Shown: in pieces, positions 1-64,000 of the stretch | Layout of the letters: the number at the start of each line of letters is the position of its first letter | How positions within the stretch are numbered: the stretch's first letter is position 1 | Assembly: GCF_963678975.1 (NCBI RefSeq) | Contig: NC_089275.1 | Coordinates: forward strand, 18,488,220-18,552,219 | From: Dysidea avara | Taxonomy: Eukaryota; Porifera; Demospongiae; Dictyoceratida; Dysideidae | Reading direction: 5' to 3' | Length of the DNA: 64,000 bases | The notes under the pieces: model-generated | Told to the model about the DNA's origin: nothing | The model's input: only the letters and a program-made list of their open reading frames with translations | Database searches by the model: none | Made by a program: the position numbers and the translations under genes

Positions 1-3000
1 AGAAAACTTTGGACTTGTTGTAAGTGGGCATATTTCAGAGTAGCATGCATTTATTTAATTCCTAAGCAGGAACCAGTGTCTTATGAGCTAGGCACTTCAT
101 TCAGGTACCAGCAGACTGGCGCAAAGCGACGACTGGTAGAAGTGCAGGAAACTTGCCAGTATGTTCCACTTCTGCAAAACTTAGAAAAACTGTTGAATAA
201 CCAAGATGTTTATCGAGAGGTATACTTTGTGTTTGGAAGGTATGTACTTTGCATTTGTTTGTGTTTTAGGTTACTCAATCACATGCAAGAGATGATGACC
301 TTATTGGTGATTTTTGTGATGCCTCCTTATACAGCACTCATCCACTGTATACTAGTAGTGATCAATCCCTTAGCTTCAATTTATCATCTACTATGATGAA
401 GTTGAAGTGACCAACCCCCTTGGATCCTACAAGGGAGCATAAACTATGTAAGCCTTACAGAATTGTCAATTGTGTAATGTCAGCAATGACTTAACTATTA
501 AAACCCTTTAAGGACCACCGCCGGTATATTACATCTGAACTAAGCCTTTCTTTCATTGAAAGCCCACCGACGTAACATTACATCCAAGTGTATTGGCAGT
601 AAACGAACGGCTATAACTCCACAACACTTCAAGCTACAAGGCTTAAACAAAGGCCATTTTATTTGCCATTCAAATGTAATCTTTTTGATATACAAAGCCG
701 ATATGTTACATAAACTAAAATCAAAAAATATTTAGTACAAACCTAAAAACTAACCTTGAGAGTAGATTGATATACAAGATTACGTAACATTGATAAAATG
801 GTGGACATTTTTTCAACTAAAAAAAAGATTGCTCCCCAGTGTTGAAAACTCACCTTGTTGTTTGTAAAAGGTTAGTTGTATAGTGAGACATTGCATACAT
901 TTCTATGGTCCTTAAAGAATTTTGTATGCTTATCAATATGTTGTTCTTGGTATTATTAACACATTTCACTTGCAGCACTATTCTATTACACACTGGGTAA
1001 TATTCACCCAAAACACCGCTCAATTCTGAAGACAGTACAATTGATAGCTGTCGTCACTTATCCACTTTTAAAAGAGTATGGATATGAAGCTGTTTTGCAG
1101 CTTTTCGTAAATGACATGAATAAGCTCAGAAAGGTACTTTCGTGTATGTTTGAGGTTTTAAAATATTTGTTGGTTTGATTGCAGGGAATTTTGTTAACAA
1201 TAAACAATAAAGAGGTCCCTGTAAAAGGTGCTGTTTTAGCCATGCTTGCTGATACTCTAGCTGCACATTCAATTGGAGGGTTTAAAGTTGGAGTTGGGTG
1301 GTCACTTCGAAAATGCAGAAACTGTTTGACCACTAAAGAGACGATGAGTGTTAAAGTAAGTAAATGTTTTTTTTGATTGATTTTTTTAATACCAGCCCTA
1401 TGGCACGCACTCTAGAGTGAAAAGCTTAGCCTATAGTTGGAAAAGCAAAACAAGAGTCCTATTGTCCTATATCAAGCTCACTGCTTTTTGTACTGGGAAA
1501 ATAATTATCCACAAACGTTTTCTGCTCAAAATTTTGGATGAATGGCAATCCGGAAAATATTTCCTTTGTTGAAAATAACCTGCTATAAGGTACTGTACTG
1601 TAGTTACTTTTTAGTAGCTAATGGTTGAGCTATTTCATTTTGTCTTGTAAGTAGCTATGGCACAAGAATGCATCAAATCAAAGGCATCACATTGAGCCAA
1701 CTCACCTAGAAGTTTCAGTGCTTGTCAATGGCAGTTTATATTTGTACTAATGATTGCACTAGTTTAATACTTATGCACTGTATATTTTATGCAAGGTAGG
1801 GGTAGTTGTGCATGGTCATTCCGGTACATGTTTCTGTGGATTGTATCTCATTCATGGAAAGTGTGCTTAGTGCCATAAAAATGTAAATACAGCCCGCTTA
1901 TCCTGCTTATCTCTTTGAATTTATGCATTCAATTCTTTACTTACAGTTTCAAGAGAACATGTTTGTTCTAAGAAACCCAGACAACTACGATTGCCATTGT
2001 TCTCTTCTCACTGGAGTGTTAGCTGAAACAGACTCAGTAACATATGGTGTAAACTATAGAAGTGTATTAAATAAGTTGGATGACTTTGATGTTGTGATGG
2101 TCAGCTACCTCAAGATATGATGCATATCTTGTTAGAAGGAGTAGTTCCTTATACAATAAAAGCCATGCTACAAAGCTTTGTATGTGAGAAACGCCTCTTT
2201 ACTATTGACCATATTAATCAGAAACTCTTAAGTTTCAAATTCAGCCGATCTGAATCCAGGAATAAACCATCACAATTATCTCCTCACATTCTACATGATG
2301 GTGGTAACATCAATCAATCAGTTGAGACGTGCACTTTGCAAGTGGTGTTATAGAGTATTCTGTATACGTAGTCCTATATTTACAAACCATTTGGCTTTTG
2401 TATATATTTTATGCACTACTTAGAACCCTTTCAGTTGATCATTAATTTGTAATATTAAATTATTGATGCTATTCTTCTGTTTAGCTAGCCAAATGTGGAA
2501 TTTTGCTGTGTATTTGCCATTGATGATCGGAGAATTAGTTCCAGAATGTGATGAAGAATGGGAATGCTTTCTTTTGCTTTTAGAAATACTACAAATTTGT
2601 TTGTCCTCTGTTTTTTCAGCTGATTTAGTGGAGTACTTAGCATTCTTAATTGAGATGTACTTGTCTTCATTTTGCGAATGCTATTCCCACAAGAAAATTT
2701 TGCCAAAGCAACACTACTTGACCCATTTTCCATCCCAGATTTTGAAGTGAGCATACATTATTACATCTATGCTTTACAATATAAAATGAAGTGAGCGCCC
2801 AACTTTCAATATTCCCTGCAAGTGTCAAGGTTAAAAAGTTTATTTGTGATAGAGATGGTGCTTATTAGTGTTGATAAGGTCAAGTCTTTGTGCTTTACCC
2901 TATAGAGGAGTCAGTTATATTCCTTGTTGCATTGCTGTTGGATACTCTCTGCCATTTATATTGAAAGCTCTTGATGCAAAGCATACAAGTGTTTACAATT

Positions 3001-3453
3001 ACATGCACACATATGTAGGTTAGGTCCTCTTACAACATCGTGGTGTATGAGGATGGAAGCTAAAAACAGTTATTTTAAAAGGATAGCTCAGCAAGGAAAT
3101 TTTAAGAATATTGTCCTAAGTGTTGCTCAGCGTCATCAGAAACTGATGTGTGCTCTCCTACATGACAATGACTTCTTTGATAAGGTGATGAATAAATCAA
3201 TCGGTATGTGCAGATAGCTTGAAGCATTAATAATAATTTATTGAAGTGTATTTATGTATAATTTTACTCTTGTAGCTCAATGCGAAAGCTCCCTTTCAGC
3301 TGAACCAAATTGGATTAAGGAGCCATTAGAGAATTTTCTGGTTGCTCATAATCTACAGCAAACAACAGTAACAAGGTAAAATTTATACAACATTTATGTG
3401 TAAGAGCTATAATAGTGCTTTAGTCATTAGATTGTGTACAGGCGTGTAGTGTA

Positions 3454-3459
<6 letters not shown>

Positions 3460-3507
<48 letters not shown>

Positions 3508-3541
3508 TGTGTGTGTGTGTGTTGTGTGTGTGTGTGTGTGT
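3460..3541. repeat. (GT)n microsatellite
   Basis: An almost pure GT run, interrupted twice, inside the last intron of the decayed upstream gene. The His/Thr-only reading frames over it are artefacts of the repeat. Confidence 0.95.
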
Positions 3542-3574
3542 GTTGAGTGTGAGGTAGCATAATGAGGTTGCCTG

Positions 3575-3900
3575 GTGTGCCAACTTGCTGTTGTTGTTTC
3601 CTTGAGCAAGAAACTTTACTTGCATTGCTCCAGTCTATCCAGCTGCTAAATGGAGACCTCATGTTACGTGGGGAGCTGCCCACCCAATGGATGTCTGATA
3701 TAATTTGGGAGAGGTATCAGTGTTCACATAGTAGGTGAATGACCAGGTGGGACTTCAAGTGCCCACACTTTTACCTGTCAGACACGGTCCAGCCTTCTGC
3801 AGGATTACTAGTGTTGCCCCTGGAGTATTTGCTTGCTAGCACCTGACGGGTATTCCGGTTCTGTTTCACTGGATAGGCGTGACTGCGCTAGTGGCAATTA
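3575..3900 (+). mobile_element. SINE-like element (conserved invertebrate SINE core)
   Basis: The stretch holds TTGAGCAAGAAACTTTACTT, then GCATTGCTCCAGTCTATCCA, then GCTGCTAAATGG. This closely resembles the conserved central domain of several marine-invertebrate SINE families (cf. MetaSINE-type cores). It is more GC-rich than its surroundings and lies exactly between two GT microsatellites, which often form at SINE tails. I did not find a clear tRNA-type B box or target-site duplication, so the family assignment is from memory of the core only. Confidence 0.45.
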
Positions 3901-3904
3901 ATGC

Positions 3905-3906
<2 letters not shown>

Positions 3907-3967
<61 letters not shown>
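3907..3967. repeat. (GT)n microsatellite
   Basis: A pure GT run of about 60 bp directly 3' of the SINE-like block. Confidence 0.95.
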
Positions 3968-3968
<1 letters not shown>

Positions 3969-4437
3969 AGTGCACATAATGCTTGCATGCATGTGCGTGC
4001 ATCTACTTGTAGATTTGTTTACTGTTAAAAGTATTAGCATAAAGCTTCCAATGTCTTTACTTCATGGTGAAAGGTTATTGAACTCATGCACATTATTTAG
4101 GGTTGACTGGATAGAAATGCAAGGCAACGAGTACTGTGTAGATGATGTGATTTGGGTTGGATTTGAAGATGAGCTACCAAAGTTTGAGAAGATATATGGA
4201 ATTATATTGATGATGTCACATATGTTTTTTACTTTGAACCTTTACAGAACTAAAGGAACTGATCATTATCACAATTCCTTTTTAGTTCAAAAGTCAGCTA
4301 AATTTATTCTAAAACAAGTAACAGAAGACAGTGTATGGATGGGCAAGCAGCATTCTCTTGAAACTCATCAGTTGAGTTCATGTGAACCAGGGACGTTTCA
4401 CATTGTAACCAAGTATTTTATTTCAAATTTGGTTTAG

Positions 4438-5698
4438 TTTATTTCTTTGTACAGGGAGCAATTTTTTTTTCATAATATCAAATTGTTTTGCTATTTCTAT
4501 ATCTAAACAGCATTATGTGATGTAACAAAAGTACTTTTGTTGTATTGATGTTACCAATCTGTTAGCTTGACAAAAGGTTTTTGTTAGCACTTTTGATTAT
4601 TCAAGTATCATGGTATATTTTGTTACTATAACATTTATATTTGTCGCGACAGCAAAAGTTTGTTATCTTGACAAAACATTTGTGTATTTAACAGTTTGTT
4701 GGTGTGACAAAATATGTTGTTTTGACAAATTCGTTTTTACAGTGTAGCACATCTAAGGAAAGCCTGGACAAGGTTGACTTGAACTTGCAGATTATTCCTG
4801 AAAATGTACATGTGCTCTTTCTCTATACATCACAAGTATTCCATGGTAGCAATGTCCTTTTAGTCAGGGCATCAATCATCATAGCATTCACAACAACCAT
4901 TGTAATGACAATAGAATAAGTCCATAGAACAGTACATATAGTTATATAAAGTTAATGATACAACTGAGGCCAAGATTGAATTATATGGAGCACATGCATG
5001 TTAAATTCAGAACAAAATTCAAAACAAATCATAGAAAAAGATACATGGCAACAAACATATTAACTTGCCATTGGGGTATTAATGCAGTAAAAGTTAATAC
5101 TATATTTGAATAGGACAGCTATTAATAGCAACTGTGTACAGCTACAACAAGTTTATAATGAATGAAACATTCATTTTGCAGAAAATATCACTGCTTGAAG
5201 GTTCTTAGTTTACTAATTTGTTAAGATGCCTTACTGTAGTTATACTGATAGTAAAGTGTCAGTAAACTTAAGTATATGGAACGTAATTATTTTACTAAGT
5301 TTTAAACTCTCAGTAAAACATCAGTGAATGCGGGTTTACTGAAAAACTACTAAAATAACAAACAATTAACTGTTCCATATACTGGGGATATACCACTGTA
5401 GTAAACTAAGATACTTCAAGCAGTGTATCATCCAGTACAGAATCTATCAGCAGTGTGGTTATAGCAAGCAATTAATTAAATTGCAGTGGCCTTTACATGC
5501 AATAGTATTTCACAGAATTTTAATATACTGTACCATTAATTTGACATAAATATATTATAGTTATGCTATGACAAGAGCTTAATAAGAACACTTGCACTAT
5601 TAGTAACTACATGTGCAGTGTTTTGTACATATCAATAGTAATTTAGTGCATGCATGACTGTTATAAGGATGAATGGTATAAGTTAATGTTGGTGGTCA
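4438..5698. other. Intergenic region between two convergent genes
   Basis: The 3' ends of the decayed plus-strand gene and the minus-strand kinase-kelch gene face each other here. 4500-4745 has several near-repeats of 'TTGACAAAA'/'TTTTGTCAA' type and looks like an old, unclassified repeat. 5189-5425 is an inverted-repeat element listed separately. Nothing else is recognisable. Confidence 0.6.
5189..5425. mobile_element. Small TIR element (MITE-like), about 237 bp
   Basis: The left end (CACTGCTTGAAG...CTTAGTTTACT, from 5189) and the right end (AGTAAACTAAG...CTTCAAGCAGTG, to 5425) are inverted copies matching at about 24 of 26 positions. Inner arms also pair (TATATGGAAC with GTTCCATATA), so nearly the whole element folds back. 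It is flanked by TAT on both sides, compatible with a TA-targeting (Tc1/mariner-like) non-autonomous element. It has no coding capacity. Confidence 0.7.
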
Positions 5699-7832
5699 CT
5701 ACTGGAATGATCCTATCCAAACTTTGTTATACACATTAACTTCTCTGTTGTTAGTCAATCCTCCAATCATTACTAGCTTGGAATCATTGTTACACACTAC
5801 AGCCATTGTAGCTAATGGCAGTGGGATAGTTGCAGTGAGTGTCCATGTGGTAGACATAGAGTCAATAGTAAAAACTTCATTAGTCAATATTATTTCATCA
5901 TTTTTGGTGCCAATTGTCTTTGCTCCTCCCAATGCTAACAAATATTTGTTATTCAGAGCAACAGCACTTGAAGTACCCCATGATGCATCTGCAAAACATT
6001 GCCATTTTAATTGGTATACTAACAAAGTATCAAGGGATGCAGCATATACTGTTGTAGAGAAATCATCATCATCAGTGCATCCACCTAATACATACAGCAT
6101 GTCACTGACTATGACCAATTCGGGAGAAAATAGTGGTTGAGGGAGATCATCACATTTAAACCACTGGCCAGTAGCACCATTGAGTAGTTCAACAGTATTG
6201 AGGACATTTTCATCATCATCACCACCTCCGATCACTATCATGATTGATTGGTAGCTGGTAACACCAACATTAAATCTTTCTTTAGGCATCTTTCTGTAGA
6301 CTTTCCACTGGCCACTGTCAAGCACATATATCTTGTTAATGGCTTTGTTATCAGTATTCACACCACCCACAATAAGAAGTTTACCCATCAAAACAGTTAG
6401 GGAAAACAGTGAACATGGTGTGTCAATGGTGTCCCATTTGTTAGTGGTTGGTAGGTACACATCCAATGTATAAAGTCGACCATCATCATTAGCACCACCT
6501 CCCACATAAATTGCTCCATTATGCACCACAGCTTTGTGTCCTGATCTGGCTACTGGTGCTGAAGCTCCTTCTTTCCACTGGATATTATTTGACCCACTGA
6601 GCAAGTCCGGTATGAATGATTCTTGCTGTTCCTAACAAAATTAATTAATATCACATTTAATATGTATACATTATTACTTTGTACTGCCAAACCTGTGACT
6701 GTAGTGACAGTTTCATCTCAGCCAACCATGAGAAGGGATCCATCCCATCACGAGTGGACTTCTTGCTATACTCTTCCTTCATCATCTTGATCTTCTCTGA
6801 TAATCCTGCTGCTGTAGGACGTAATTCTGGATCATCATCCAAACATGACACAGCTAATGGTTTCAGGTCTGCATCAGTTCCAATCATCATGTTTATGTAC
6901 TGCTGACGTCGCTCTACTTCTGACAACATTATTCGTGTCTTTGTCTTGGGATCAATTTGTTTAATGGCTTTAGGAGTAGGCCATTGTCGGCTGGTGACAT
7001 GGAGGATCACTCCACCGAAAGAGAACACATCTAATGGTGGCCCATATACTGGCTTATCATCTAATGCTTCTGGAGGCATAAACACACCAGTTCCTGGAGT
7101 TTTAGTCAGTGTCTTGCTATTTCCAGTCTTCATTACCTTTGCAACGCCGAGATCTGTGATTTTTGCTGATTCAAGATGACAGCTTACCAGTATGTTATTA
7201 GGAGATAAGTCTCGATGGACAATTGAAGGACTGTGACCATGAAGATACCTCAGCCCTAGAGACACATCATGTAGTACCGACAGTTTCACCATTAATGGAA
7301 TATTATCATATTTCTCCACCATGGACGTTACACTCTCCTGCATCTTCTCCATCACCATAACAGGCAGTCCAGTCTCATCACTTGAAGGATAATATATTCC
7401 GAGGAATGACACAATGTTTGGATGACGTATAGTACTCCAGAGATGGCACTCCTGTAAGAAGTCATCTTTTATTTTAGCTGCTTCTGCTGGGCTAGCTAGC
7501 TGGAGTAGTAATGAGTGAACTGCTTTACCAGCGCATAACTTTCCATCATATTCCACTTCAGATACTTTTCCATAGGCCCCTTTACCTAATGTCACTCCGG
7601 TGAACTTCACTCGGGATCTAGGAATGGTGAGGTTACGTAGTACTTCGGCTACTGCCAACATTGTAATAAAAGAGTGGGCATCAATTCGACGTCGCTCAAA
7701 ATCAATTATCTCTCGTCTGAAGTACCTACAATCTTCGTTCTGACGGCGTAAGTCACCTATTATCGAACGGTGCCTATTATTGAACATAAAAATAACGTAA
7801 CGTATTCGGAAGTTTACAATTTTATTCCGCAT
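5699..7832 (-). CDS. Protein kinase (TKL-like) fused to kelch-repeat domain, two exons
   Basis: Exons run 7832-6693 and 6631-5699, with a 61-bp GT-AG intron (6632-6692) in phase 0, giving up to 690 aa. Residues about 77-345 form a kinase: glycine loop GKGAYGKV (83-90), ATP-site Lys in CAGKAV (K103), catalytic HRDLSPNN (206-213), DLG in place of DFG (227-229) and MPPEAL in place of APE. All catalytic residues are present, so activity is expected. The C-terminal 310 aa hold about five or six kelch blades with GG turns (IYVGGG, LLIVGG, IMIVIGGG, LYVLGG, LLALGG, LVMIGG), probably a substrate-binding propeller. The sequence fits TKL-family Ser/Thr kinases. The first ~60 residues are basic and the true start is uncertain; MLAVAEVL (Met58) or an unseen upstream exon are alternatives. 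No lesion was seen. Confidence 0.85.
6632..6692 (-). other. 61-bp intron of the kinase-kelch gene
   Basis: On the minus strand the donor is CACAG|GTTTGG and the acceptor is TTGTTAG|GAACAG. Removing it joins SLQSQ to EQQESFIPDLL in phase 0 and links the kinase to the kelch propeller. Without splicing the kinase frame stops a few codons into the intron. Confidence 0.85.
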
Positions 7833-8384
7833 ACTCGTAAGGTGTTTATATGGAGAATTCCAATAGTGTAGCCTATTCTTAATGAGCTTTCCATCCTTTA
7901 GAGTTTATGTGTGGACATCACAGCAGCCTTGATACTCATTACCGCTGACGAAGAAATGAAGAAAAAGAACACAGGAATCGCCGTGAAAGAAGTACAACTC
8001 GAGCGTGACTTTGGCGGCGGAATTGGGCTGACTCGAGCGCGTACGTAAGGGATACGCCCCCTTTCAACTCGAAGCGATAGGCTATTCCTGGCAGTGTACG
8101 AGGCCTGCACCGTTGTTTTTCAGTTGCGAAATGCCTGAAAGCCTCAAGGGGAAGGTAGTCTGAGGAAAGTCACCACACCAGTATTTCAGTCCGCCGAAAA
8201 GAAACCACCTCAGAGCAAAGTTCACCTGTGCAGAAGTTTAATACAGACTTCATTTTACTTTTACTTCTTACTGCTTTTACCGTTATTAAACGATTTTGCT
8301 CACGTGGGTGTGTACGGACAAACATAGGTAGATAGGTAGACAGATAGGTACACACACACACACTTTTACGAATACAATTTCAGT
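7833..8384. other. Upstream region of kinase-kelch gene
   Basis: This contains the likely 5' flank of the minus-strand kinase gene. 7970-8110 is unusually rich in CpG and GC for this window (for example GGCGGCGGAATTGGG), as promoters often are. Short tandem runs (TAGGTAGA, then CA) lie at 8325-8362. No confident exon was found. Confidence 0.4.
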
Positions 8385-8406
8385 AAACCAGGCGCACGCC
8401 TGGTTT
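8385..8406. repeat. Perfect palindrome at the left edge of the duplicated segment
   Basis: AAACCAGGCG and CGCCTGGTTT are 10-bp arms around a 2-bp centre. The palindrome ends at 8406 and similarity to copies B and C starts at 8407, so it abuts the breakpoint. Confidence 0.8.
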
Positions 8407-9654
8407 AACAAACACTACAGTTAGCTACAGTTATAAACAAGACAGTACATACACAAAATAATCATTACAGAAACTATTAAAGTGACAGAAACTATTATTA
8501 TTCCAAGCCATACTAAGGTGTGAAACTGTTACATACAATATAAATACTTGTTGCAAACTCTGTGACTTCACAGTGAACTGCAAGTTTCTACTGCTAACTG
8601 TTCTGCTCTTGTCTTCTCCAATAACAGTAGCTATGATGTTGAAGATTGCTGCCCAGCTTCAGTTTGCCATCCATGGTCCATAATTGCCAACTTTGGGTGT
8701 ACAGTGATGGGCATGATGAACATAAGAAAAAGGCTTGCAAAACTCCCTAATATAGCACACGTCTTTGCATAATCATATCGTGGTTTGCTTTGCCATGTTG
8801 TACTGTGATGTATTCTCTGTGTGTATACGTGCATGCATTTACTGTAATGATGTTTTTTGACTTTTTCATAAGGCAGAAAACCACCAATGGCTTGTAAACT
8901 ACAGTGGTGTATTAATGTAATGTATACATATCTTTGAATTTAATTATGTTATTGCGTGATCTCACGTGATCCTCTTAAAATCACATTTGTGGTTTGTGGG
9001 TTGGGGGATGGCTAATGAGAAGTGGGTGGCACAATGTCTGGTACTGCTATTCAACCAGCTGATGGTGTAGCTATATCTAGGACACTCTGCTGATGCATGT
9101 CTGTTAGAAAACCCTTCCTGTTTTCTTTTTGTTTTTTTTTAGAAAAAGGTGTGGGTTCAGCTAACTAACTCACCTAATCTTTTCTGTCTAAAGAGTGCTG
9201 AATAGCTGTGTATAGTTGGGCTGAGGTCTGGAAGGCTATCTGATTATTTCCTGCCTTTATCCTTGTTATTTTACAATCGTGGAAAGTATGGATTCATATT
9301 TTATGCACTGTGTTACCAGTCAAGAAAGTCATTCTCCTTGTCAAGAAGCATTATAGTGTTATAACATTCCTCTGTTTTATTTGAAAAGCTGTGTTCAAAT
9401 ACCTATTCATCATCTCTTTAAAAGTACAGTAGCACCAGCAGTGGATTAAATACCTATGAAAAACTCAATGGAATTGTCTCAGTACTCAAGTTAGGTGGAA
9501 ATACAGTGTATTGCCTAAGAATTACTGCCTAATCTCTTGCATTTGAGTATTTCTACTTGTTAACAATACACAATGCTACATTTCCCATGTCATAAGCAGC
9601 TGTGAAGGCACAACAAAACGCTGTGGTCTAAATAAGTTAAACATCAAAACACAG

Positions 9655-9761
9655 GGTTCCATGGAATTTAGAACCCCTCAGGCCCTGTGGTGGCACCCCC
9701 ACTTCTCTTCACTCAGGTGCCACAACACAAGGCCTTTCAGGTTACTAAATTTCATAGAACC
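9655..9761. repeat. Imperfect fold-back repeat, about 107 bp
   Basis: Arms of about 45 bp: GGTTCCATGGAATTTAGAAC...GTGGCACC on the left and GGTGCCACAACACAAGG...TTCATAGAACC on the right. The same structure recurs in B (from about 33931) and C (from about 56739). It is probably a small fossil MITE. Confidence 0.6.
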
Positions 9762-9860
9762 GAAACCATATTAGAAATCTCCTTGAGTTGGTTAGAAACC
9801 TACTGAATAATGTATTAGACTACCAAGTACGTTCACTTTGTAGTATTTTAACAAAATGTA

Positions 9861-9947
9861 GGAACCAAATCCTTGGTTCTTCATAGTTTTAGAAACCTTG
9901 GCTTCACCTCAGTTTCTAAAACCATGAAGAACCTTGGTCTGGGTTCC
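9861..9947. repeat. Fold-back repeat, about 87 bp
   Basis: The left arm GGAACCAAATCCTTGGTTCT... pairs with the right arm ...AGAACCTTGGTCTGGGTTCC over about 36 bp. Present in all three copies just before the LINE fragment. Confidence 0.65.
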
Positions 9948-9964
9948 TAACTTATACTTATAAG

Positions 9965-10411
9965 GCAGAAATTGATGCAATCCATTTCCATAAGGCATTT
10001 GATAGCATGCCACTAAACAAATTGTTGGTCAAATTATGGGGGATGGGAATCATGAGTAAGGTACATTGTGGAACTGGTTTAATTCATATTAATTTTACAA
10101 TCAGCAACAGAATCCATTTGCCATACTTCATGCATAGATTATATATACTACGTACCAGGGTACGTAGTATATATTATCTATGCTTCATGCTACTTATCGG
10201 TATTCCCCAGGGGAGCATACAGGTGTTTATCAATGACTTACCATCTACTATTACATTCCAGTCGTTTGTCTATTGCAATGACACAAAGTATTACCAGAAA
10301 ATCATCTATTTGTCTAATATTCAACAGATTCAAAAGAGTATTAACTTATTGTTTACCTGCATGGCTGGTAAAAATCTTTTCTTTAAAGATTGGATCTTGA
10401 TATACTTTTAG
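9965..10411 (+). pseudogene. LINE (non-LTR) reverse-transcriptase fragment, copy A
   Basis: The frame reads HKAFDSMPLNKLLVKLWGMG, then GIPQGS, FINDLPSTITFQ and CNDTKYYQKI. This matches the F-KAFD-VPH-LL-KL--GI / G-PQGS / INDLP / ADDTK blocks of LINE reverse transcriptases (Jockey/CR1-type order). The catalytic F/YADD is replaced by YCND, and the stretch between the KAFD block and GIPQGS is shortened and holds a 52-bp palindrome. It is a short dead remnant with no endonuclease domain nearby. It was already there before the segment was duplicated, since B and C carry it. Confidence 0.75.
10132..10183. repeat. 52-bp palindrome inside the LINE fragment
   Basis: GCATAGATTATATATACTAC... pairs with ...GTAGTATATATTATCTATGC; arms of about 25 bp around a 2-3 bp centre with a single mismatch. 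Copy C has it unchanged; copy B has one extra mismatch (GTACGTAG to GTACATAG). Confidence 0.8.
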
Positions 10412-12316
10412 TTAAATGTCAGATGGTAAAGATTTTTAAAATGCACATGCAAATGCATAGCTCAACTTTAATTTATACACACAGTGACTGTTCAGTGCAC
10501 AATTTACAACTATAGCCCAAAGCTACTTACAACTAGACTTTTGACCACAACTAACCCGTTTTTGCCCCTGTCTTGTTCAAGATATTTTGCATATCATATA
10601 GATAACTACACTCTTAATCCACAACACATCTTGCATTAAAGAAATTACTAATTGTGCATTTTACAACTCAAGTACTTGAACCCAATTACACAAGAGAACA
10701 TCAATGAGCTTGAGAAATGATGGGATTGATAGGTATATGTTCACTAAATGTGTGTGTGGTGTAGGGATACGTAGTTAGCTACCTGTAGTCTGTCCCACTG
10801 TCAATTGGCTTGAAAGCTGAAGGGTTTGAATGCATTTGGAGCATAGCTTATTATAGTGAAATACTAACACCTGTTCTAATCATAAATACTTGTGCTAGTA
10901 AGTAACACTTTATCGTAGATAATAATAAATAGCAAATGGAACATATTTCAAACTAAGCTGGAGGGTGAAAAGGTATGTACAGAGCTTTCAGGTAAAATGC
11001 CATCTGACACCCATGCATTGGTTTGGTGTAGAGAATTTGAACTATGGTATATAAACAGATTAGTTTGTTAACTGATGAGCAAAACTATATAGGTACGTAC
11101 CAGTACACTAACACACAATAATATAATATAGTGGATAAATAAGACACAATGCATGCAGTGCTGATTCTGCTAAAGAAAGATTTTGCTACCATAGCTACTG
11201 TGTGTCAAACATTCAAGTAATCTGATAGTGGCTTGTTAGCCTGCATGTTGTGCAAAACTGATTGGCTTGTGATGAAAATTATATACGACATTCTAGACAG
11301 AGTGGCTATATTTTGTGCAAGATCATATACATAGTAATACCAGTATGCATGGCCATATGCATATACATTGGCACATATTGGTACAAGCACATAATGTAAA
11401 GATCATTATGTTGATACAATAAATTATATGGTGCACATGTTGAAAGAATGTAGCTATACACAGTTGCAGTTATATTGTGTGTTTGTATAATGTAGAAAGA
11501 CATCATTAATGCTTTTGTTGAGTAGCGAAACTGAAATTTATGCCACTTAATAGTCCATTTACCCTTACTTCCAATCTTATAATATTGAATTATTATTCGT
11601 AAACAAGTTACTTTACTATTTTCTGTGCATGTAAGTGCATGTGGAAGAACAATTTGTGAAATTTAGATTACAGTGTAGTTACATGTTGACAAGTGAGTGT
11701 AAGCAAAAATCAACAATGACTACTAGTGCATACATAATTACAGTTGAAATAGTTACTAAATGTAAAACATTAAGGGATTTGAAATAAGAGACCAGACTGT
11801 ATATCACAGGTATGGGGAAATCGCTACATTAGCAATGGAATTAAATATATACATGTATATTTCGCTTAATATGTCAAAGTAAGTAGGGGTATCCCACATA
11901 GTTATCGCTAGCTAATTGGGCTTAACTATAATCCTACACAATAGCTATAACTGACTAACTTTGGGGTTTGATCATATCACTCACTTTTTAGTGAAACTGG
12001 TTGTATGATCCATCCATCCATCCTAGGCTGTGGCATCCTTAGGCTATCCACTTATCCTCTATACAAGCCTAGTTTTTAAAAAATTCTATGACGGCTACTG
12101 TATATAGGTTTGCAATGCTAGATTTTGACCTTAAATTCACTGTTGCCCTCCCATAAAGGTACTTTTGTTGTGTAAAAATATTTCTATGATACTTATATTC
12201 TAGGATGCCATAATGAATTGGATTTTGTTTGGGGGATATTTCTACCAAACAGTATAATGACATAATTTTTATGCATTTACACATTTATCCTGAAAGTATT
12301 ACAGTATTTTTCCAGA
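10412..12316. other. Intergenic region upstream of beta-helix gene, copy A
   Basis: About 1.9 kb of AT-rich DNA conserved in all three copies. The short frames here are not supported as genes. It probably includes the promoter of the downstream gene, but no defined motif was found. Confidence 0.5.
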
Positions 12317-15300
12317 ATGTTACCGATTGTTTGCTGTGACGCTTTGCTACTGCTCCTGGCATTATTCTGAACTACCACAACTGGTAGTGTCTACACTGTG
12401 ACACCTGATGATTACTACTATCCTAACACTACATGTCATCATTGTCATCCTCTAAAACACTACCTGTTCAATGCCACTAAATACTTCACCTCTAACACTC
12501 AACTACTCTTCCTACCAGGAATACATCACCTTCATACTGATCTTATAATACAAAATGTCCACAACATTTCACTCATTGGAAATAATACTGCTAGTGGCAC
12601 AGCACCAGATGTAGTCATTCTTTGCAATGCTAGTATTGTTATTAGCGTAAAATTTATCAATGTCACAAACTTAACAATAAACAATATTGACATCAATGAT
12701 TGTACAAGTTACACTCCTTTACATGATGATGATCATGGCTATGCAATGTTGGTAATTAAAGAGTGTAGCAGTGTACTGCTTCATCGAATACATATCAGTA
12801 AAAAGTTTCTACATATCACAATGTATGCCTTAATAGGAATCAATATTTTGGGTGACTTAAAATTTAGTCATGTGATGTGTTATGGAATTTACCTGTATTA
12901 CAGTGGAACAAATTTAGCAATGAATAATTCTGTTATTTCAATTAATTCATACAAATTGCATTGTGATGATAATTGTGATTTGAGTAGTCCAGTTAGTCTA
13001 TTAGTTCTACATGTCCCAGTAAAGAATTTTAAGGTCATATTAAACATCTCTAACAGTAGTAATCAAGAAGTCCAACAAATAACTCACTGGCAAATACCTG
13101 CATTTCACATTACAGGAAACACAGCAGTATTGATAACAGATTGTGAGTTTGTTAGTAATAATTATCTTGGAAACTTTTTTAGTTTTGTTGGTACAAATAA
13201 TACTATTAAGTTAGCTAATTGTAGGTTCTTAAACAATGCAGCACAGTTTCAGTTAATATCTGTAATCATGGAAAATAATGCAACTGTGCATGTAAATAAT
13301 TGTATATTCCTACACAATGAACTGAGTGATGCACTAATATCGTTGACTGATACAGATGAGGCAATTATCTCAAATTCTGTGTTCCATAATAATAGTAATG
13401 GAAAGATGCTACACACTAAAAGTAACCTAAAACTCAGAACACTGATATTAGATAACAGTAATTTTTCTAATAATTATCACACAAAGAATGTGACACATGG
13501 TAATGTTATTGAGTTATTCAGCACTAACATTATTTTGATCAATGACGTAATGTTTCACATGAATTTGATGTATAGAAGTATTATTCAACTAAATTTTAAC
13601 AGTTTAATTCTCCTGCGAAATGGAACAACAACGTTTCTTAAAAATGTAGCAATATGCATCATAGACTTCAACTATGAAAACCGTGAAGAAACTGTAGCTA
13701 TAGCAGAAAACACTGCATTAATTTTCTACAAAAATCGTGTTTGTAAAATTTTTATTTTGAGTTTACTGCCTTTTCCATTATGCATTTTTCAGTACTATAG
13801 TGATACTCAACTTACTGATCAAGTTTCAAAAGATAAAAACTATTCAATCATTTTTTATACTAATTATTACAGCCCACAAGTACAGTGCTACAATTATATG
13901 CCACTAGACACTTGCCGCTGGTATCCGGAATCATCGTTTTCAAACATGCTCCCATCTGATGTCAACAAGAAGTACATAAAATTTACAAATCTATCAGTTA
14001 ATTATCATGTATTACCACAGATTTCTAGAAATACACTTTGTACCTGCAAAGATAATGAACATCCTGATTGTAGTATAAAAGAATTAGGTTATTTGTTTTC
14101 TGGACAAACCATGAATATATATGTTTCTTACAACACCAAAGCATTTACAAACTCAAAAGTAAAAATTGCATTTGAGACTGCTGTCAACCAGTTGTATGCA
14201 ACACCATGTATTATCAATGTTATAGAAACCATGCAAAATACCAATAGTAGCTGTGCCAACGTGACATGTACAGTGGTTTTCCCAACAGACAAATGGTGTG
14301 CAATATTTCTGAAAACTCCTTCACAATCAAATGATTATCTCAATATGTTTTACATAAAGCAACATTCGTGTCCACCAGGTTTTATTAAAATGGCAAAAAG
14401 ATGTGTATGCTATCCAAAAGTTACACAATATGGAGCAGCGGCGGAGGAAGTAGTTGATATGAGGGGGGGCTGGGCTGACCCAGACTTATTTCTATAGTTT
14501 GGTAAGGTGAGACCAAAAAAAAAAAAAAAGGGTCACAACCAACTGACAAGAGCTTTCCACCTCACCAGCTACCATTTCTAGCTGATAAACAACATAAAAA
14601 TCCTTACATAGCTCGCTACACACTGACTACTTTATTAGAGTGACTGCTCTATTAGAGTATCTCGATCTTTATCACGGTTTTTAGCCCCACTCCAAGAAAG
14701 ATAATTTCGGTGTGATATCATTCTGAGGGGGGGCTAAGCCCCCCTCAGCAGACCGAGGGGGGGCTTTAGCCCCCTAGCCCCCCCCTTTCCGCCGCCTATG
14801 CTATGGAATAACCAGTTGCAACATTGATTATCAAACTATACTATGTCCTGCTAATAGTTGGATATCTGCTACAACTCACAACAACTCCTACATTTATCAT
14901 ATTAGGCCACAATGCCCATTCCATTATTGCTTGCCTCATCCATCACTCCTTAACTTCTCCACTCCTAACTCACAATGTCAGTTTAATAGGTCAGGAGTCA
15001 TGTGCGGTCATTGTCAGCAAGGCCTCAGCAGTGTTTTTGCTTCCTCCAAATGTCAACTTTGTTCCAATATCTATTTGTTCCTTATCATACCTATTGCAAT
15101 AACTGGTCTTCTCTTAGTTTTTATGCTCTTTATAGTGAACCTCACAGTAACTGAAGGAACCATCAATGTCTTCATTTTCTATGTAAATGTCACTGGCATA
15201 CATGCAACAGTGCTACTTCATACTAACACATTAGCTTATATGTTTACATCACTAGCTAATTTTGATTTGGGTATTCAGACATGTTTCTACAATGGTATGG

Positions 15301-16202
15301 ATGACTATGCTAAGATATGGTTACAATTATCATTTCCCTTCTACCTCATCTTCATTGCTACATCACTCATCATAACAAGTCGTTACTCCACTACAATACA
15401 GAGGCTCACTGCACGTAGAGCACTACCTGTTCTTGCTACACTATTCCTATTGTCCTATACTAAAATACTCCACACAGTATCCATTGTCTTGTTCTCCTAT
15501 TCCACCATCACTCAACTACCCAGTGAACAGTCTACATTAGTGTGGTCAGTAGATGCTAATGTGCCACTACTTGGAGTAAGATTTATCATCTTATTCATAA
15601 CATGTCTCATCATATTCCTGATACAAGTACCCTTTACCATTATCTCGTTGTTTAGCAGGCCACTCCAGAGATTCCATTACATCAACAAATTTAAGCCACT
15701 ACTGGATGCTTATCAAGGACCATACAAAGATAAATTCTACTACTGGCCTGGTTTACAGTTAGTGATGCATATTGTGTTTCTGGGAATTTCTACATTAGAT
15801 AGAAACACTATCCTTGGATTTGGCAACATTATTGCAGCTGCAATATGTGTAATGACTGGAATAGCACATCCCTTCAAAACTAAATTCCACAATTATCATG
15901 AACTACTGCTACTTCTAAATTTTCAGATTTTATATATTGCTGTGCATCACAATTTCAGTGTGACCACTATCAATACAGTTATTGCTATGGCTACAGTTCA
16001 CTTCACTCTTATTGTGGTGTACCACATCATCACTTACATGTGTGGTGGAGTGATCAGGAACAAGATACAACAAGGTGTGAACACAGTTATGGGATGGATT
16101 AGGAAGAGACCAACACTACAAAGTTTTCAGCTTGCTAACGTTCCTGAAGTTGCTTTCAACTATTGTGAATATCGAGAGCCTTTGCTGGAACAAGAACAGT
16201 GA
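12317..16202 (+). pseudogene. Beta-helix / Cys-rich / multi-TM surface protein, copy A (broken)
   Basis: The start is taken at ATG 12317 because it opens a signal peptide (MLPIVCCDALLLLLAL), identical in position in copies B and C. Codon 18 is TGA (12368-12370; TGG in B), inside the signal peptide. Next comes about 600 aa of Asn/Ser/Ile-rich repeats typical of a right-handed parallel beta-helix (for example VLITDCEFVSNNYLGNFFSF), heavy in N-glycosylation sites. A Cys-rich linker follows (CPPGF, then RSGVMCGHCQQG...C..C), then about eight hydrophobic TM segments and a short tail ending EYREPLLEQEQ. A 367-bp element (14435-14801) interrupts the gene before the Cys-rich linker and shifts the frame. 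I know this architecture from sponge surface proteins of unknown function, possibly receptors. Frame 12398-14497 is open; frame 14931-16202 is open. Confidence 0.8.
14435..14801. mobile_element. 367-bp GC-rich TIR-like element inserted in beta-helix gene A
   Basis: Ends are imperfect inverted repeats (GCAGCGGCGGAGGAA on the left, TTCCGCCGCCTATGC on the right). TATGGA flanks both sides (14429-14434 and 14802-14807) and is single in copy B, giving a 6-bp target duplication. Inside are an A-run of about 15 and strong G-run/C-run hairpins (GAGGGGGGGCT with AGCCCCCC). Insert plus duplication is 373 bp, so it shifts the reading frame by one. Absent from B and C at the same site, hence a recent insertion. 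Confidence 0.8.
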
Positions 16203-17952
16203 ACACAACCACTAATTGCACATCACATTATATAAAATTCTGCAGCTATGCCAATGATGTATGTATATTAGCATGGTAAATGCACTTGCACTTTTTCAGG
16301 CATTCATGCAGACCCCATTAAATATGTAACTAACACCATCCATAGCTTGGCATGTGAGTATGGTGCCAACCTGGAATTTGGTCAACTTACACTCCTGGTG
16401 TGGTGCTGTTCCTAGATGTAATTTTAAGACAATAGGTTAAACACATGATGAGTTATGACTCATCAAACTTGGAAATTTGGAAAGGCTATAAGACCCTTAC
16501 TGTATGATAATATTCTAATACTTCTCTGTGCATTTATGGGGTTACATGTTAGTTAGTGTTGCTATTAACATTTAATTGTTTTGTTAAATCCTTTGCATAT
16601 AATAGCTACATCCTGTGCATATGTATGATCATGATGTACATACAAAATACCATTAAATTTAGTATGCAGTACATATAGTCAACTATAAGCATAGATGATA
16701 TACAGTACCAATTTTACACAATAATGCTTCATATGTGACCCGGTCTGAAAAACCAGTTTTACAGCCTTTACCACTTAACAAATAATAACTTGTAATTGTT
16801 CTGTGAACAAGGTATAGCTAGCAACCAAAACTTAGTTAGCTCAGAGCTGTTGTATATATAGCACAGTAATGGGGCAAAGTTTCAAGTAAGGCATGGGGAG
16901 TTGTCCGTAAACAAACTTGGATATCTTGAACTTTTATCAGGCCAGGTCACATTATGTAGTTCCACATTTAGGGTTGATTCAATATGTAGCTGAACAAAGG
17001 TATTCACATTCACAACAGAGTATTACAAAAGGTGGTACAGTAACTGATTACAAAATGACTGATAACAGCAAATAATGCATGCTAAATAATGTTTTAGTTA
17101 CATGTAGCTACATGTATGCTTGTGTATAGTGAAGCACATAGAAATGTGTGGAACATTAGAGACATATATATGTAAAGGAACCACTATTGATTACTTTATT
17201 GCAGTGATGATAGTACTAATAGTTATAATCAAAAAACAAAATTATATTGAACTAAAGAACCTCATGGATTTTTATAATATAGCTGCTACTTTGTTAAATG
17301 ATTGGCTGACTAACTGAATGCATGACCCACTGACTGACAGACAGACTGACTGACTGACACACTAACTGTTTGATTGACTGACTCACTGATTGATTAATTC
17401 ATTCATTCATTCATTCATGCCAGCCTGACCAACCAACCAGTCCTACTGACCGATTCAGAAAGTAGAAATTAGGATTTGAATGTACTCACATGTATGGCGT
17501 CACATTTTTAGCCACATAATTAATTTGTTGAAAATTTACACTATCATATAACTGCACTCGTACTACAGTGAATTCCCTTATGCTCTCAATCACTTGATAC
17601 AAAATCTTGTTTGTTGTACCATACAAGGCACATGCTGGCACTAAAACTATTGTTGAGATTGTGCTTTCTAGTTAAAACACCAGAAGAATTCATTTGTGAA
17701 GTAATACCCTTACAGTAGCTAAAACATTAAGTATAAAATATAGGAAATTTGTAATTCATTAGTAGTATACAGCTCAGAAATAAATGAATAGGAAATAACA
17801 TATGTGACTGCCACGTTCAAGAAGACCAACCTTTCATTTTGCTAAACGCTTGAACATTTGGTCTAGATACAGTATAATAATTATAGTAAGTGCTGCTTTC
17901 ATTGTAACTTAAAATGAATATTATTACTCATAAGATGAAAGAACATAGTTAC
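16203..17952. other. Intergenic, copy A, between beta-helix gene and ABCC exon
   Basis: The two genes converge here. 17305-17425 is low-complexity DNA of ACTG/GACT and then CATT tetranucleotides. A 'TATGTGACCCGGTCTGAAAA' sequence at about 16732 resembles the end of the TGTGAC...TIR family seen at 34870. No gene seen. Confidence 0.5.
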
Positions 17953-18120
17953 CTATAGTCTGGAACCATATTTCAATTTTTCCACTGTTCTAGCTATATC
18001 CTTAAGTCTTTCATACTCTACAGGACCAGTTCTCTTTACCATACTATGAAATATTGAGTGCTGTTTCTGTAGGAGGTTAAATGGTGTATCAAACTCTATC
18101 ACTTTACCTGAAGATAAAAC
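17953..18120 (-). pseudogene. Orphan last exon of an ABCC/MRP-type ABC transporter, copy A
   Basis: 168 bp open frame in phase 0 from an AG acceptor (TTTGTAG|GTTTTA) to TAG at 17953-17955. It reads VLSSGKVIEFDTPFNLLQKQ then SIFHSMVKRTGPVEYERLKD, the end of the second nucleotide-binding domain of full-length ABCC transporters (after the D-loop/H-loop: 'V...G.V.EFD.P..LL'). The preceding exon is present in copy C but not here: similarity to C stops about 11 bp beyond the acceptor and is followed by a palindrome. It cannot make a transporter by itself. Confidence 0.8.
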
Positions 18121-18144
18121 CTACAAATCGCACTGACTCAAAAT

Positions 18145-18190
18145 GTTAACAAGATATATGCACTGCTACCAGTGCGTATATCTCATTAAC
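18145..18190. repeat. Near-perfect palindrome at the duplication junction, copy A
   Basis: Arms of 21 bp: GTTAACAAGATATATGCACTG (18145-18165) and CAGTGCGTATATCTCATTAAC (18170-18190), with a 4-bp loop. The same palindrome is in B at 42599-42644. It lies about 15 bp from the point where A and B stop matching copy C. Confidence 0.85.
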
Positions 18191-18274
18191 TTGAGACGTT
18201 GCACACCTAATAGGAGTGTACACTATATTCAGAAATCATCAGATTTCTTTGATGTTATACTGTTATTCTCTTCT

Positions 18275-18563
18275 CTTATATATGGAATCAAGCAAGCTGT
18301 GATTGTGGGATTGAATTCTGCCAAACAACCTGTGATTGTGGGATTCAGTTTTAATACATCAACAGTAGTTTTTTTTTTTACTTTTGTAAATGTAGCGATT
18401 AAAGTAACATAATTAACACTAGTCTCTTAAAATCGCTATTAATAATACTAGCAAAAAATAAAATCAAACTACTATTTGATGTATTAAAATTGAATCCCAC
18501 AATCACAGTTTGTTTGGTAAAATTCAATCCCACAATCACAGCTTACTTGGTTCCCTATATAAG
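18275..18563. mobile_element. Fold-back MITE-like element, 289 bp, copy A
   Basis: Long inverted arms (about 90-95 bp). The left arm carries two copies of TGTGATTGTGGGATT and the right arm carries two copies of AATCCCACAATCACA. Both arms end in the CTTATATA...TATATAAG region. The middle is AT-rich with no coding capacity. The frame over 18143-18412 is produced by these repeats and is not a gene. Confidence 0.8.
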
Positions 18564-19361
18564 GGAAGGGTATAGCAACTAAAGATTTTGCCAATTAGGT
18601 GGGTCTACATGCTAAAGTAGAACATATTAGTTATTCCACAGGCACTCGTGCTTTGCTTGTAATAACTATTATATATATAATAAGACTTATCCAAAATGGT
18701 AAAGCATGTAGTGGTGAGGTATGTCTCTGGAAATGGAATTGATCATGTCCTAACTACTTGTGAATTATGCATACTGTATAGTAGAAACTTTGACAGTATA
18801 AAACTTTGATGAATCCAATTAGCAAAAAAAACTTAGGCAAATTGCCACACTTCGTCATATACCACATATTGCTTGTAGAAAACAACATTTGCATGAATAT
18901 GCTTTGATTTGTATGTTGCGAAGTATATGAATTTTGTAAAACAGCTGCCTCTCGTAAACTCTGCAGGTGTACTAATAAAGGTGGTCTAATATTAGGGGTG
19001 ACTATAAACTAATCTATGTAGTAGAAATGTATAGAATGCTGAGTTAGCTCTCAAAGTTCCCCTTCATAAAAGACACTGTATACATACAAATTTTCATGGG
19101 ACGCAATTTTTGCTGTTATTTACCGTTAGCAAATTTTCATCTTGAAAATTAGCAATTATCAAGATTGGCTCTATGTTTTCTAATAGGTAAAAAAACAAGT
19201 GATCCTCAAAAATAAAACTGCAAAAATCCTGACCATACCTCGAAAATTTGTATATAATTATTATGGTGCACCTCTATGGAATGTATGCAGTACTAGACAG
19301 GATTAAATGATATCAAATTACGGTTGCAGTATAAGAACATGTTAAGATCTCAGATCACCTT
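18564..19361. other. Intergenic, copy A
   Basis: AT-rich DNA with no gene or clear element recognised; nearly collinear with B 43008-43829, where B has an extra hairpin arm (43079-43130). Confidence 0.5.
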
Positions 19362-19595
19362 TTATAGCAAAAATACTTTCATCCTAATAATGTAACCCCC
19401 ACAGATAGTTAACAAGTTGCAAAGCACAATGGACAAAATGTTGATGTTGGACAAGATTATGGTGATGGTAGAGAAGCCAGTAACCATGGAACCGATATGA
19501 CACAAACCAACAACAATCTGATTCAGGTGCTCCTGATATAGCCAGTACTGACCTATGAGTACTATAAATAGGTACAGATTTCTTCTCTTTTCCAT
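19362..19595 (-). CDS. Hypothetical short hydrophobic ORF, copy A
   Basis: A 77-residue frame beginning MEKRRNLYLFIVLIGQYWL, with two or three hydrophobic stretches and no family I recognise. It lies 3' of the TRAF gene on the same strand and is kept in B (43830-44063) with one amino-acid change. With copies this similar, conservation of an open frame is weak evidence; it may be an exon of something larger or chance. Confidence 0.2.
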   Translation of the reverse strand: MEKRRNLYLFIVLIGQYWLYQEHLNQIVVGLCHIGSMVTGFSTITIILSNINILSIVLCNLLTICGGYIIRMKVFLL

Positions 19596-19718
19596 AATGA
19601 ACTCTGTGTTTTAAAATATACTACTAATAATAACATTACACAAATCATATTAAAACTTTAAACGTGGCCCTAAAAAGCTGCAATATATGTTGTAGTTCCA
19701 AATGTAAATACAGTATGG

Positions 19719-21110
19719 CTATACTTTACTAACTTGGAGGAAGATACAATCACCTTTGAGATACTGACATGTGAGAGTGACCTTGTGGAGCTCTTCATTA
19801 GAAATGAACTGCTGTCTTCCCCAACCTCTAGCTCTATCACCATCAGTGACTCTACCAGCACTATCATCTTGGGGACGATCATCATAAGCCACTGTACTTG
19901 AATAATGATAACAGTCACTGATCTGGTTCAACAATGTCACTTCAAACTCTCCCCTCAGTGGCCATGCTAGCTCATCATCATGTGGACCCTTCATGAGGCA
20001 CAAGTACACTGACAGATGAGTACCTATAGAAGTCCTATTGCCAGCAGGGTAAACACACAGACACATCTTGTATTCTATAGTAACATCAGTGTAGAATGCA
20101 TCACTGCACCATATAGTACTATCTGCTTTTTTGTCATGAAACTCGGTGATACTGACAGTTACTGGACACACTTGATTACCTGATTTTGTCATTGCCACTG
20201 CAGCTGTTAACTCAATACATCGCTTAGCTATTGCTAAAAACCATGTATCACTATCAACAACACAAGCATCTTCATCGGGATCTTGGGGAACAAGTGTCTG
20301 TACTACAAGCATTAGTGTATTGATTTGTTTCATTGCAGTGGTGAGTTGTGATTTTGCACCAGACAGTTCTTTATCAGAGGCTGTAAGTCGACATTTTGTC
20401 AAGGACAGATGTTCTTTCATCTTCTCATCTGCATGTTTCTCTACGTCCTTACGCTTTATCCTCTCTTCACACCCCACATTGTGATACTCACACTATATCA
20501 TCTCAAGAGGACACTCCTTCCTGTGTGCTTCCATGTCTTCACGAGGGACACTCCCTACCTCACACTTATTGGGACAGGGTAGGGAAAGCTTGGAACATTG
20601 CTCCTTGTGTTCTCCCACAATAAATTGATGTTCTCCTGTAATGTGGCAGTACTGACAGTCAACCTTACGACTTACACACATGGTCTCAACATGACTGGTA
20701 AGATATCGTCGCTGTAACATCTTTCCACACTCATTGGAACATTTCACATCCTCAAACTGACAACCGTCACTGTTTCCAAGGTGATTTTTGATGTCATTCA
20801 GTTCACCGTGTCAATCACAACCTCTGTCCTTGTTAGTACACATCACATGAAGACTTTTAACTTCTCGATCAAGTTGTTTGTTGGGAAATGTAACAAACTC
20901 TTCATCACGACAAATAGGGCAAGCATTGGTAACAGTAGCGGCTTTCTTGATATTATCCAGACAAGACTTACAGAAAACATGTCCACAACACGTAGTGAGG
21001 TAAGGATCTCGGCTCGGGAGATGACAAATGTTGCAGACATAACGATCTGGCGTGGTATCGACAAATTTGTACTCGTATCCACCAGTTCTATTGGGCGTGG
21101 CTATGGCCAT
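19719..21110 (-). pseudogene. RING-TRAF (MATH) gene, copy A, two nonsense codons
   Basis: Collinear with the intact 463-aa gene in copy B. The single-exon frame is preserved throughout except for TGA at 20811-20813 (Trp in B) and TAG at 20493-20495 (Gln in B). The RING (CNIC...CGHVFC.SC...CPIC), TRAF zinc fingers, short coiled coil and MATH domain (YKMCLCVYPAGN, ARGWGRQQFI) are otherwise complete. A protein stopping at the first nonsense codon would hold the RING alone (99 aa). No frameshift was seen, so the loss is recent. Confidence 0.85.
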
Positions 21111-21138
21111 TATGTTGAACTACTAGTCTCGTCCTCTT

Positions 21139-21277
21139 AGACCCACTTTAGGATATTTAGCTCAAAGATTTTCGCTTAGGCTCCTAGGCTATGGGTAAAC
21201 ACCTCGAACAGGCTCTGCCTTCTGTGTACACCCTCCAGTGCCTAACTGGTAAAGTAGATAATAACAATAACAATAAC
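21139..21277. other. Extra DNA upstream of TRAF copy A, absent from B
   Basis: Between GTCCTC and the palindrome, A has about 140 bp that B lacks (B goes directly from GTCCTCGCAG into the palindrome). It ends in (AATAAC)n. The origin is unclear: either an insertion in A or a deletion in B. Confidence 0.55.
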
Positions 21278-21368
21278 ACCCATTCTCCGGGGTGGCGCTT
21301 ATCGATTAGAGATTATAAGTGCCCCTCCGAAAATCTCTAATCGATAAGCGCCACCCCGGAGAATGGGT
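21278..21368. repeat. Perfect 37-bp-arm palindrome upstream of TRAF copy A
   Basis: The left arm 21278-21314 (ACCCATTCTCCGGGGTGGCG...) and right arm 21332-21368 (...CGCCACCCCGGAGAATGGGT) are exact reverse complements around a 17-bp loop. It lies about 170 bp upstream of the TRAF start and is also present in B, where both arms differ in a matching way. Confidence 0.9.
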
Positions 21369-22258
21369 CTGCGCAAGGGTCTGCGAGGACGACACTACTG
21401 AACTACAATGATTCAGTACTACAATATCTACTTGTCCCAAGCGACTTGTCTTACTTAATGGACGGTAGACTACCTGGAGAAATCAGTGAACGTGGGAGCA
21501 GAGCTCGGAGCAGAGAGAGTGGCGGCCTGAGAGACAGCACGAAACCGAGGCCAAGAGCCTGGGACTATTCGAACTAATGCACCTATCAATATTAAGCCCC
21601 ACTACCCCCCTCCCGGGAGTACACGGGGGAATAATGGGGATTTGATCCCATTTGACCTTAAATCGCCCCACTACTGGGGCATTTGACTGTTCAAAAATTT
21701 TAGCACTTGCTTGACTTCAGCCCTCGGGGCTAAAAAAAGGGGGCTAGTTGTGGCCAAAAAGCTAGTTGTAAGAGACTTTTGGCTAGTTGTAAATGGTGAT
21801 TGGGCTAGTTGTAAAAGTCAGGCTAAAATAGCAAGCTGCACCACAGAAAAGTATAACCTCAAAGTTACATATAATAATCTATGTACACATGTGTGCAGCT
21901 TAAATCTCTTACAGGGATTTGGCTAAAAGTACCTGAAGATCCTATCTTGAGATGGCTATTTTTCAAAAAAATTCTCCACTTCACTATTTGATTAGAGATT
22001 GCCTCTACAATTCAGCCTATAGTCATAGTTACTTTTATTACAGTCCATGACTAAAATTGCCCTAAAATCTAGCTACTAATTGTACAATAGTTTATCCTAA
22101 AAAAACTACTTTCAAACCCTGTAACTGCTGCCTCTATATGTAGCTCTTTTAATCCTTTCAATTCACCATTTCCTTAGATTTCAGTCATTTCTCTCAAATT
22201 GCTTCCAGATTCAATCTCATCACAGCTACATTTCAAAAATTTCCTGGGGCAGTATATA
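21369..22258. other. Intergenic, copy A, with short 'GCTAGTTGTAA' repeats
   Basis: 21740-21830 has a 21-bp motif (GGCTAGTTGTAAGAGACTTT) present once here and three times in tandem in B. No gene recognised. Confidence 0.5.
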
Positions 22259-23523
22259 GAGTAGCTCACCTAATATCGGACCGGCTCCAATATCGGACGC
22301 CATTTCTCCTAAACTACAATGAACATTTAAACATTCTGCACATCTCCAAGTAGGCCAATGTTTCATCAACTTGTGTACCAAGTTTCAGATCTCTCGGGTC
22401 CTTAGTCTCGGTACAGCAGTCTTTTGAAGACAAGTCCGAATTATACGTAAAATCGGAAAAAAACGCTCAATTCAAGGACAGCTATTGTTTGCAGATCACA
22501 CTTGCATTAAATCAAAAATTGCATACCTTCAGATTGTAGGGCTACTCATTTACTTTCTAAATATGTATGGTTTATTTCATTTAAAGTATTGTACTGATGA
22601 GTTATAGACCAAAGAACAGAGGCTGTCACTGGAGCAATAATCGCCCTAACTCAAAATTGTAATCAATGCTTTGAAAATATTTTAAAGTGGATAATTGCAT
22701 ACAATTAATCATTTACAAGTTGTCAAGCAACTTTTCCAATAAATTCACTGTCCTCCAGACTTAAAGTATTACAGGAATACCAAAACCCTCTAATAGAGCA
22801 GTCAAATACCCTAATATAACAGTCACCAATTTTTTGCAAAAAGGTGGTGTAAATCAATTCTACATAATGCTGATATGCTTAAAATGTGGTTCTACGTACT
22901 TTTTGTTTTAGAGTTTTAGGCTTTCAGCTGAAATGCTTGACTTTTATGTTAGAGTGTTTTACAGCCATATTAAAGATTTTGCTATTTCTGCAGTCAAATC
23001 TGCAGTATTTTATGTCTTTATAGTGTTGGATTTGCAGTAACTAGTGTTTAACAACTTTCAGTACACAATCTAAAACAATCATCCACCTTGTATGCATTTT
23101 CAAACCATTTTTTCTGATTTTGAGCAAAAATAGCTAGGGCGATTATTGCTCCAGTGACAGCCTCTTTTCTTTGGTCTATAACTCATCAGTACAATACTTT
23201 AAATGAAATAAACCATACATATTTAGAAAGTAAATGAGTAGCCCTACAATCTGAAGGTATGCAATTTTTGATTTAATACAAGTGTGATCTGCAAACAATG
23301 GCTGTCCTTGAATTGAGCGTTTTTTCCGATTTTACGTATAATTCGGTCTGGTCTTCAAAAGGTTGCTGTACTGAGACCAAAATCCCGAGAGATCTGAAAC
23401 TTGGTACACAAGTTGATGAAGCATTGGCCTACCTGGAGATGTGCAGAATGTTTGAATATTCATTGTAGTTTAGGAGAAATAGCGTCCGATATTGGAGCCG
23501 GTCCGATATTAGGTGAGCTCCTC
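22259..23523. mobile_element. 1,265-bp DNA element with about 400-bp inverted repeats, only in copy A
   Basis: The ends are GAGTAGCTCACCTAATATCG and its inverse CGATATTAGGTGAGCTCCTC. The left arm reaches to about 22660 and the right arm starts at about 23124; they match closely (more than 90% by eye). A TA dinucleotide flanks both ends (22257-22258 and 23524-23525) and copy B has the empty site with one TA (GCAGTATATATGCC near 46615). There is no transposase frame inside. It is a non-autonomous TA-targeting DNA transposon that moved in after the A/B duplication. Confidence 0.85.
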
Positions 23524-25753
23524 TATGCCCCAGCCCCCCTAGTCCCCCTTTGGCCTCCCCCATCCACTGACACTTCACTACACAAGTTATAACTCTCTTC
23601 ACTACTTTAGCTATTTAGACAATCACAATGATAATTAGAGTACAATATGTATATACACCAAACATAAATGCAAATTTTGTTACTCGCGAAATTCGTGAAA
23701 GTTTCGTCCCTCGAAAATTTCCGGCCATACGGTATCTGCAGCCACCAACAAACATGCACGTGATCCCCAAGCTTCACACAGAGGGGAGAAGTAAAAGATG
23801 GAGCTACAGAAGAATCCTGATCCTAGCTGACTCTAGAATTTGCCAGCTGGTAGGCCACTGTAAAAGAATTGAACACTAGTACATGTTTAAACTAACCATT
23901 GCGATAGTTTCCAAATATATCATGTGTGAACAAAGAGATCAGCCACCTGCTTGATGAGGTCACCCCTAAAGTTAGGCCACTTATTGTTACTTAATATGTT
24001 TCAGACCCCCCACCAACATTGCTATGTTTTACCACCTAAATTTGGTCATCATTATGAGCTTCACCACTTATTTCTTGGTAAATGATCAATCCAAATGTCA
24101 GGAGAAGGGACTTTAATACTTTCACTTCTCAATAAGCAAGATACCATAAACAACAAAAGTTTGCTGAATTTACCCATAGCTAATGTGGAACAATTATATT
24201 GAATAGCTGATTGGCAATTAAAGTTTTGGTGAATTTCCTCAATTCGTCAAATTTGCCAATCTTTAGTCACTCCAAACTTTCATCATTTGTGGTAATAATT
24301 AGTAAAAAATCAAGATACTCTATTAGAGCATTCAGCTTTAATTAGCAATAAGTGGCCTCATGTATAAAGATGGTTTCACTGTACAAGGTCTAACCCTTAG
24401 TCTATTTGAAGAGTCTTAGATTTTTTTCTAAGAAGCATCTAGATCTGAACACTACACAATCAGTTGTAATTCTACTAGAATATATGTAGTTCTTATAACA
24501 ACTCAGGGCACTGCCATAAAGCAGTATTTTATGAGGGCACTGCTGATTTTTATGCTGAATACCTCCCTTCATCAAAAACCTCTATCTTAATGAATATAGC
24601 TAAGGCTACTTCAACTTAATTTCATGTTTCTCAGGCCCGACTGACCCATTTAATTTCTTGGAACAATGTTTATATTAACTTTTAAGATCACGTGTTTGGT
24701 CATTTGAGTGAAAGGAAATGGTGTCGATGTATTGCTGGCCTTCCGTATCAGTAAAGCGCGGAGCAAATTTGGTTATTGGTCATATAGTTATTGTAGCATT
24801 ACTATGGATAGCTTATTGTGCAAGACTTACTTTTTGTTGCAAAATAACTTGGTGCATGAAGCTATTTACTTTTTGGGTGTTTATATAATAGTACATTAAA
24901 GTATGTATTATTCTTTTGCATGGTTATATATACTGTGAGTGGCATGTTTAGCTTTAGTCTAAGTTTCGAAAAATATTTTTTATTTTGCCTACCTACCGAC
25001 CCTATGTTTGCCTATCTTTCACCCGAGAAACATTAATTCAAGTTGATGTGGCCTAAATTGGTTATTTGAGTCTTAAGACTACATGCTAAATGGTTGGTGA
25101 AAACTTGTTTTTCTTAAAAGTTGAGTGAAATGTTCTGTGTTGTCATTTATCAATACAGCATAATTTTAGAAAGAATGATTTTAGTAGTTGCTGTTTTGAA
25201 AGGTTACTAGTACATGTCTTTGAAATGCTTCTGTTATTAACAGAGCAGTCACATTTTAATTTAAAATGACTGGTGCAGTGGTTTATTTTAAATGACATTA
25301 AGCCTTCCACCTGCATTGAATTTGGGAACATCCAGATGATAAATTACGTACATTCTCAGTTGGAGTACACTTTTTTACTGACATGTCACTTACATACAGG
25401 TACCCAGTGGATTGATCATCACTATGATATTTCCTTATCTGTTGTTTATGGTTGAGGTATGTAGATATATATGTGCTATGCGTATTGTGTAAATGGTGCC
25501 GAAATTATGCTGAACTATATTCTGCAACCTTTTGGTTAATAAATTGTGGCAATACTCTATAGTACAACTCATAGGAGATCTGGGAAACAAGTTGTACACA
25601 GGATAGAGGCTGAGGTTCCATTCTTACATTATCCTGCAAAAACCGGGAATGTGGGGTAGGCACATAAAATAATTTTAAATTGGCTAACTTTTTCAAAATC
25701 TCATGACTCGTATCAGTCATTATGTTATTAGCATGCAATTTTTTTAACTTGTA
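23524..25753. other. Intergenic, copy A
   Basis: Starts with a C-rich patch, then AT-rich DNA. No supported gene. The motif ACTCTATTAGAGCA occurs at about 24320, related to the recurring 20-mer noted under findings. Confidence 0.5.
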
Positions 25754-26217
25754 CAGTCGAACCTCTCTAATCCAACACCTATGTAATCTAGAATCCTCTC
25801 GAATCCGACCACAATGTCATTTTCCAACACTTTTGCATAGAAAACAACCTCTGTAATCTGACACCTCTGTACTCCGTAATCTGACACAAAATTTGATTCC
25901 CTAGACTTGGAAGTACATTGTTTTTGACCTTTGTAATCCGACAGAGAATAATAGCACGGCAATAAAAACAATTACGGAAAATAATTTTTAAGCAACCAAA
26001 GTATTTAATTGGTTGAGAGTAACAGAAAAAAAGCTGTAATAGTTGCGAATTTTAAAATTTATTCTTGTTAATAATCTTGTGTGATCTGTTTTACCTGCAT
26101 AATCTGACATAATTCTAAATATTGTACTATGTCGGATTACAGAGGTGACTTGATAATCCAACAACCTGCTTAATCCAGCAAAATTTATGGCTCCTCCGGA
26201 TTAGAGGGGTTTGACTG
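25754..26217. mobile_element. 464-bp MITE with 'CAGTCGAACCTCTCTAATCC' ends, copy A
   Basis: The left end CAGTCGAACCTCTCTAATCC and right end GGATTAGAGGGGTTTGACTG are inverted and flanked by TA. Internal repeats of 'TCTGTAATCTGACA' type continue the theme. The ends are typical of Tigger/pogo-like Tc1/mariner MITEs. Also at 48838-49313 in B, so it pre-dates the duplication. Confidence 0.85.
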
Positions 26218-26637
26218 TATAAACTTTTACTTGATACAAGCTACAGAATGCAAATATTCTATTTCAGCAGTTGTTATATAAATAATAATTTATGGTGTAT
26301 TTTGTATAATTATTTTTTGTAGTTTGTACCCAAATGCCAGCCAGGCCTGGTCACGTTAATTAACTTAGAAAATTGTGTTTAATGTGTCCTTGATTATGAG
26401 TTATATTAATTTTGTGTTTTGTGTTCTGGCATGTAATTAGTTCATCAAATGTACAAGTTGCACATTACATAAACTGCTGTAGAACTTTTACAGCATAGCA
26501 TTGTTATTGCATATGAATTTTATCATTTCAGCTTGCTTGGCTGTCTGCCATCCTTGAATTTTGTAATCATCAAGATTTATTTTACAGTGTAGCAACAACA
26601 CAATTAACCTTCCATTCTTCCACAAAAATGTACATAT

Positions 26638-26837
26638 ACAGTTATCTGAACTGTATTTACACTAAAAATGATGTGTTTAGAGTTGCGAGTGTTCTATTAC
26701 AGTAGTCAAAGTGTTGTATTGTTTTCAAAAGTGCCTAATTACATTGTTTAATTTTAAATTACACACAACTTCTGCACTTTTAAGTTATCTGAACACTAGA
26801 TGGCCCCAGGGTGGTTCAGACAACTGAGGTGCCATTG
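26638..26837. mobile_element. MITE remnant, about 200 bp, copy A (left end shortened)
   Basis: Matches the element at 49726-49935 in B (ends CAGTGGAACCTCAGTTATCT and GACAACTGAGGTGCCATTG), but about 12 bp of the left end are missing here. Confidence 0.7.
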
Positions 26838-27646
26838 TATAATGTACATTATGTTTGGTGTTTTCATTTGTAGTTTTTACTTCCTGATGTGGAACATAGA
26901 AATATTGGTGAGGTGTACTATAGTTGTATGTATATACTGTGTTTGTGTACTAATTAGTGATGTGTGTCTATTATGATCAAGCATAATAATTATGTGTTGT
27001 TATCTTACGTTACATGTGTGCTGTTGCAATTCTCAACTAGCGTGCAATAATGGCAAAATACATAGAAGGAGTGGGGTATTTTTTGTAATTTTGTTGTGAA
27101 GTTCACAAGATTAACAGGTCCAGACGGGATCTAAAGTTTCTCTGGAAATCTGACCCCAGGAAAATTTATAAGAAACATAATTTTAGACTATTTTCACTTG
27201 TAAATTAAATGGCTGTTTACAGTTTTTAATGGGATATAAAATGTGATTGTATTACTGGAATGTAGAGTATCTCAATCACTTGTTACAAACACTCTTTACT
27301 TGGCCCCCTTCTATATTTCTTTACTCTCCCATACTTATGTCAAAATTGTACTTCTCTACTATTAATTTTTGTCACACCTTTTAATTATATATTTTGTTAC
27401 AAGAAAATATTCAGGATTTTTGGCTTCCTCAATGTATTTTGGTGGAATGTGCAGCAGGGTATGATGCATAATTGTTTAAGAAATTTGACATAAATGGAAA
27501 GAGAGTCTATATGGCTTATCTAACTTGCACATCAAATGGATGAATAAAAGCAGTTCACTGGCCTATTTGCAGCTGTATAATTATTCGCATACCAAGCTGG
27601 TTGTGTTCAATCTTGGCCTTAACAAGGAGGTAGCTACATTATACAG
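26838..27646. other. Region 5' of small Cys-rich gene, copy A
   Basis: Probably intron and/or upstream exons of the next gene, because that gene enters through a splice acceptor. No exon could be identified with confidence. Confidence 0.4.
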
Positions 27647-28345
27647 GTGTTAAGTGTGATGGTCATAAAGGAGGTTGGATGAGAGTGGCTAACTTTAGTA
27701 CCAGCTCAGGAGATGACTGTCCCACAGGATGGACTAAGATTACTACTCCTGCTGACCCTACATTTCCCAGCATTGATGTGTGTCGTTCACCAAATGATGC
27801 TGCTGGTTGGTGCCCAGTAATCTTCTCTGTATCTGGAGTGAAGTATTACAAGATATGTGGAATGGCAAGAGACTACCAAAAAGGAACTCCAGATGTTCTT
27901 AGCTTGCAAAATTCTAGACCAAGAAGCATTAATGGTGCCTACGTGGATGGCTTATCCATAACTATTGGCAGCCCTCGACAACATGTGTGGACTTATGTTA
28001 TAGGAATCAATGAGGATCCTGATGCATCACCCAACATTTGTCCTTGTGCTGGTAATTCAGACACATCTGCTTATCCAGATCTTTTTATAGGTAGTCACTA
28101 CTATTGTGAATCAGGGATTACACAAGGAATAGCGTTTGATAATTATTACACCAATGATCCTTTGTGGGATGGTGAAGGCTGTGTCAATCCTAACAACAAT
28201 TGTTGTACTAGTCCCAGAATGCCATGGTTTTTTGCGAGATTTTCCAGTTTCCCAAAGGTCCAACATTGAAGCAAGGATTTGCACAGATGAAGTTTATGCA
28301 AATGAAGGAGTTGTAGTAGATCAACTTCAATTTTATGTTTTGTAA
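27647..28345 (+). pseudogene. Sponge-type Cys-rich domain protein, last exon, copy A (frameshifted)
   Basis: The exon enters at acceptor TATACAG|GTGTTAAG and reads VKCDGHKGGWMRVANFSTSS, CPTGWTKIT, INGAYVDGLSITIGSPRQHV, WTYVIGIN, CPCAGNSD, SHYYCESG, DPLWDGEGC, CC and PWF. I know this set of Cys and Trp positions from a domain common in sponge and cnidarian secreted proteins ('WTFAAG...CPC...NDYFCESG...LWDG..C'); its function is unknown. At a six-T run (about 28229) the frame shifts; the other frame continues sensibly to EARICTDEVYANEG and DQLQFYVL stop (28343-28345). Copy B has the same six Ts. N-terminal exons were not found. Confidence 0.7.
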
Positions 28346-28640
28346 GATACTATAGGACTCATACATTTAATGCCGTATCGATTCCTATATAACCATTTGT
28401 GACCGGATTTCACATAACAAGGCTTCCACACACACAAAATCAAACTTACGTTTTTACCAGAAATGGATTGCTGGCCTAATACACTATCATATTCCACACT
28501 GTACTTCCTTCAGGACTGGCAAGTCTGGTTTCTGTGGCAGCTTTCTTCCGACCCTGTCAAAGCCACGAGTGGGAGATTGGTGCCATTGAATGGCCATGGC
28601 TTTGTGATAATGGTGTGTAGTGAGCTGGGACTTCACAGAG
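28346..28640. other. 3' flank of small Cys-rich gene, copy A
   Basis: Contains TGTGACCGGATTTCACATAA at about 28398, similar to the ends of the TGTGAC... MITE at 34870-35108. No gene. Confidence 0.4.
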
Positions 28641-29006
28641 AGCTCGCCAATAGTGTTCTCAGTCAATTTGGAGTGATTTGAGGGCCATGGAGGGCCATGG
28701 AGAGCCCAAACTTGGCCTCTGGATTCCAATCATCTTCTTGCTTCATTTTATACCCCTATATTAGCTCACCAATAGTGTTCTCAGTCAATTTGGAGTGATT
28801 TGAGGGCCATGGAGGGCCATGGAGAGCCCAAACTTGGCCTCTGGATTCCAATCATCTTCTTGCTTCATTTTATACCCCTATATTAGCTCGCCAATAGTGT
28901 TCTCAGTCAATTTGGAGTGATTTGAGGGCCATGGAGGGCCATGGAGAGCCCAAACTTGGCCTCTGGATTCCAATCATCTTCTTGCTTCATTTTATACCCC
29001 TATATT
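28641..29006. repeat. 122-bp tandem repeat, three units (copy A only)
   Basis: Units start at 28641, 28763 and 28885 with AGCTC(G/A)CCAATAGTGTT and end at CCTATATTA. Copy B has one unit (from about 51739). Unit identity is very high, so the expansion is recent. Confidence 0.9.
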
Positions 29007-29036
29007 AAGCCCACCCACCGCCCCCCACCCTCCCAC

Positions 29037-29170
29037 CCTATTACTACCACCCTCCCACCCTATTACTACCACCCTATTACTACCACCCTATTACTACCAC
29101 CCTATTACTACCACCCTATTACTACCACCCTATTACTACCACCCTATTACTACCACCCTATTACTACCAC
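29037..29170. repeat. 14-bp minisatellite (CCCTATTACTACCA)n, copy A
   Basis: About nine units here against one in copy B (about 51899). The frame over 28941-29261 is an artefact of this repeat. Confidence 0.9.
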
Positions 29171-32032
29171 CTGTGATATTATTACCCGCTCGAGAAAAGC
29201 TGCCCAAAACAGGGCTAATTTTGGGTATCAGAAATGTATACACCCACTCAGTGATAGCTAGTAAATAGATGCATACTTGGTGCAAATTTTGTTTGCACAG
29301 CTGTAGGCACTGGGAAGTTATTACACAATGATTAATTAAAATCGCCATATCTCCTAACGAAGCTTTGTGCGTCAAAGCCGGGTTTTGTCAAATTCAGTCA
29401 CATTTGTACATTACATATTTCTGACAAATAGTGTTAATACTATAATTTATTATGAGATGATGTGATAATTCTCCTGCTGATCAGCTGAATTATTACAAGA
29501 AGACATACACAAACTTATATCGCTTGGACTAACAATTTGACAAATGAAGTTTATAGATAATGCCAACAAATGCTGCATTATGTAGTTAGATCTAAACAAA
29601 ATCACAAATTATAAGACCACACATTAGACATTTATTTTCCACTTCCATTAACAATCACTAACATAGCTATATATACAGCTATACTAACACTGAGACATGT
29701 AAATGCGTAACACAACTGCAGTATAGTGATACCATAACACTGATATATTATACACATTTTCTGTTATTGCACTTTTGTCATAGATTCTCTGCATGCACAC
29801 CAATATTCACTTTACTGCATGTCGTAAAAAATTGCCGAGATTCTAAGGTAATCCAGTCTATTAATTAATTGTCATTGCATAAAAATTTTTTAAAAATATT
29901 CTGCCCCCTTAGGCCTGTTACACACAGGCTTTCAATATTTTGGTGTATATAAATGCATTTGGTATATAGTAATTGAGAGTACTGCATGTATAATTTATCT
30001 TCAGTATGCAACTCTTAGAGAGTTTGTGTAAGACTAGAATACTGTTATGGCTCAGTTTTAAAGTCATATTGCAGACCTTTAAGGAAAATATTGACCTGAA
30101 CAGACCAGATTTTAAAATATCTGTCCTTTTAGCAATCACTACTTCATGGATAATAATACTAGTTTTATGTTTTCCATTTATCATTAATTTTTGTTTCACT
30201 TTTTTATCAATGTTGCACCAAACCTATAACCATTATGCAATAATGAAATGTGTAATTTAACACAGTGTGATATTATAATTATAAACTTGGTGGAGTACAA
30301 AACTGCCAGTGTACTTACTGGTGAGGCTGTGTGACACCTCAGGCACTTTCATAAACCGCAAGTTTTCTGTAGATTAAGTTACCACCTGAGCAAACTCTGG
30401 GATTTTTCTGCATTCAACATAGGTTTAGTCTCATTCTCTGCTCAATAGGAGCCTCCCTTGTAGATCCATAATGAGATAAATAAACATAGAAACATGTGGT
30501 ATGCATAACACATTAATACTATAACACACTTCTGCAAAACATGTACTGATAGGTATGACACACGACTGAATGATAATGCTATAGCATCATGTTATGTTTT
30601 AATACCATCAACACATTATGACAGAAGATTTGGCACTATAGCTCATTGCTTACTGCACATAACAAAAATCAAATGGGCCAGATTTTAATCAAACTGCAGG
30701 CATTGAAGATGAGCAAACCATCAAGCATTATGCAATAGCATATCTGTAAGCTGGTAAAACTTTAATTTTATGCACCTGTGTTAATATATAAGGTGTCTTA
30801 TTATGTTATGCATACTGTATCTTCCTGTGTATCTAAGTAGTTGGCATAGATTAGATTTCCTTTGTTGATTTACAATGTGAACAATTACTGACCTCCAGGT
30901 ATTTCCACTGCATTCAACCAGTACTCAATATCATGCATGAGTTCTTGCATTTCATTAGAAGTCAACATTATTACTATCCCACTAGAGACTTCCAACTATA
31001 CAGTAGATACTACAATTATATCTATATATGCTTCGGGGAAGATGCAGAAAGCCACCTGTTAGTCTCATGGCAATTCCAGACTCTCTAGTGATGCAACTAT
31101 CAATGCTAATTTATATAGGCAATATATTGGGATTAGATACAAATTTGCTCAGCAAACTCTACCCGTGGGACAGTTTGTCTATTCCCCTATTTCAAATGAA
31201 TATCACTATATATGGGAATGTAGTACTGACCACACTAATTATGTAGACTGTACATGTTCACTGGGTAGTTGAGTGATGGTGGAATAGGAGAACAAGACAA
31301 TGGATACTGCATGTACGTGAACTGTACGAGATACAACATTCTTGCAATACTAAATTAAAGGTACAATACAAGAAGCCATTTCCTATTGAATGTGAATATA
31401 GGTAAACACCAGCTTGAAAACATGTACATGAGAAGAATTCAACTAGCAGTGCAAATGCTTTGCACATCAGACCATGATCAGTGATGGATTTATGGGAGGG
31501 GGTTCTCAGGGTTCCATCTGGTTCGAATCTTACTCTCAGTCAGTACCACATTTCATTGAATTAGTTTTAAAGTTGCCATCAGTGCAGCCAAAAGTTTGTC
31601 ACTAACAAGAATGTTGACCATATAACTTCAGTGGCATGTGTCCAAGTGCATAGCTTTCTATGTTGTGTCACATTACAAAGCCTCACTGTGTATTTATTTG
31701 TGGGTTTTCACCCACTACTTGACACATTATAAATTCCATGATATATTTCCAAAGTATTCACTAGTTACAAATATCCCCCATGAGCAATTATAACAATAAA
31801 ATTAATACGTAGTTGTTGGGACTTTAAAGCAATCATTTACCACTTGTCTATGCAGCATGCATTATAGCACCTCTGTTAAGAGTAATAAATATTATTGTTT
31901 TGCAGTTGAATCTCTTAATTGTAATTGCATTTCATACACACAGTACTACAACTAAGTATAGCTGAACTAAACATGCCTTTACCCATTTCAAAATGTTGCT
32001 GTCAGACCTTCAGTGCTGGTCACTGTAAAGCT

Positions 32033-32063
<31 letters not shown>

Positions 32064-32604
32064 AAGTTTAGATCTGCATGGTGGTATAGACCAACCAAAG
32101 ATTTTATATGTGTATGTTTACCTGCATAGAGTTTACAAAACTTACACCTTTATGTTGCATACTTATGAATGTTGAAAAATAAATTGATGTGGTGATTAGT
32201 ACCCTAAATACAATCTCTAATTACCATAATTCACTTTATTTTCATGTAAAATATTTCATGATATATATTTTCATGTAAAAATATTTTCATTTGATTAACG
32301 TGAATGACTGCTCTATTAGAGTAATTAATCTTGAGTAAAAATCTTTGTACACAGTTTTCCATATGAAATTCTTGTCAAATTTGGCTTGCTATGCCCTATG
32401 CATAGCTATAGTAATGGACTTGTGTTGGGAATTTGTAAAATAGTACAGTCAGACTGATGTGTTGAGAAATTTGTGACAAACTGACATGTGCAGACAATGG
32501 TACGTATACTTCAAGATAGATAGATAGATATTTTTTTACAGTCAGCTAAAGCCATTCTTCCTTGCAGGAGATATTACAATACATAAGTACAATACAACAA
32601 CAAA
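29171..32604. other. Right part of copy A, no confident gene
   Basis: About 3.4 kb of AT-rich DNA. A minus-strand stretch at about 30897-30975 reads MLTSNEMQELMHDIEYWLNA followed by a GT and could be a small exon, but no partner exon was found. (AAT)n lies at 32041-32063, TGACTGCTCTATTAGAGTAA at about 32307 and (GATA)n at 32516-32529. Confidence 0.45.
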
Positions 32605-34241
32605 AACAAACACTACAGTTAGCTACAGTTATAAACAAGACAGTACATACACAAAATAATCATTGCAGAAACTATTAAAGTGACAGAAACTATTAAAGTG
32701 ACAGAAACTATTATTATTCCAAGCCATACTAAGGTGTGAAACTGTTACATACAATATAAATACCTGTTGCAAACTCTGTCACTTCACAGTGAACTGCAAG
32801 TTTCTACTGCTAACTGTTCTACTCTTGTCTTCTCCAATAACAGTAGCTATGATGTTGAAGATTGTTGCCCAGCTTCAGTTTGCCATCCATGGTCCATAAT
32901 TACATGCCAGTGAATACTGTGATGCTCATTGCCAACTTTGGGTGTACAGTGATGGACACGATGATCATGAGAAAAAGGCTTGCAAAACTCCCTAATATAG
33001 CACACGGCTTTGCATAATCATTGCCTGTATATCGTGGTTTGCTTTGCCATGCTGTACTGTGATGTATTCTCTGTGTGTATACGTGCATGCATTTACTGTA
33101 ATGATGTTTTTTGACTTTTTCATAAGGCAATTTCTTGAAGAAAACTACCAATGGCTTGTAAACTACAGGAGTGTATTAATGTAATGTATATAAATCTTTG
33201 AATTTAATTATGTTGTCGCGTGATCTCACGTGATCCTCTTAAAATCACCTTAGTGGTTTGTGGGTTGGGGGATGGCAGATGAGAAGTGGGTGGCACAATA
33301 TCTGGTACTGCTATTCAACCAGCTGATGGTGTAGCTATATCTAGGACACTCTGCTGATGCATGTCTGTTAGAAAACCCTTACTGTTTTCTTTTCTTTTGT
33401 TTTTGTTTTTTTTTTAAGAAAAAGGTGTGGGTTCAGCTAACTAACTCACCTAATCTTTTCTGTCTAAAGAGTGCTGAATAGCTGTGTATAGTTGGGCTGA
33501 AGTCTGGAAGATTATATGATTATTTCCTGCCTTTATCCTTGTTATTTTACAATCGTGGAAAGTATGGATTCATATTTTATGCACTGTGTTACCAGTCAAG
33601 AAAGTCATTCTCCTTGTCAAGAAGCATTATAATGTTATAACATTCCTCTGTTTTATTTGAAAAGCTGTGTTCAAATACCTATTCATCATCTCTTTAAAAG
33701 TACAATAGCACCAGCAGTGGATTAAATACCTATGAAAAACTCATAGAATTGTCTCAGTACTCAAGTTAGGTGGAAATACAGTGTATTGCCTAAGAATTAC
33801 TGCCTAATCTCTTGCATTTGAGTATTTCTACTTGTTAACACTACACAATGCTACATTTCCCATGTCATAAGCAGCTGTGAAGGCGCAACAAAACATTGTG
33901 GTCTAAATAAGTTAAACACCAAAACACAGGGTTCCATGGAATTTAGAACCCCTCAGGCCCTGTGGTGGCACCCCCGCTTCACTTTGCTCAGGTGCCACAA
34001 CACAAGGCCTTTCAGGTTACTAAATCCCATAGAACCGAAACCATATTAGAAATCTCCTTGAGTTGGTTAGAAACCTACTGAATAATGTATTAGACTACCA
34101 AGTACGTTCACTTTGTATAGTATTTTAACAAAATGTAGGAACCAAATCCTTGGTTCTTCATAGTTTTAGAAACCTTGGCTTCACTTCAGTTTCTAAAACC
34201 ATGAAGAACCTTGGTCTGAGTTTCTAACTTATACTTATAAG
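32605..34241. other. Intergenic, start of copy B
   Basis: Equivalent to 8407-9964, with the same two fold-back repeats just before the LINE fragment. No gene. Confidence 0.5.
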
Positions 34242-34673
34242 GCAGAAATTGATGCAATCCATTTCCATAAGGAATTTGATAGCATGCCACTAAACAAATT
34301 GTTGGTCAAATTATGGGGGATGGGAATCATGAGTAAGGTACATTGTGGAACTGGTTTAATTCATATTAATTTTACAATCAGCAACAGAATCCATTTGCCA
34401 TACTTCATGCATAGATTATATATACTACGTACCAGGGTACATAGTATATATTATCTATGCTTCATGCTACTTATCAGTATTCCTCAGGGGAGCATACGGG
34501 TGTTTATCAATGACTTACCATCTACTATTACATTCCAGTCATTTGTCTATTGCAATGACACAAAGTATTACCAGAAAATCATCTATTTGTCTAATATTCA
34601 ACAGATTCAAAAGAATATTAACTTATTGTTTACCTGGCTGGTAAAAATCTTTTCTTTAAAGATTGGATCTTGA
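34242..34673 (+). pseudogene. LINE reverse-transcriptase fragment, copy B
   Basis: Same remnant as at 9965-10411 (KEFDSMPLNKLLVKLWGMG; FINDLPSTITFQ; CNDTKYYQKI). KAFD has become KEFD, and a short deletion near the 3' end changes the last residues. It is a duplicated passenger rather than a separate insertion. Confidence 0.75.
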
Positions 34674-36842
34674 TATACTTTTAGTTAAATGTTAGATGGT
34701 AAAGATTTTTAAAATGCACATGCAAATGCATAGCTCAACTTTAATTTATACACACAGTGACTGTTCAGTGCACAATTTACAACTAGCCCAAAACTACTTA
34801 CAACTAGACTTTTGACCACAACTAACCCGTTTTTGCCCCTGTCTTGTTCAAGATATTTTGCATATCATATGTGACTGGATTTGCGAAAAGGGGTCTTCCA
34901 CACACATCCAATTCTATGAACTTGAAAGACCATACCTTTGTGTTCAAAAAAGATACTAACCTGACAATTTTTTCATCTATTAACCTATGTTGGTACCCAT
35001 CACTGTCCAAATTTCCAAGCAATATCATTTTCCTATCTGAAGTTATGAATTGCCAAAGTTCGTAAATTGGATGTGTGTGGAAGACCCCTTTTCGCAAATC
35101 CGGTCACATATAGATAACTACACTCTTAATCCACAACACATCTTGCATTAAAGAAATTACTAATTGTGCATTTTACAACTCAAGTACTTGAACCCAATTA
35201 CACAAGAGAACATCAATGAGCTCGAGAAATGATGGGATTGATAGGCATATGTTCACTAAATGTGTGTGTGGTGTAGGGATACATAGTTAGCTACCAGTAG
35301 TCTGTTCCACTGTCAATTGGCTTGAAAGCTGAAGGGTTTGAATACATTTGGAGCATAGCTTATTATAGTGAAATACTAACAACTGTTCTAATCATAAATA
35401 CTTGTGCTAGTAAGTAACACTTTATCGTAGACATTAATGAATAGCAAATGGAAACATATTTCATACTAAGCTGGAGGGTGAAAAGGTATGTACAGAGCTT
35501 TCAGGTAAAATGCCATCTGACACCCATGCATTGGTTTGGTGTAGAGAATTTGAACTATGATATATAAACAGATTAGTTTGTTAACTGATGAGCAAAACTA
35601 TATAAGTACGTACCAATACACTAACACACAATAGTATAATATAGTGGATAAATAAGACACTATGCATGCAGTACTGATTCTGCTAAAGAAAGATTTTGCT
35701 ACCATAGCTACTGTGTGTCAAACATTCAAGTAATCTGATAGTGGCTTGTTAGCCTGCATGTTGTGCAAAACTGATTGGCTTGTGATGAAAATTATATACG
35801 ACATTCTAGACAGAGTGGCTATATTTTGTGCAAGATCATATACATAGTAATACCAGTATGCACGGCCATATGCATATACATTGGAATATATTGGTACAAG
35901 CACATAATGTAAAGATCATTATGTTGATACAATAAATTATATGGTGCACATGTTGAAAGAATGTAGCTATCTATACACAGTTGCGGTTATATTGTGTGTT
36001 TGTATAATGTAGAAAGACATCATTAATGCTTTTGTTGAGTAGCGAAACTGAAATTTATGCTACTTAATAGTCCATTTACCCTTACTTCCAATCTTATAAT
36101 ATTGAATTATTATTCGTAAACAAGTTACTTTACTATTTTCTGTGCATGTAAGTGCATGTGGAAGAACAATTTGTGAAATTTAGATTACAGTGTAGTTACA
36201 TGTTGACAAGTGAGTGTAAGCAAAAATCAACAATGACTACTAGTGCATACATAATTACAGTTGAAATAGTTACTAAATGTAAAACATTAAGGGATTGAAA
36301 TAAGAGACCAGACCGTATATCACAGGTATGGGGAAATCGCTACATTAGCAATGGAATTAAATATATACATGTATATTTCGCTTAATATGTCAAAGTAAGT
36401 AGGGTATCCCACATAGTTATAGCTAGCTAATTGGGCTTAACTATAATCCTACACAATAGCTATAACTGACTAACTTTGGAGTTTGATCATATCGCTCACT
36501 TTTTAGTGAAACTGGTTGTATGATCCATCCATCCATCCTAGGCTGTGGCATCCTTAGGCTATCCACTTATCCTCTATACAGCCTAGTTTTAAAAAAATTC
36601 TATGACGGCTACAGTATATAGGTTTGCAATGCTAGATTTTTACCTTAAATTCACTGTAGCCCTCCCATAAAGGTACTTTTGTTGTGTAAAAATATTTCTA
36701 TGATACTTATATTCTAAGCCTAGGATGCCATAATTAATTGGATTTTATTTGGGGGATATTTCTACCAAACACGTACTATATGATTACATCATTTTTATGC
36801 ATTTACACATTTATCCTGAAAGTATTACAGTATTTTTCCAGA
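34674..36842. other. Intergenic upstream of beta-helix gene, copy B
   Basis: Equivalent to 10412-12316 plus a 239-bp MITE at 34870-35108. No gene supported. Confidence 0.5.
34870..35108. mobile_element. 239-bp MITE with TGTGAC ends, only in copy B
   Basis: The left end TGTGACTGGATTTGCGAAAA continues GGGGTCTTCCACACACATCC; the right end is its inverse, finishing TTCGCAAATCCGGTCACA. Arms are about 43 bp. TA flanks the insert, and A (near 10595) and C (near 57670) lack it. Related ends lie at about 16732, 28398, 40902 and 63150, so this family has been active repeatedly around this locus. Confidence 0.9.
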
Positions 36843-39800
36843 ATGTTACCGATTGTTTGCTGTGATGCTTTGCTACTGCTCCTGGCATTATTTTGGACTA
36901 CCACAACTGGTAGTGTCTACACTGTGACACCTGATGATTACTACTATCCTAAGACTACATGTCTTCATTGTCATAACCTAAAACACTACCTGTTCAATGC
37001 CACCAAATACTTCACCTCTAACACTCAACTACTCTTCCTACCAGGAATACATCACCTTAATACTGATCTTATAATACAAAATGTCCACAACATTTCACTC
37101 ATTGGAAATAATACTGCTAGTGGCACAACACCAGATGTAGTCGTTCTTTGCAATGCTAGTATTGTTATTAGCGTAAAATTTATCAATGTCACAAACTTAA
37201 CAATAAACAATATTACCATCAATGATTGTACACGTTATGCTCCTTTACATGATGATGATCATGGCTATGCAATGTTGGTAATTAAAGAGTGTAGCAGTGT
37301 ACTGCTTCATCGAATACATATCAGTAAAAAGTTTCTACATATCACAATGTATGCCTTAATAGGAATCAATATTTTGGGTGACTTAAAATTTAGTCATGTC
37401 ATGTGTTATGGAATTTACCTGTATTACAGTGGAACAAATTTAGCAATGAATAATTCTGTTATTTCAATTAATTCATACAAATTGCATTGTGATGATAATT
37501 GTGATTTGAGTAGTGCAGTTAGTCTATTAGTTCTACATGTCCCAGTAAAGAATTTTAAGGTCATATTAAACATCTCTAACAGTAGTAATCAAGAAGTCCA
37601 ACAAATAACTCACTGGCAAATACCTGCATTTCACATTACAGGAAACACAGCAGTATTGATAACAGATTGTGAGTTTGTTAGTAATAATTATCTTGGAAAT
37701 TTTTTTAGTTTTATTGGTACAAATAGCACTGTTAAGTTAGCTAATTGTAGGTTCTTAAACAATGCAGCACGGTTTCAGTTAATATTTGTAATCATGGAAA
37801 ATAATGCAACTGTGCATGTAAATAATTGTATATTCCTACACAATGAACTGAGTGATGCACTAATATCGTTGACTGATACAGATGAAGCAATTATCTCAAA
37901 TTCTGTGTTCCATAATAATAGTAATGGAAAGATGTTACACATTAAAAGTAACCTAAAACTCAGAACATTGATATTAGATAACAGTAATTTTTCTAATAAT
38001 TATCACACAAAAAATGTGACACATGGTAATGTTATTGAGTTATTCAGCACTAACATTATTTTGATCAATGACGTAATGTTTCACATGAATTTGATGTATA
38101 GAAGTATTATTCAACTAAATTTTAACAGTTTAATTCTCCTGCGAAATGGAACAACAACGTTTCTTAAAAATGTAGCAATATGCATCATAGACTTCAACTA
38201 TGAAAACCGTGAAGAATCTGTAGCTATAGCAGAAAACACTGCATTAATTTTCTACAAAAATCGTGTTTGTAAAATTTTTATTTTGAGTTTACTGCCTTTT
38301 CCATTATGCATTTTTCAGTACTATAGTGATACTCAACTTACTGATCAAGTTTCAAAAGATAAAAACTATTCAATCATTTTTCATACTAATTATTACAGCC
38401 CACAAGTACAGTGCTACAATTATATGCCACTAGACACTTGCCGCTGGTATCCGGAATCATCGTTTTCAAACATGCTCCCATCTGATGTCAACAAGAAGTA
38501 CATAAAATTTACAAATCTATCAGTTAATTATCATGTATTACCACAGATTTCTAGAAATACACTTTGTACCTGCAAAGATAATGAACATCCTGATTGTAGT
38601 ATAAAAGAATTAGGTTATTTGTTTTCTGGACAAACCATGAATATATACGTTTCTTACAACACCAAAGCGTTTACGAACTCAAAAGTAAAAATTGCATTTG
38701 AGACTGCTGTCAACCAGTTGTATGCAACACCATGTATTATCAATGTTATAGAAACCATGCAAAATACCAATAGTAGCTGTGTCAACGTGACATGTGCTGT
38801 GGTTTTCCCAACAGACAAATGGTGTGTAATGTTTCTGAAAATTCCTTCACAATCAAATGATTACCTCAATATGTTTTACATAAAGCAACATTCGTGTCCA
38901 CCAGGTTTTATTAAAATGGCAAAAAAATGTGTATTCTATCCAAAACTTACACAATATGGAGTAACCAGTTGCAACATTGATGATCAAACTATACTACATC
39001 CTGCTAATAGTTGGATATCTGCTACACCTCACAACAACTCCTACATTTATCATATTAGGCCACAATTCCCATTCCATTATTGCTTGCCTCATCCATCACT
39101 CCTTAACTTCTCCACTGCTAACTCACAATGTCAGTTTAATAGGTCAGGAGTCATGTACGGTCATTGTCAGCAAGGCCTCAGCAGCGTTTTTGCTTCCTCC
39201 AAATGTCAACTTTGTTCCAATATCTATTTGTTCCTTATCATACCTATTGCAATAACTGGTCTTCTCTTAGTTTTTATGCTCTTTATAGTGAACCTCACAG
39301 TAACTGAAGGAACCATCAATGTCTTCATTTTCTATGTACAGTAGGTTGCAAAAAAAAGTTTACGTTTCGTAATTGTAATTACGGTGTGATTACTAAGTAA
39401 TTACCATGTTTGTACTGTAATTACGTTTTGACCGTAATCCATAATTATGCAAAAAAGTAGTTTTTCACCAGCCATATTTACAATATATTCATAATTACCA
39501 ATAGAGCATAATTCGTAATTACGTTCTGTAATTACGTTACTACAGTGTAATTAAAATTACAAACGTAAACTTTTTTTTGCAGCCTACTGTAAATGTCACT
39601 GGCATACATGCAACAGTGCTACTTCATACTAACACATTAGCATATATGTTTACATCACTAGCTAATCTTGATTTGGGTATTCAGAACATGTTTCTACAAT
39701 GGTATGGATGACTATGCTAAGATATGGTTACAATTATCATTTCCCTTCTACCTCATCTTCATTGCTACATCACTCATCATAACAAGTCGTTACTCCACTA

Positions 39801-40609
39801 CAATACAGAGGCTCACTGCACGTAGAGCACTACCTGTTCTTGCTACACTATTCCTATTGTCCTATACTAAAATACTCCACACAGTATCCATTGTCTTGTT
39901 CTCCCATTCCACCATCACTCAACTACCCAGTGAACAGTCTACATTAGTGTGGTCAGTAGATGCTAATGTGCCACTACTTGGAGTAAGATTTATCATCTTA
40001 TTCATAACATATCTCATCATATTCCTGATACAAGTACCCTTTACCATTATCTTGTTGATTAGCAGACCACTCCAGAGATTCCATTACATTAACAAATTTA
40101 AGCCACTAATAGATGCTTATCGAGGGCCATACAAAGATAAATTCTACTACTGGCCTGGTTTACAGTTAGTGATGCGCATTGTTTTTCTGGGAATTTCTAC
40201 ATTAGATAGAAACACTATCCTCGGATTTGGCAACATTATTGCAGCTGCAATATGTGTAATGACTGGAATAGCACATCCCTTCAAAACTAAATTCCACAAT
40301 TATCATGAACTACTGCTACTTCTAAATCTTCAGATTTTATATATTGTTGTACATCACAATTTCAGTGAGACCATTATCAATACAGTTATTACTATGGCTG
40401 CAGTTCACTTCACTCTTATTGTGGTGTACCACATCATCACTTACATGTATGGTGGAGTGATCAGGAACAAGATACAACAAGGTGTGAACACAGTTATGGG
40501 ATGGATTAGGAAGAGACCAACACTACAAAGTTTTCAGCTTGCTAACGTTCCTGAAGTTGCTTTCAACTATTGTGAATATCGAGAGCCTTTGCTGGAACAA
40601 GAACAGTGA
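36843..40609 (+). pseudogene. Beta-helix / multi-TM surface protein, copy B (broken)
   Basis: The best-preserved copy. From ATG 36843 (signal peptide MLPIVCCDALLLLLALFW) the frame is open for about 830 codons through the beta-helix, the Cys-rich linker and the first TM segment, until a 251-bp MITE at 39339 brings in TAG (39342-39344). Beyond the MITE the frame resumes, but an extra A near 39684 (CAGAACATG, against CAGACATG in A) shifts it; the frame from 39668 to 40609 then encodes the remaining TM segments and the tail ending EYREPLLEQEQ. Two cysteines of the linker kept in A are lost (CVCYP to CVFYP; VMCGHC to VMYGHC), suggesting relaxed constraint. ATGs upstream of 36843 in frame would bury the signal peptide and are less likely. 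Confidence 0.8.
39339..39589. mobile_element. 251-bp Tc1/mariner-type MITE inside beta-helix gene B, intron-like ends
   Basis: TIRs of about 26 bp: CAGTAGGTTGCAAAAAAAAG... and ...CTTTTTTTTGCAGCCTACTG, flanked by a duplicated TA (39337-39338 and 39590-39591) that is single in copies A and C. The interior is rich in GTAATTAC palindromes with no coding capacity. The right end supplies T8GCAG, a strong splice acceptor, and the host sequence supplies GTACAG at 39336. Confidence 0.9.
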
Positions 40610-42406
40610 ACACAACCACTAATTGCACATCACATTATATAAAATTCTGCAGCTATGCCAATGATGTATGTATATTAGCATGGTAAATGCACTTGCACTT
40701 TTTCAGGCATTCATGCAGACCCCATTAAATATGTAACTAACACCATCCATAGCTTGGCATGTGAGTATGGTGCCAACCTGGAATTTGGTCAACTTACACT
40801 CCTGGTGTGGTGCTGTTCCTAGATGTAATTTTAAGACAATAGGTTAAACACATGATGAGTTATGACTCATCAAACTTGGAAATTTGGAAAGGCTATAAGA
40901 CCCCTTTTTGCAGATCTGGTCACATTTAACGTTACTTGCTTACTGTATGATAATATTCTAATACTTCTCTGTGCATTTATGGGGTTACATGTTAGTTAGT
41001 GTTGCTATTAACATTTAATTGTTTTGTTAAATCCTTTGTATATAATAGCTACATCCTGTGCATATGTATGATCATGATGTACATACAAAATACCATTAAA
41101 TTTAGTATGCAGTACATATAGTCAACTATAAGCATAGATGATATACAGTACCAATTTACACAATAATGCTTCATATGTGACCCGGTCTGAAAAACCAGTT
41201 TTACAGCCTTTACCACTTAACAAATAATAACTTGTAATTGTTCTGTGAACAAGGTATAGCTAGCAACCAAAACTTAGTTAGCTCAGAGCTGTTGTATATA
41301 TAGCACAGTAATGGGGCAAAGTTTCAAGTAAGGTATGGGGAGTTGTCCGTAAACAAACTTGGATATCTTGAACTTTTATCAGGCCAGGTCACATTATGTA
41401 GTTCTACATTTAGGGTTGATTCAATATGTAGCTGAACAAAGGTATTCACATTCACAACAGAGTATTACAAAAGGTGGTACAGTAACTGATTACAAAATGA
41501 CTGATAACAGCAAATAATGCATGCTAAATAATGTGTTAGTTACATGTAGCTACATGTGTGCTTGTGTATAGTGAAGCACGTAGAAATGTGTGGAATATTA
41601 GAGACATATATGTAAAGGAACCACTATTGATTACTTTATTGCAGTGATGATAGTACTAATAGTTATAATCAAAAATCAAAATTATATTGAACTAAAGAAG
41701 CTCATGGATTTTTATATACATATATAATATAGCTGCTACTTTGTCAGTTGATTGGCTGACTGACTGAATGCATGACCCACTGACTGTTTGACAGACAGAC
41801 AGACTGACTGACTGACAGACACACTAACTGTTTGATTGACTGACTCACTGATTGATTCATTCATTCATTCATGCCAGCCTGACCAACCAACCAGTCCTAC
41901 TGACCAACTTTGAAAGTAGAAATTAAGATTTTAATGTACACACCTGTATGGCGTCACATTTTTAGCCACATAATTAATTTGTTGAAAAGTTACACTATCA
42001 TGTAACTGCACTCGTACTACAGTGAATTCCCTTATGCTCTCAATCACTTGATACAAAATCTTGTTTGTTGTACCATACAAGGCACATGCTGGCACTAAAA
42101 CTATTGTTGAGATTGTGCTTTCTAGTTAAAACACCAGAAGAATTCATTTGTAAAGTAATACCCTTACAGTACCTAAAACATTAAGTATAAAATATAGGAA
42201 ATTTGTAATTCATTAGTAGTATACAGCTCAGAAATAAATGAATAGGAAATAACATATGTGACTGCCACGTTCAAGAAGACCAACCTTTCATTTTGCTAAA
42301 CACTTGAACATTTGGTCTAGATACAGTATAATAATTATAGTAAGTGCTGCTTTCATTGTAACTTAAAATGAATATTATTACTCATAAGATGAAAGAACAT
42401 AGTTAC
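40610..42406. other. Intergenic, copy B
   Basis: Equivalent to 16203-17952. It has a short extra piece near 40900-40935 (ending GATCTGGTCACA) that A lacks, resembling the TGTGAC MITE end, and low-complexity ACTG/CATT DNA at 41750-41875. Confidence 0.5.
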
Positions 42407-42574
42407 CTATAGTCTGGAACCATATTTCAATTTTTCCACTGTTCTAGCTATATCCTTAAGTCTTTCATACTCTACAGGACCAGTTCTCTTTACCATACTA
42501 TGAAATGTTGAGTGCTGTTTCTGTAGGAGGTTAAATGGTGTATCAAACTCTATCACTTTACCTGAAGATAAAAC
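42407..42574 (-). pseudogene. Orphan last exon of ABCC-type transporter, copy B
   Basis: 168 bp, same acceptor and stop as in A and C; differs from A by HSTF for HSIF. As in A, no upstream transporter exon follows: past CTACAAATC the sequence runs into the palindrome at 42599-42644. Confidence 0.8.
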
Positions 42575-42598
42575 CTACAAATCGCACTGACTCAAAAT

Positions 42599-42644
42599 GT
42601 TAACGAGATATATGCACTGCTACCAGTGCGTATATCTCATTAAC
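42599..42644. repeat. Palindrome at the duplication junction, copy B
   Basis: Same 21-bp-arm palindrome as 18145-18190, with a single change in the left arm that makes pairing slightly better (AACGAG for AACAAG). Confidence 0.85.
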
Positions 42645-42728
42645 TTGAGACGTTGCACACCTAATAGGAGTGTACACTATATTCAGAAATCATTAGATTT
42701 CTTTGATGTTATACTGTTATTGTCTTCT

Positions 42729-43007
42729 CTTATATATGGAATCAAGCAAGCTGCGATTGTGGGATTGAATTCTGCCAAACAACCTGTGATTGTGGGATTC
42801 AGTTTTAATACATCAACAGTAGTTTTTTTTACTTTTGTAAATGTAGCGATTAAAGTAACATAATTAACACTAGTCTCTTAAAATTGCTATACTAGCAAAA
42901 AATAAAATCAAACTACTGTTTGATGTATTAAAATTGAATCCCACAATCACAGTTTGTTTGGTAAAATTCAATCCCACAATCACAGCTTACTTGGTTCCCT
43001 ATATAAG
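42729..43007. mobile_element. Fold-back MITE-like element, copy B
   Basis: Equivalent to 18275-18563, slightly shorter because of T-run and AATA length changes in the centre. Confidence 0.8.
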
Positions 43008-43829
43008 GGAAGGGTATAGCAACTAAAGATTTTGCCAATTAGGTGGATCTACATGCTAAAGTAGAACATATTAGTTATTCCACGGGCACTTGTGCTTTGC
43101 TTGTATATATGCACTCGTGCCCGTGGTATAACTATTATATATATATAATAAGACTTATCCAAAATGGTAAAGCATGTAGTGGTGAGGTATGTCTCTGGAA
43201 ATGGAATTGATCATGTCCTAACTACTTGTGAATTATGCATACTGTATAGTAGAAACTTTGGCAGTATAAAACTTTAATGAATCCAATTAGCAAAAAAACT
43301 TAGGCAAATTGCCACACTTCGTCATATACCACATATTGCTTGTAGATAACAACATTTGCATGAATATGCTTTGATTTGTATGTTGCAAAGTATATGAATT
43401 TTGTAAAACAGCTGCCTCTCGTAAACTCTGCAGGTGTACTAATAAAGGTGGTCTAATATTAGGGGTGACTATAAACTAATCTACGTAGTAGAAATGTATA
43501 GAATGCTGAGTTAGCTCTCAGAGTTCACCTTCATAAAAGACACTGTATACATACAAATTTTCATGGGACGCAATTTTTGCTGTTACTTACCGTTAGCAAA
43601 TTTCATCTTGAAAATTAGCGATTATCAGGATTGGCTCTATGTTTTCTAATAGGTAAAAAAAAAGTGATCCTCAAAAATAAAACTGCAAAAAATCCTGACC
43701 ATACCTCGAAAATTTGTATATAATTATTATGGTGCACCTCTATGGAATGTATGCAGTACTAGAACACAGAATTAAATGATATCAAATTACGGTGGCAGTA
43801 TAAGACATGTTAAGATCTCAGATCACCTT
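43008..43829. other. Intergenic, copy B, with extra hairpin
   Basis: At 43079-43130 the arms CCACGGGCACTTGTGC and GCACTCGTGCCCGTGG form a hairpin; copy A has only the left half (CCACAGGCACTCGTGC). No gene seen. Confidence 0.5.
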
Positions 43830-44063
43830 TTATAGCAAAAATACTTTCATCCTAATAATGTAACCCCCACAGATAGTTAACAAGTTGCAAAGCACAATGG
43901 ACAAAATGTTGATGTTGGACAAGATTATGGTGATGGTAGAGAAGCCAGTAACCATGGAACCGATATGACACAAACCAACAACAATCTGATTTAGGTGCTC
44001 CTGATATAGCCAGTACTGACCTATGAGTACTATAAATAGGTACAGATTTCTTCTATTTTCCAT
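43830..44063 (-). CDS. Hypothetical short hydrophobic ORF, copy B
   Basis: 77 residues, differing from the A copy at one position (MENRRNL for MEKRRNL). Function and reality uncertain. Confidence 0.2.
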   Translation of the reverse strand: MENRRNLYLFIVLIGQYWLYQEHLNQIVVGLCHIGSMVTGFSTITIILSNINILSIVLCNLLTICGGYIIRMKVFLL

Positions 44064-44186
44064 AATGAACTCTGTGTTTTAGAATATACTACTAATAATA
44101 AAATTACACAAATCATATTAAAACTTTAAACGTGGCCCTAAAAAGCTGCAATATATGTTGTAGTTCCAAATGTAAATACAGTATGG

Positions 44187-45578
44187 CTATACTTTACTAA
44201 CTTGGAGGAAGATACAATCACCTTTGAGATACTGACATGTGAGAGTGACCTTGTGGAGCTCTTCATTAGAAATGAACTGCTGTCTTCCCCAACCTCTAGC
44301 TCTATCACCATCAGTGACTCTACCAGCATTATCATCTTGGGAACGATCATCATAAGCCACTGTACTTGAATAATGATCACAGTCACTGATCTGGTTCAAC
44401 AATGTCACTTCAAACTCTCCCCTCAGTGGCCATGATAGCTCATCATCATGTGGACCCTTCATGAGGCACATGTACACTGACAGATGAGTGCCTATAGAAG
44501 TCCTATTGCCAGCAGGGTAAACACACAGACACATCTTGTATCCTATAGTAACATCAGTGTAGAATGCATCACTGCACCATATAGTACTATCTGCTTTTTT
44601 TTCATGAAACTCGGTGATACTGACAGTTACTGGACACACTTGATTGCCCGATTTTGTCATTGCCACTGCAGCTGTTAACTCAATACATCGCTTAGCTATT
44701 GCTAAAAACCATGTATCATTATCAACAACACAAGCATCTTCATCGGGATCTTGGGGAACAAGTGTCTGTACTACAAGCATTAGTGTATTGATTTGTTTCA
44801 TTGCAGTGGTGAGTTGTGATTTTGCACCAGACAGTTCTTTATCAGAGGCTGTAAGTCGACTTTTTGTCATGGACAGATGTTCTTTCATCTTCTCATCTGC
44901 ATGTTTCTCTACGTCCTTACGCTTTATCCTCTCCTCACACCCCACATTGTGATACTCACACTGTATCATCTCAAGAGGACACTCCTTCCTGTGTGCTTCC
45001 ATGTCTTCACGAGGGACACTCCCTACCTCACACTTATTGGGACAGGGTAGGGAAAGCTTGGAACATTGCTCCTTGTGTTCTCCCACAATAAATTGATGTT
45101 CTCCTGTAATGTGGCAGTACTGACAGTCAACCTTACGACTTACACACATGGTCTCAACATGACTGGTAAGATATCGTCGCTGTAACATCTTTCCACACTC
45201 ATTGGAATATTTCACATCCTCAAACTGACAACCGTCACTGTTTCCAAAGTGATTTTTGATGTCATTCAGTTCACCGTGCCACTCACAACCTCTGTCCTTG
45301 TTAGTACACATCACATGAAGACTTTTAACTTCTCGATCAAGTTGTTTGTTGGGAAATGTAACAAACTCTTCATCTCGACAAACAGGGCAAGCATTGGTAA
45401 CAGTAGCGGCTTTTTTGATATTATCCAGACAAGACTTACAGAAAACATGTCCGCAACACGTAGTGAGGTAAGGATCTCGGCTCGGGAGATGACAAATGTT
45501 GCAGACATAACGATCTGGCGTGGTATCGACAAATTTGTACTCGTATCCACCAGTTCCATTGGGCGTGGCTATGGCCAT
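44187..45578 (-). CDS. RING finger / TRAF-type zinc finger / MATH protein (TRAF-like), intact
   Basis: Single-exon frame of 463 aa. C3HC4 RING at 26-67 (C26, C29, C41/C42, H44, C47, C50, C64, C67), so E3 ubiquitin-ligase activity is plausible. About 90-225 hold TRAF-type zinc fingers (for example CQYCHITGEHQFIVGEHKEQ and CPNKCEVGSVPREDMEAH). A short coiled coil lies at about 225-275 for trimerisation, and a MATH/TRAF-C domain at about 295-460 includes YKMCLCVYPAGNRTSIGTHL, WPLRGEFEVTLLNQ, RGWGRQQFIS and YLKGDCIFLQV. This is the normal domain order and size for TRAF adaptors acting beneath TNF-receptor/Toll-type receptors. It is the only copy here without a nonsense codon. The start is the first Met in frame, just downstream of a hairpin. 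Confidence 0.92.
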   Translation of the reverse strand: MAIATPNGTGGYEYKFVDTTPDRYVCNICHLPSRDPYLTTCCGHVFCKSCLDNIKKAATVTNACPVCRDEEFVTFPNKQLDREVKSLHVMCTNKDRGCEWHGELNDIKNHFGNSDGCQFEDVKYSNECGKMLQRRYLTSHVETMCVSRKVDCQYCHITGEHQFIVGEHKEQCSKLSLPCPNKCEVGSVPREDMEAHRKECPLEMIQCEYHNVGCEERIKRKDVEKHADEKMKEHLSMTKSRLTASDKELSGAKSQLTTAMKQINTLMLVVQTLVPQDPDEDACVVDNDTWFLAIAKRCIELTAAVAMTKSGNQVCPVTVSITEFHEKKADSTIWCSDAFYTDVTIGYKMCLCVYPAGNRTSIGTHLSVYMCLMKGPHDDELSWPLRGEFEVTLLNQISDCDHYSSTVAYDDRSQDDNAGRVTDGDRARGWGRQQFISNEELHKVTLTCQYLKGDCIFLQVSKV

Positions 45579-45608
45579 TATGTTGAACTACTAGTCTCGT
45601 CCTCGCAG

Positions 45609-45699
45609 ACCCGTTCTCTGGGGTGGCGCTTATCGATTAGAGATTATAAGCGCCCCTCCGAAAATCTCTAATCGATAAGCGCCACCCCAGAGAATGGGT
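45609..45699. repeat. 37-bp-arm palindrome upstream of TRAF copy B
   Basis: Arms 45609-45645 and 45663-45699 pair with one mismatch. Relative to A both arms carry a matching change (left CTCTGGGG for CTCCGGGG; right CCCCAGAG for CCCCGGAG). Weaker pairing extends outward to GTCCTCG and CGAGGAC. Confidence 0.9.
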
Positions 45700-48600
45700 C
45701 TGCGCGAGGGTCTACGAGGACGATACTACTGAACTACAATGATTCAGTACTACAATATCTACTTGTCTCAAGCGACTTGTCTTACTTAATGGACGGTAGA
45801 CTACCTGGAGAAATCAGTGAACGTGGGAGCAGAGAGAGTGCCGGCCTGAGAGACAGCACGAAACCGAGGCCGAGAGCCTGGGACTATTCGAACTAATGCA
45901 CCTATCAATACTAAGCTCCACTGCCCCCCTCCCGGGAGTACACGGGGGAATAATGGGGATTTGATCCCATTTGACCTTAAATCGCCCCACTACTGGGGCA
46001 TTTGACTGTTCAAAAATTTTAGCACTTGCTTGACTTCAGCCCTCAGGGGCTAAAAAAGGGGGCTAGTTGTGGCCAAAAAGCTAGTTGTAAGAGACTTTTG
46101 GCTAGTTGTAAGAGACTTTTGGCTAGTTGTAAGAGACTTTTGGCTAGTTGTAAATGGTGATTGGGCTAGTTGTAAAAGTCAGGTTAAAATAGCAAGCTGC
46201 ACCACAGAAAAGTATAACCTCAAAGTTACGTATAATAATCTATGTGCACATGTGTGCAGCTTAAATCTCTTACAGGGATTTGGCTAAAAGTACCTGAAGA
46301 TCCTATCTTGAGATGGCTATTTTTCAAAAACATTCTCCACTTCACTATTTGATTAGAGATTGCCTCTACAATTCAGCCTATAGTCATAGTTACTTTTATT
46401 ACAGTCCATGACTAAAATTGCCCTAAATTCTAGCTACTAATTGTACAATAGTTTATTCTAAAAAAACTACTTTTAAACCCTGTAACTGCTGCCTCTATAT
46501 GTAGCTCTTTTAATCCTTTCAATTCACCATTTCCTTAGATTTCAGTCAGGCATTTCTCTCAAATTGCTTCCAGATTCAATCTCATCATAGCTACATTTCA
46601 AAATTTTCCTGGGGCAGTATATATGCCCCAGCCCCCCTAGTCCCCCTTTGGCCTCCCCCATCCACTGACACTTCACTACACAAGTTATAACTCTCTTCAC
46701 TACTTTAGCTATTTAGACAATCACAATGATAATTAGAGTACAATATGTATATACACCAAACATAAATGCAAATTTTGTTACTCGCGAAATTCGTGAAAGT
46801 TTCGTCCCTCGAAAATTTCCGGCCATACGGTATCTGCAGCCACCAACAAACATGCACGTGATCCCCAAGAGGGGAGAAGTAAAAGATGGAGCTACAGAAG
46901 AATCCTGATCCTAGCTGACTCTAGAATTTGCCAGCTGGTAGGCCACTGTAAAAGAATTGAACACTAGTACATGTTTAAACTAACCATTGCGATAGTTTCC
47001 AAATATATCATGTGTGAACAAAGCGATCAGCCACCTGCTTGATGAGGTCACCCCTAAAGTTAGGCCACTTATTGTTACTTATGTTTCAGATCCCCACCAA
47101 CATTGCTATGTTTTACCACCTAAAGTTGGTCATCATTATGAGCTTCACTACTTATTTATTGGTAAATGATCAATCCAAATGTCAGGAGAAGGGACTTTAA
47201 TACTTTCACTTCTCAATAAGCAAGATACCATAAACAACAAAAGTTTGCTGAATTTACCCGTAGCTAATGTGGAACAATTATACTGAATAGCTGATTGGCA
47301 ATTAAAGTTTTGGTGAATTTCCTCAATTCGTCAAATTTGCCAATCTTTAGTCACTCCAAACTTTCATCATTTGTGGTAATAATTAGTAAAAAATCAAGAT
47401 ACTCTATTAGAGCATTCAGCTTTAATTAGCAATAAGTGGCCTCATGTATAAAGATGGTTTCACTGTACAAGGTCTAACCCTTAGTCTATTTGAAAAGTCT
47501 TAGATTTTTTCTAAGAAGCATCTAGATCTGAACACTACACAATCAGTTGTAATTCTACTAGAATATATGTAGTTCTTATAACAACTCAGGGCACTGCCAT
47601 AAAGTAGTATTTTATGAGGGCACTGCTGATTTTTATGCTGAATACCTTCCTTCATCAAAAACCTCTCTCTTAATGAATATAGCTAAGGCCACTTCAACTT
47701 AATTTCATGTTTCTCAGGCCCGACCGACCCATTTAATTTCTTGGAACAATGTCTATATTAACTTTTAAGATCACGTGTTTGGTCACGTGAGTGAAAGGAA
47801 ATGGTGTCGATGTATTGCTGGCCTTCCGTATCAGTAAAGCGCGGAGCAAATCTGGTTATTGGTCATGGTTATTGTAGCATTACTATGGATAGCTTATTGT
47901 GCAAGACTTACTTTTTGTTGTAAAATAACTTGGTGCATGAAGCTATTTACTTTTTGGGTGTTTATATAATAGTACATTAAAGTATGTATTATTCTTTTGC
48001 ATGGTTATATATACTGTGAGTGGCATGTTTAGCTTTAGTCTAAGTTTAGAAAAAAAAATTTTTATTTTGCCTACCTACCGACCCTATGTTTGCCTATCTT
48101 TCGCCCGAGAAACATTAATTCAAGTTGATGTGGCCTAAATTGGTTATTTGAGTCTTGAGACTACATGCTAAATGGTTGGTGAAAACTTGTTTTTCTTAAA
48201 AGTTGAGTGAAATGTTCTGTGTTGTCATTTATCAATACAGCATAATTTTAGAAAGAATGATTTTAGTAGTTGCTGTTTTGAAAGGTTACTAATACATGTC
48301 TTTGAAATGCTTCTGTTATTAACAGAGCAGTCACATTTTAATTTAAAATGACTGGTGCAGTGGTTTATTTTAAATGACATTAAGCCTTCCACCTGCATTG
48401 AATTTGGGAACATCCAGATGATAAATTACGTACATTCTCAGTTGGAGTACATTTTTTTACTGACATGTCACTTACATACAGGTACCCAGTGGATTGATCA
48501 TCACTATGATATTTCCTTATCTGTTGTTTATGGTTGAGGTATGTAGATATATATATGTGCTATGCGTATTGTGTAAATGGTGCCGAAATTATGCTGAACT

Positions 48601-48837
48601 ATATTTTGCAACCTTTCGGTTAATAAATTGTGGCAATACTCTATAGTACAACTCATAGGAGATCTGGGAAACAAGTTGTACACAGGATAGAGGCTGAGGT
48701 TCCATTCTTACATTATCCTGCAAAAACTGGGAATGTGGGGTAGGCACATAAAATAATTTTAAATTGGCTAACTTTTTCAAAATCTCATGACTCGTATCAA
48801 TCATTTTGTTATTAGCATGCAATTTTTTTAACTTGTA
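45700..48837. other. Intergenic, copy B
   Basis: Equivalent to 21369-25753 without the 1,265-bp element; the empty site is near 46615. A 21-bp unit (GGCTAGTTGTAAGAGACTTT) is tandemly present three times at about 46078-46150. No gene recognised. Confidence 0.55.
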
Positions 48838-49313
48838 CAGTCGAACCTCTCTAATCCAACACCTATGTAATCTAGAATCCTCTCTAATCCGACCACAATG
48901 TCATTTTCCAACACTTTTGCATAGAAAACAACCTCTGTAATCTGACACCTCTGTACTCCGTAATCTGACACAAAATTTGATTCCCTAGACTTGGAAGTAC
49001 ATTGTTTTTGACCTTTGTAATCCGACAGAGAATAATAGCACGGCAATAAAAACAATTACGGAAAATAATTTTTAAGCAACCAAAGTATTTAATTGGTTGA
49101 GAGTAACAGAAAAAAAAGCTGTAATAGTTGCAAATTTTAAAATTTATCATTCTTGTTAATAATCTTGTGTGATCTGTTTTACCTGCATAATCTGACATAA
49201 TTCTAAATATTGTACTATGTCGGATTACAGAGGTGACTTGATAATCCAACAACCTGCTAAATCCAGCAAAATTTATGGCTCCCATTGAGCATCGGATTAG
49301 AGGGGTTTGACTG
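48838..49313. mobile_element. MITE with 'CAGTCGAACCTCTCTAATCC' ends, copy B
   Basis: Equivalent to 25754-26217, TA-flanked, with small length changes near the right end (CCCATTGAGCATC in place of CCTC). Confidence 0.85.
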
Positions 49314-49725
49314 TATAAACTTTTACTTGATACAAGCTACAGAATGCAAATATTCTATTTCAGTAGTTGTTATATAAATAATAATTTATGGTGTATTTTG
49401 TATAATTATTTTTTGTAGTTTGTACCCAAATGCCAGCCAGGCCTGGTCACATTAATTAACTTAGAAAATTGTGTTTAATGTGTCCTTGATTATGAATTTT
49501 GTGTTTTGTGTTCTGGCATGTAATTAGTTCATCAAATGTACAAGTTGCACATTACATAAACTGCTGTAGAATTTTTACAGCATAGCATTGTTATTGCATA
49601 TGAATTTTAGCGTTTAAGCTTGCTTGGCTGTCTGCCATTCTTGAATTTTGTAATCATCAAGATTTATTTTACAGTGTAGCAACAACACAATTAATCTTCC
49701 ATTCTTCCACAAAAATGTACATATA

Positions 49726-49935
49726 CAGTGGAACCTCAGTTATCTGAACTGTATTTACTCTAAAAATGATGGGTTTAGAGTTGCGAGTGTTCTATTACAG
49801 TAGTCAAAGTGTTGTATTGTTTTCAAAAGTGCCTAATTACATTGTTTAATTTTAAATTACACACAACTTCTGCACTTTTAAGTTATCTGAACACTAGATG
49901 GCCCCAGGGTGGTTCAGACAACTGAGGTGCCATTG
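49726..49935. mobile_element. 210-bp MITE, copy B (complete ends)
   Basis: Ends CAGTGGAACCTCAGTTATCT and inverted GACAACTGAGGTGCCATTG, flanked by TA. The ends are like those of other pogo/Tigger-type MITEs. Confidence 0.8.
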
Positions 49936-50744
49936 TATAATGTACATTATGTTTGGTGTTTTCATTTGTAGTTTTTACTTCCTGATGTGGAACATAGAAA
50001 TATTGGTGAGGTGTACTATAGTTGTATGTATATACTGTGTTTGTGTACTAATTAGTGATGTGTGTCTATTATGATCAAACATAACAATTATGTGTTGTTA
50101 TCTTACGTTACATGTGTGCTGTTGCAATTCTCAACTAGCGTGCAATAATGGCAAAATACATAGAAGGGGTGGGGTATTTTTTGTAATTTTGTTGTGAAGT
50201 TCACAAGATTAACAGGTCCAGATGGGATCTAAAGTTTCTCTGGAAATCTGACCCCAGGAAAATTTATAAGAAATATAATTTTAGACTATTTTCACTTGTA
50301 TATTAAATGGCTGTTTACAGTTTTTAATGGGATATAAAATGTGATTGTATTACTGGAATGTAGAGTATCTCAATCACTTGTTACATACACTCTTTACTTG
50401 GCCCCCTTCTATATTTCTTTACTCTCCCATACTTATGTCAAAATTGTACTTCTCTACTATTAATTTTTGTCACACCTTTTAATTATATATTTTGTTACAA
50501 GAAAATATTCAGGATTTTTGGCTTCCTCAATGTATTTTGATGGAATGTGCAGCAGGGTATGATGCATAATTGTTTAAGAAATTTGACATAAATGGAAGGA
50601 GAGTCTATATGGCTTATCTAACTTGCACATCAAATGGATGAATAAAAGCAGTTCACTGGCCTATTTGCAGCTGTATAATTATTTGCATACCAAGCTGGTT
50701 GTGTTCAATCTTGGCCTTAACAAGGAGGTAGCTACATTATACAG
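49936..50744. other. Region 5' of small Cys-rich gene, copy B
   Basis: Equivalent to 26838-27646; possible upstream intron, no exon identified. Confidence 0.4.
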
Positions 50745-51443
50745 CTGTTAAGTGTGATGGTCATAAAGGAGGTTGGATGAGAGTGGCTAACTTTAGTACC
50801 AGCTCAGGAGATGACTGTCCCACAGGATGGACTAAGATTACTACTCCTGCTGACCCTACATTTCCCAGCATCGATGTGTGTCATTCACCAAATGATGCTG
50901 CTGGTTGGTGCCCAGTAATCTTCTCTGTATGTGGAGTGAAGTATTACAAGATATGTGGAATGGCAAGAGACTACCAAAAAGGAACTCCAGATGTTCTTAG
51001 CTTGCAAAATTCTAGACCGAGAAGCATTAATGGTGCCTACGTGGATGACTTATCCATAACTATTGGCAGCCCTCGACAACATGTGTGGACTTATGTTATA
51101 GGAATCAATGAGGATCCTGATGCATCACCCAACATTTGTCCTTGTGCTGGTAATTCAGACACATCTGCTTATCCAGATCCTTTTATAGGTAGTCACTACT
51201 ATTGTGAATCAGGGATTACACAAGGAATAGCGTTTGATAATTATTACACCAATGATCCTTTGTGGGATGGTGAAGGCTGTGTCAATCCTAACAACAATTG
51301 TTGTACTAGTCCCGGAATGCCATGGTTTTTTGCGAGATTTTCCAGTTTCCCAAAGGTCCAACATCGAAGCAAGGATTTGTACAGATGAAGTTTATGCAAA
51401 TGAAGGAGTTGAAGTAGATCAACTTCAATTTTATGTTTTGTAA
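50745..51443 (+). pseudogene. Sponge-type Cys-rich domain protein, last exon, copy B (frameshifted)
   Basis: Same exon as 27647-28345: acceptor ATACAG|CTGTTAAG, then GGWMRVANF, CPTGWTKI, WTYVIGIN, CPCAGNSD, SHYYCESG, DPLWDGEGC and PWF. The same six-T run shifts the frame, and the other frame reads on to EARICTDEVYANEG and a stop at 51443. B has a Cys (FSVCGVKYY) where A has Ser, and His for Arg at DVCHS. The shared shift means it arose before the A/B duplication, or that both are read in a way I cannot see. Confidence 0.7.
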
Positions 51444-54400
51444 GATACTATAGGACTCATACATTTAATGCCGTATCGATTTCTATATAACCATTTGTGG
51501 CCGGATTTCACATTACAAGACTTCCACACACTCAAAATCAAACTTACGTTTTTACCAGAAATGGATTGCTGGCCTAATACACTATCATATTCCACACTGT
51601 ACTTCCTTCAGGACTGGCAAGTCTGGTTTCTGTGGCAGCTTTCTTCCGACCCTGTCAAAGCCACGAGTGGGAGATTGGTGCCATTGAATGGCCATGGCTT
51701 TGTGATAATGGTGTGTAGTGAGCTGGGACCTCACAGAGAGCTCGCCAATAGTGTTCTCAGTCAATTTGGAGTGATTTGAGGGCCATGGAGGGCCATGGAG
51801 AGCCCAAACTTGGCCTCTGGATTCCAATCGTCTTCTTGCTTTATTTTATACCCCTATATTAAGCCCACCCACCGCCCCTCACCCTCCCACCGCCCCCCAT
51901 CCTATTACTACCACCTGTGATATTATTACCCGCTCGAGAAAAGCTGCCCAAAACAGGGCTAATTTTGGGTATCAGAAATGTATACACCCACTCAGTGATA
52001 GCTACGTAGTAAATAGATGCATACTTGGTGCAAATTTTGTTTGCACAGCTGTAGGCACTGGGAAGTTATTACACAATGATTACTTAAAATCGCCATATCT
52101 CCTAACGAAGTTTTGTGCGTCAAAGCCGGGTTTTGTCAAATTCAGTCACATTTGTACATTACATATTTCTGACAAATAGTCTTAAAATACTATATTATGA
52201 GATGATTTGATAATTCTCCTGCTGATCAGCTGAATTATTACAAGAAGCATAGGAGTATAAAGGATCTATGCAAGAAGGCATACACAAGCTTATATCGCTT
52301 GGACTAACAATTTGGCAAATGAAGTTTATAGATAATGCTAACAAATGCTGCATTATGTATATAGTTAGATCTAAGAAAAATCACAAATTATAAGACCACA
52401 CATTAGAAATTTATTTTCCTCTTCCATTAACAATCACTAACATAGCTATATATACAGCTATACTAACACTGAGACATGTAAATGCATAACACAACTGTAG
52501 TATAGTGATACCATAACACTAATATATTATACACATTTTCTGTTACTGCGCTTTTGTCATAGATTCTCTGCATGCACACCAATATTCACTTTACTGCATG
52601 TCGTAAAAAATTGCCGAGATTCTAAGGTAATCCAGTCTATTAATTAATTGTCTTTAAAATACATTGAATAAAAAATTTTTTTTAAATATTCTGCCTCCTT
52701 AGGCCTGTTACACACAGGCTTTCAATCTTTTGGTGTATATAAATGCATTTGGTATATAGTAATTAAGAGTACTGCATGTATAATTATATTCAGTATGCAA
52801 CTATTAGAGAATTTGTGTAAGACCAGAATACTGTTATGGCTCAGTTTTAAAGTCATATTGCAGACCTTTAAGGAAAATATTGACCTGAACAGACCAGATT
52901 TTAAAATATCTGTCCTTTTAGCAATCACCACTTCATGGATAATAATAATACTAGTTTTATGTTTTTCATTTATCATTAATTTTTGTTTCACTTTTTTTAT
53001 CAATGTTGTACCAAACCTATAACCATTATGCAATAATGAAATGTGTAATTTAACACAGTGTGATATTATAATTATAAACTTGGTGGAGTACAAAACTGCC
53101 AGTGTACTTGCTGGTGAGGCTGTGTGACACCTCAGGCACTTTCATAAACCGCAAGTTTTCTGTAGATTAAGTTACCATCTGAGCAAACTCTGGGATTTTT
53201 CTGCATTCAACATAGGTTTAGTCTCATTCTCTGCTCAATAGGAGCCTCCCTTGTAGATCCATAATGAGATAAATAAACATAGAAACATGTGGTATGCATA
53301 ACACATTAATACTATAACACACTTCTGCAAAAACATGTACTGACAGATATGACACACGACTGAATGATAATGCTATAGCATCATGTTATGTTTTAATGCC
53401 ATAAACACATTATGACAGAAGATTTGGCACTATAGCTCATTTCTTACTCCACATAACAAAAATCAAATGGGCCAGATTTTAATCAAACTGCAGGCATTGA
53501 AGATGAGCAAACCATCAAGCATTATGCAATAGCATATCCGTAAGCTGGTAAAACTTTAATTTTATGCACCTGTGTTGTATAAGGTGTCTTATTATGTTAT
53601 GCATACTGCATCTTCCTGTGTATGTAAGTAGTTGGTATAGATTAGATTTCCTTTGTTGATTTACAATGTGAACAATTACTGACCTCCAGGTATTTCCACT
53701 GCATTCAACCAGTACTCAATATCATGCATGAGTTCTTGCATTTCATTAGAAGTCAACATTATTACTATCCCACTAGAGACTTCCAACTATACAGTAGATA
53801 CTACAATTATATCTATATATGCTTCTGGGAAGATGCAGAAAGCCACCTGTTAGTCTCATGGCAATTCCAGACTCTCTAGTGATGCAACTATCAATGCTAA
53901 TTTATATAGGCAATATATTGGGATTAGATACAAATTTGCTCAGCAAACCCTACCCTCACTTCTATAGTGGGACAGTTTGTCTATTCCCCTATTTCAAATG
54001 AATATCACTATATATGGGAATGTAGTACTGACCACAATAATTATGTAGACTGTACATGTTCACTGGGTAGTTGAGTGATGGTGGAATAGGAGAACAAGAC
54101 AATGGATACTGTACGTGAACTGTATGAGATACAACATTAATATTCTTACAATACTAACTTAAAGGTACAGTACAAGAAGCCATTTCCTATTGAATGTGAA
54201 TACAGCTTAAACACCAGCTTGAAAACATGTACATGAGAAGAATTCAACTAGCAGTGCAAATGCTTTGCACATCAGACCATGATCAGTGATGGATTTATGG
54301 GAGGGGGTTCTCAGGGTTCCATCTGGTTCGAATCTTATTCTCAGTCAGTACCACATTTCATTGAATTATTTTTAAAGTTGCCATCAGTGCAGCCCAAATC

Positions 54401-55423
54401 AGTTTGTCACTAACAAGAATGTTGACCAAATAACTTCAGTGGCATGTATTCTCAAGTGCATAGCTTTCTATGCTGTGTCACATTACGAAGCCTCACTGTG
54501 TATTTATTTGTGGGTTTTCACCCACTATTTGACACATTATAAATTCCATGATATATTTCCAAAGTATTCACTAGTTACAAATATCCCCCATGAGCAATTA
54601 TAACAATAAAATTAATACGTAGTTGTTGGGACTTTATACAGCATTCATTTACCACTTGTCTATGCAGCATGTCATTATAGCACCTCTGTTAAGACTAATA
54701 AATATTATTGTTTTGCAGTTGAATCTCTTAATTGTAATTGCATTTCATACACACAGTACTACAACTAAATAGCTGAACTAATCATGCCTTTACCCATTTC
54801 AAAATGTTGCTGTCAGACCTTCAGTGCTGGCCACTGTAAAGTTATAATGATAGTACTGTAATAATAATAATAATAATAATAAAAGTCTAGATCTGCATGG
54901 TGGTATAGGCCAATCAAAGATTTTATATGTGTATGTTTACCTGCATAGAGTTTACAAAACTTACACCTTTATGTTGCATACTTATGAATGTTGAAACATA
55001 AATTAATGTGGTGATTATTACCCTAAATACAATCTCTAATTACCATAATTCACTTTATTTTCATGTAAAATATTTCATGATATATATTTTCATGTAAAAA
55101 TATTTTCATTTGATTAGCGTGAATGACTGCTCTATTAGAGTAATTGATCTTGAGTAAAAATCTTTGTACACAGTTTTCCATATGAAATTCTTGTCAAATT
55201 TGACTTGCTATGCCCTATGCATACCTATAGTAATGGACTTGTGTTGGGGATTTGTAAAATAGTACGGTCAGACTGATGTGTTGAGAAATTTGTGACAAAC
55301 TGACATGTGCAGACAATGGTACGTATACTTCAAGATAGATAGATAGATATTTTTTTACAGTCAGCTAAAGCCATTCTTCCTTGCAGGAGATATTACAATA
55401 CATAAGTACAATACAACAACAAA
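51444..55423. other. Right part of copy B, no confident gene
   Basis: Equivalent to 28346-32604 with single units of the 122-bp and 14-bp repeats. (AAT)n at about 54857-54885. No gene supported. Confidence 0.45.
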
Positions 55424-57047
55424 AACAAACACTACAGTTAGCTACAGTTATAACAAGACAGTACATACACAAAATAATCATTACAGAAACTATTAAAGTG
55501 ACAGAAACTATTAAAGTGACAGAAACTATTATTATTCCAAGCCATACTAAGGTGTGAAACTGTTACATACAATATAAATACTTGTTGCAAACTCTGTCAC
55601 TTCACAGTGAACTGCAAGTTTCTACTGCTAACTGTTCTACTCTTGTCTTCTCCAATAACAGTAGCTATGATGTTGAAGATTGTTGCCCAGCTTCAGTTTG
55701 CCATCCATGGTCCATAATTACATGCCAGTGAATGCCGTGATGCTCATTGCCAACTTTGGGTGTACAGTGATGGACACGATGATCATGAGAAAAAGGCTTG
55801 CAAAACTCCCTAATATAGCACATGGCTTTGCATAATCATTGTCTGTATATCGTGGTTTGCTTTGCCATGTTGTACTGTGATGTATTCTCTGTGTGTATAC
55901 GTGCATGCATTTACTGTAATGATGTTTTTTGACTTTTTCATAAGGCAGAAAACTACCAATGGCTTGTAAACTACAGGGGTGTATTAATGCAATGTATACA
56001 AATCTATGAATTTAATTATGTTGTCGCGTGATCTCACGTGATCCTCTTAAAATCACCTTAGTGGTTTGTGGGTTGGGGGATGGCAGATGAGAAGTGGGTG
56101 GCACAATGTCTGGTACTGCTATTCAACCAGCTGATGGTGTAGCTATATCTAGGACACTCTGCTGATGCATGTCTGTTAGAAAACTCTTCCTGTTTTCTTT
56201 TGTTTTCTTTTTGTTTTTTTTTTAGAAAAAGGTGTGGGTTCAGCTAACTAACTCACCTAATCTTTTCTGTCTAAAGAGTGCTGAATAGCTGTGTATAGTT
56301 GGGCTGAGGTCTGGAAGGTTATCTGATTATTTCCTGCCTTTATCCTTGTTATTTTACAATCATGGAAAGTATGGATTCATATTTTATGCACTGTGTTACC
56401 AGTCAAGAAAGTCATTCTCCTTGTCAAGAAGCATTATAGTGTTATAACATTCCTCTGTTTTATTTGAAAAGCTGTGTTCAAATACCTATTCATCATCTCT
56501 TTAAAAGTACAGTAGCACCAGCAGTGGATTAAATACCTATGAAAAACTCAATCGAATTGTCTCAGTACTCAAGTTAGGTGGAAATACAGTGTATTGCCTA
56601 AGAATTACTGCCTAATCTCTTGCATTTGAGTATTTCTACTTGTTAACACTACACAATGCTACATTTCCCATGTCATAAGCAGCTGTGAAGGCACAACAAA
56701 ATGCTGTGGTCTAAATAAGTTAAACATCAAAACACAGGGTTCCATGGAATTTAGAACCCCTCAGGCCCTGTGGTGGCACCCCCGCTTCACTTCGCTCAGG
56801 TGCCACAACACAAGGCCTTTCAGGTTACTAAATTTCATAGAACCGAAACCATATTAGAAATCTCCTTGAGTTGGTTAGAAACCTACTGAATAATGTATTA
56901 GACTACCAAGCACGTTCACTTTGTAGTATTTTAACAAAATGTAGGAACCAAATCCTTGGTTCTTTATAGTTTTAGAAACCTTGGCTTCACCTCAGTTTCT
57001 AAAACCATGAAGAACCTTGGTCTGGGTTCCTAACTTATACTTATAAG
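55424..57047. other. Intergenic, start of copy C
   Basis: Equivalent to 8407-9964, with the same fold-back repeats. No gene. Confidence 0.5.
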
Positions 57048-57494
57048 GCAGAAATTGATGCAATCCATTTCCATAAGGCATTTGATAGCATGCCACTAAA
57101 CAAATTGTTGGTAAAATTATGGGGGATGGGAATCATGAGTAAGGTACATTGTGGAACTGGTTTAATTCATATTAATTTTACAATCAGCAACAGAATCCAT
57201 TTGCCATACTTCATGCATAGATTATATATACTACGTACCAGGGTACGTAGTATATATTATCTATGTTTCATGCTACTTATCGGTATTCCTCAGGGGAGCA
57301 TACAGGTGTTTATCAATGACTTACCATCTACTATTACATTCCAGTCGTTTGTCTATTGCAATGACACAAAGTATTACCAGAAAATCATCTATTTGTCTAA
57401 TATTCAACAGATTCAAAAGAGTATTAACTTATTGTTTACCTGCATGGCTGGTAAAAATCTTTTCTTTAAAGATTGGATCTTGATATACTTTTAG
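57048..57494 (+). pseudogene. LINE reverse-transcriptase fragment, copy C
   Basis: Same remnant as copy A (KAFDSMPLNKLLVKLWGMG; FINDLPSTITFQ; CNDTKYYQKI), including the 52-bp palindrome; essentially identical to A in protein. Confidence 0.75.
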
Positions 57495-59391
57495 TTAAAT
57501 GTTAGATGGTAAAGATTTTTAAAATGCACATGCAAATGCATAGCTCAACTTTAATTTATACACACAGTGACTGTTCAGTGTACAATTTACAACTAGCCCA
57601 AAGCTACTTACAACTAGACTTTTGACCACAACTAACCCGTTTTTGCCCCTGTCTTGTTCAAGATATTTTACATATCATTAACTACACTCTTAATCCACAA
57701 CACATCTTGCATTAAAGAAATTACTAATTGTGCATTTTACAACTCAAGTACTTGAACCCAATTACACAAGAGAACATCAATGAGCGAGAGAAATGATGGG
57801 ATTGATAGGTATATGTTCACTAAATGTGTGTGTGGTGTAGGGATACGTAGTTAGCTACCTGTAGTCTGTTCCACTGTCAATTGGCTTGAAAGCTGAAGGG
57901 TTTGAATGCATTTGGAGCATAGCTTATTATAGTGAAATACTAACACCTGTTCTAATCATAAATACTTGTGCTAGTAAGTAACACTTTATTGTAGATATTA
58001 ATAAATAGCAAATGGAAACTCATACTAAGCTGGAGGGTGAAAAGGTATGTACAGAGCTTTCAGGTAAAATGCCATCTGACACCCATGCATTGGTTTGGTG
58101 TAGAGAATTTGAACTATGATATATAAACAGATTAGTTTGTTAACTGATGAGCAAAACTATATAGGTACGTACCAATACACTAACACACAATAGTATAATA
58201 TAGTGGATAAATAAGACACTATGCATGTAGTACTGATTCTGCTAAAGAAAGATTTTGCTACCATAGCTACTGTGTGTCAAACATTCAAGTAATCTGATAG
58301 TGCATGGCTTGTTAGCCTGCATGTTGTGCAAAACTGATTGGCTTGTGATGAAAATTATATACGACTTTCTAGACAGAGTGGCTATATTTTGTGCAAGATC
58401 ATATACATAGGAATACCAGTATGCATGGCCATATGCATATACATTGGCATATATTGGTACAAGCACATAATGTAAAGATCATTATGTTGATGCAATAAAT
58501 TATATGGTGCACATGTTGAAAGAATGTAGCTATACACAATTGCGGTTATATTGTGTGTTTGTATAATGTAGAAAGACATCATTAATGCTTTTGTTGAGTA
58601 GCGAAACGGAAATTTATGCTACTTAATAGTCCATTTACCCTTACTTCCAATCTTATAATATTGAATTATTATCCGTAAACAAGTTACTTTACTATTTTCT
58701 GTGCATGTAAGTGCATGTGGAAGAACAATTTGTGAAATTTAGATTACAGTGTAGTTACATGTTGGCAAGTGAGTGTAAGCAAAAATCAACAATGACTACT
58801 AGTGCATACGTAATTACAGTTGAAATAGTTACTAAATGTAAAACATTAAGGGATTTGAAATAAGAGACCAGACCGTATATCACAGGTATGGGGAAATTGC
58901 TACATTAGCAATGGAATTAAATATATACATGTATATTTCGCTTAATATGTCAAAGTAAGTAGGGGTATCCCACGTAGTTATAGCTAGCTAATTGAGCTTA
59001 ACTATAATCCTACACAATAGCTATAACTGACTAACTTTGGGGTTTGATCATATCACTCACTTTTTAGTGAAACTGGTTGTATGATCCATCCATCCATCCT
59101 AGGCTGTGGCATCCTTAGGCTACCCACTTATCCTCTATACAGCCTAGTTTTAAAAAAATTATATGACGGCTACTGTATATAGGTTTGCAATGCTAGATTT
59201 TTACCTTAAATTCACTGTAGCCCTCCCATGAAGGTACTTTTGTTGTGTAAAATATTTCTATGATACTTATATTCTAGGCCTAGGATGATTAATTGGATTT
59301 TGTTTGGGGGATATTTCTACCAAACAGTATAATGACATAATTTCTATGCATTTACACATTTATCCTGAAAGTATTACAGTATTTTTCCAGA
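57495..59391. other. Intergenic upstream of beta-helix gene, copy C
   Basis: Equivalent to 10412-12316; empty site for B's 239-bp MITE near 57670. No gene. Confidence 0.5.
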
Positions 59392-62300
59392 ATGTTACCA
59401 ATTGTTTGCTGTGAAGCTTTGCTACTGCTCCTGTCATTATTCCGAAGTACCACAAGTGGTAGTGTTTAAATTGTGACACCTGCTGATGATTACTACTATC
59501 CTAACACTACATGTCATCATTGTCATAACCTAAAACACTACCTGTTCAATGCCACCAAATACTTCACCTCTAATACTCAACTACTCTTCCTACCAGGAAT
59601 ACATCACCTTCATACTGATCTTATAATACAAAATGTCCACAACATTTCACTCATTGGAAATAATACTGCTAGTGGCACAGCACCAGATGTAGTCATTCTT
59701 TGCAATGCTAGTATTGTTATTAGCGTAAAATTTATCAATGTCATAAACTTAACAATAAACAGTATTGCCATCAATGATTGTACAAGTTATGCTCCTTTAC
59801 ATGATGATGATTATGGCTATGCAATGTTGCTTATCAAAGAGTGCAGCAACGTACTGCTTCATCGAATACATATCAGTAAAAAGTTTCTATATATCACAAT
59901 GTATGCCTTAATAGGAATCAATATTTTGGGTGACTTAAAATTTAGTCATGTCATGTGTTATGGAGTTTACCTGTATTACAGTGGAACAAATTTAGCAATG
60001 AATAATTCTGTTATTTCAATTAATTCATACAAATTCCATTGTGATGATAATTGTGATTTGAGTAGTCCAGTTAGTCTATTAGTTCTACATGTCCCAGTAA
60101 AGAATTTTAAGGTCATATTAAACATCTCTAACAGTAGTATTCAAGAAGTCCAACAAATAAATCGCTGGCAAATACCTGCATTTCACATTACAGGAAACAC
60201 AGCAGTATTGATAACAGATTGTGAGTTTGCTAGTAATAATTATCTTGGAAACTTTTTTAGTTTTGTTGGTACAAATAGCACTATTAAGTTAGCTAATTGT
60301 AGGTTCTTAAACAATGCAGCACAGTTTCAGTTAATATCTGTAATCATGGAAAATAATGCAACTATGCACGTAAATAATTGTATATTCCTACACAATGAAC
60401 TGAGTGATGCACTAATATCGTTGACTGATACAGATGATGCAATTATCTCAAATTCTGTGTTCCATAATAATAGTAATGGAAAGATGCTACACACTAAAAG
60501 TAACCTAAAACTCAGAACACTGATATTAGATAACAGTAATTTTTCTAATAATTATCACACAAAAAATGTGACACATGGTAATGTTATTGAGTTATTCAGC
60601 ACTAACATTATTTTGATCAATGACGTAATGTTTCACATGAATTTGATGTATAGAAGTATTATTCAACTAAATTTTAACAGTTTCATTCTCCTGCGAAATG
60701 GAACAACAAAGTTTCTTAAAAATGTAGCAATATGCATCATAGACTTCAACTATGAAAACCGTGAAGAAACTGTAGCTATAGCAGAAAACACTGCATTAAT
60801 TTTATGCAAAAATCATGTTTGTAAAATTTTTATTTTGAGTTTACTGCCTTTTCCATTATGCATTTTTCAGTATTATAGTGATACTCAACTTAATGATCAA
60901 GTTTCAAAAGATAAAAACTATTCAATCATTTTTCATACTAAACATTACAGCCCACAAGTACAGTGCTACAATTATATGCCACTAGACACTTGCCGCTGGT
61001 ATCCGGAATCATCGTTTTCAAACATGCTCCCATCTGATGTCACAAGAAGTACATAAAATATACAAATTTATCAGGTAATTATCATGTATTACCACAGATT
61101 TCTAGAAATACACTTTGTATCTGCAAAGATAATGAACATCCTGATTGTAGTATAAAAGAATTAGGTTATTTGTTTTCTGGATAAACCATGAATATATACG
61201 TTTCTTACAACACCAAAGCGTTTACCAACTCAAAAATAAAAATTGCATTTGAGACTGTTGTCGACCAGTTATATGTGACACCATGTGTTATCAATGCCAT
61301 AGAAACTGTGCAAAATGCCAATAGTACCTGTGCCAAAGTGACATGTACAGTGGTTTTTCCTACAGACAAATGGTGTGCAATATTTTTGAAAATTCCTTCA
61401 CGATCAAATGATTATCTCAATATGTTTTACATAAAGCAATATTCATGTCCACCAGGTTTTATTAAAATGGCAAAAAAATGTGTATGCTATCCAAAACTTA
61501 CACAATATTATGGAGTAACCAGTTGCAAAATTGATGATCAAACTATACTACGTCCTGCTAATAGTTGGATATCTGCTACACCTCACAACAACTCCTACAT
61601 TTATCATATTACGCAACTTTGTTCCAATATCTACTTATTCTTTATCATACCTATTGCAATAGCTGGTCTTCTCTTAGTTTTTGTGCTCTTTATTGTGAAC
61701 CTCACAGTAACTGAAGGAACCATCAATGTCTTCATTTTCTATGTAAATGTCACTGGCATACATGCAACAGTGCTACTTCATACTAACACATTAGCTTATA
61801 TGTTTACATCACTAGCTAATTTTGATTTGGGTATTCCATCATGTTTCTACAATGGTATGGATGACTATGCTAAGATGTGGTTACAATTATCATTTCCCTT
61901 CTACCTCATCTTCATTGCTACATCACTCATCATTACAAGTCGTTACTCCACTAAAATACAGAGGCTCACTGCACGTAGAGCACTACCAGTTCTTGCTACA
62001 CTATTCCTATTGTCCTATACTAAAATACTCCACACAGTATCCATTGTCTTGTTCTCATATTCCACCATCACTCAACTACCCAGTGAACAGTCTACATTAG
62101 TGTGGTCAGTAGATGCTAATGTGCCACTACTTGGAGTAAGGTTTATCATCTTATTCATAACATGTCTCATCATATTCCTGATACAAGTACCCTTTACCAT
62201 TATCTTGTTGTTTAGCAGGCCACTCCAGAGATTCCATTACATCAACAAATTTAAGCCACTACTGGATGCTTATCAAGGACCATACAAAGATAAATTCTAC

Positions 62301-62762
62301 TACTGGCCTGGTTTACAGTAGGTGATGCGTATTGTGTTTCTGGGAATTTCCACATTAGATAGAAACACTATCCTTGGATTTGGCAACATTATCACTGCTA
62401 CAATGTGTGTAATGACTGGAATAACACATCCCTTCAAAAATAAATTCCACAATTATCATGAACTACTGCTACTTCTAAATCTTCAACTTTTATATATTGC
62501 TGTGCATCACAAATTCAGTGTGACCATTATCAATACAGTTATTGCTATGGCTGCAGTTCACTTCACTCTTATTGTGGTGTACCACATCATCACTTACATG
62601 TGTGGTGGAGTGATCAGGAACAAGATACAACAAGGTGTGAACACAGTTATGGGATGGATTAGGAAGAGATCAACAGTGCAAAGATTTCAACTCACTAACA
62701 TTCCTGAAGTTGCTTTCAACTATCGTGAGTATCGAGAGCCTTTGCTGGAACAAGAACAGTAA
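59392..62762 (+). pseudogene. Beta-helix / multi-TM surface protein, copy C (broken)
   Basis: ATG 59392 opens the same signal peptide (MLPIVCCEALLLLLSL). Lesions: TAA at codon 26 (59467-59469), a one-base loss near 61040 (GTCACAAG against GTCAACAAG), TAA near 61182 (GGATAAACC against GGACAAACC) and TAG at 62319-62321 (CAGTAG against CAGTTA). A 147-bp in-frame deletion near 61612 removes 49 residues, including most of the Cys-rich linker (RSGVMCGHC block). The beta-helix (59473-61056) and TM segments (61621-62700) are otherwise recognisable. None of these lesions is shared with A or B. Confidence 0.8.
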
Positions 62763-63740
62763 ACACTACCACTCACATTTATAAATTATAATTATAGAAA
62801 ATTCTGCAGCTATGCCAATGACGCAGCACAGTAAAATTAATGCACTTATATTTGCATTCATGCAGACCCCATAAAATATGTTACTAACACATTGAGAAGT
62901 CATGCATATAAAATAAATCATATATTTAATGTTAATTGCTTACTGTGTGACAATATCTATAATATTATTCTAATACTTCTCTGTGCATTTATGGGGTTAC
63001 CTGTTATTTTGTGTTGCTATGAACATTAAATTCTTGTTTATAAATTCTTCATAATAGCTACATCCTGTGTATGATGTACTCTATTTAGTATGTAGTCACC
63101 TATTAAGCATAGATGATGTATAATACACAACAATACTGTCATATATATGTGACCCGTTATGATAAAACCAGTTTTATAGCTTTTACAGTTGACTCCAGTC
63201 AACTTGTAACTGTTTTGTGAACAAGGTAGCAACCAAAACTTGGTAAACTTAGAACTGTTGTACAGCATAGTAATGGGGCAATGTATCAATTAAGGTATGG
63301 GGATTTATCTGATATAACAAACTTGGATATCTGGAACTAGTTTTATCAGGCCAGTGCTGTACCACATTTATAGGGTTGGTTCGTTATGTGGCTGAACAAA
63401 AGGTGGTATAGTAACTGATTACAAAATAGTAGTTATTATGTATTTACATGCAGCTACATATGTATGTATGCAAATATGTACGTATGTATGTGTGTATGTG
63501 TGTATGTATGTATGTATGTATGTATGTATGTATGTATGTATGTATGTATGTATGTATGTATGTATGTATGTATGTATGTATGTATGTATGTATGTATGTA
63601 TGCTGCATGCATGCATGTATGTATGTATGTATGTATGTATGTATGTATGTATGTATGTATGTATGTATGTATGTATGTATGTATGTATGTGTGGATAATA
63701 TTATTACTCAAATGATGAAAGAATATAGCTATACATGTAC
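62763..63740. other. Intergenic, copy C, shortened, with microsatellite
   Basis: About 1 kb against 1.75 kb in A, clearly more diverged than the left part of C. TATGTGACCCGTTATGATAA at about 63147 matches the TGTGACCCGG sequence of A. Contains the (GTAT)n run. Confidence 0.5.
63482..63690. repeat. (GTAT)n microsatellite, copy C only
   Basis: About 200 bp of TATG repeats with a GCATGCATGCATG interruption near 63602. The Tyr-Val-Cys-Met and His-Thr-Tyr-Ile frames over it are artefacts. Confidence 0.95.
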
Positions 63741-64000
63741 CTATAATCTGGAACCATATTTCAATTTTTCCACTGTTCTGGCAATATCCTTAAGTCTTTC
63801 TGACTCTACAAGACCAGTTCTGTTTACCATACTATTAAATGTTGAGTGTTGTTTCTGTAGGAGGTTAAATGGTGTATCAAACTCTATCACTTTACCAGAA
63901 GATAAAACCTACAAATCAACAACATCTGTACAATTGTTCACCATCATCCTAACTCACCAGTACTCTATCAGAGTCCATTATTGTTTCCAGTCGATGAGCA
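63741..64000 (-). CDS. ABCC/MRP-type ABC transporter, last two exons (partial)
   Basis: The upstream exon (64000-63958, runs off the window) reads AHRLETIMDSDRVL, the classic post-Walker-B 'AHRL.TI.D.D' H-loop of the second nucleotide-binding domain. A 49-bp GT-AG intron (63909-63957) joins it in phase 0 to the last exon 63908-63741: VLSSGKVIEFDTPFNLLQKQ, then MVNRTGLVESERLKD and stop. The H-loop His is the conserved residue that contacts ATP. Full-length ABCC proteins export conjugated or anionic compounds, but the substrate cannot be told from this end. Unlike the orphan exons in A and B, this one belongs to a gene that continues beyond the window. Confidence 0.85.

Follow-up and report, generated by a model that had tools for sequence, protein, structure and literature searches.

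A probable young tandem duplication of a ~23-kb segment, trimmed on its right and cut by an apparent inversion on its left, in the sponge Dysidea avara

Most likely the array described here is a young tandem duplication, real but of an ordinary kind, that has been trimmed on its right side and cut by an inversion on its left side, and its genes are most likely for the greater part decaying. A genuine head-to-tail segmental duplication of a segment of about 23 kb, with copies about 2% diverged, is in our judgement the probable explanation, and its setting is a chromosome where related gene neighbourhoods also duplicate in tandem elsewhere. The window, by which we mean the whole 64,000-bp stretch of DNA that was analysed, corresponds to contig C4:18,488,220-18,552,219 of a 550.8-Mb genome in 108 contigs; no N bases occur in it or in the surrounding 184 kb, and Rfam gave no matches in the window at gathering scores.

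Layout of the array and relations among its copies

Self-BLAST of the window and a three-way alignment revealed adjacent copies in the same orientation that are alike in coding and non-coding DNA, as in a direct tandem segmental duplication, with collinear matches at E=0 among all three copies. Copy A (8407..32604, forward strand, 24,198 bp) is a full unit except for its left edge, copy B (32605..55423, forward strand, 22,819 bp) is a full unit, and copy C (55424..62760, forward strand) is partial and holds the first ~7.4 kb of the unit, to the end of the surface-protein gene, so that the array consists of two full copies and about one third of a unit. The earlier note had proposed a three-copy array running to 64000; the shared sequence at the starts 8407, 32605 and 55424 and the same order inside A and B were both recovered, while only A and B turned out to be full. 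Its estimate by eye was about 97% identity; the between-copy BLAST pieces of at least 1 kb are at 92-97.6% identity with gaps counted, and the A-B substitution identity is 98.0%.

Between copies A and B we counted 441 substitutions in 21,981 aligned bases (2.0%; 298 transitions and 143 transversions), spread evenly along the whole unit; A has 43 gaps and B has 32. The difference in length between them comes mainly from private insertions of at least 100 bp, which measure 373, 1,267, 137, 244 and 110 bp in A and 241 and 253 bp in B. These include, in A only, a 1,267-bp foldback element with inverted arms of ~450 bp (22257..23523), an insertion of 137 bp close upstream of the TRAF frame (21141..21277) and extra copies of a 122-bp tandem repeat (28641..28884), and, in B only, a 241-bp element with inverted ends (34866..35106). 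A part of one private insertion of A (14436-14657) recurs inverted at window coordinates 69,658-69,878, and because this match in the right flank reaches 98.2% over 222 bp, the element inserted at 14436-14801 is probably also recent. A 2-kb piece (23600-25600) of Y, the part of the unit that C lacks, was matched in full only by A and B among the 40 of 596 candidates of the assembly that were scored, the remaining 45 of the 47 matches being shorter.

From 55424 to about 62.75 kb, copy C is about 90-99% identical to A and B when measured in 500-column windows, and at the end of this stretch C-only differences climb steeply (A 16,100-16,250). Past this point the right edge of C stays in phase with the A/B unit at 72-81% to about 63.4 kb (against A 16.1-17.0 kb), followed by simple repeats and then by one block of ~90% at 63697-63917; the continuation as a whole (62761..63917, forward strand) appears to be an older copy of the neighbourhood that A and B share. 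Comparison of the array with the next 90 kb to the right gave 27 BLAST matches, of which nine are at least 200 bp long. Eight of these nine lie at 70-82%, and the ninth is a 222-bp piece at 98% that belongs to the private 366-bp insertion of A; besides that piece, no match of at least 200 bp in those 90 kb exceeds 83%.

The relations among the three copies change along C. Over A 8407-11999 the divergences were 1.88% for C-A, 1.96% for C-B and 2.27% for A-B, with one-copy differences of 38 in A, 41 in B and 27 in C over 3,570 sites, which is compatible with equidistance in the sense of a failure to reject it (p 0.21). Over A 12000-16350 the divergences were 4.59% for C-A, 5.19% for C-B and 2.20% for A-B, and the one-copy differences were 29, 52 and 143 over 3,813 sites (p 7e-22). 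The share of C-only sites among the one-copy differences thus rises from 27 of 106 in the left stretch to 143 of 224 in the right one (Fisher p 5e-11). To polarize these differences we took the C-only sites of the surface gene where at least four of five paralogues agree (n=44), and found the paralogue base in C at 19, in A and B at 21 and in neither at 4. At A-only and B-only sites the odd copy carried the paralogue base in 1 of 10 and 2 of 19 cases, together 3 of 29, and the difference from the C-only sites is significant (p 0.0014, the four C sites matching neither being dropped). Based on the one-copy differences and the paralogue bases, C is probably an older lineage in the surface gene that has been homogenised with the other copies to its left.

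The left edge, the dispersed element and the apparent inversion

The earlier note had taken position 8407 as a unit start, and this reading did not hold up, since the position falls inside a dispersed element in the manner of a breakpoint. The element is ~170 bp long, lies across the apparent unit start 32605 (32514..32682, forward strand) and is whole before B and C; a search with it gave 43 matches, many of them continuous over position 32605, with 40 of 54 candidates scored. Copy A, at its left edge, has only the right half of the element (8407..8484, forward strand; query 116-206), and query 8-120 lies inverted at C4:18,472,944-18,473,053, so that the two halves are complementary, in opposite orientation and overlap by 5 bp. 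One element is thus split between two breakpoints, and 8407 most plausibly marks the right breakpoint of a putative 23,682-bp inversion, C4:18,472,944-18,496,625. The block at 1..8406, which lies outside the array, would be the right part of the inverted segment; it carries a kinase frame (6657-7832) and a Kelch frame (5699-6604), both on the reverse strand, identified by Pfam and each with one match in the 184 kb.

The last ~880 bp of the unit, which we call R880 (31726..32609, forward strand), are also found before C (54536..55428, forward strand) and inverted upstream of A. The upstream copy is in three pieces, split by two stretches with inverted-repeat ends, and the unit sequence that belongs to the left of A sits inverted and in pieces at window coordinates -15275..-7314. 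The upstream R880 differs from the other two by 2.85% and 2.96%, and those two differ from each other by 2.32%, which is of the same order as the divergences of the array. The R880 search gave 46 matches, and among the 40 of 1,611 candidates scored the near-complete ones were found only at the A end, at the B end and upstream, the others being shorter and 76-91% identical; R880 as a dispersed repeat was thus rejected, and a part of ~130 bp within it is dispersed. The three upstream pieces had looked exon-like, and a retrocopy was rejected as well, since the gaps between them are stretches of 228 bp and 6.8 kb with inverted-repeat ends and not introns. The 6.8-kb stretch, at window coordinates -15165 to -8351, is probably an inserted DNA element.

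At C4:21.64 Mb lies an older relative, with pieces at 76-91% identity, that has the end of Y, R880 and the start of X, the part of the unit that C shares, in the same order, and the ~170-bp element is absent from it. Because this relative keeps the order without the element, the arrangement in front of B and C appears to be ancestral, and 8407 can be taken as a breakpoint. The join at 32604/32605 lies inside the dispersed element, and the order of its flanks is that kept at C4:21.64 Mb; no novel duplication junction was found, and a novel junction at 31725/31726 was rejected since the relative is continuous at that point.

Genes of the array and their relatives in the genome

The surface-protein gene is disrupted in all three copies by different lesions. 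In copy A (12317..16199, forward strand) the frame meets a stop near codon 18 and is split at 14436-14801 by an insertion of 366 bp, which amounts to 373 bp net including a target-site-like duplication. Copy B (36843..40606, forward strand) is open from a signal peptide to 39338, where a TA-flanked MITE of ~253 bp (39337-39591) interrupts the frame, and a second frame change, which A and C do not have, follows about 100 bp downstream of it. Copy C (59392..62759, forward strand) has lost 147 bp, changes frame near 61.04 kb and contains three stops. The MITE belongs to a young family whose members, including that of copy B, are 93-100% identical among the 40 of 157 candidates scored. Its ends resemble splice sites; rescue of copy B by splicing the MITE out was considered and rejected because of the frame change downstream.

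The protein of copy B has a hydrophobic start and 24 N-glycosylation-type sites in its first 832 residues, and simple hydropathy indicated several hydrophobic stretches at the C end, features from which we infer a location at the cell surface. Two 5' pieces had no Pfam match at E<=0.01, the 3' piece of copy A matched DUF7630 at E 0.0075, below the cut-off of that family, and comparison with the PDB gave chance-level matches only (best E 0.61). The relatives of the gene are often single open frames, many of them, by impression rather than count, near 1,150-1,200 codons, and others are shorter or contain stops; their number is a lower bound, as 127 of 1,088 candidates were scored. At C8:13.09-13.15 Mb six such relatives lie on one strand, with four of the five spacings at 8.4-9.0 kb.

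The second gene is TRAF-like. Copy B of it (44187..45578, reverse strand) is intact with 463 codons and contains a RING, TRAF-type zinc fingers and a C-terminal MATH domain by Pfam, and its role as an adaptor is putative. Copy A (19722..21110, reverse strand) has two premature stop codons and no frameshift, and the gene is absent from C. Between A and B, dN is 0.0138 and dS is 0.0248 over 22 changes, with no sign of strong constraint, though the changes are few. The search for relatives gave 138 matches, most of them on C4; with 92 of 847 candidates scored, full-length matches beyond the array go up to 68% identity and partial ones up to 78%. TRAF-like frames form a dense cluster at C4:3.3-8.4 Mb. 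The suggestion of the earlier note that copy number could matter to the host finds little footing in an array where no copy has an unbroken surface frame and only B has an intact TRAF frame.

Among the other frames, one of ~200 codons occurs in A (27679..28287, forward strand) and in B (50777..51388, forward strand, 203 codons) with 96.6% amino acid identity over 203 residues, and had no Pfam match at E<=0.01. Short frames at 10007-10411, 34284-34673 and 57090-57494 look by eye like reverse-transcriptase remnants, and the one of the three that was searched (34284-34670) had no Pfam match at E<=0.01. Two downstream frames had been taken by eye for pieces of transporters, which was dropped as Pfam gave nothing at E<=0.001 for either.

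Further duplications and repeats were seen around the array. About 300 kb to the left, at C4:18.188-18.230 Mb, lies a second tandem duplication with a spacing of ~28.6 kb and with relatives of the surface gene. One 3.9-kb piece of it is 99.95% identical between the copies and another is 97.3% identical, suggesting conversion or mixed ages within one unit. On the right, window coordinates 63.7-142 kb hold older tandem repeats at roughly 28-35-kb spacing and 76-96% identity among the listed matches of at least 400 bp. Minisatellite-like blocks of one family, some in opposite orientation, surround the cluster at window coordinates of about -29,990 to -26,420, -7,150 to -1,500, 72.1-75.7 kb and 153.2-154 kb. 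On another contig, C1:48.20-49.22 Mb, a ~360-bp repeat has twelve matches, all on one strand and irregularly spaced; eleven measure 330-333 bp, and together they perhaps form a large tandem array.

Explanations and comparison with known systems

The earlier note had left the choice between a recent duplication and two haplotypes assembled end to end; the duplication is now better supported and the haplotype option is weakened. In its strongest form, the latter holds that A and B are two alleles of one X-Y locus set end to end by the assembler and that C is a real paralogue of X only, in which case only the X part of ~7-8 kb would be truly duplicated and Y would be single-copy. We regard this as unlikely, though it keeps some weight. 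The A-B divergence is uniform as that of alleles would be, and 2% together with seven indels of at least 100 bp would also fit an allelic pair in a highly polymorphic animal; over the surface gene A and B group as sisters with C as the outgroup; the 2-kb Y piece has exactly two full matches among the candidates scored; and a published chromosome-level assembly of Dysidea avara assigns 61 of its 147 unplaced scaffolds to alternative haplotype regions (PMC12909245). Haplotypes that explain everything would give at most two copies, and here there are three of X and three of R880, so that at least one real duplication is required in a diploid, which leaves room for A and B alone as alleles. The equidistance-compatible stretch A 8407-11999 would further demand that C match the allelic divergence by chance or conversion, and three-way equidistance could indeed also arise by conversion between alleles and a paralogue. 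Exchange between real tandem copies would be expected to leave a mosaic C, which two haplotypes produce less readily, and the mosaic is no proof that both Y copies share one chromosome. The tandem duplication of similar size nearby, itself known from the assembly alone, also speaks against alleles.

Two further readings concern what the array might do. That the decayed surface copies serve as gene-conversion donors, such arrays feeding variants into a very large receptor family, is very improbable; were it true, the mosaic of young and old sequence in C would be one exchange caught under way. Even less credible is a dosage-selected module, in which a surface receptor and a TRAF adaptor are kept duplicated because a higher copy number benefits the animal: the genome is rich in members of both families and TRAF-B is intact, yet all three surface frames are broken, TRAF-A has two stops, C is without TRAF, and the few TRAF changes leave no strong constraint visible. 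For the preferred reading, a genuine tandem duplication, the array would have grown and been trimmed by unequal exchange between homologous copies, C would have exchanged with the other copies over its first ~3.6 kb, and after the duplication an inversion of 23.7 kb would have moved the left edge of A upstream; the surface-gene copies would then have decayed while one TRAF copy remained open.

The array would thus illustrate turnover, in which a recently duplicated segment exchanges sequence between its copies, decays quickly under mobile elements and is partly hidden by an inversion, and it carries the warning that an inversion breakpoint may pose as a unit start. Small inversions with a short duplication at the breakpoints are a known class, and the element halves in opposite orientation sharing 5 bases are alike in this respect. 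In haplotype-induced false duplications, near-identical copies sit side by side, differ by a few percent and show scattered indels. The array has the same appearance, but differs from them in its three roughly equidistant copies over 3.6 kb and its mosaic C, which two haplotypes alone do not yield.

This published chromosome-level assembly of Dysidea avara is described as 575 Mb in 162 scaffolds with 15 chromosomes (PMC12909245). Tandem and segmental duplication in sponges is already described in the Ephydatia muelleri genome paper, which gives widespread segmental duplication of gene clusters, one of them comprising 177 predicted E3 ligases (PMC7385117). The argument made there against an artefact, namely that intergenic and intronic DNA is highly variable, is inapplicable to this array. 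In contrast to the clusters of Ephydatia as that account presents them, non-coding DNA is here also ~98% identical, and for this reason the array is probably younger.
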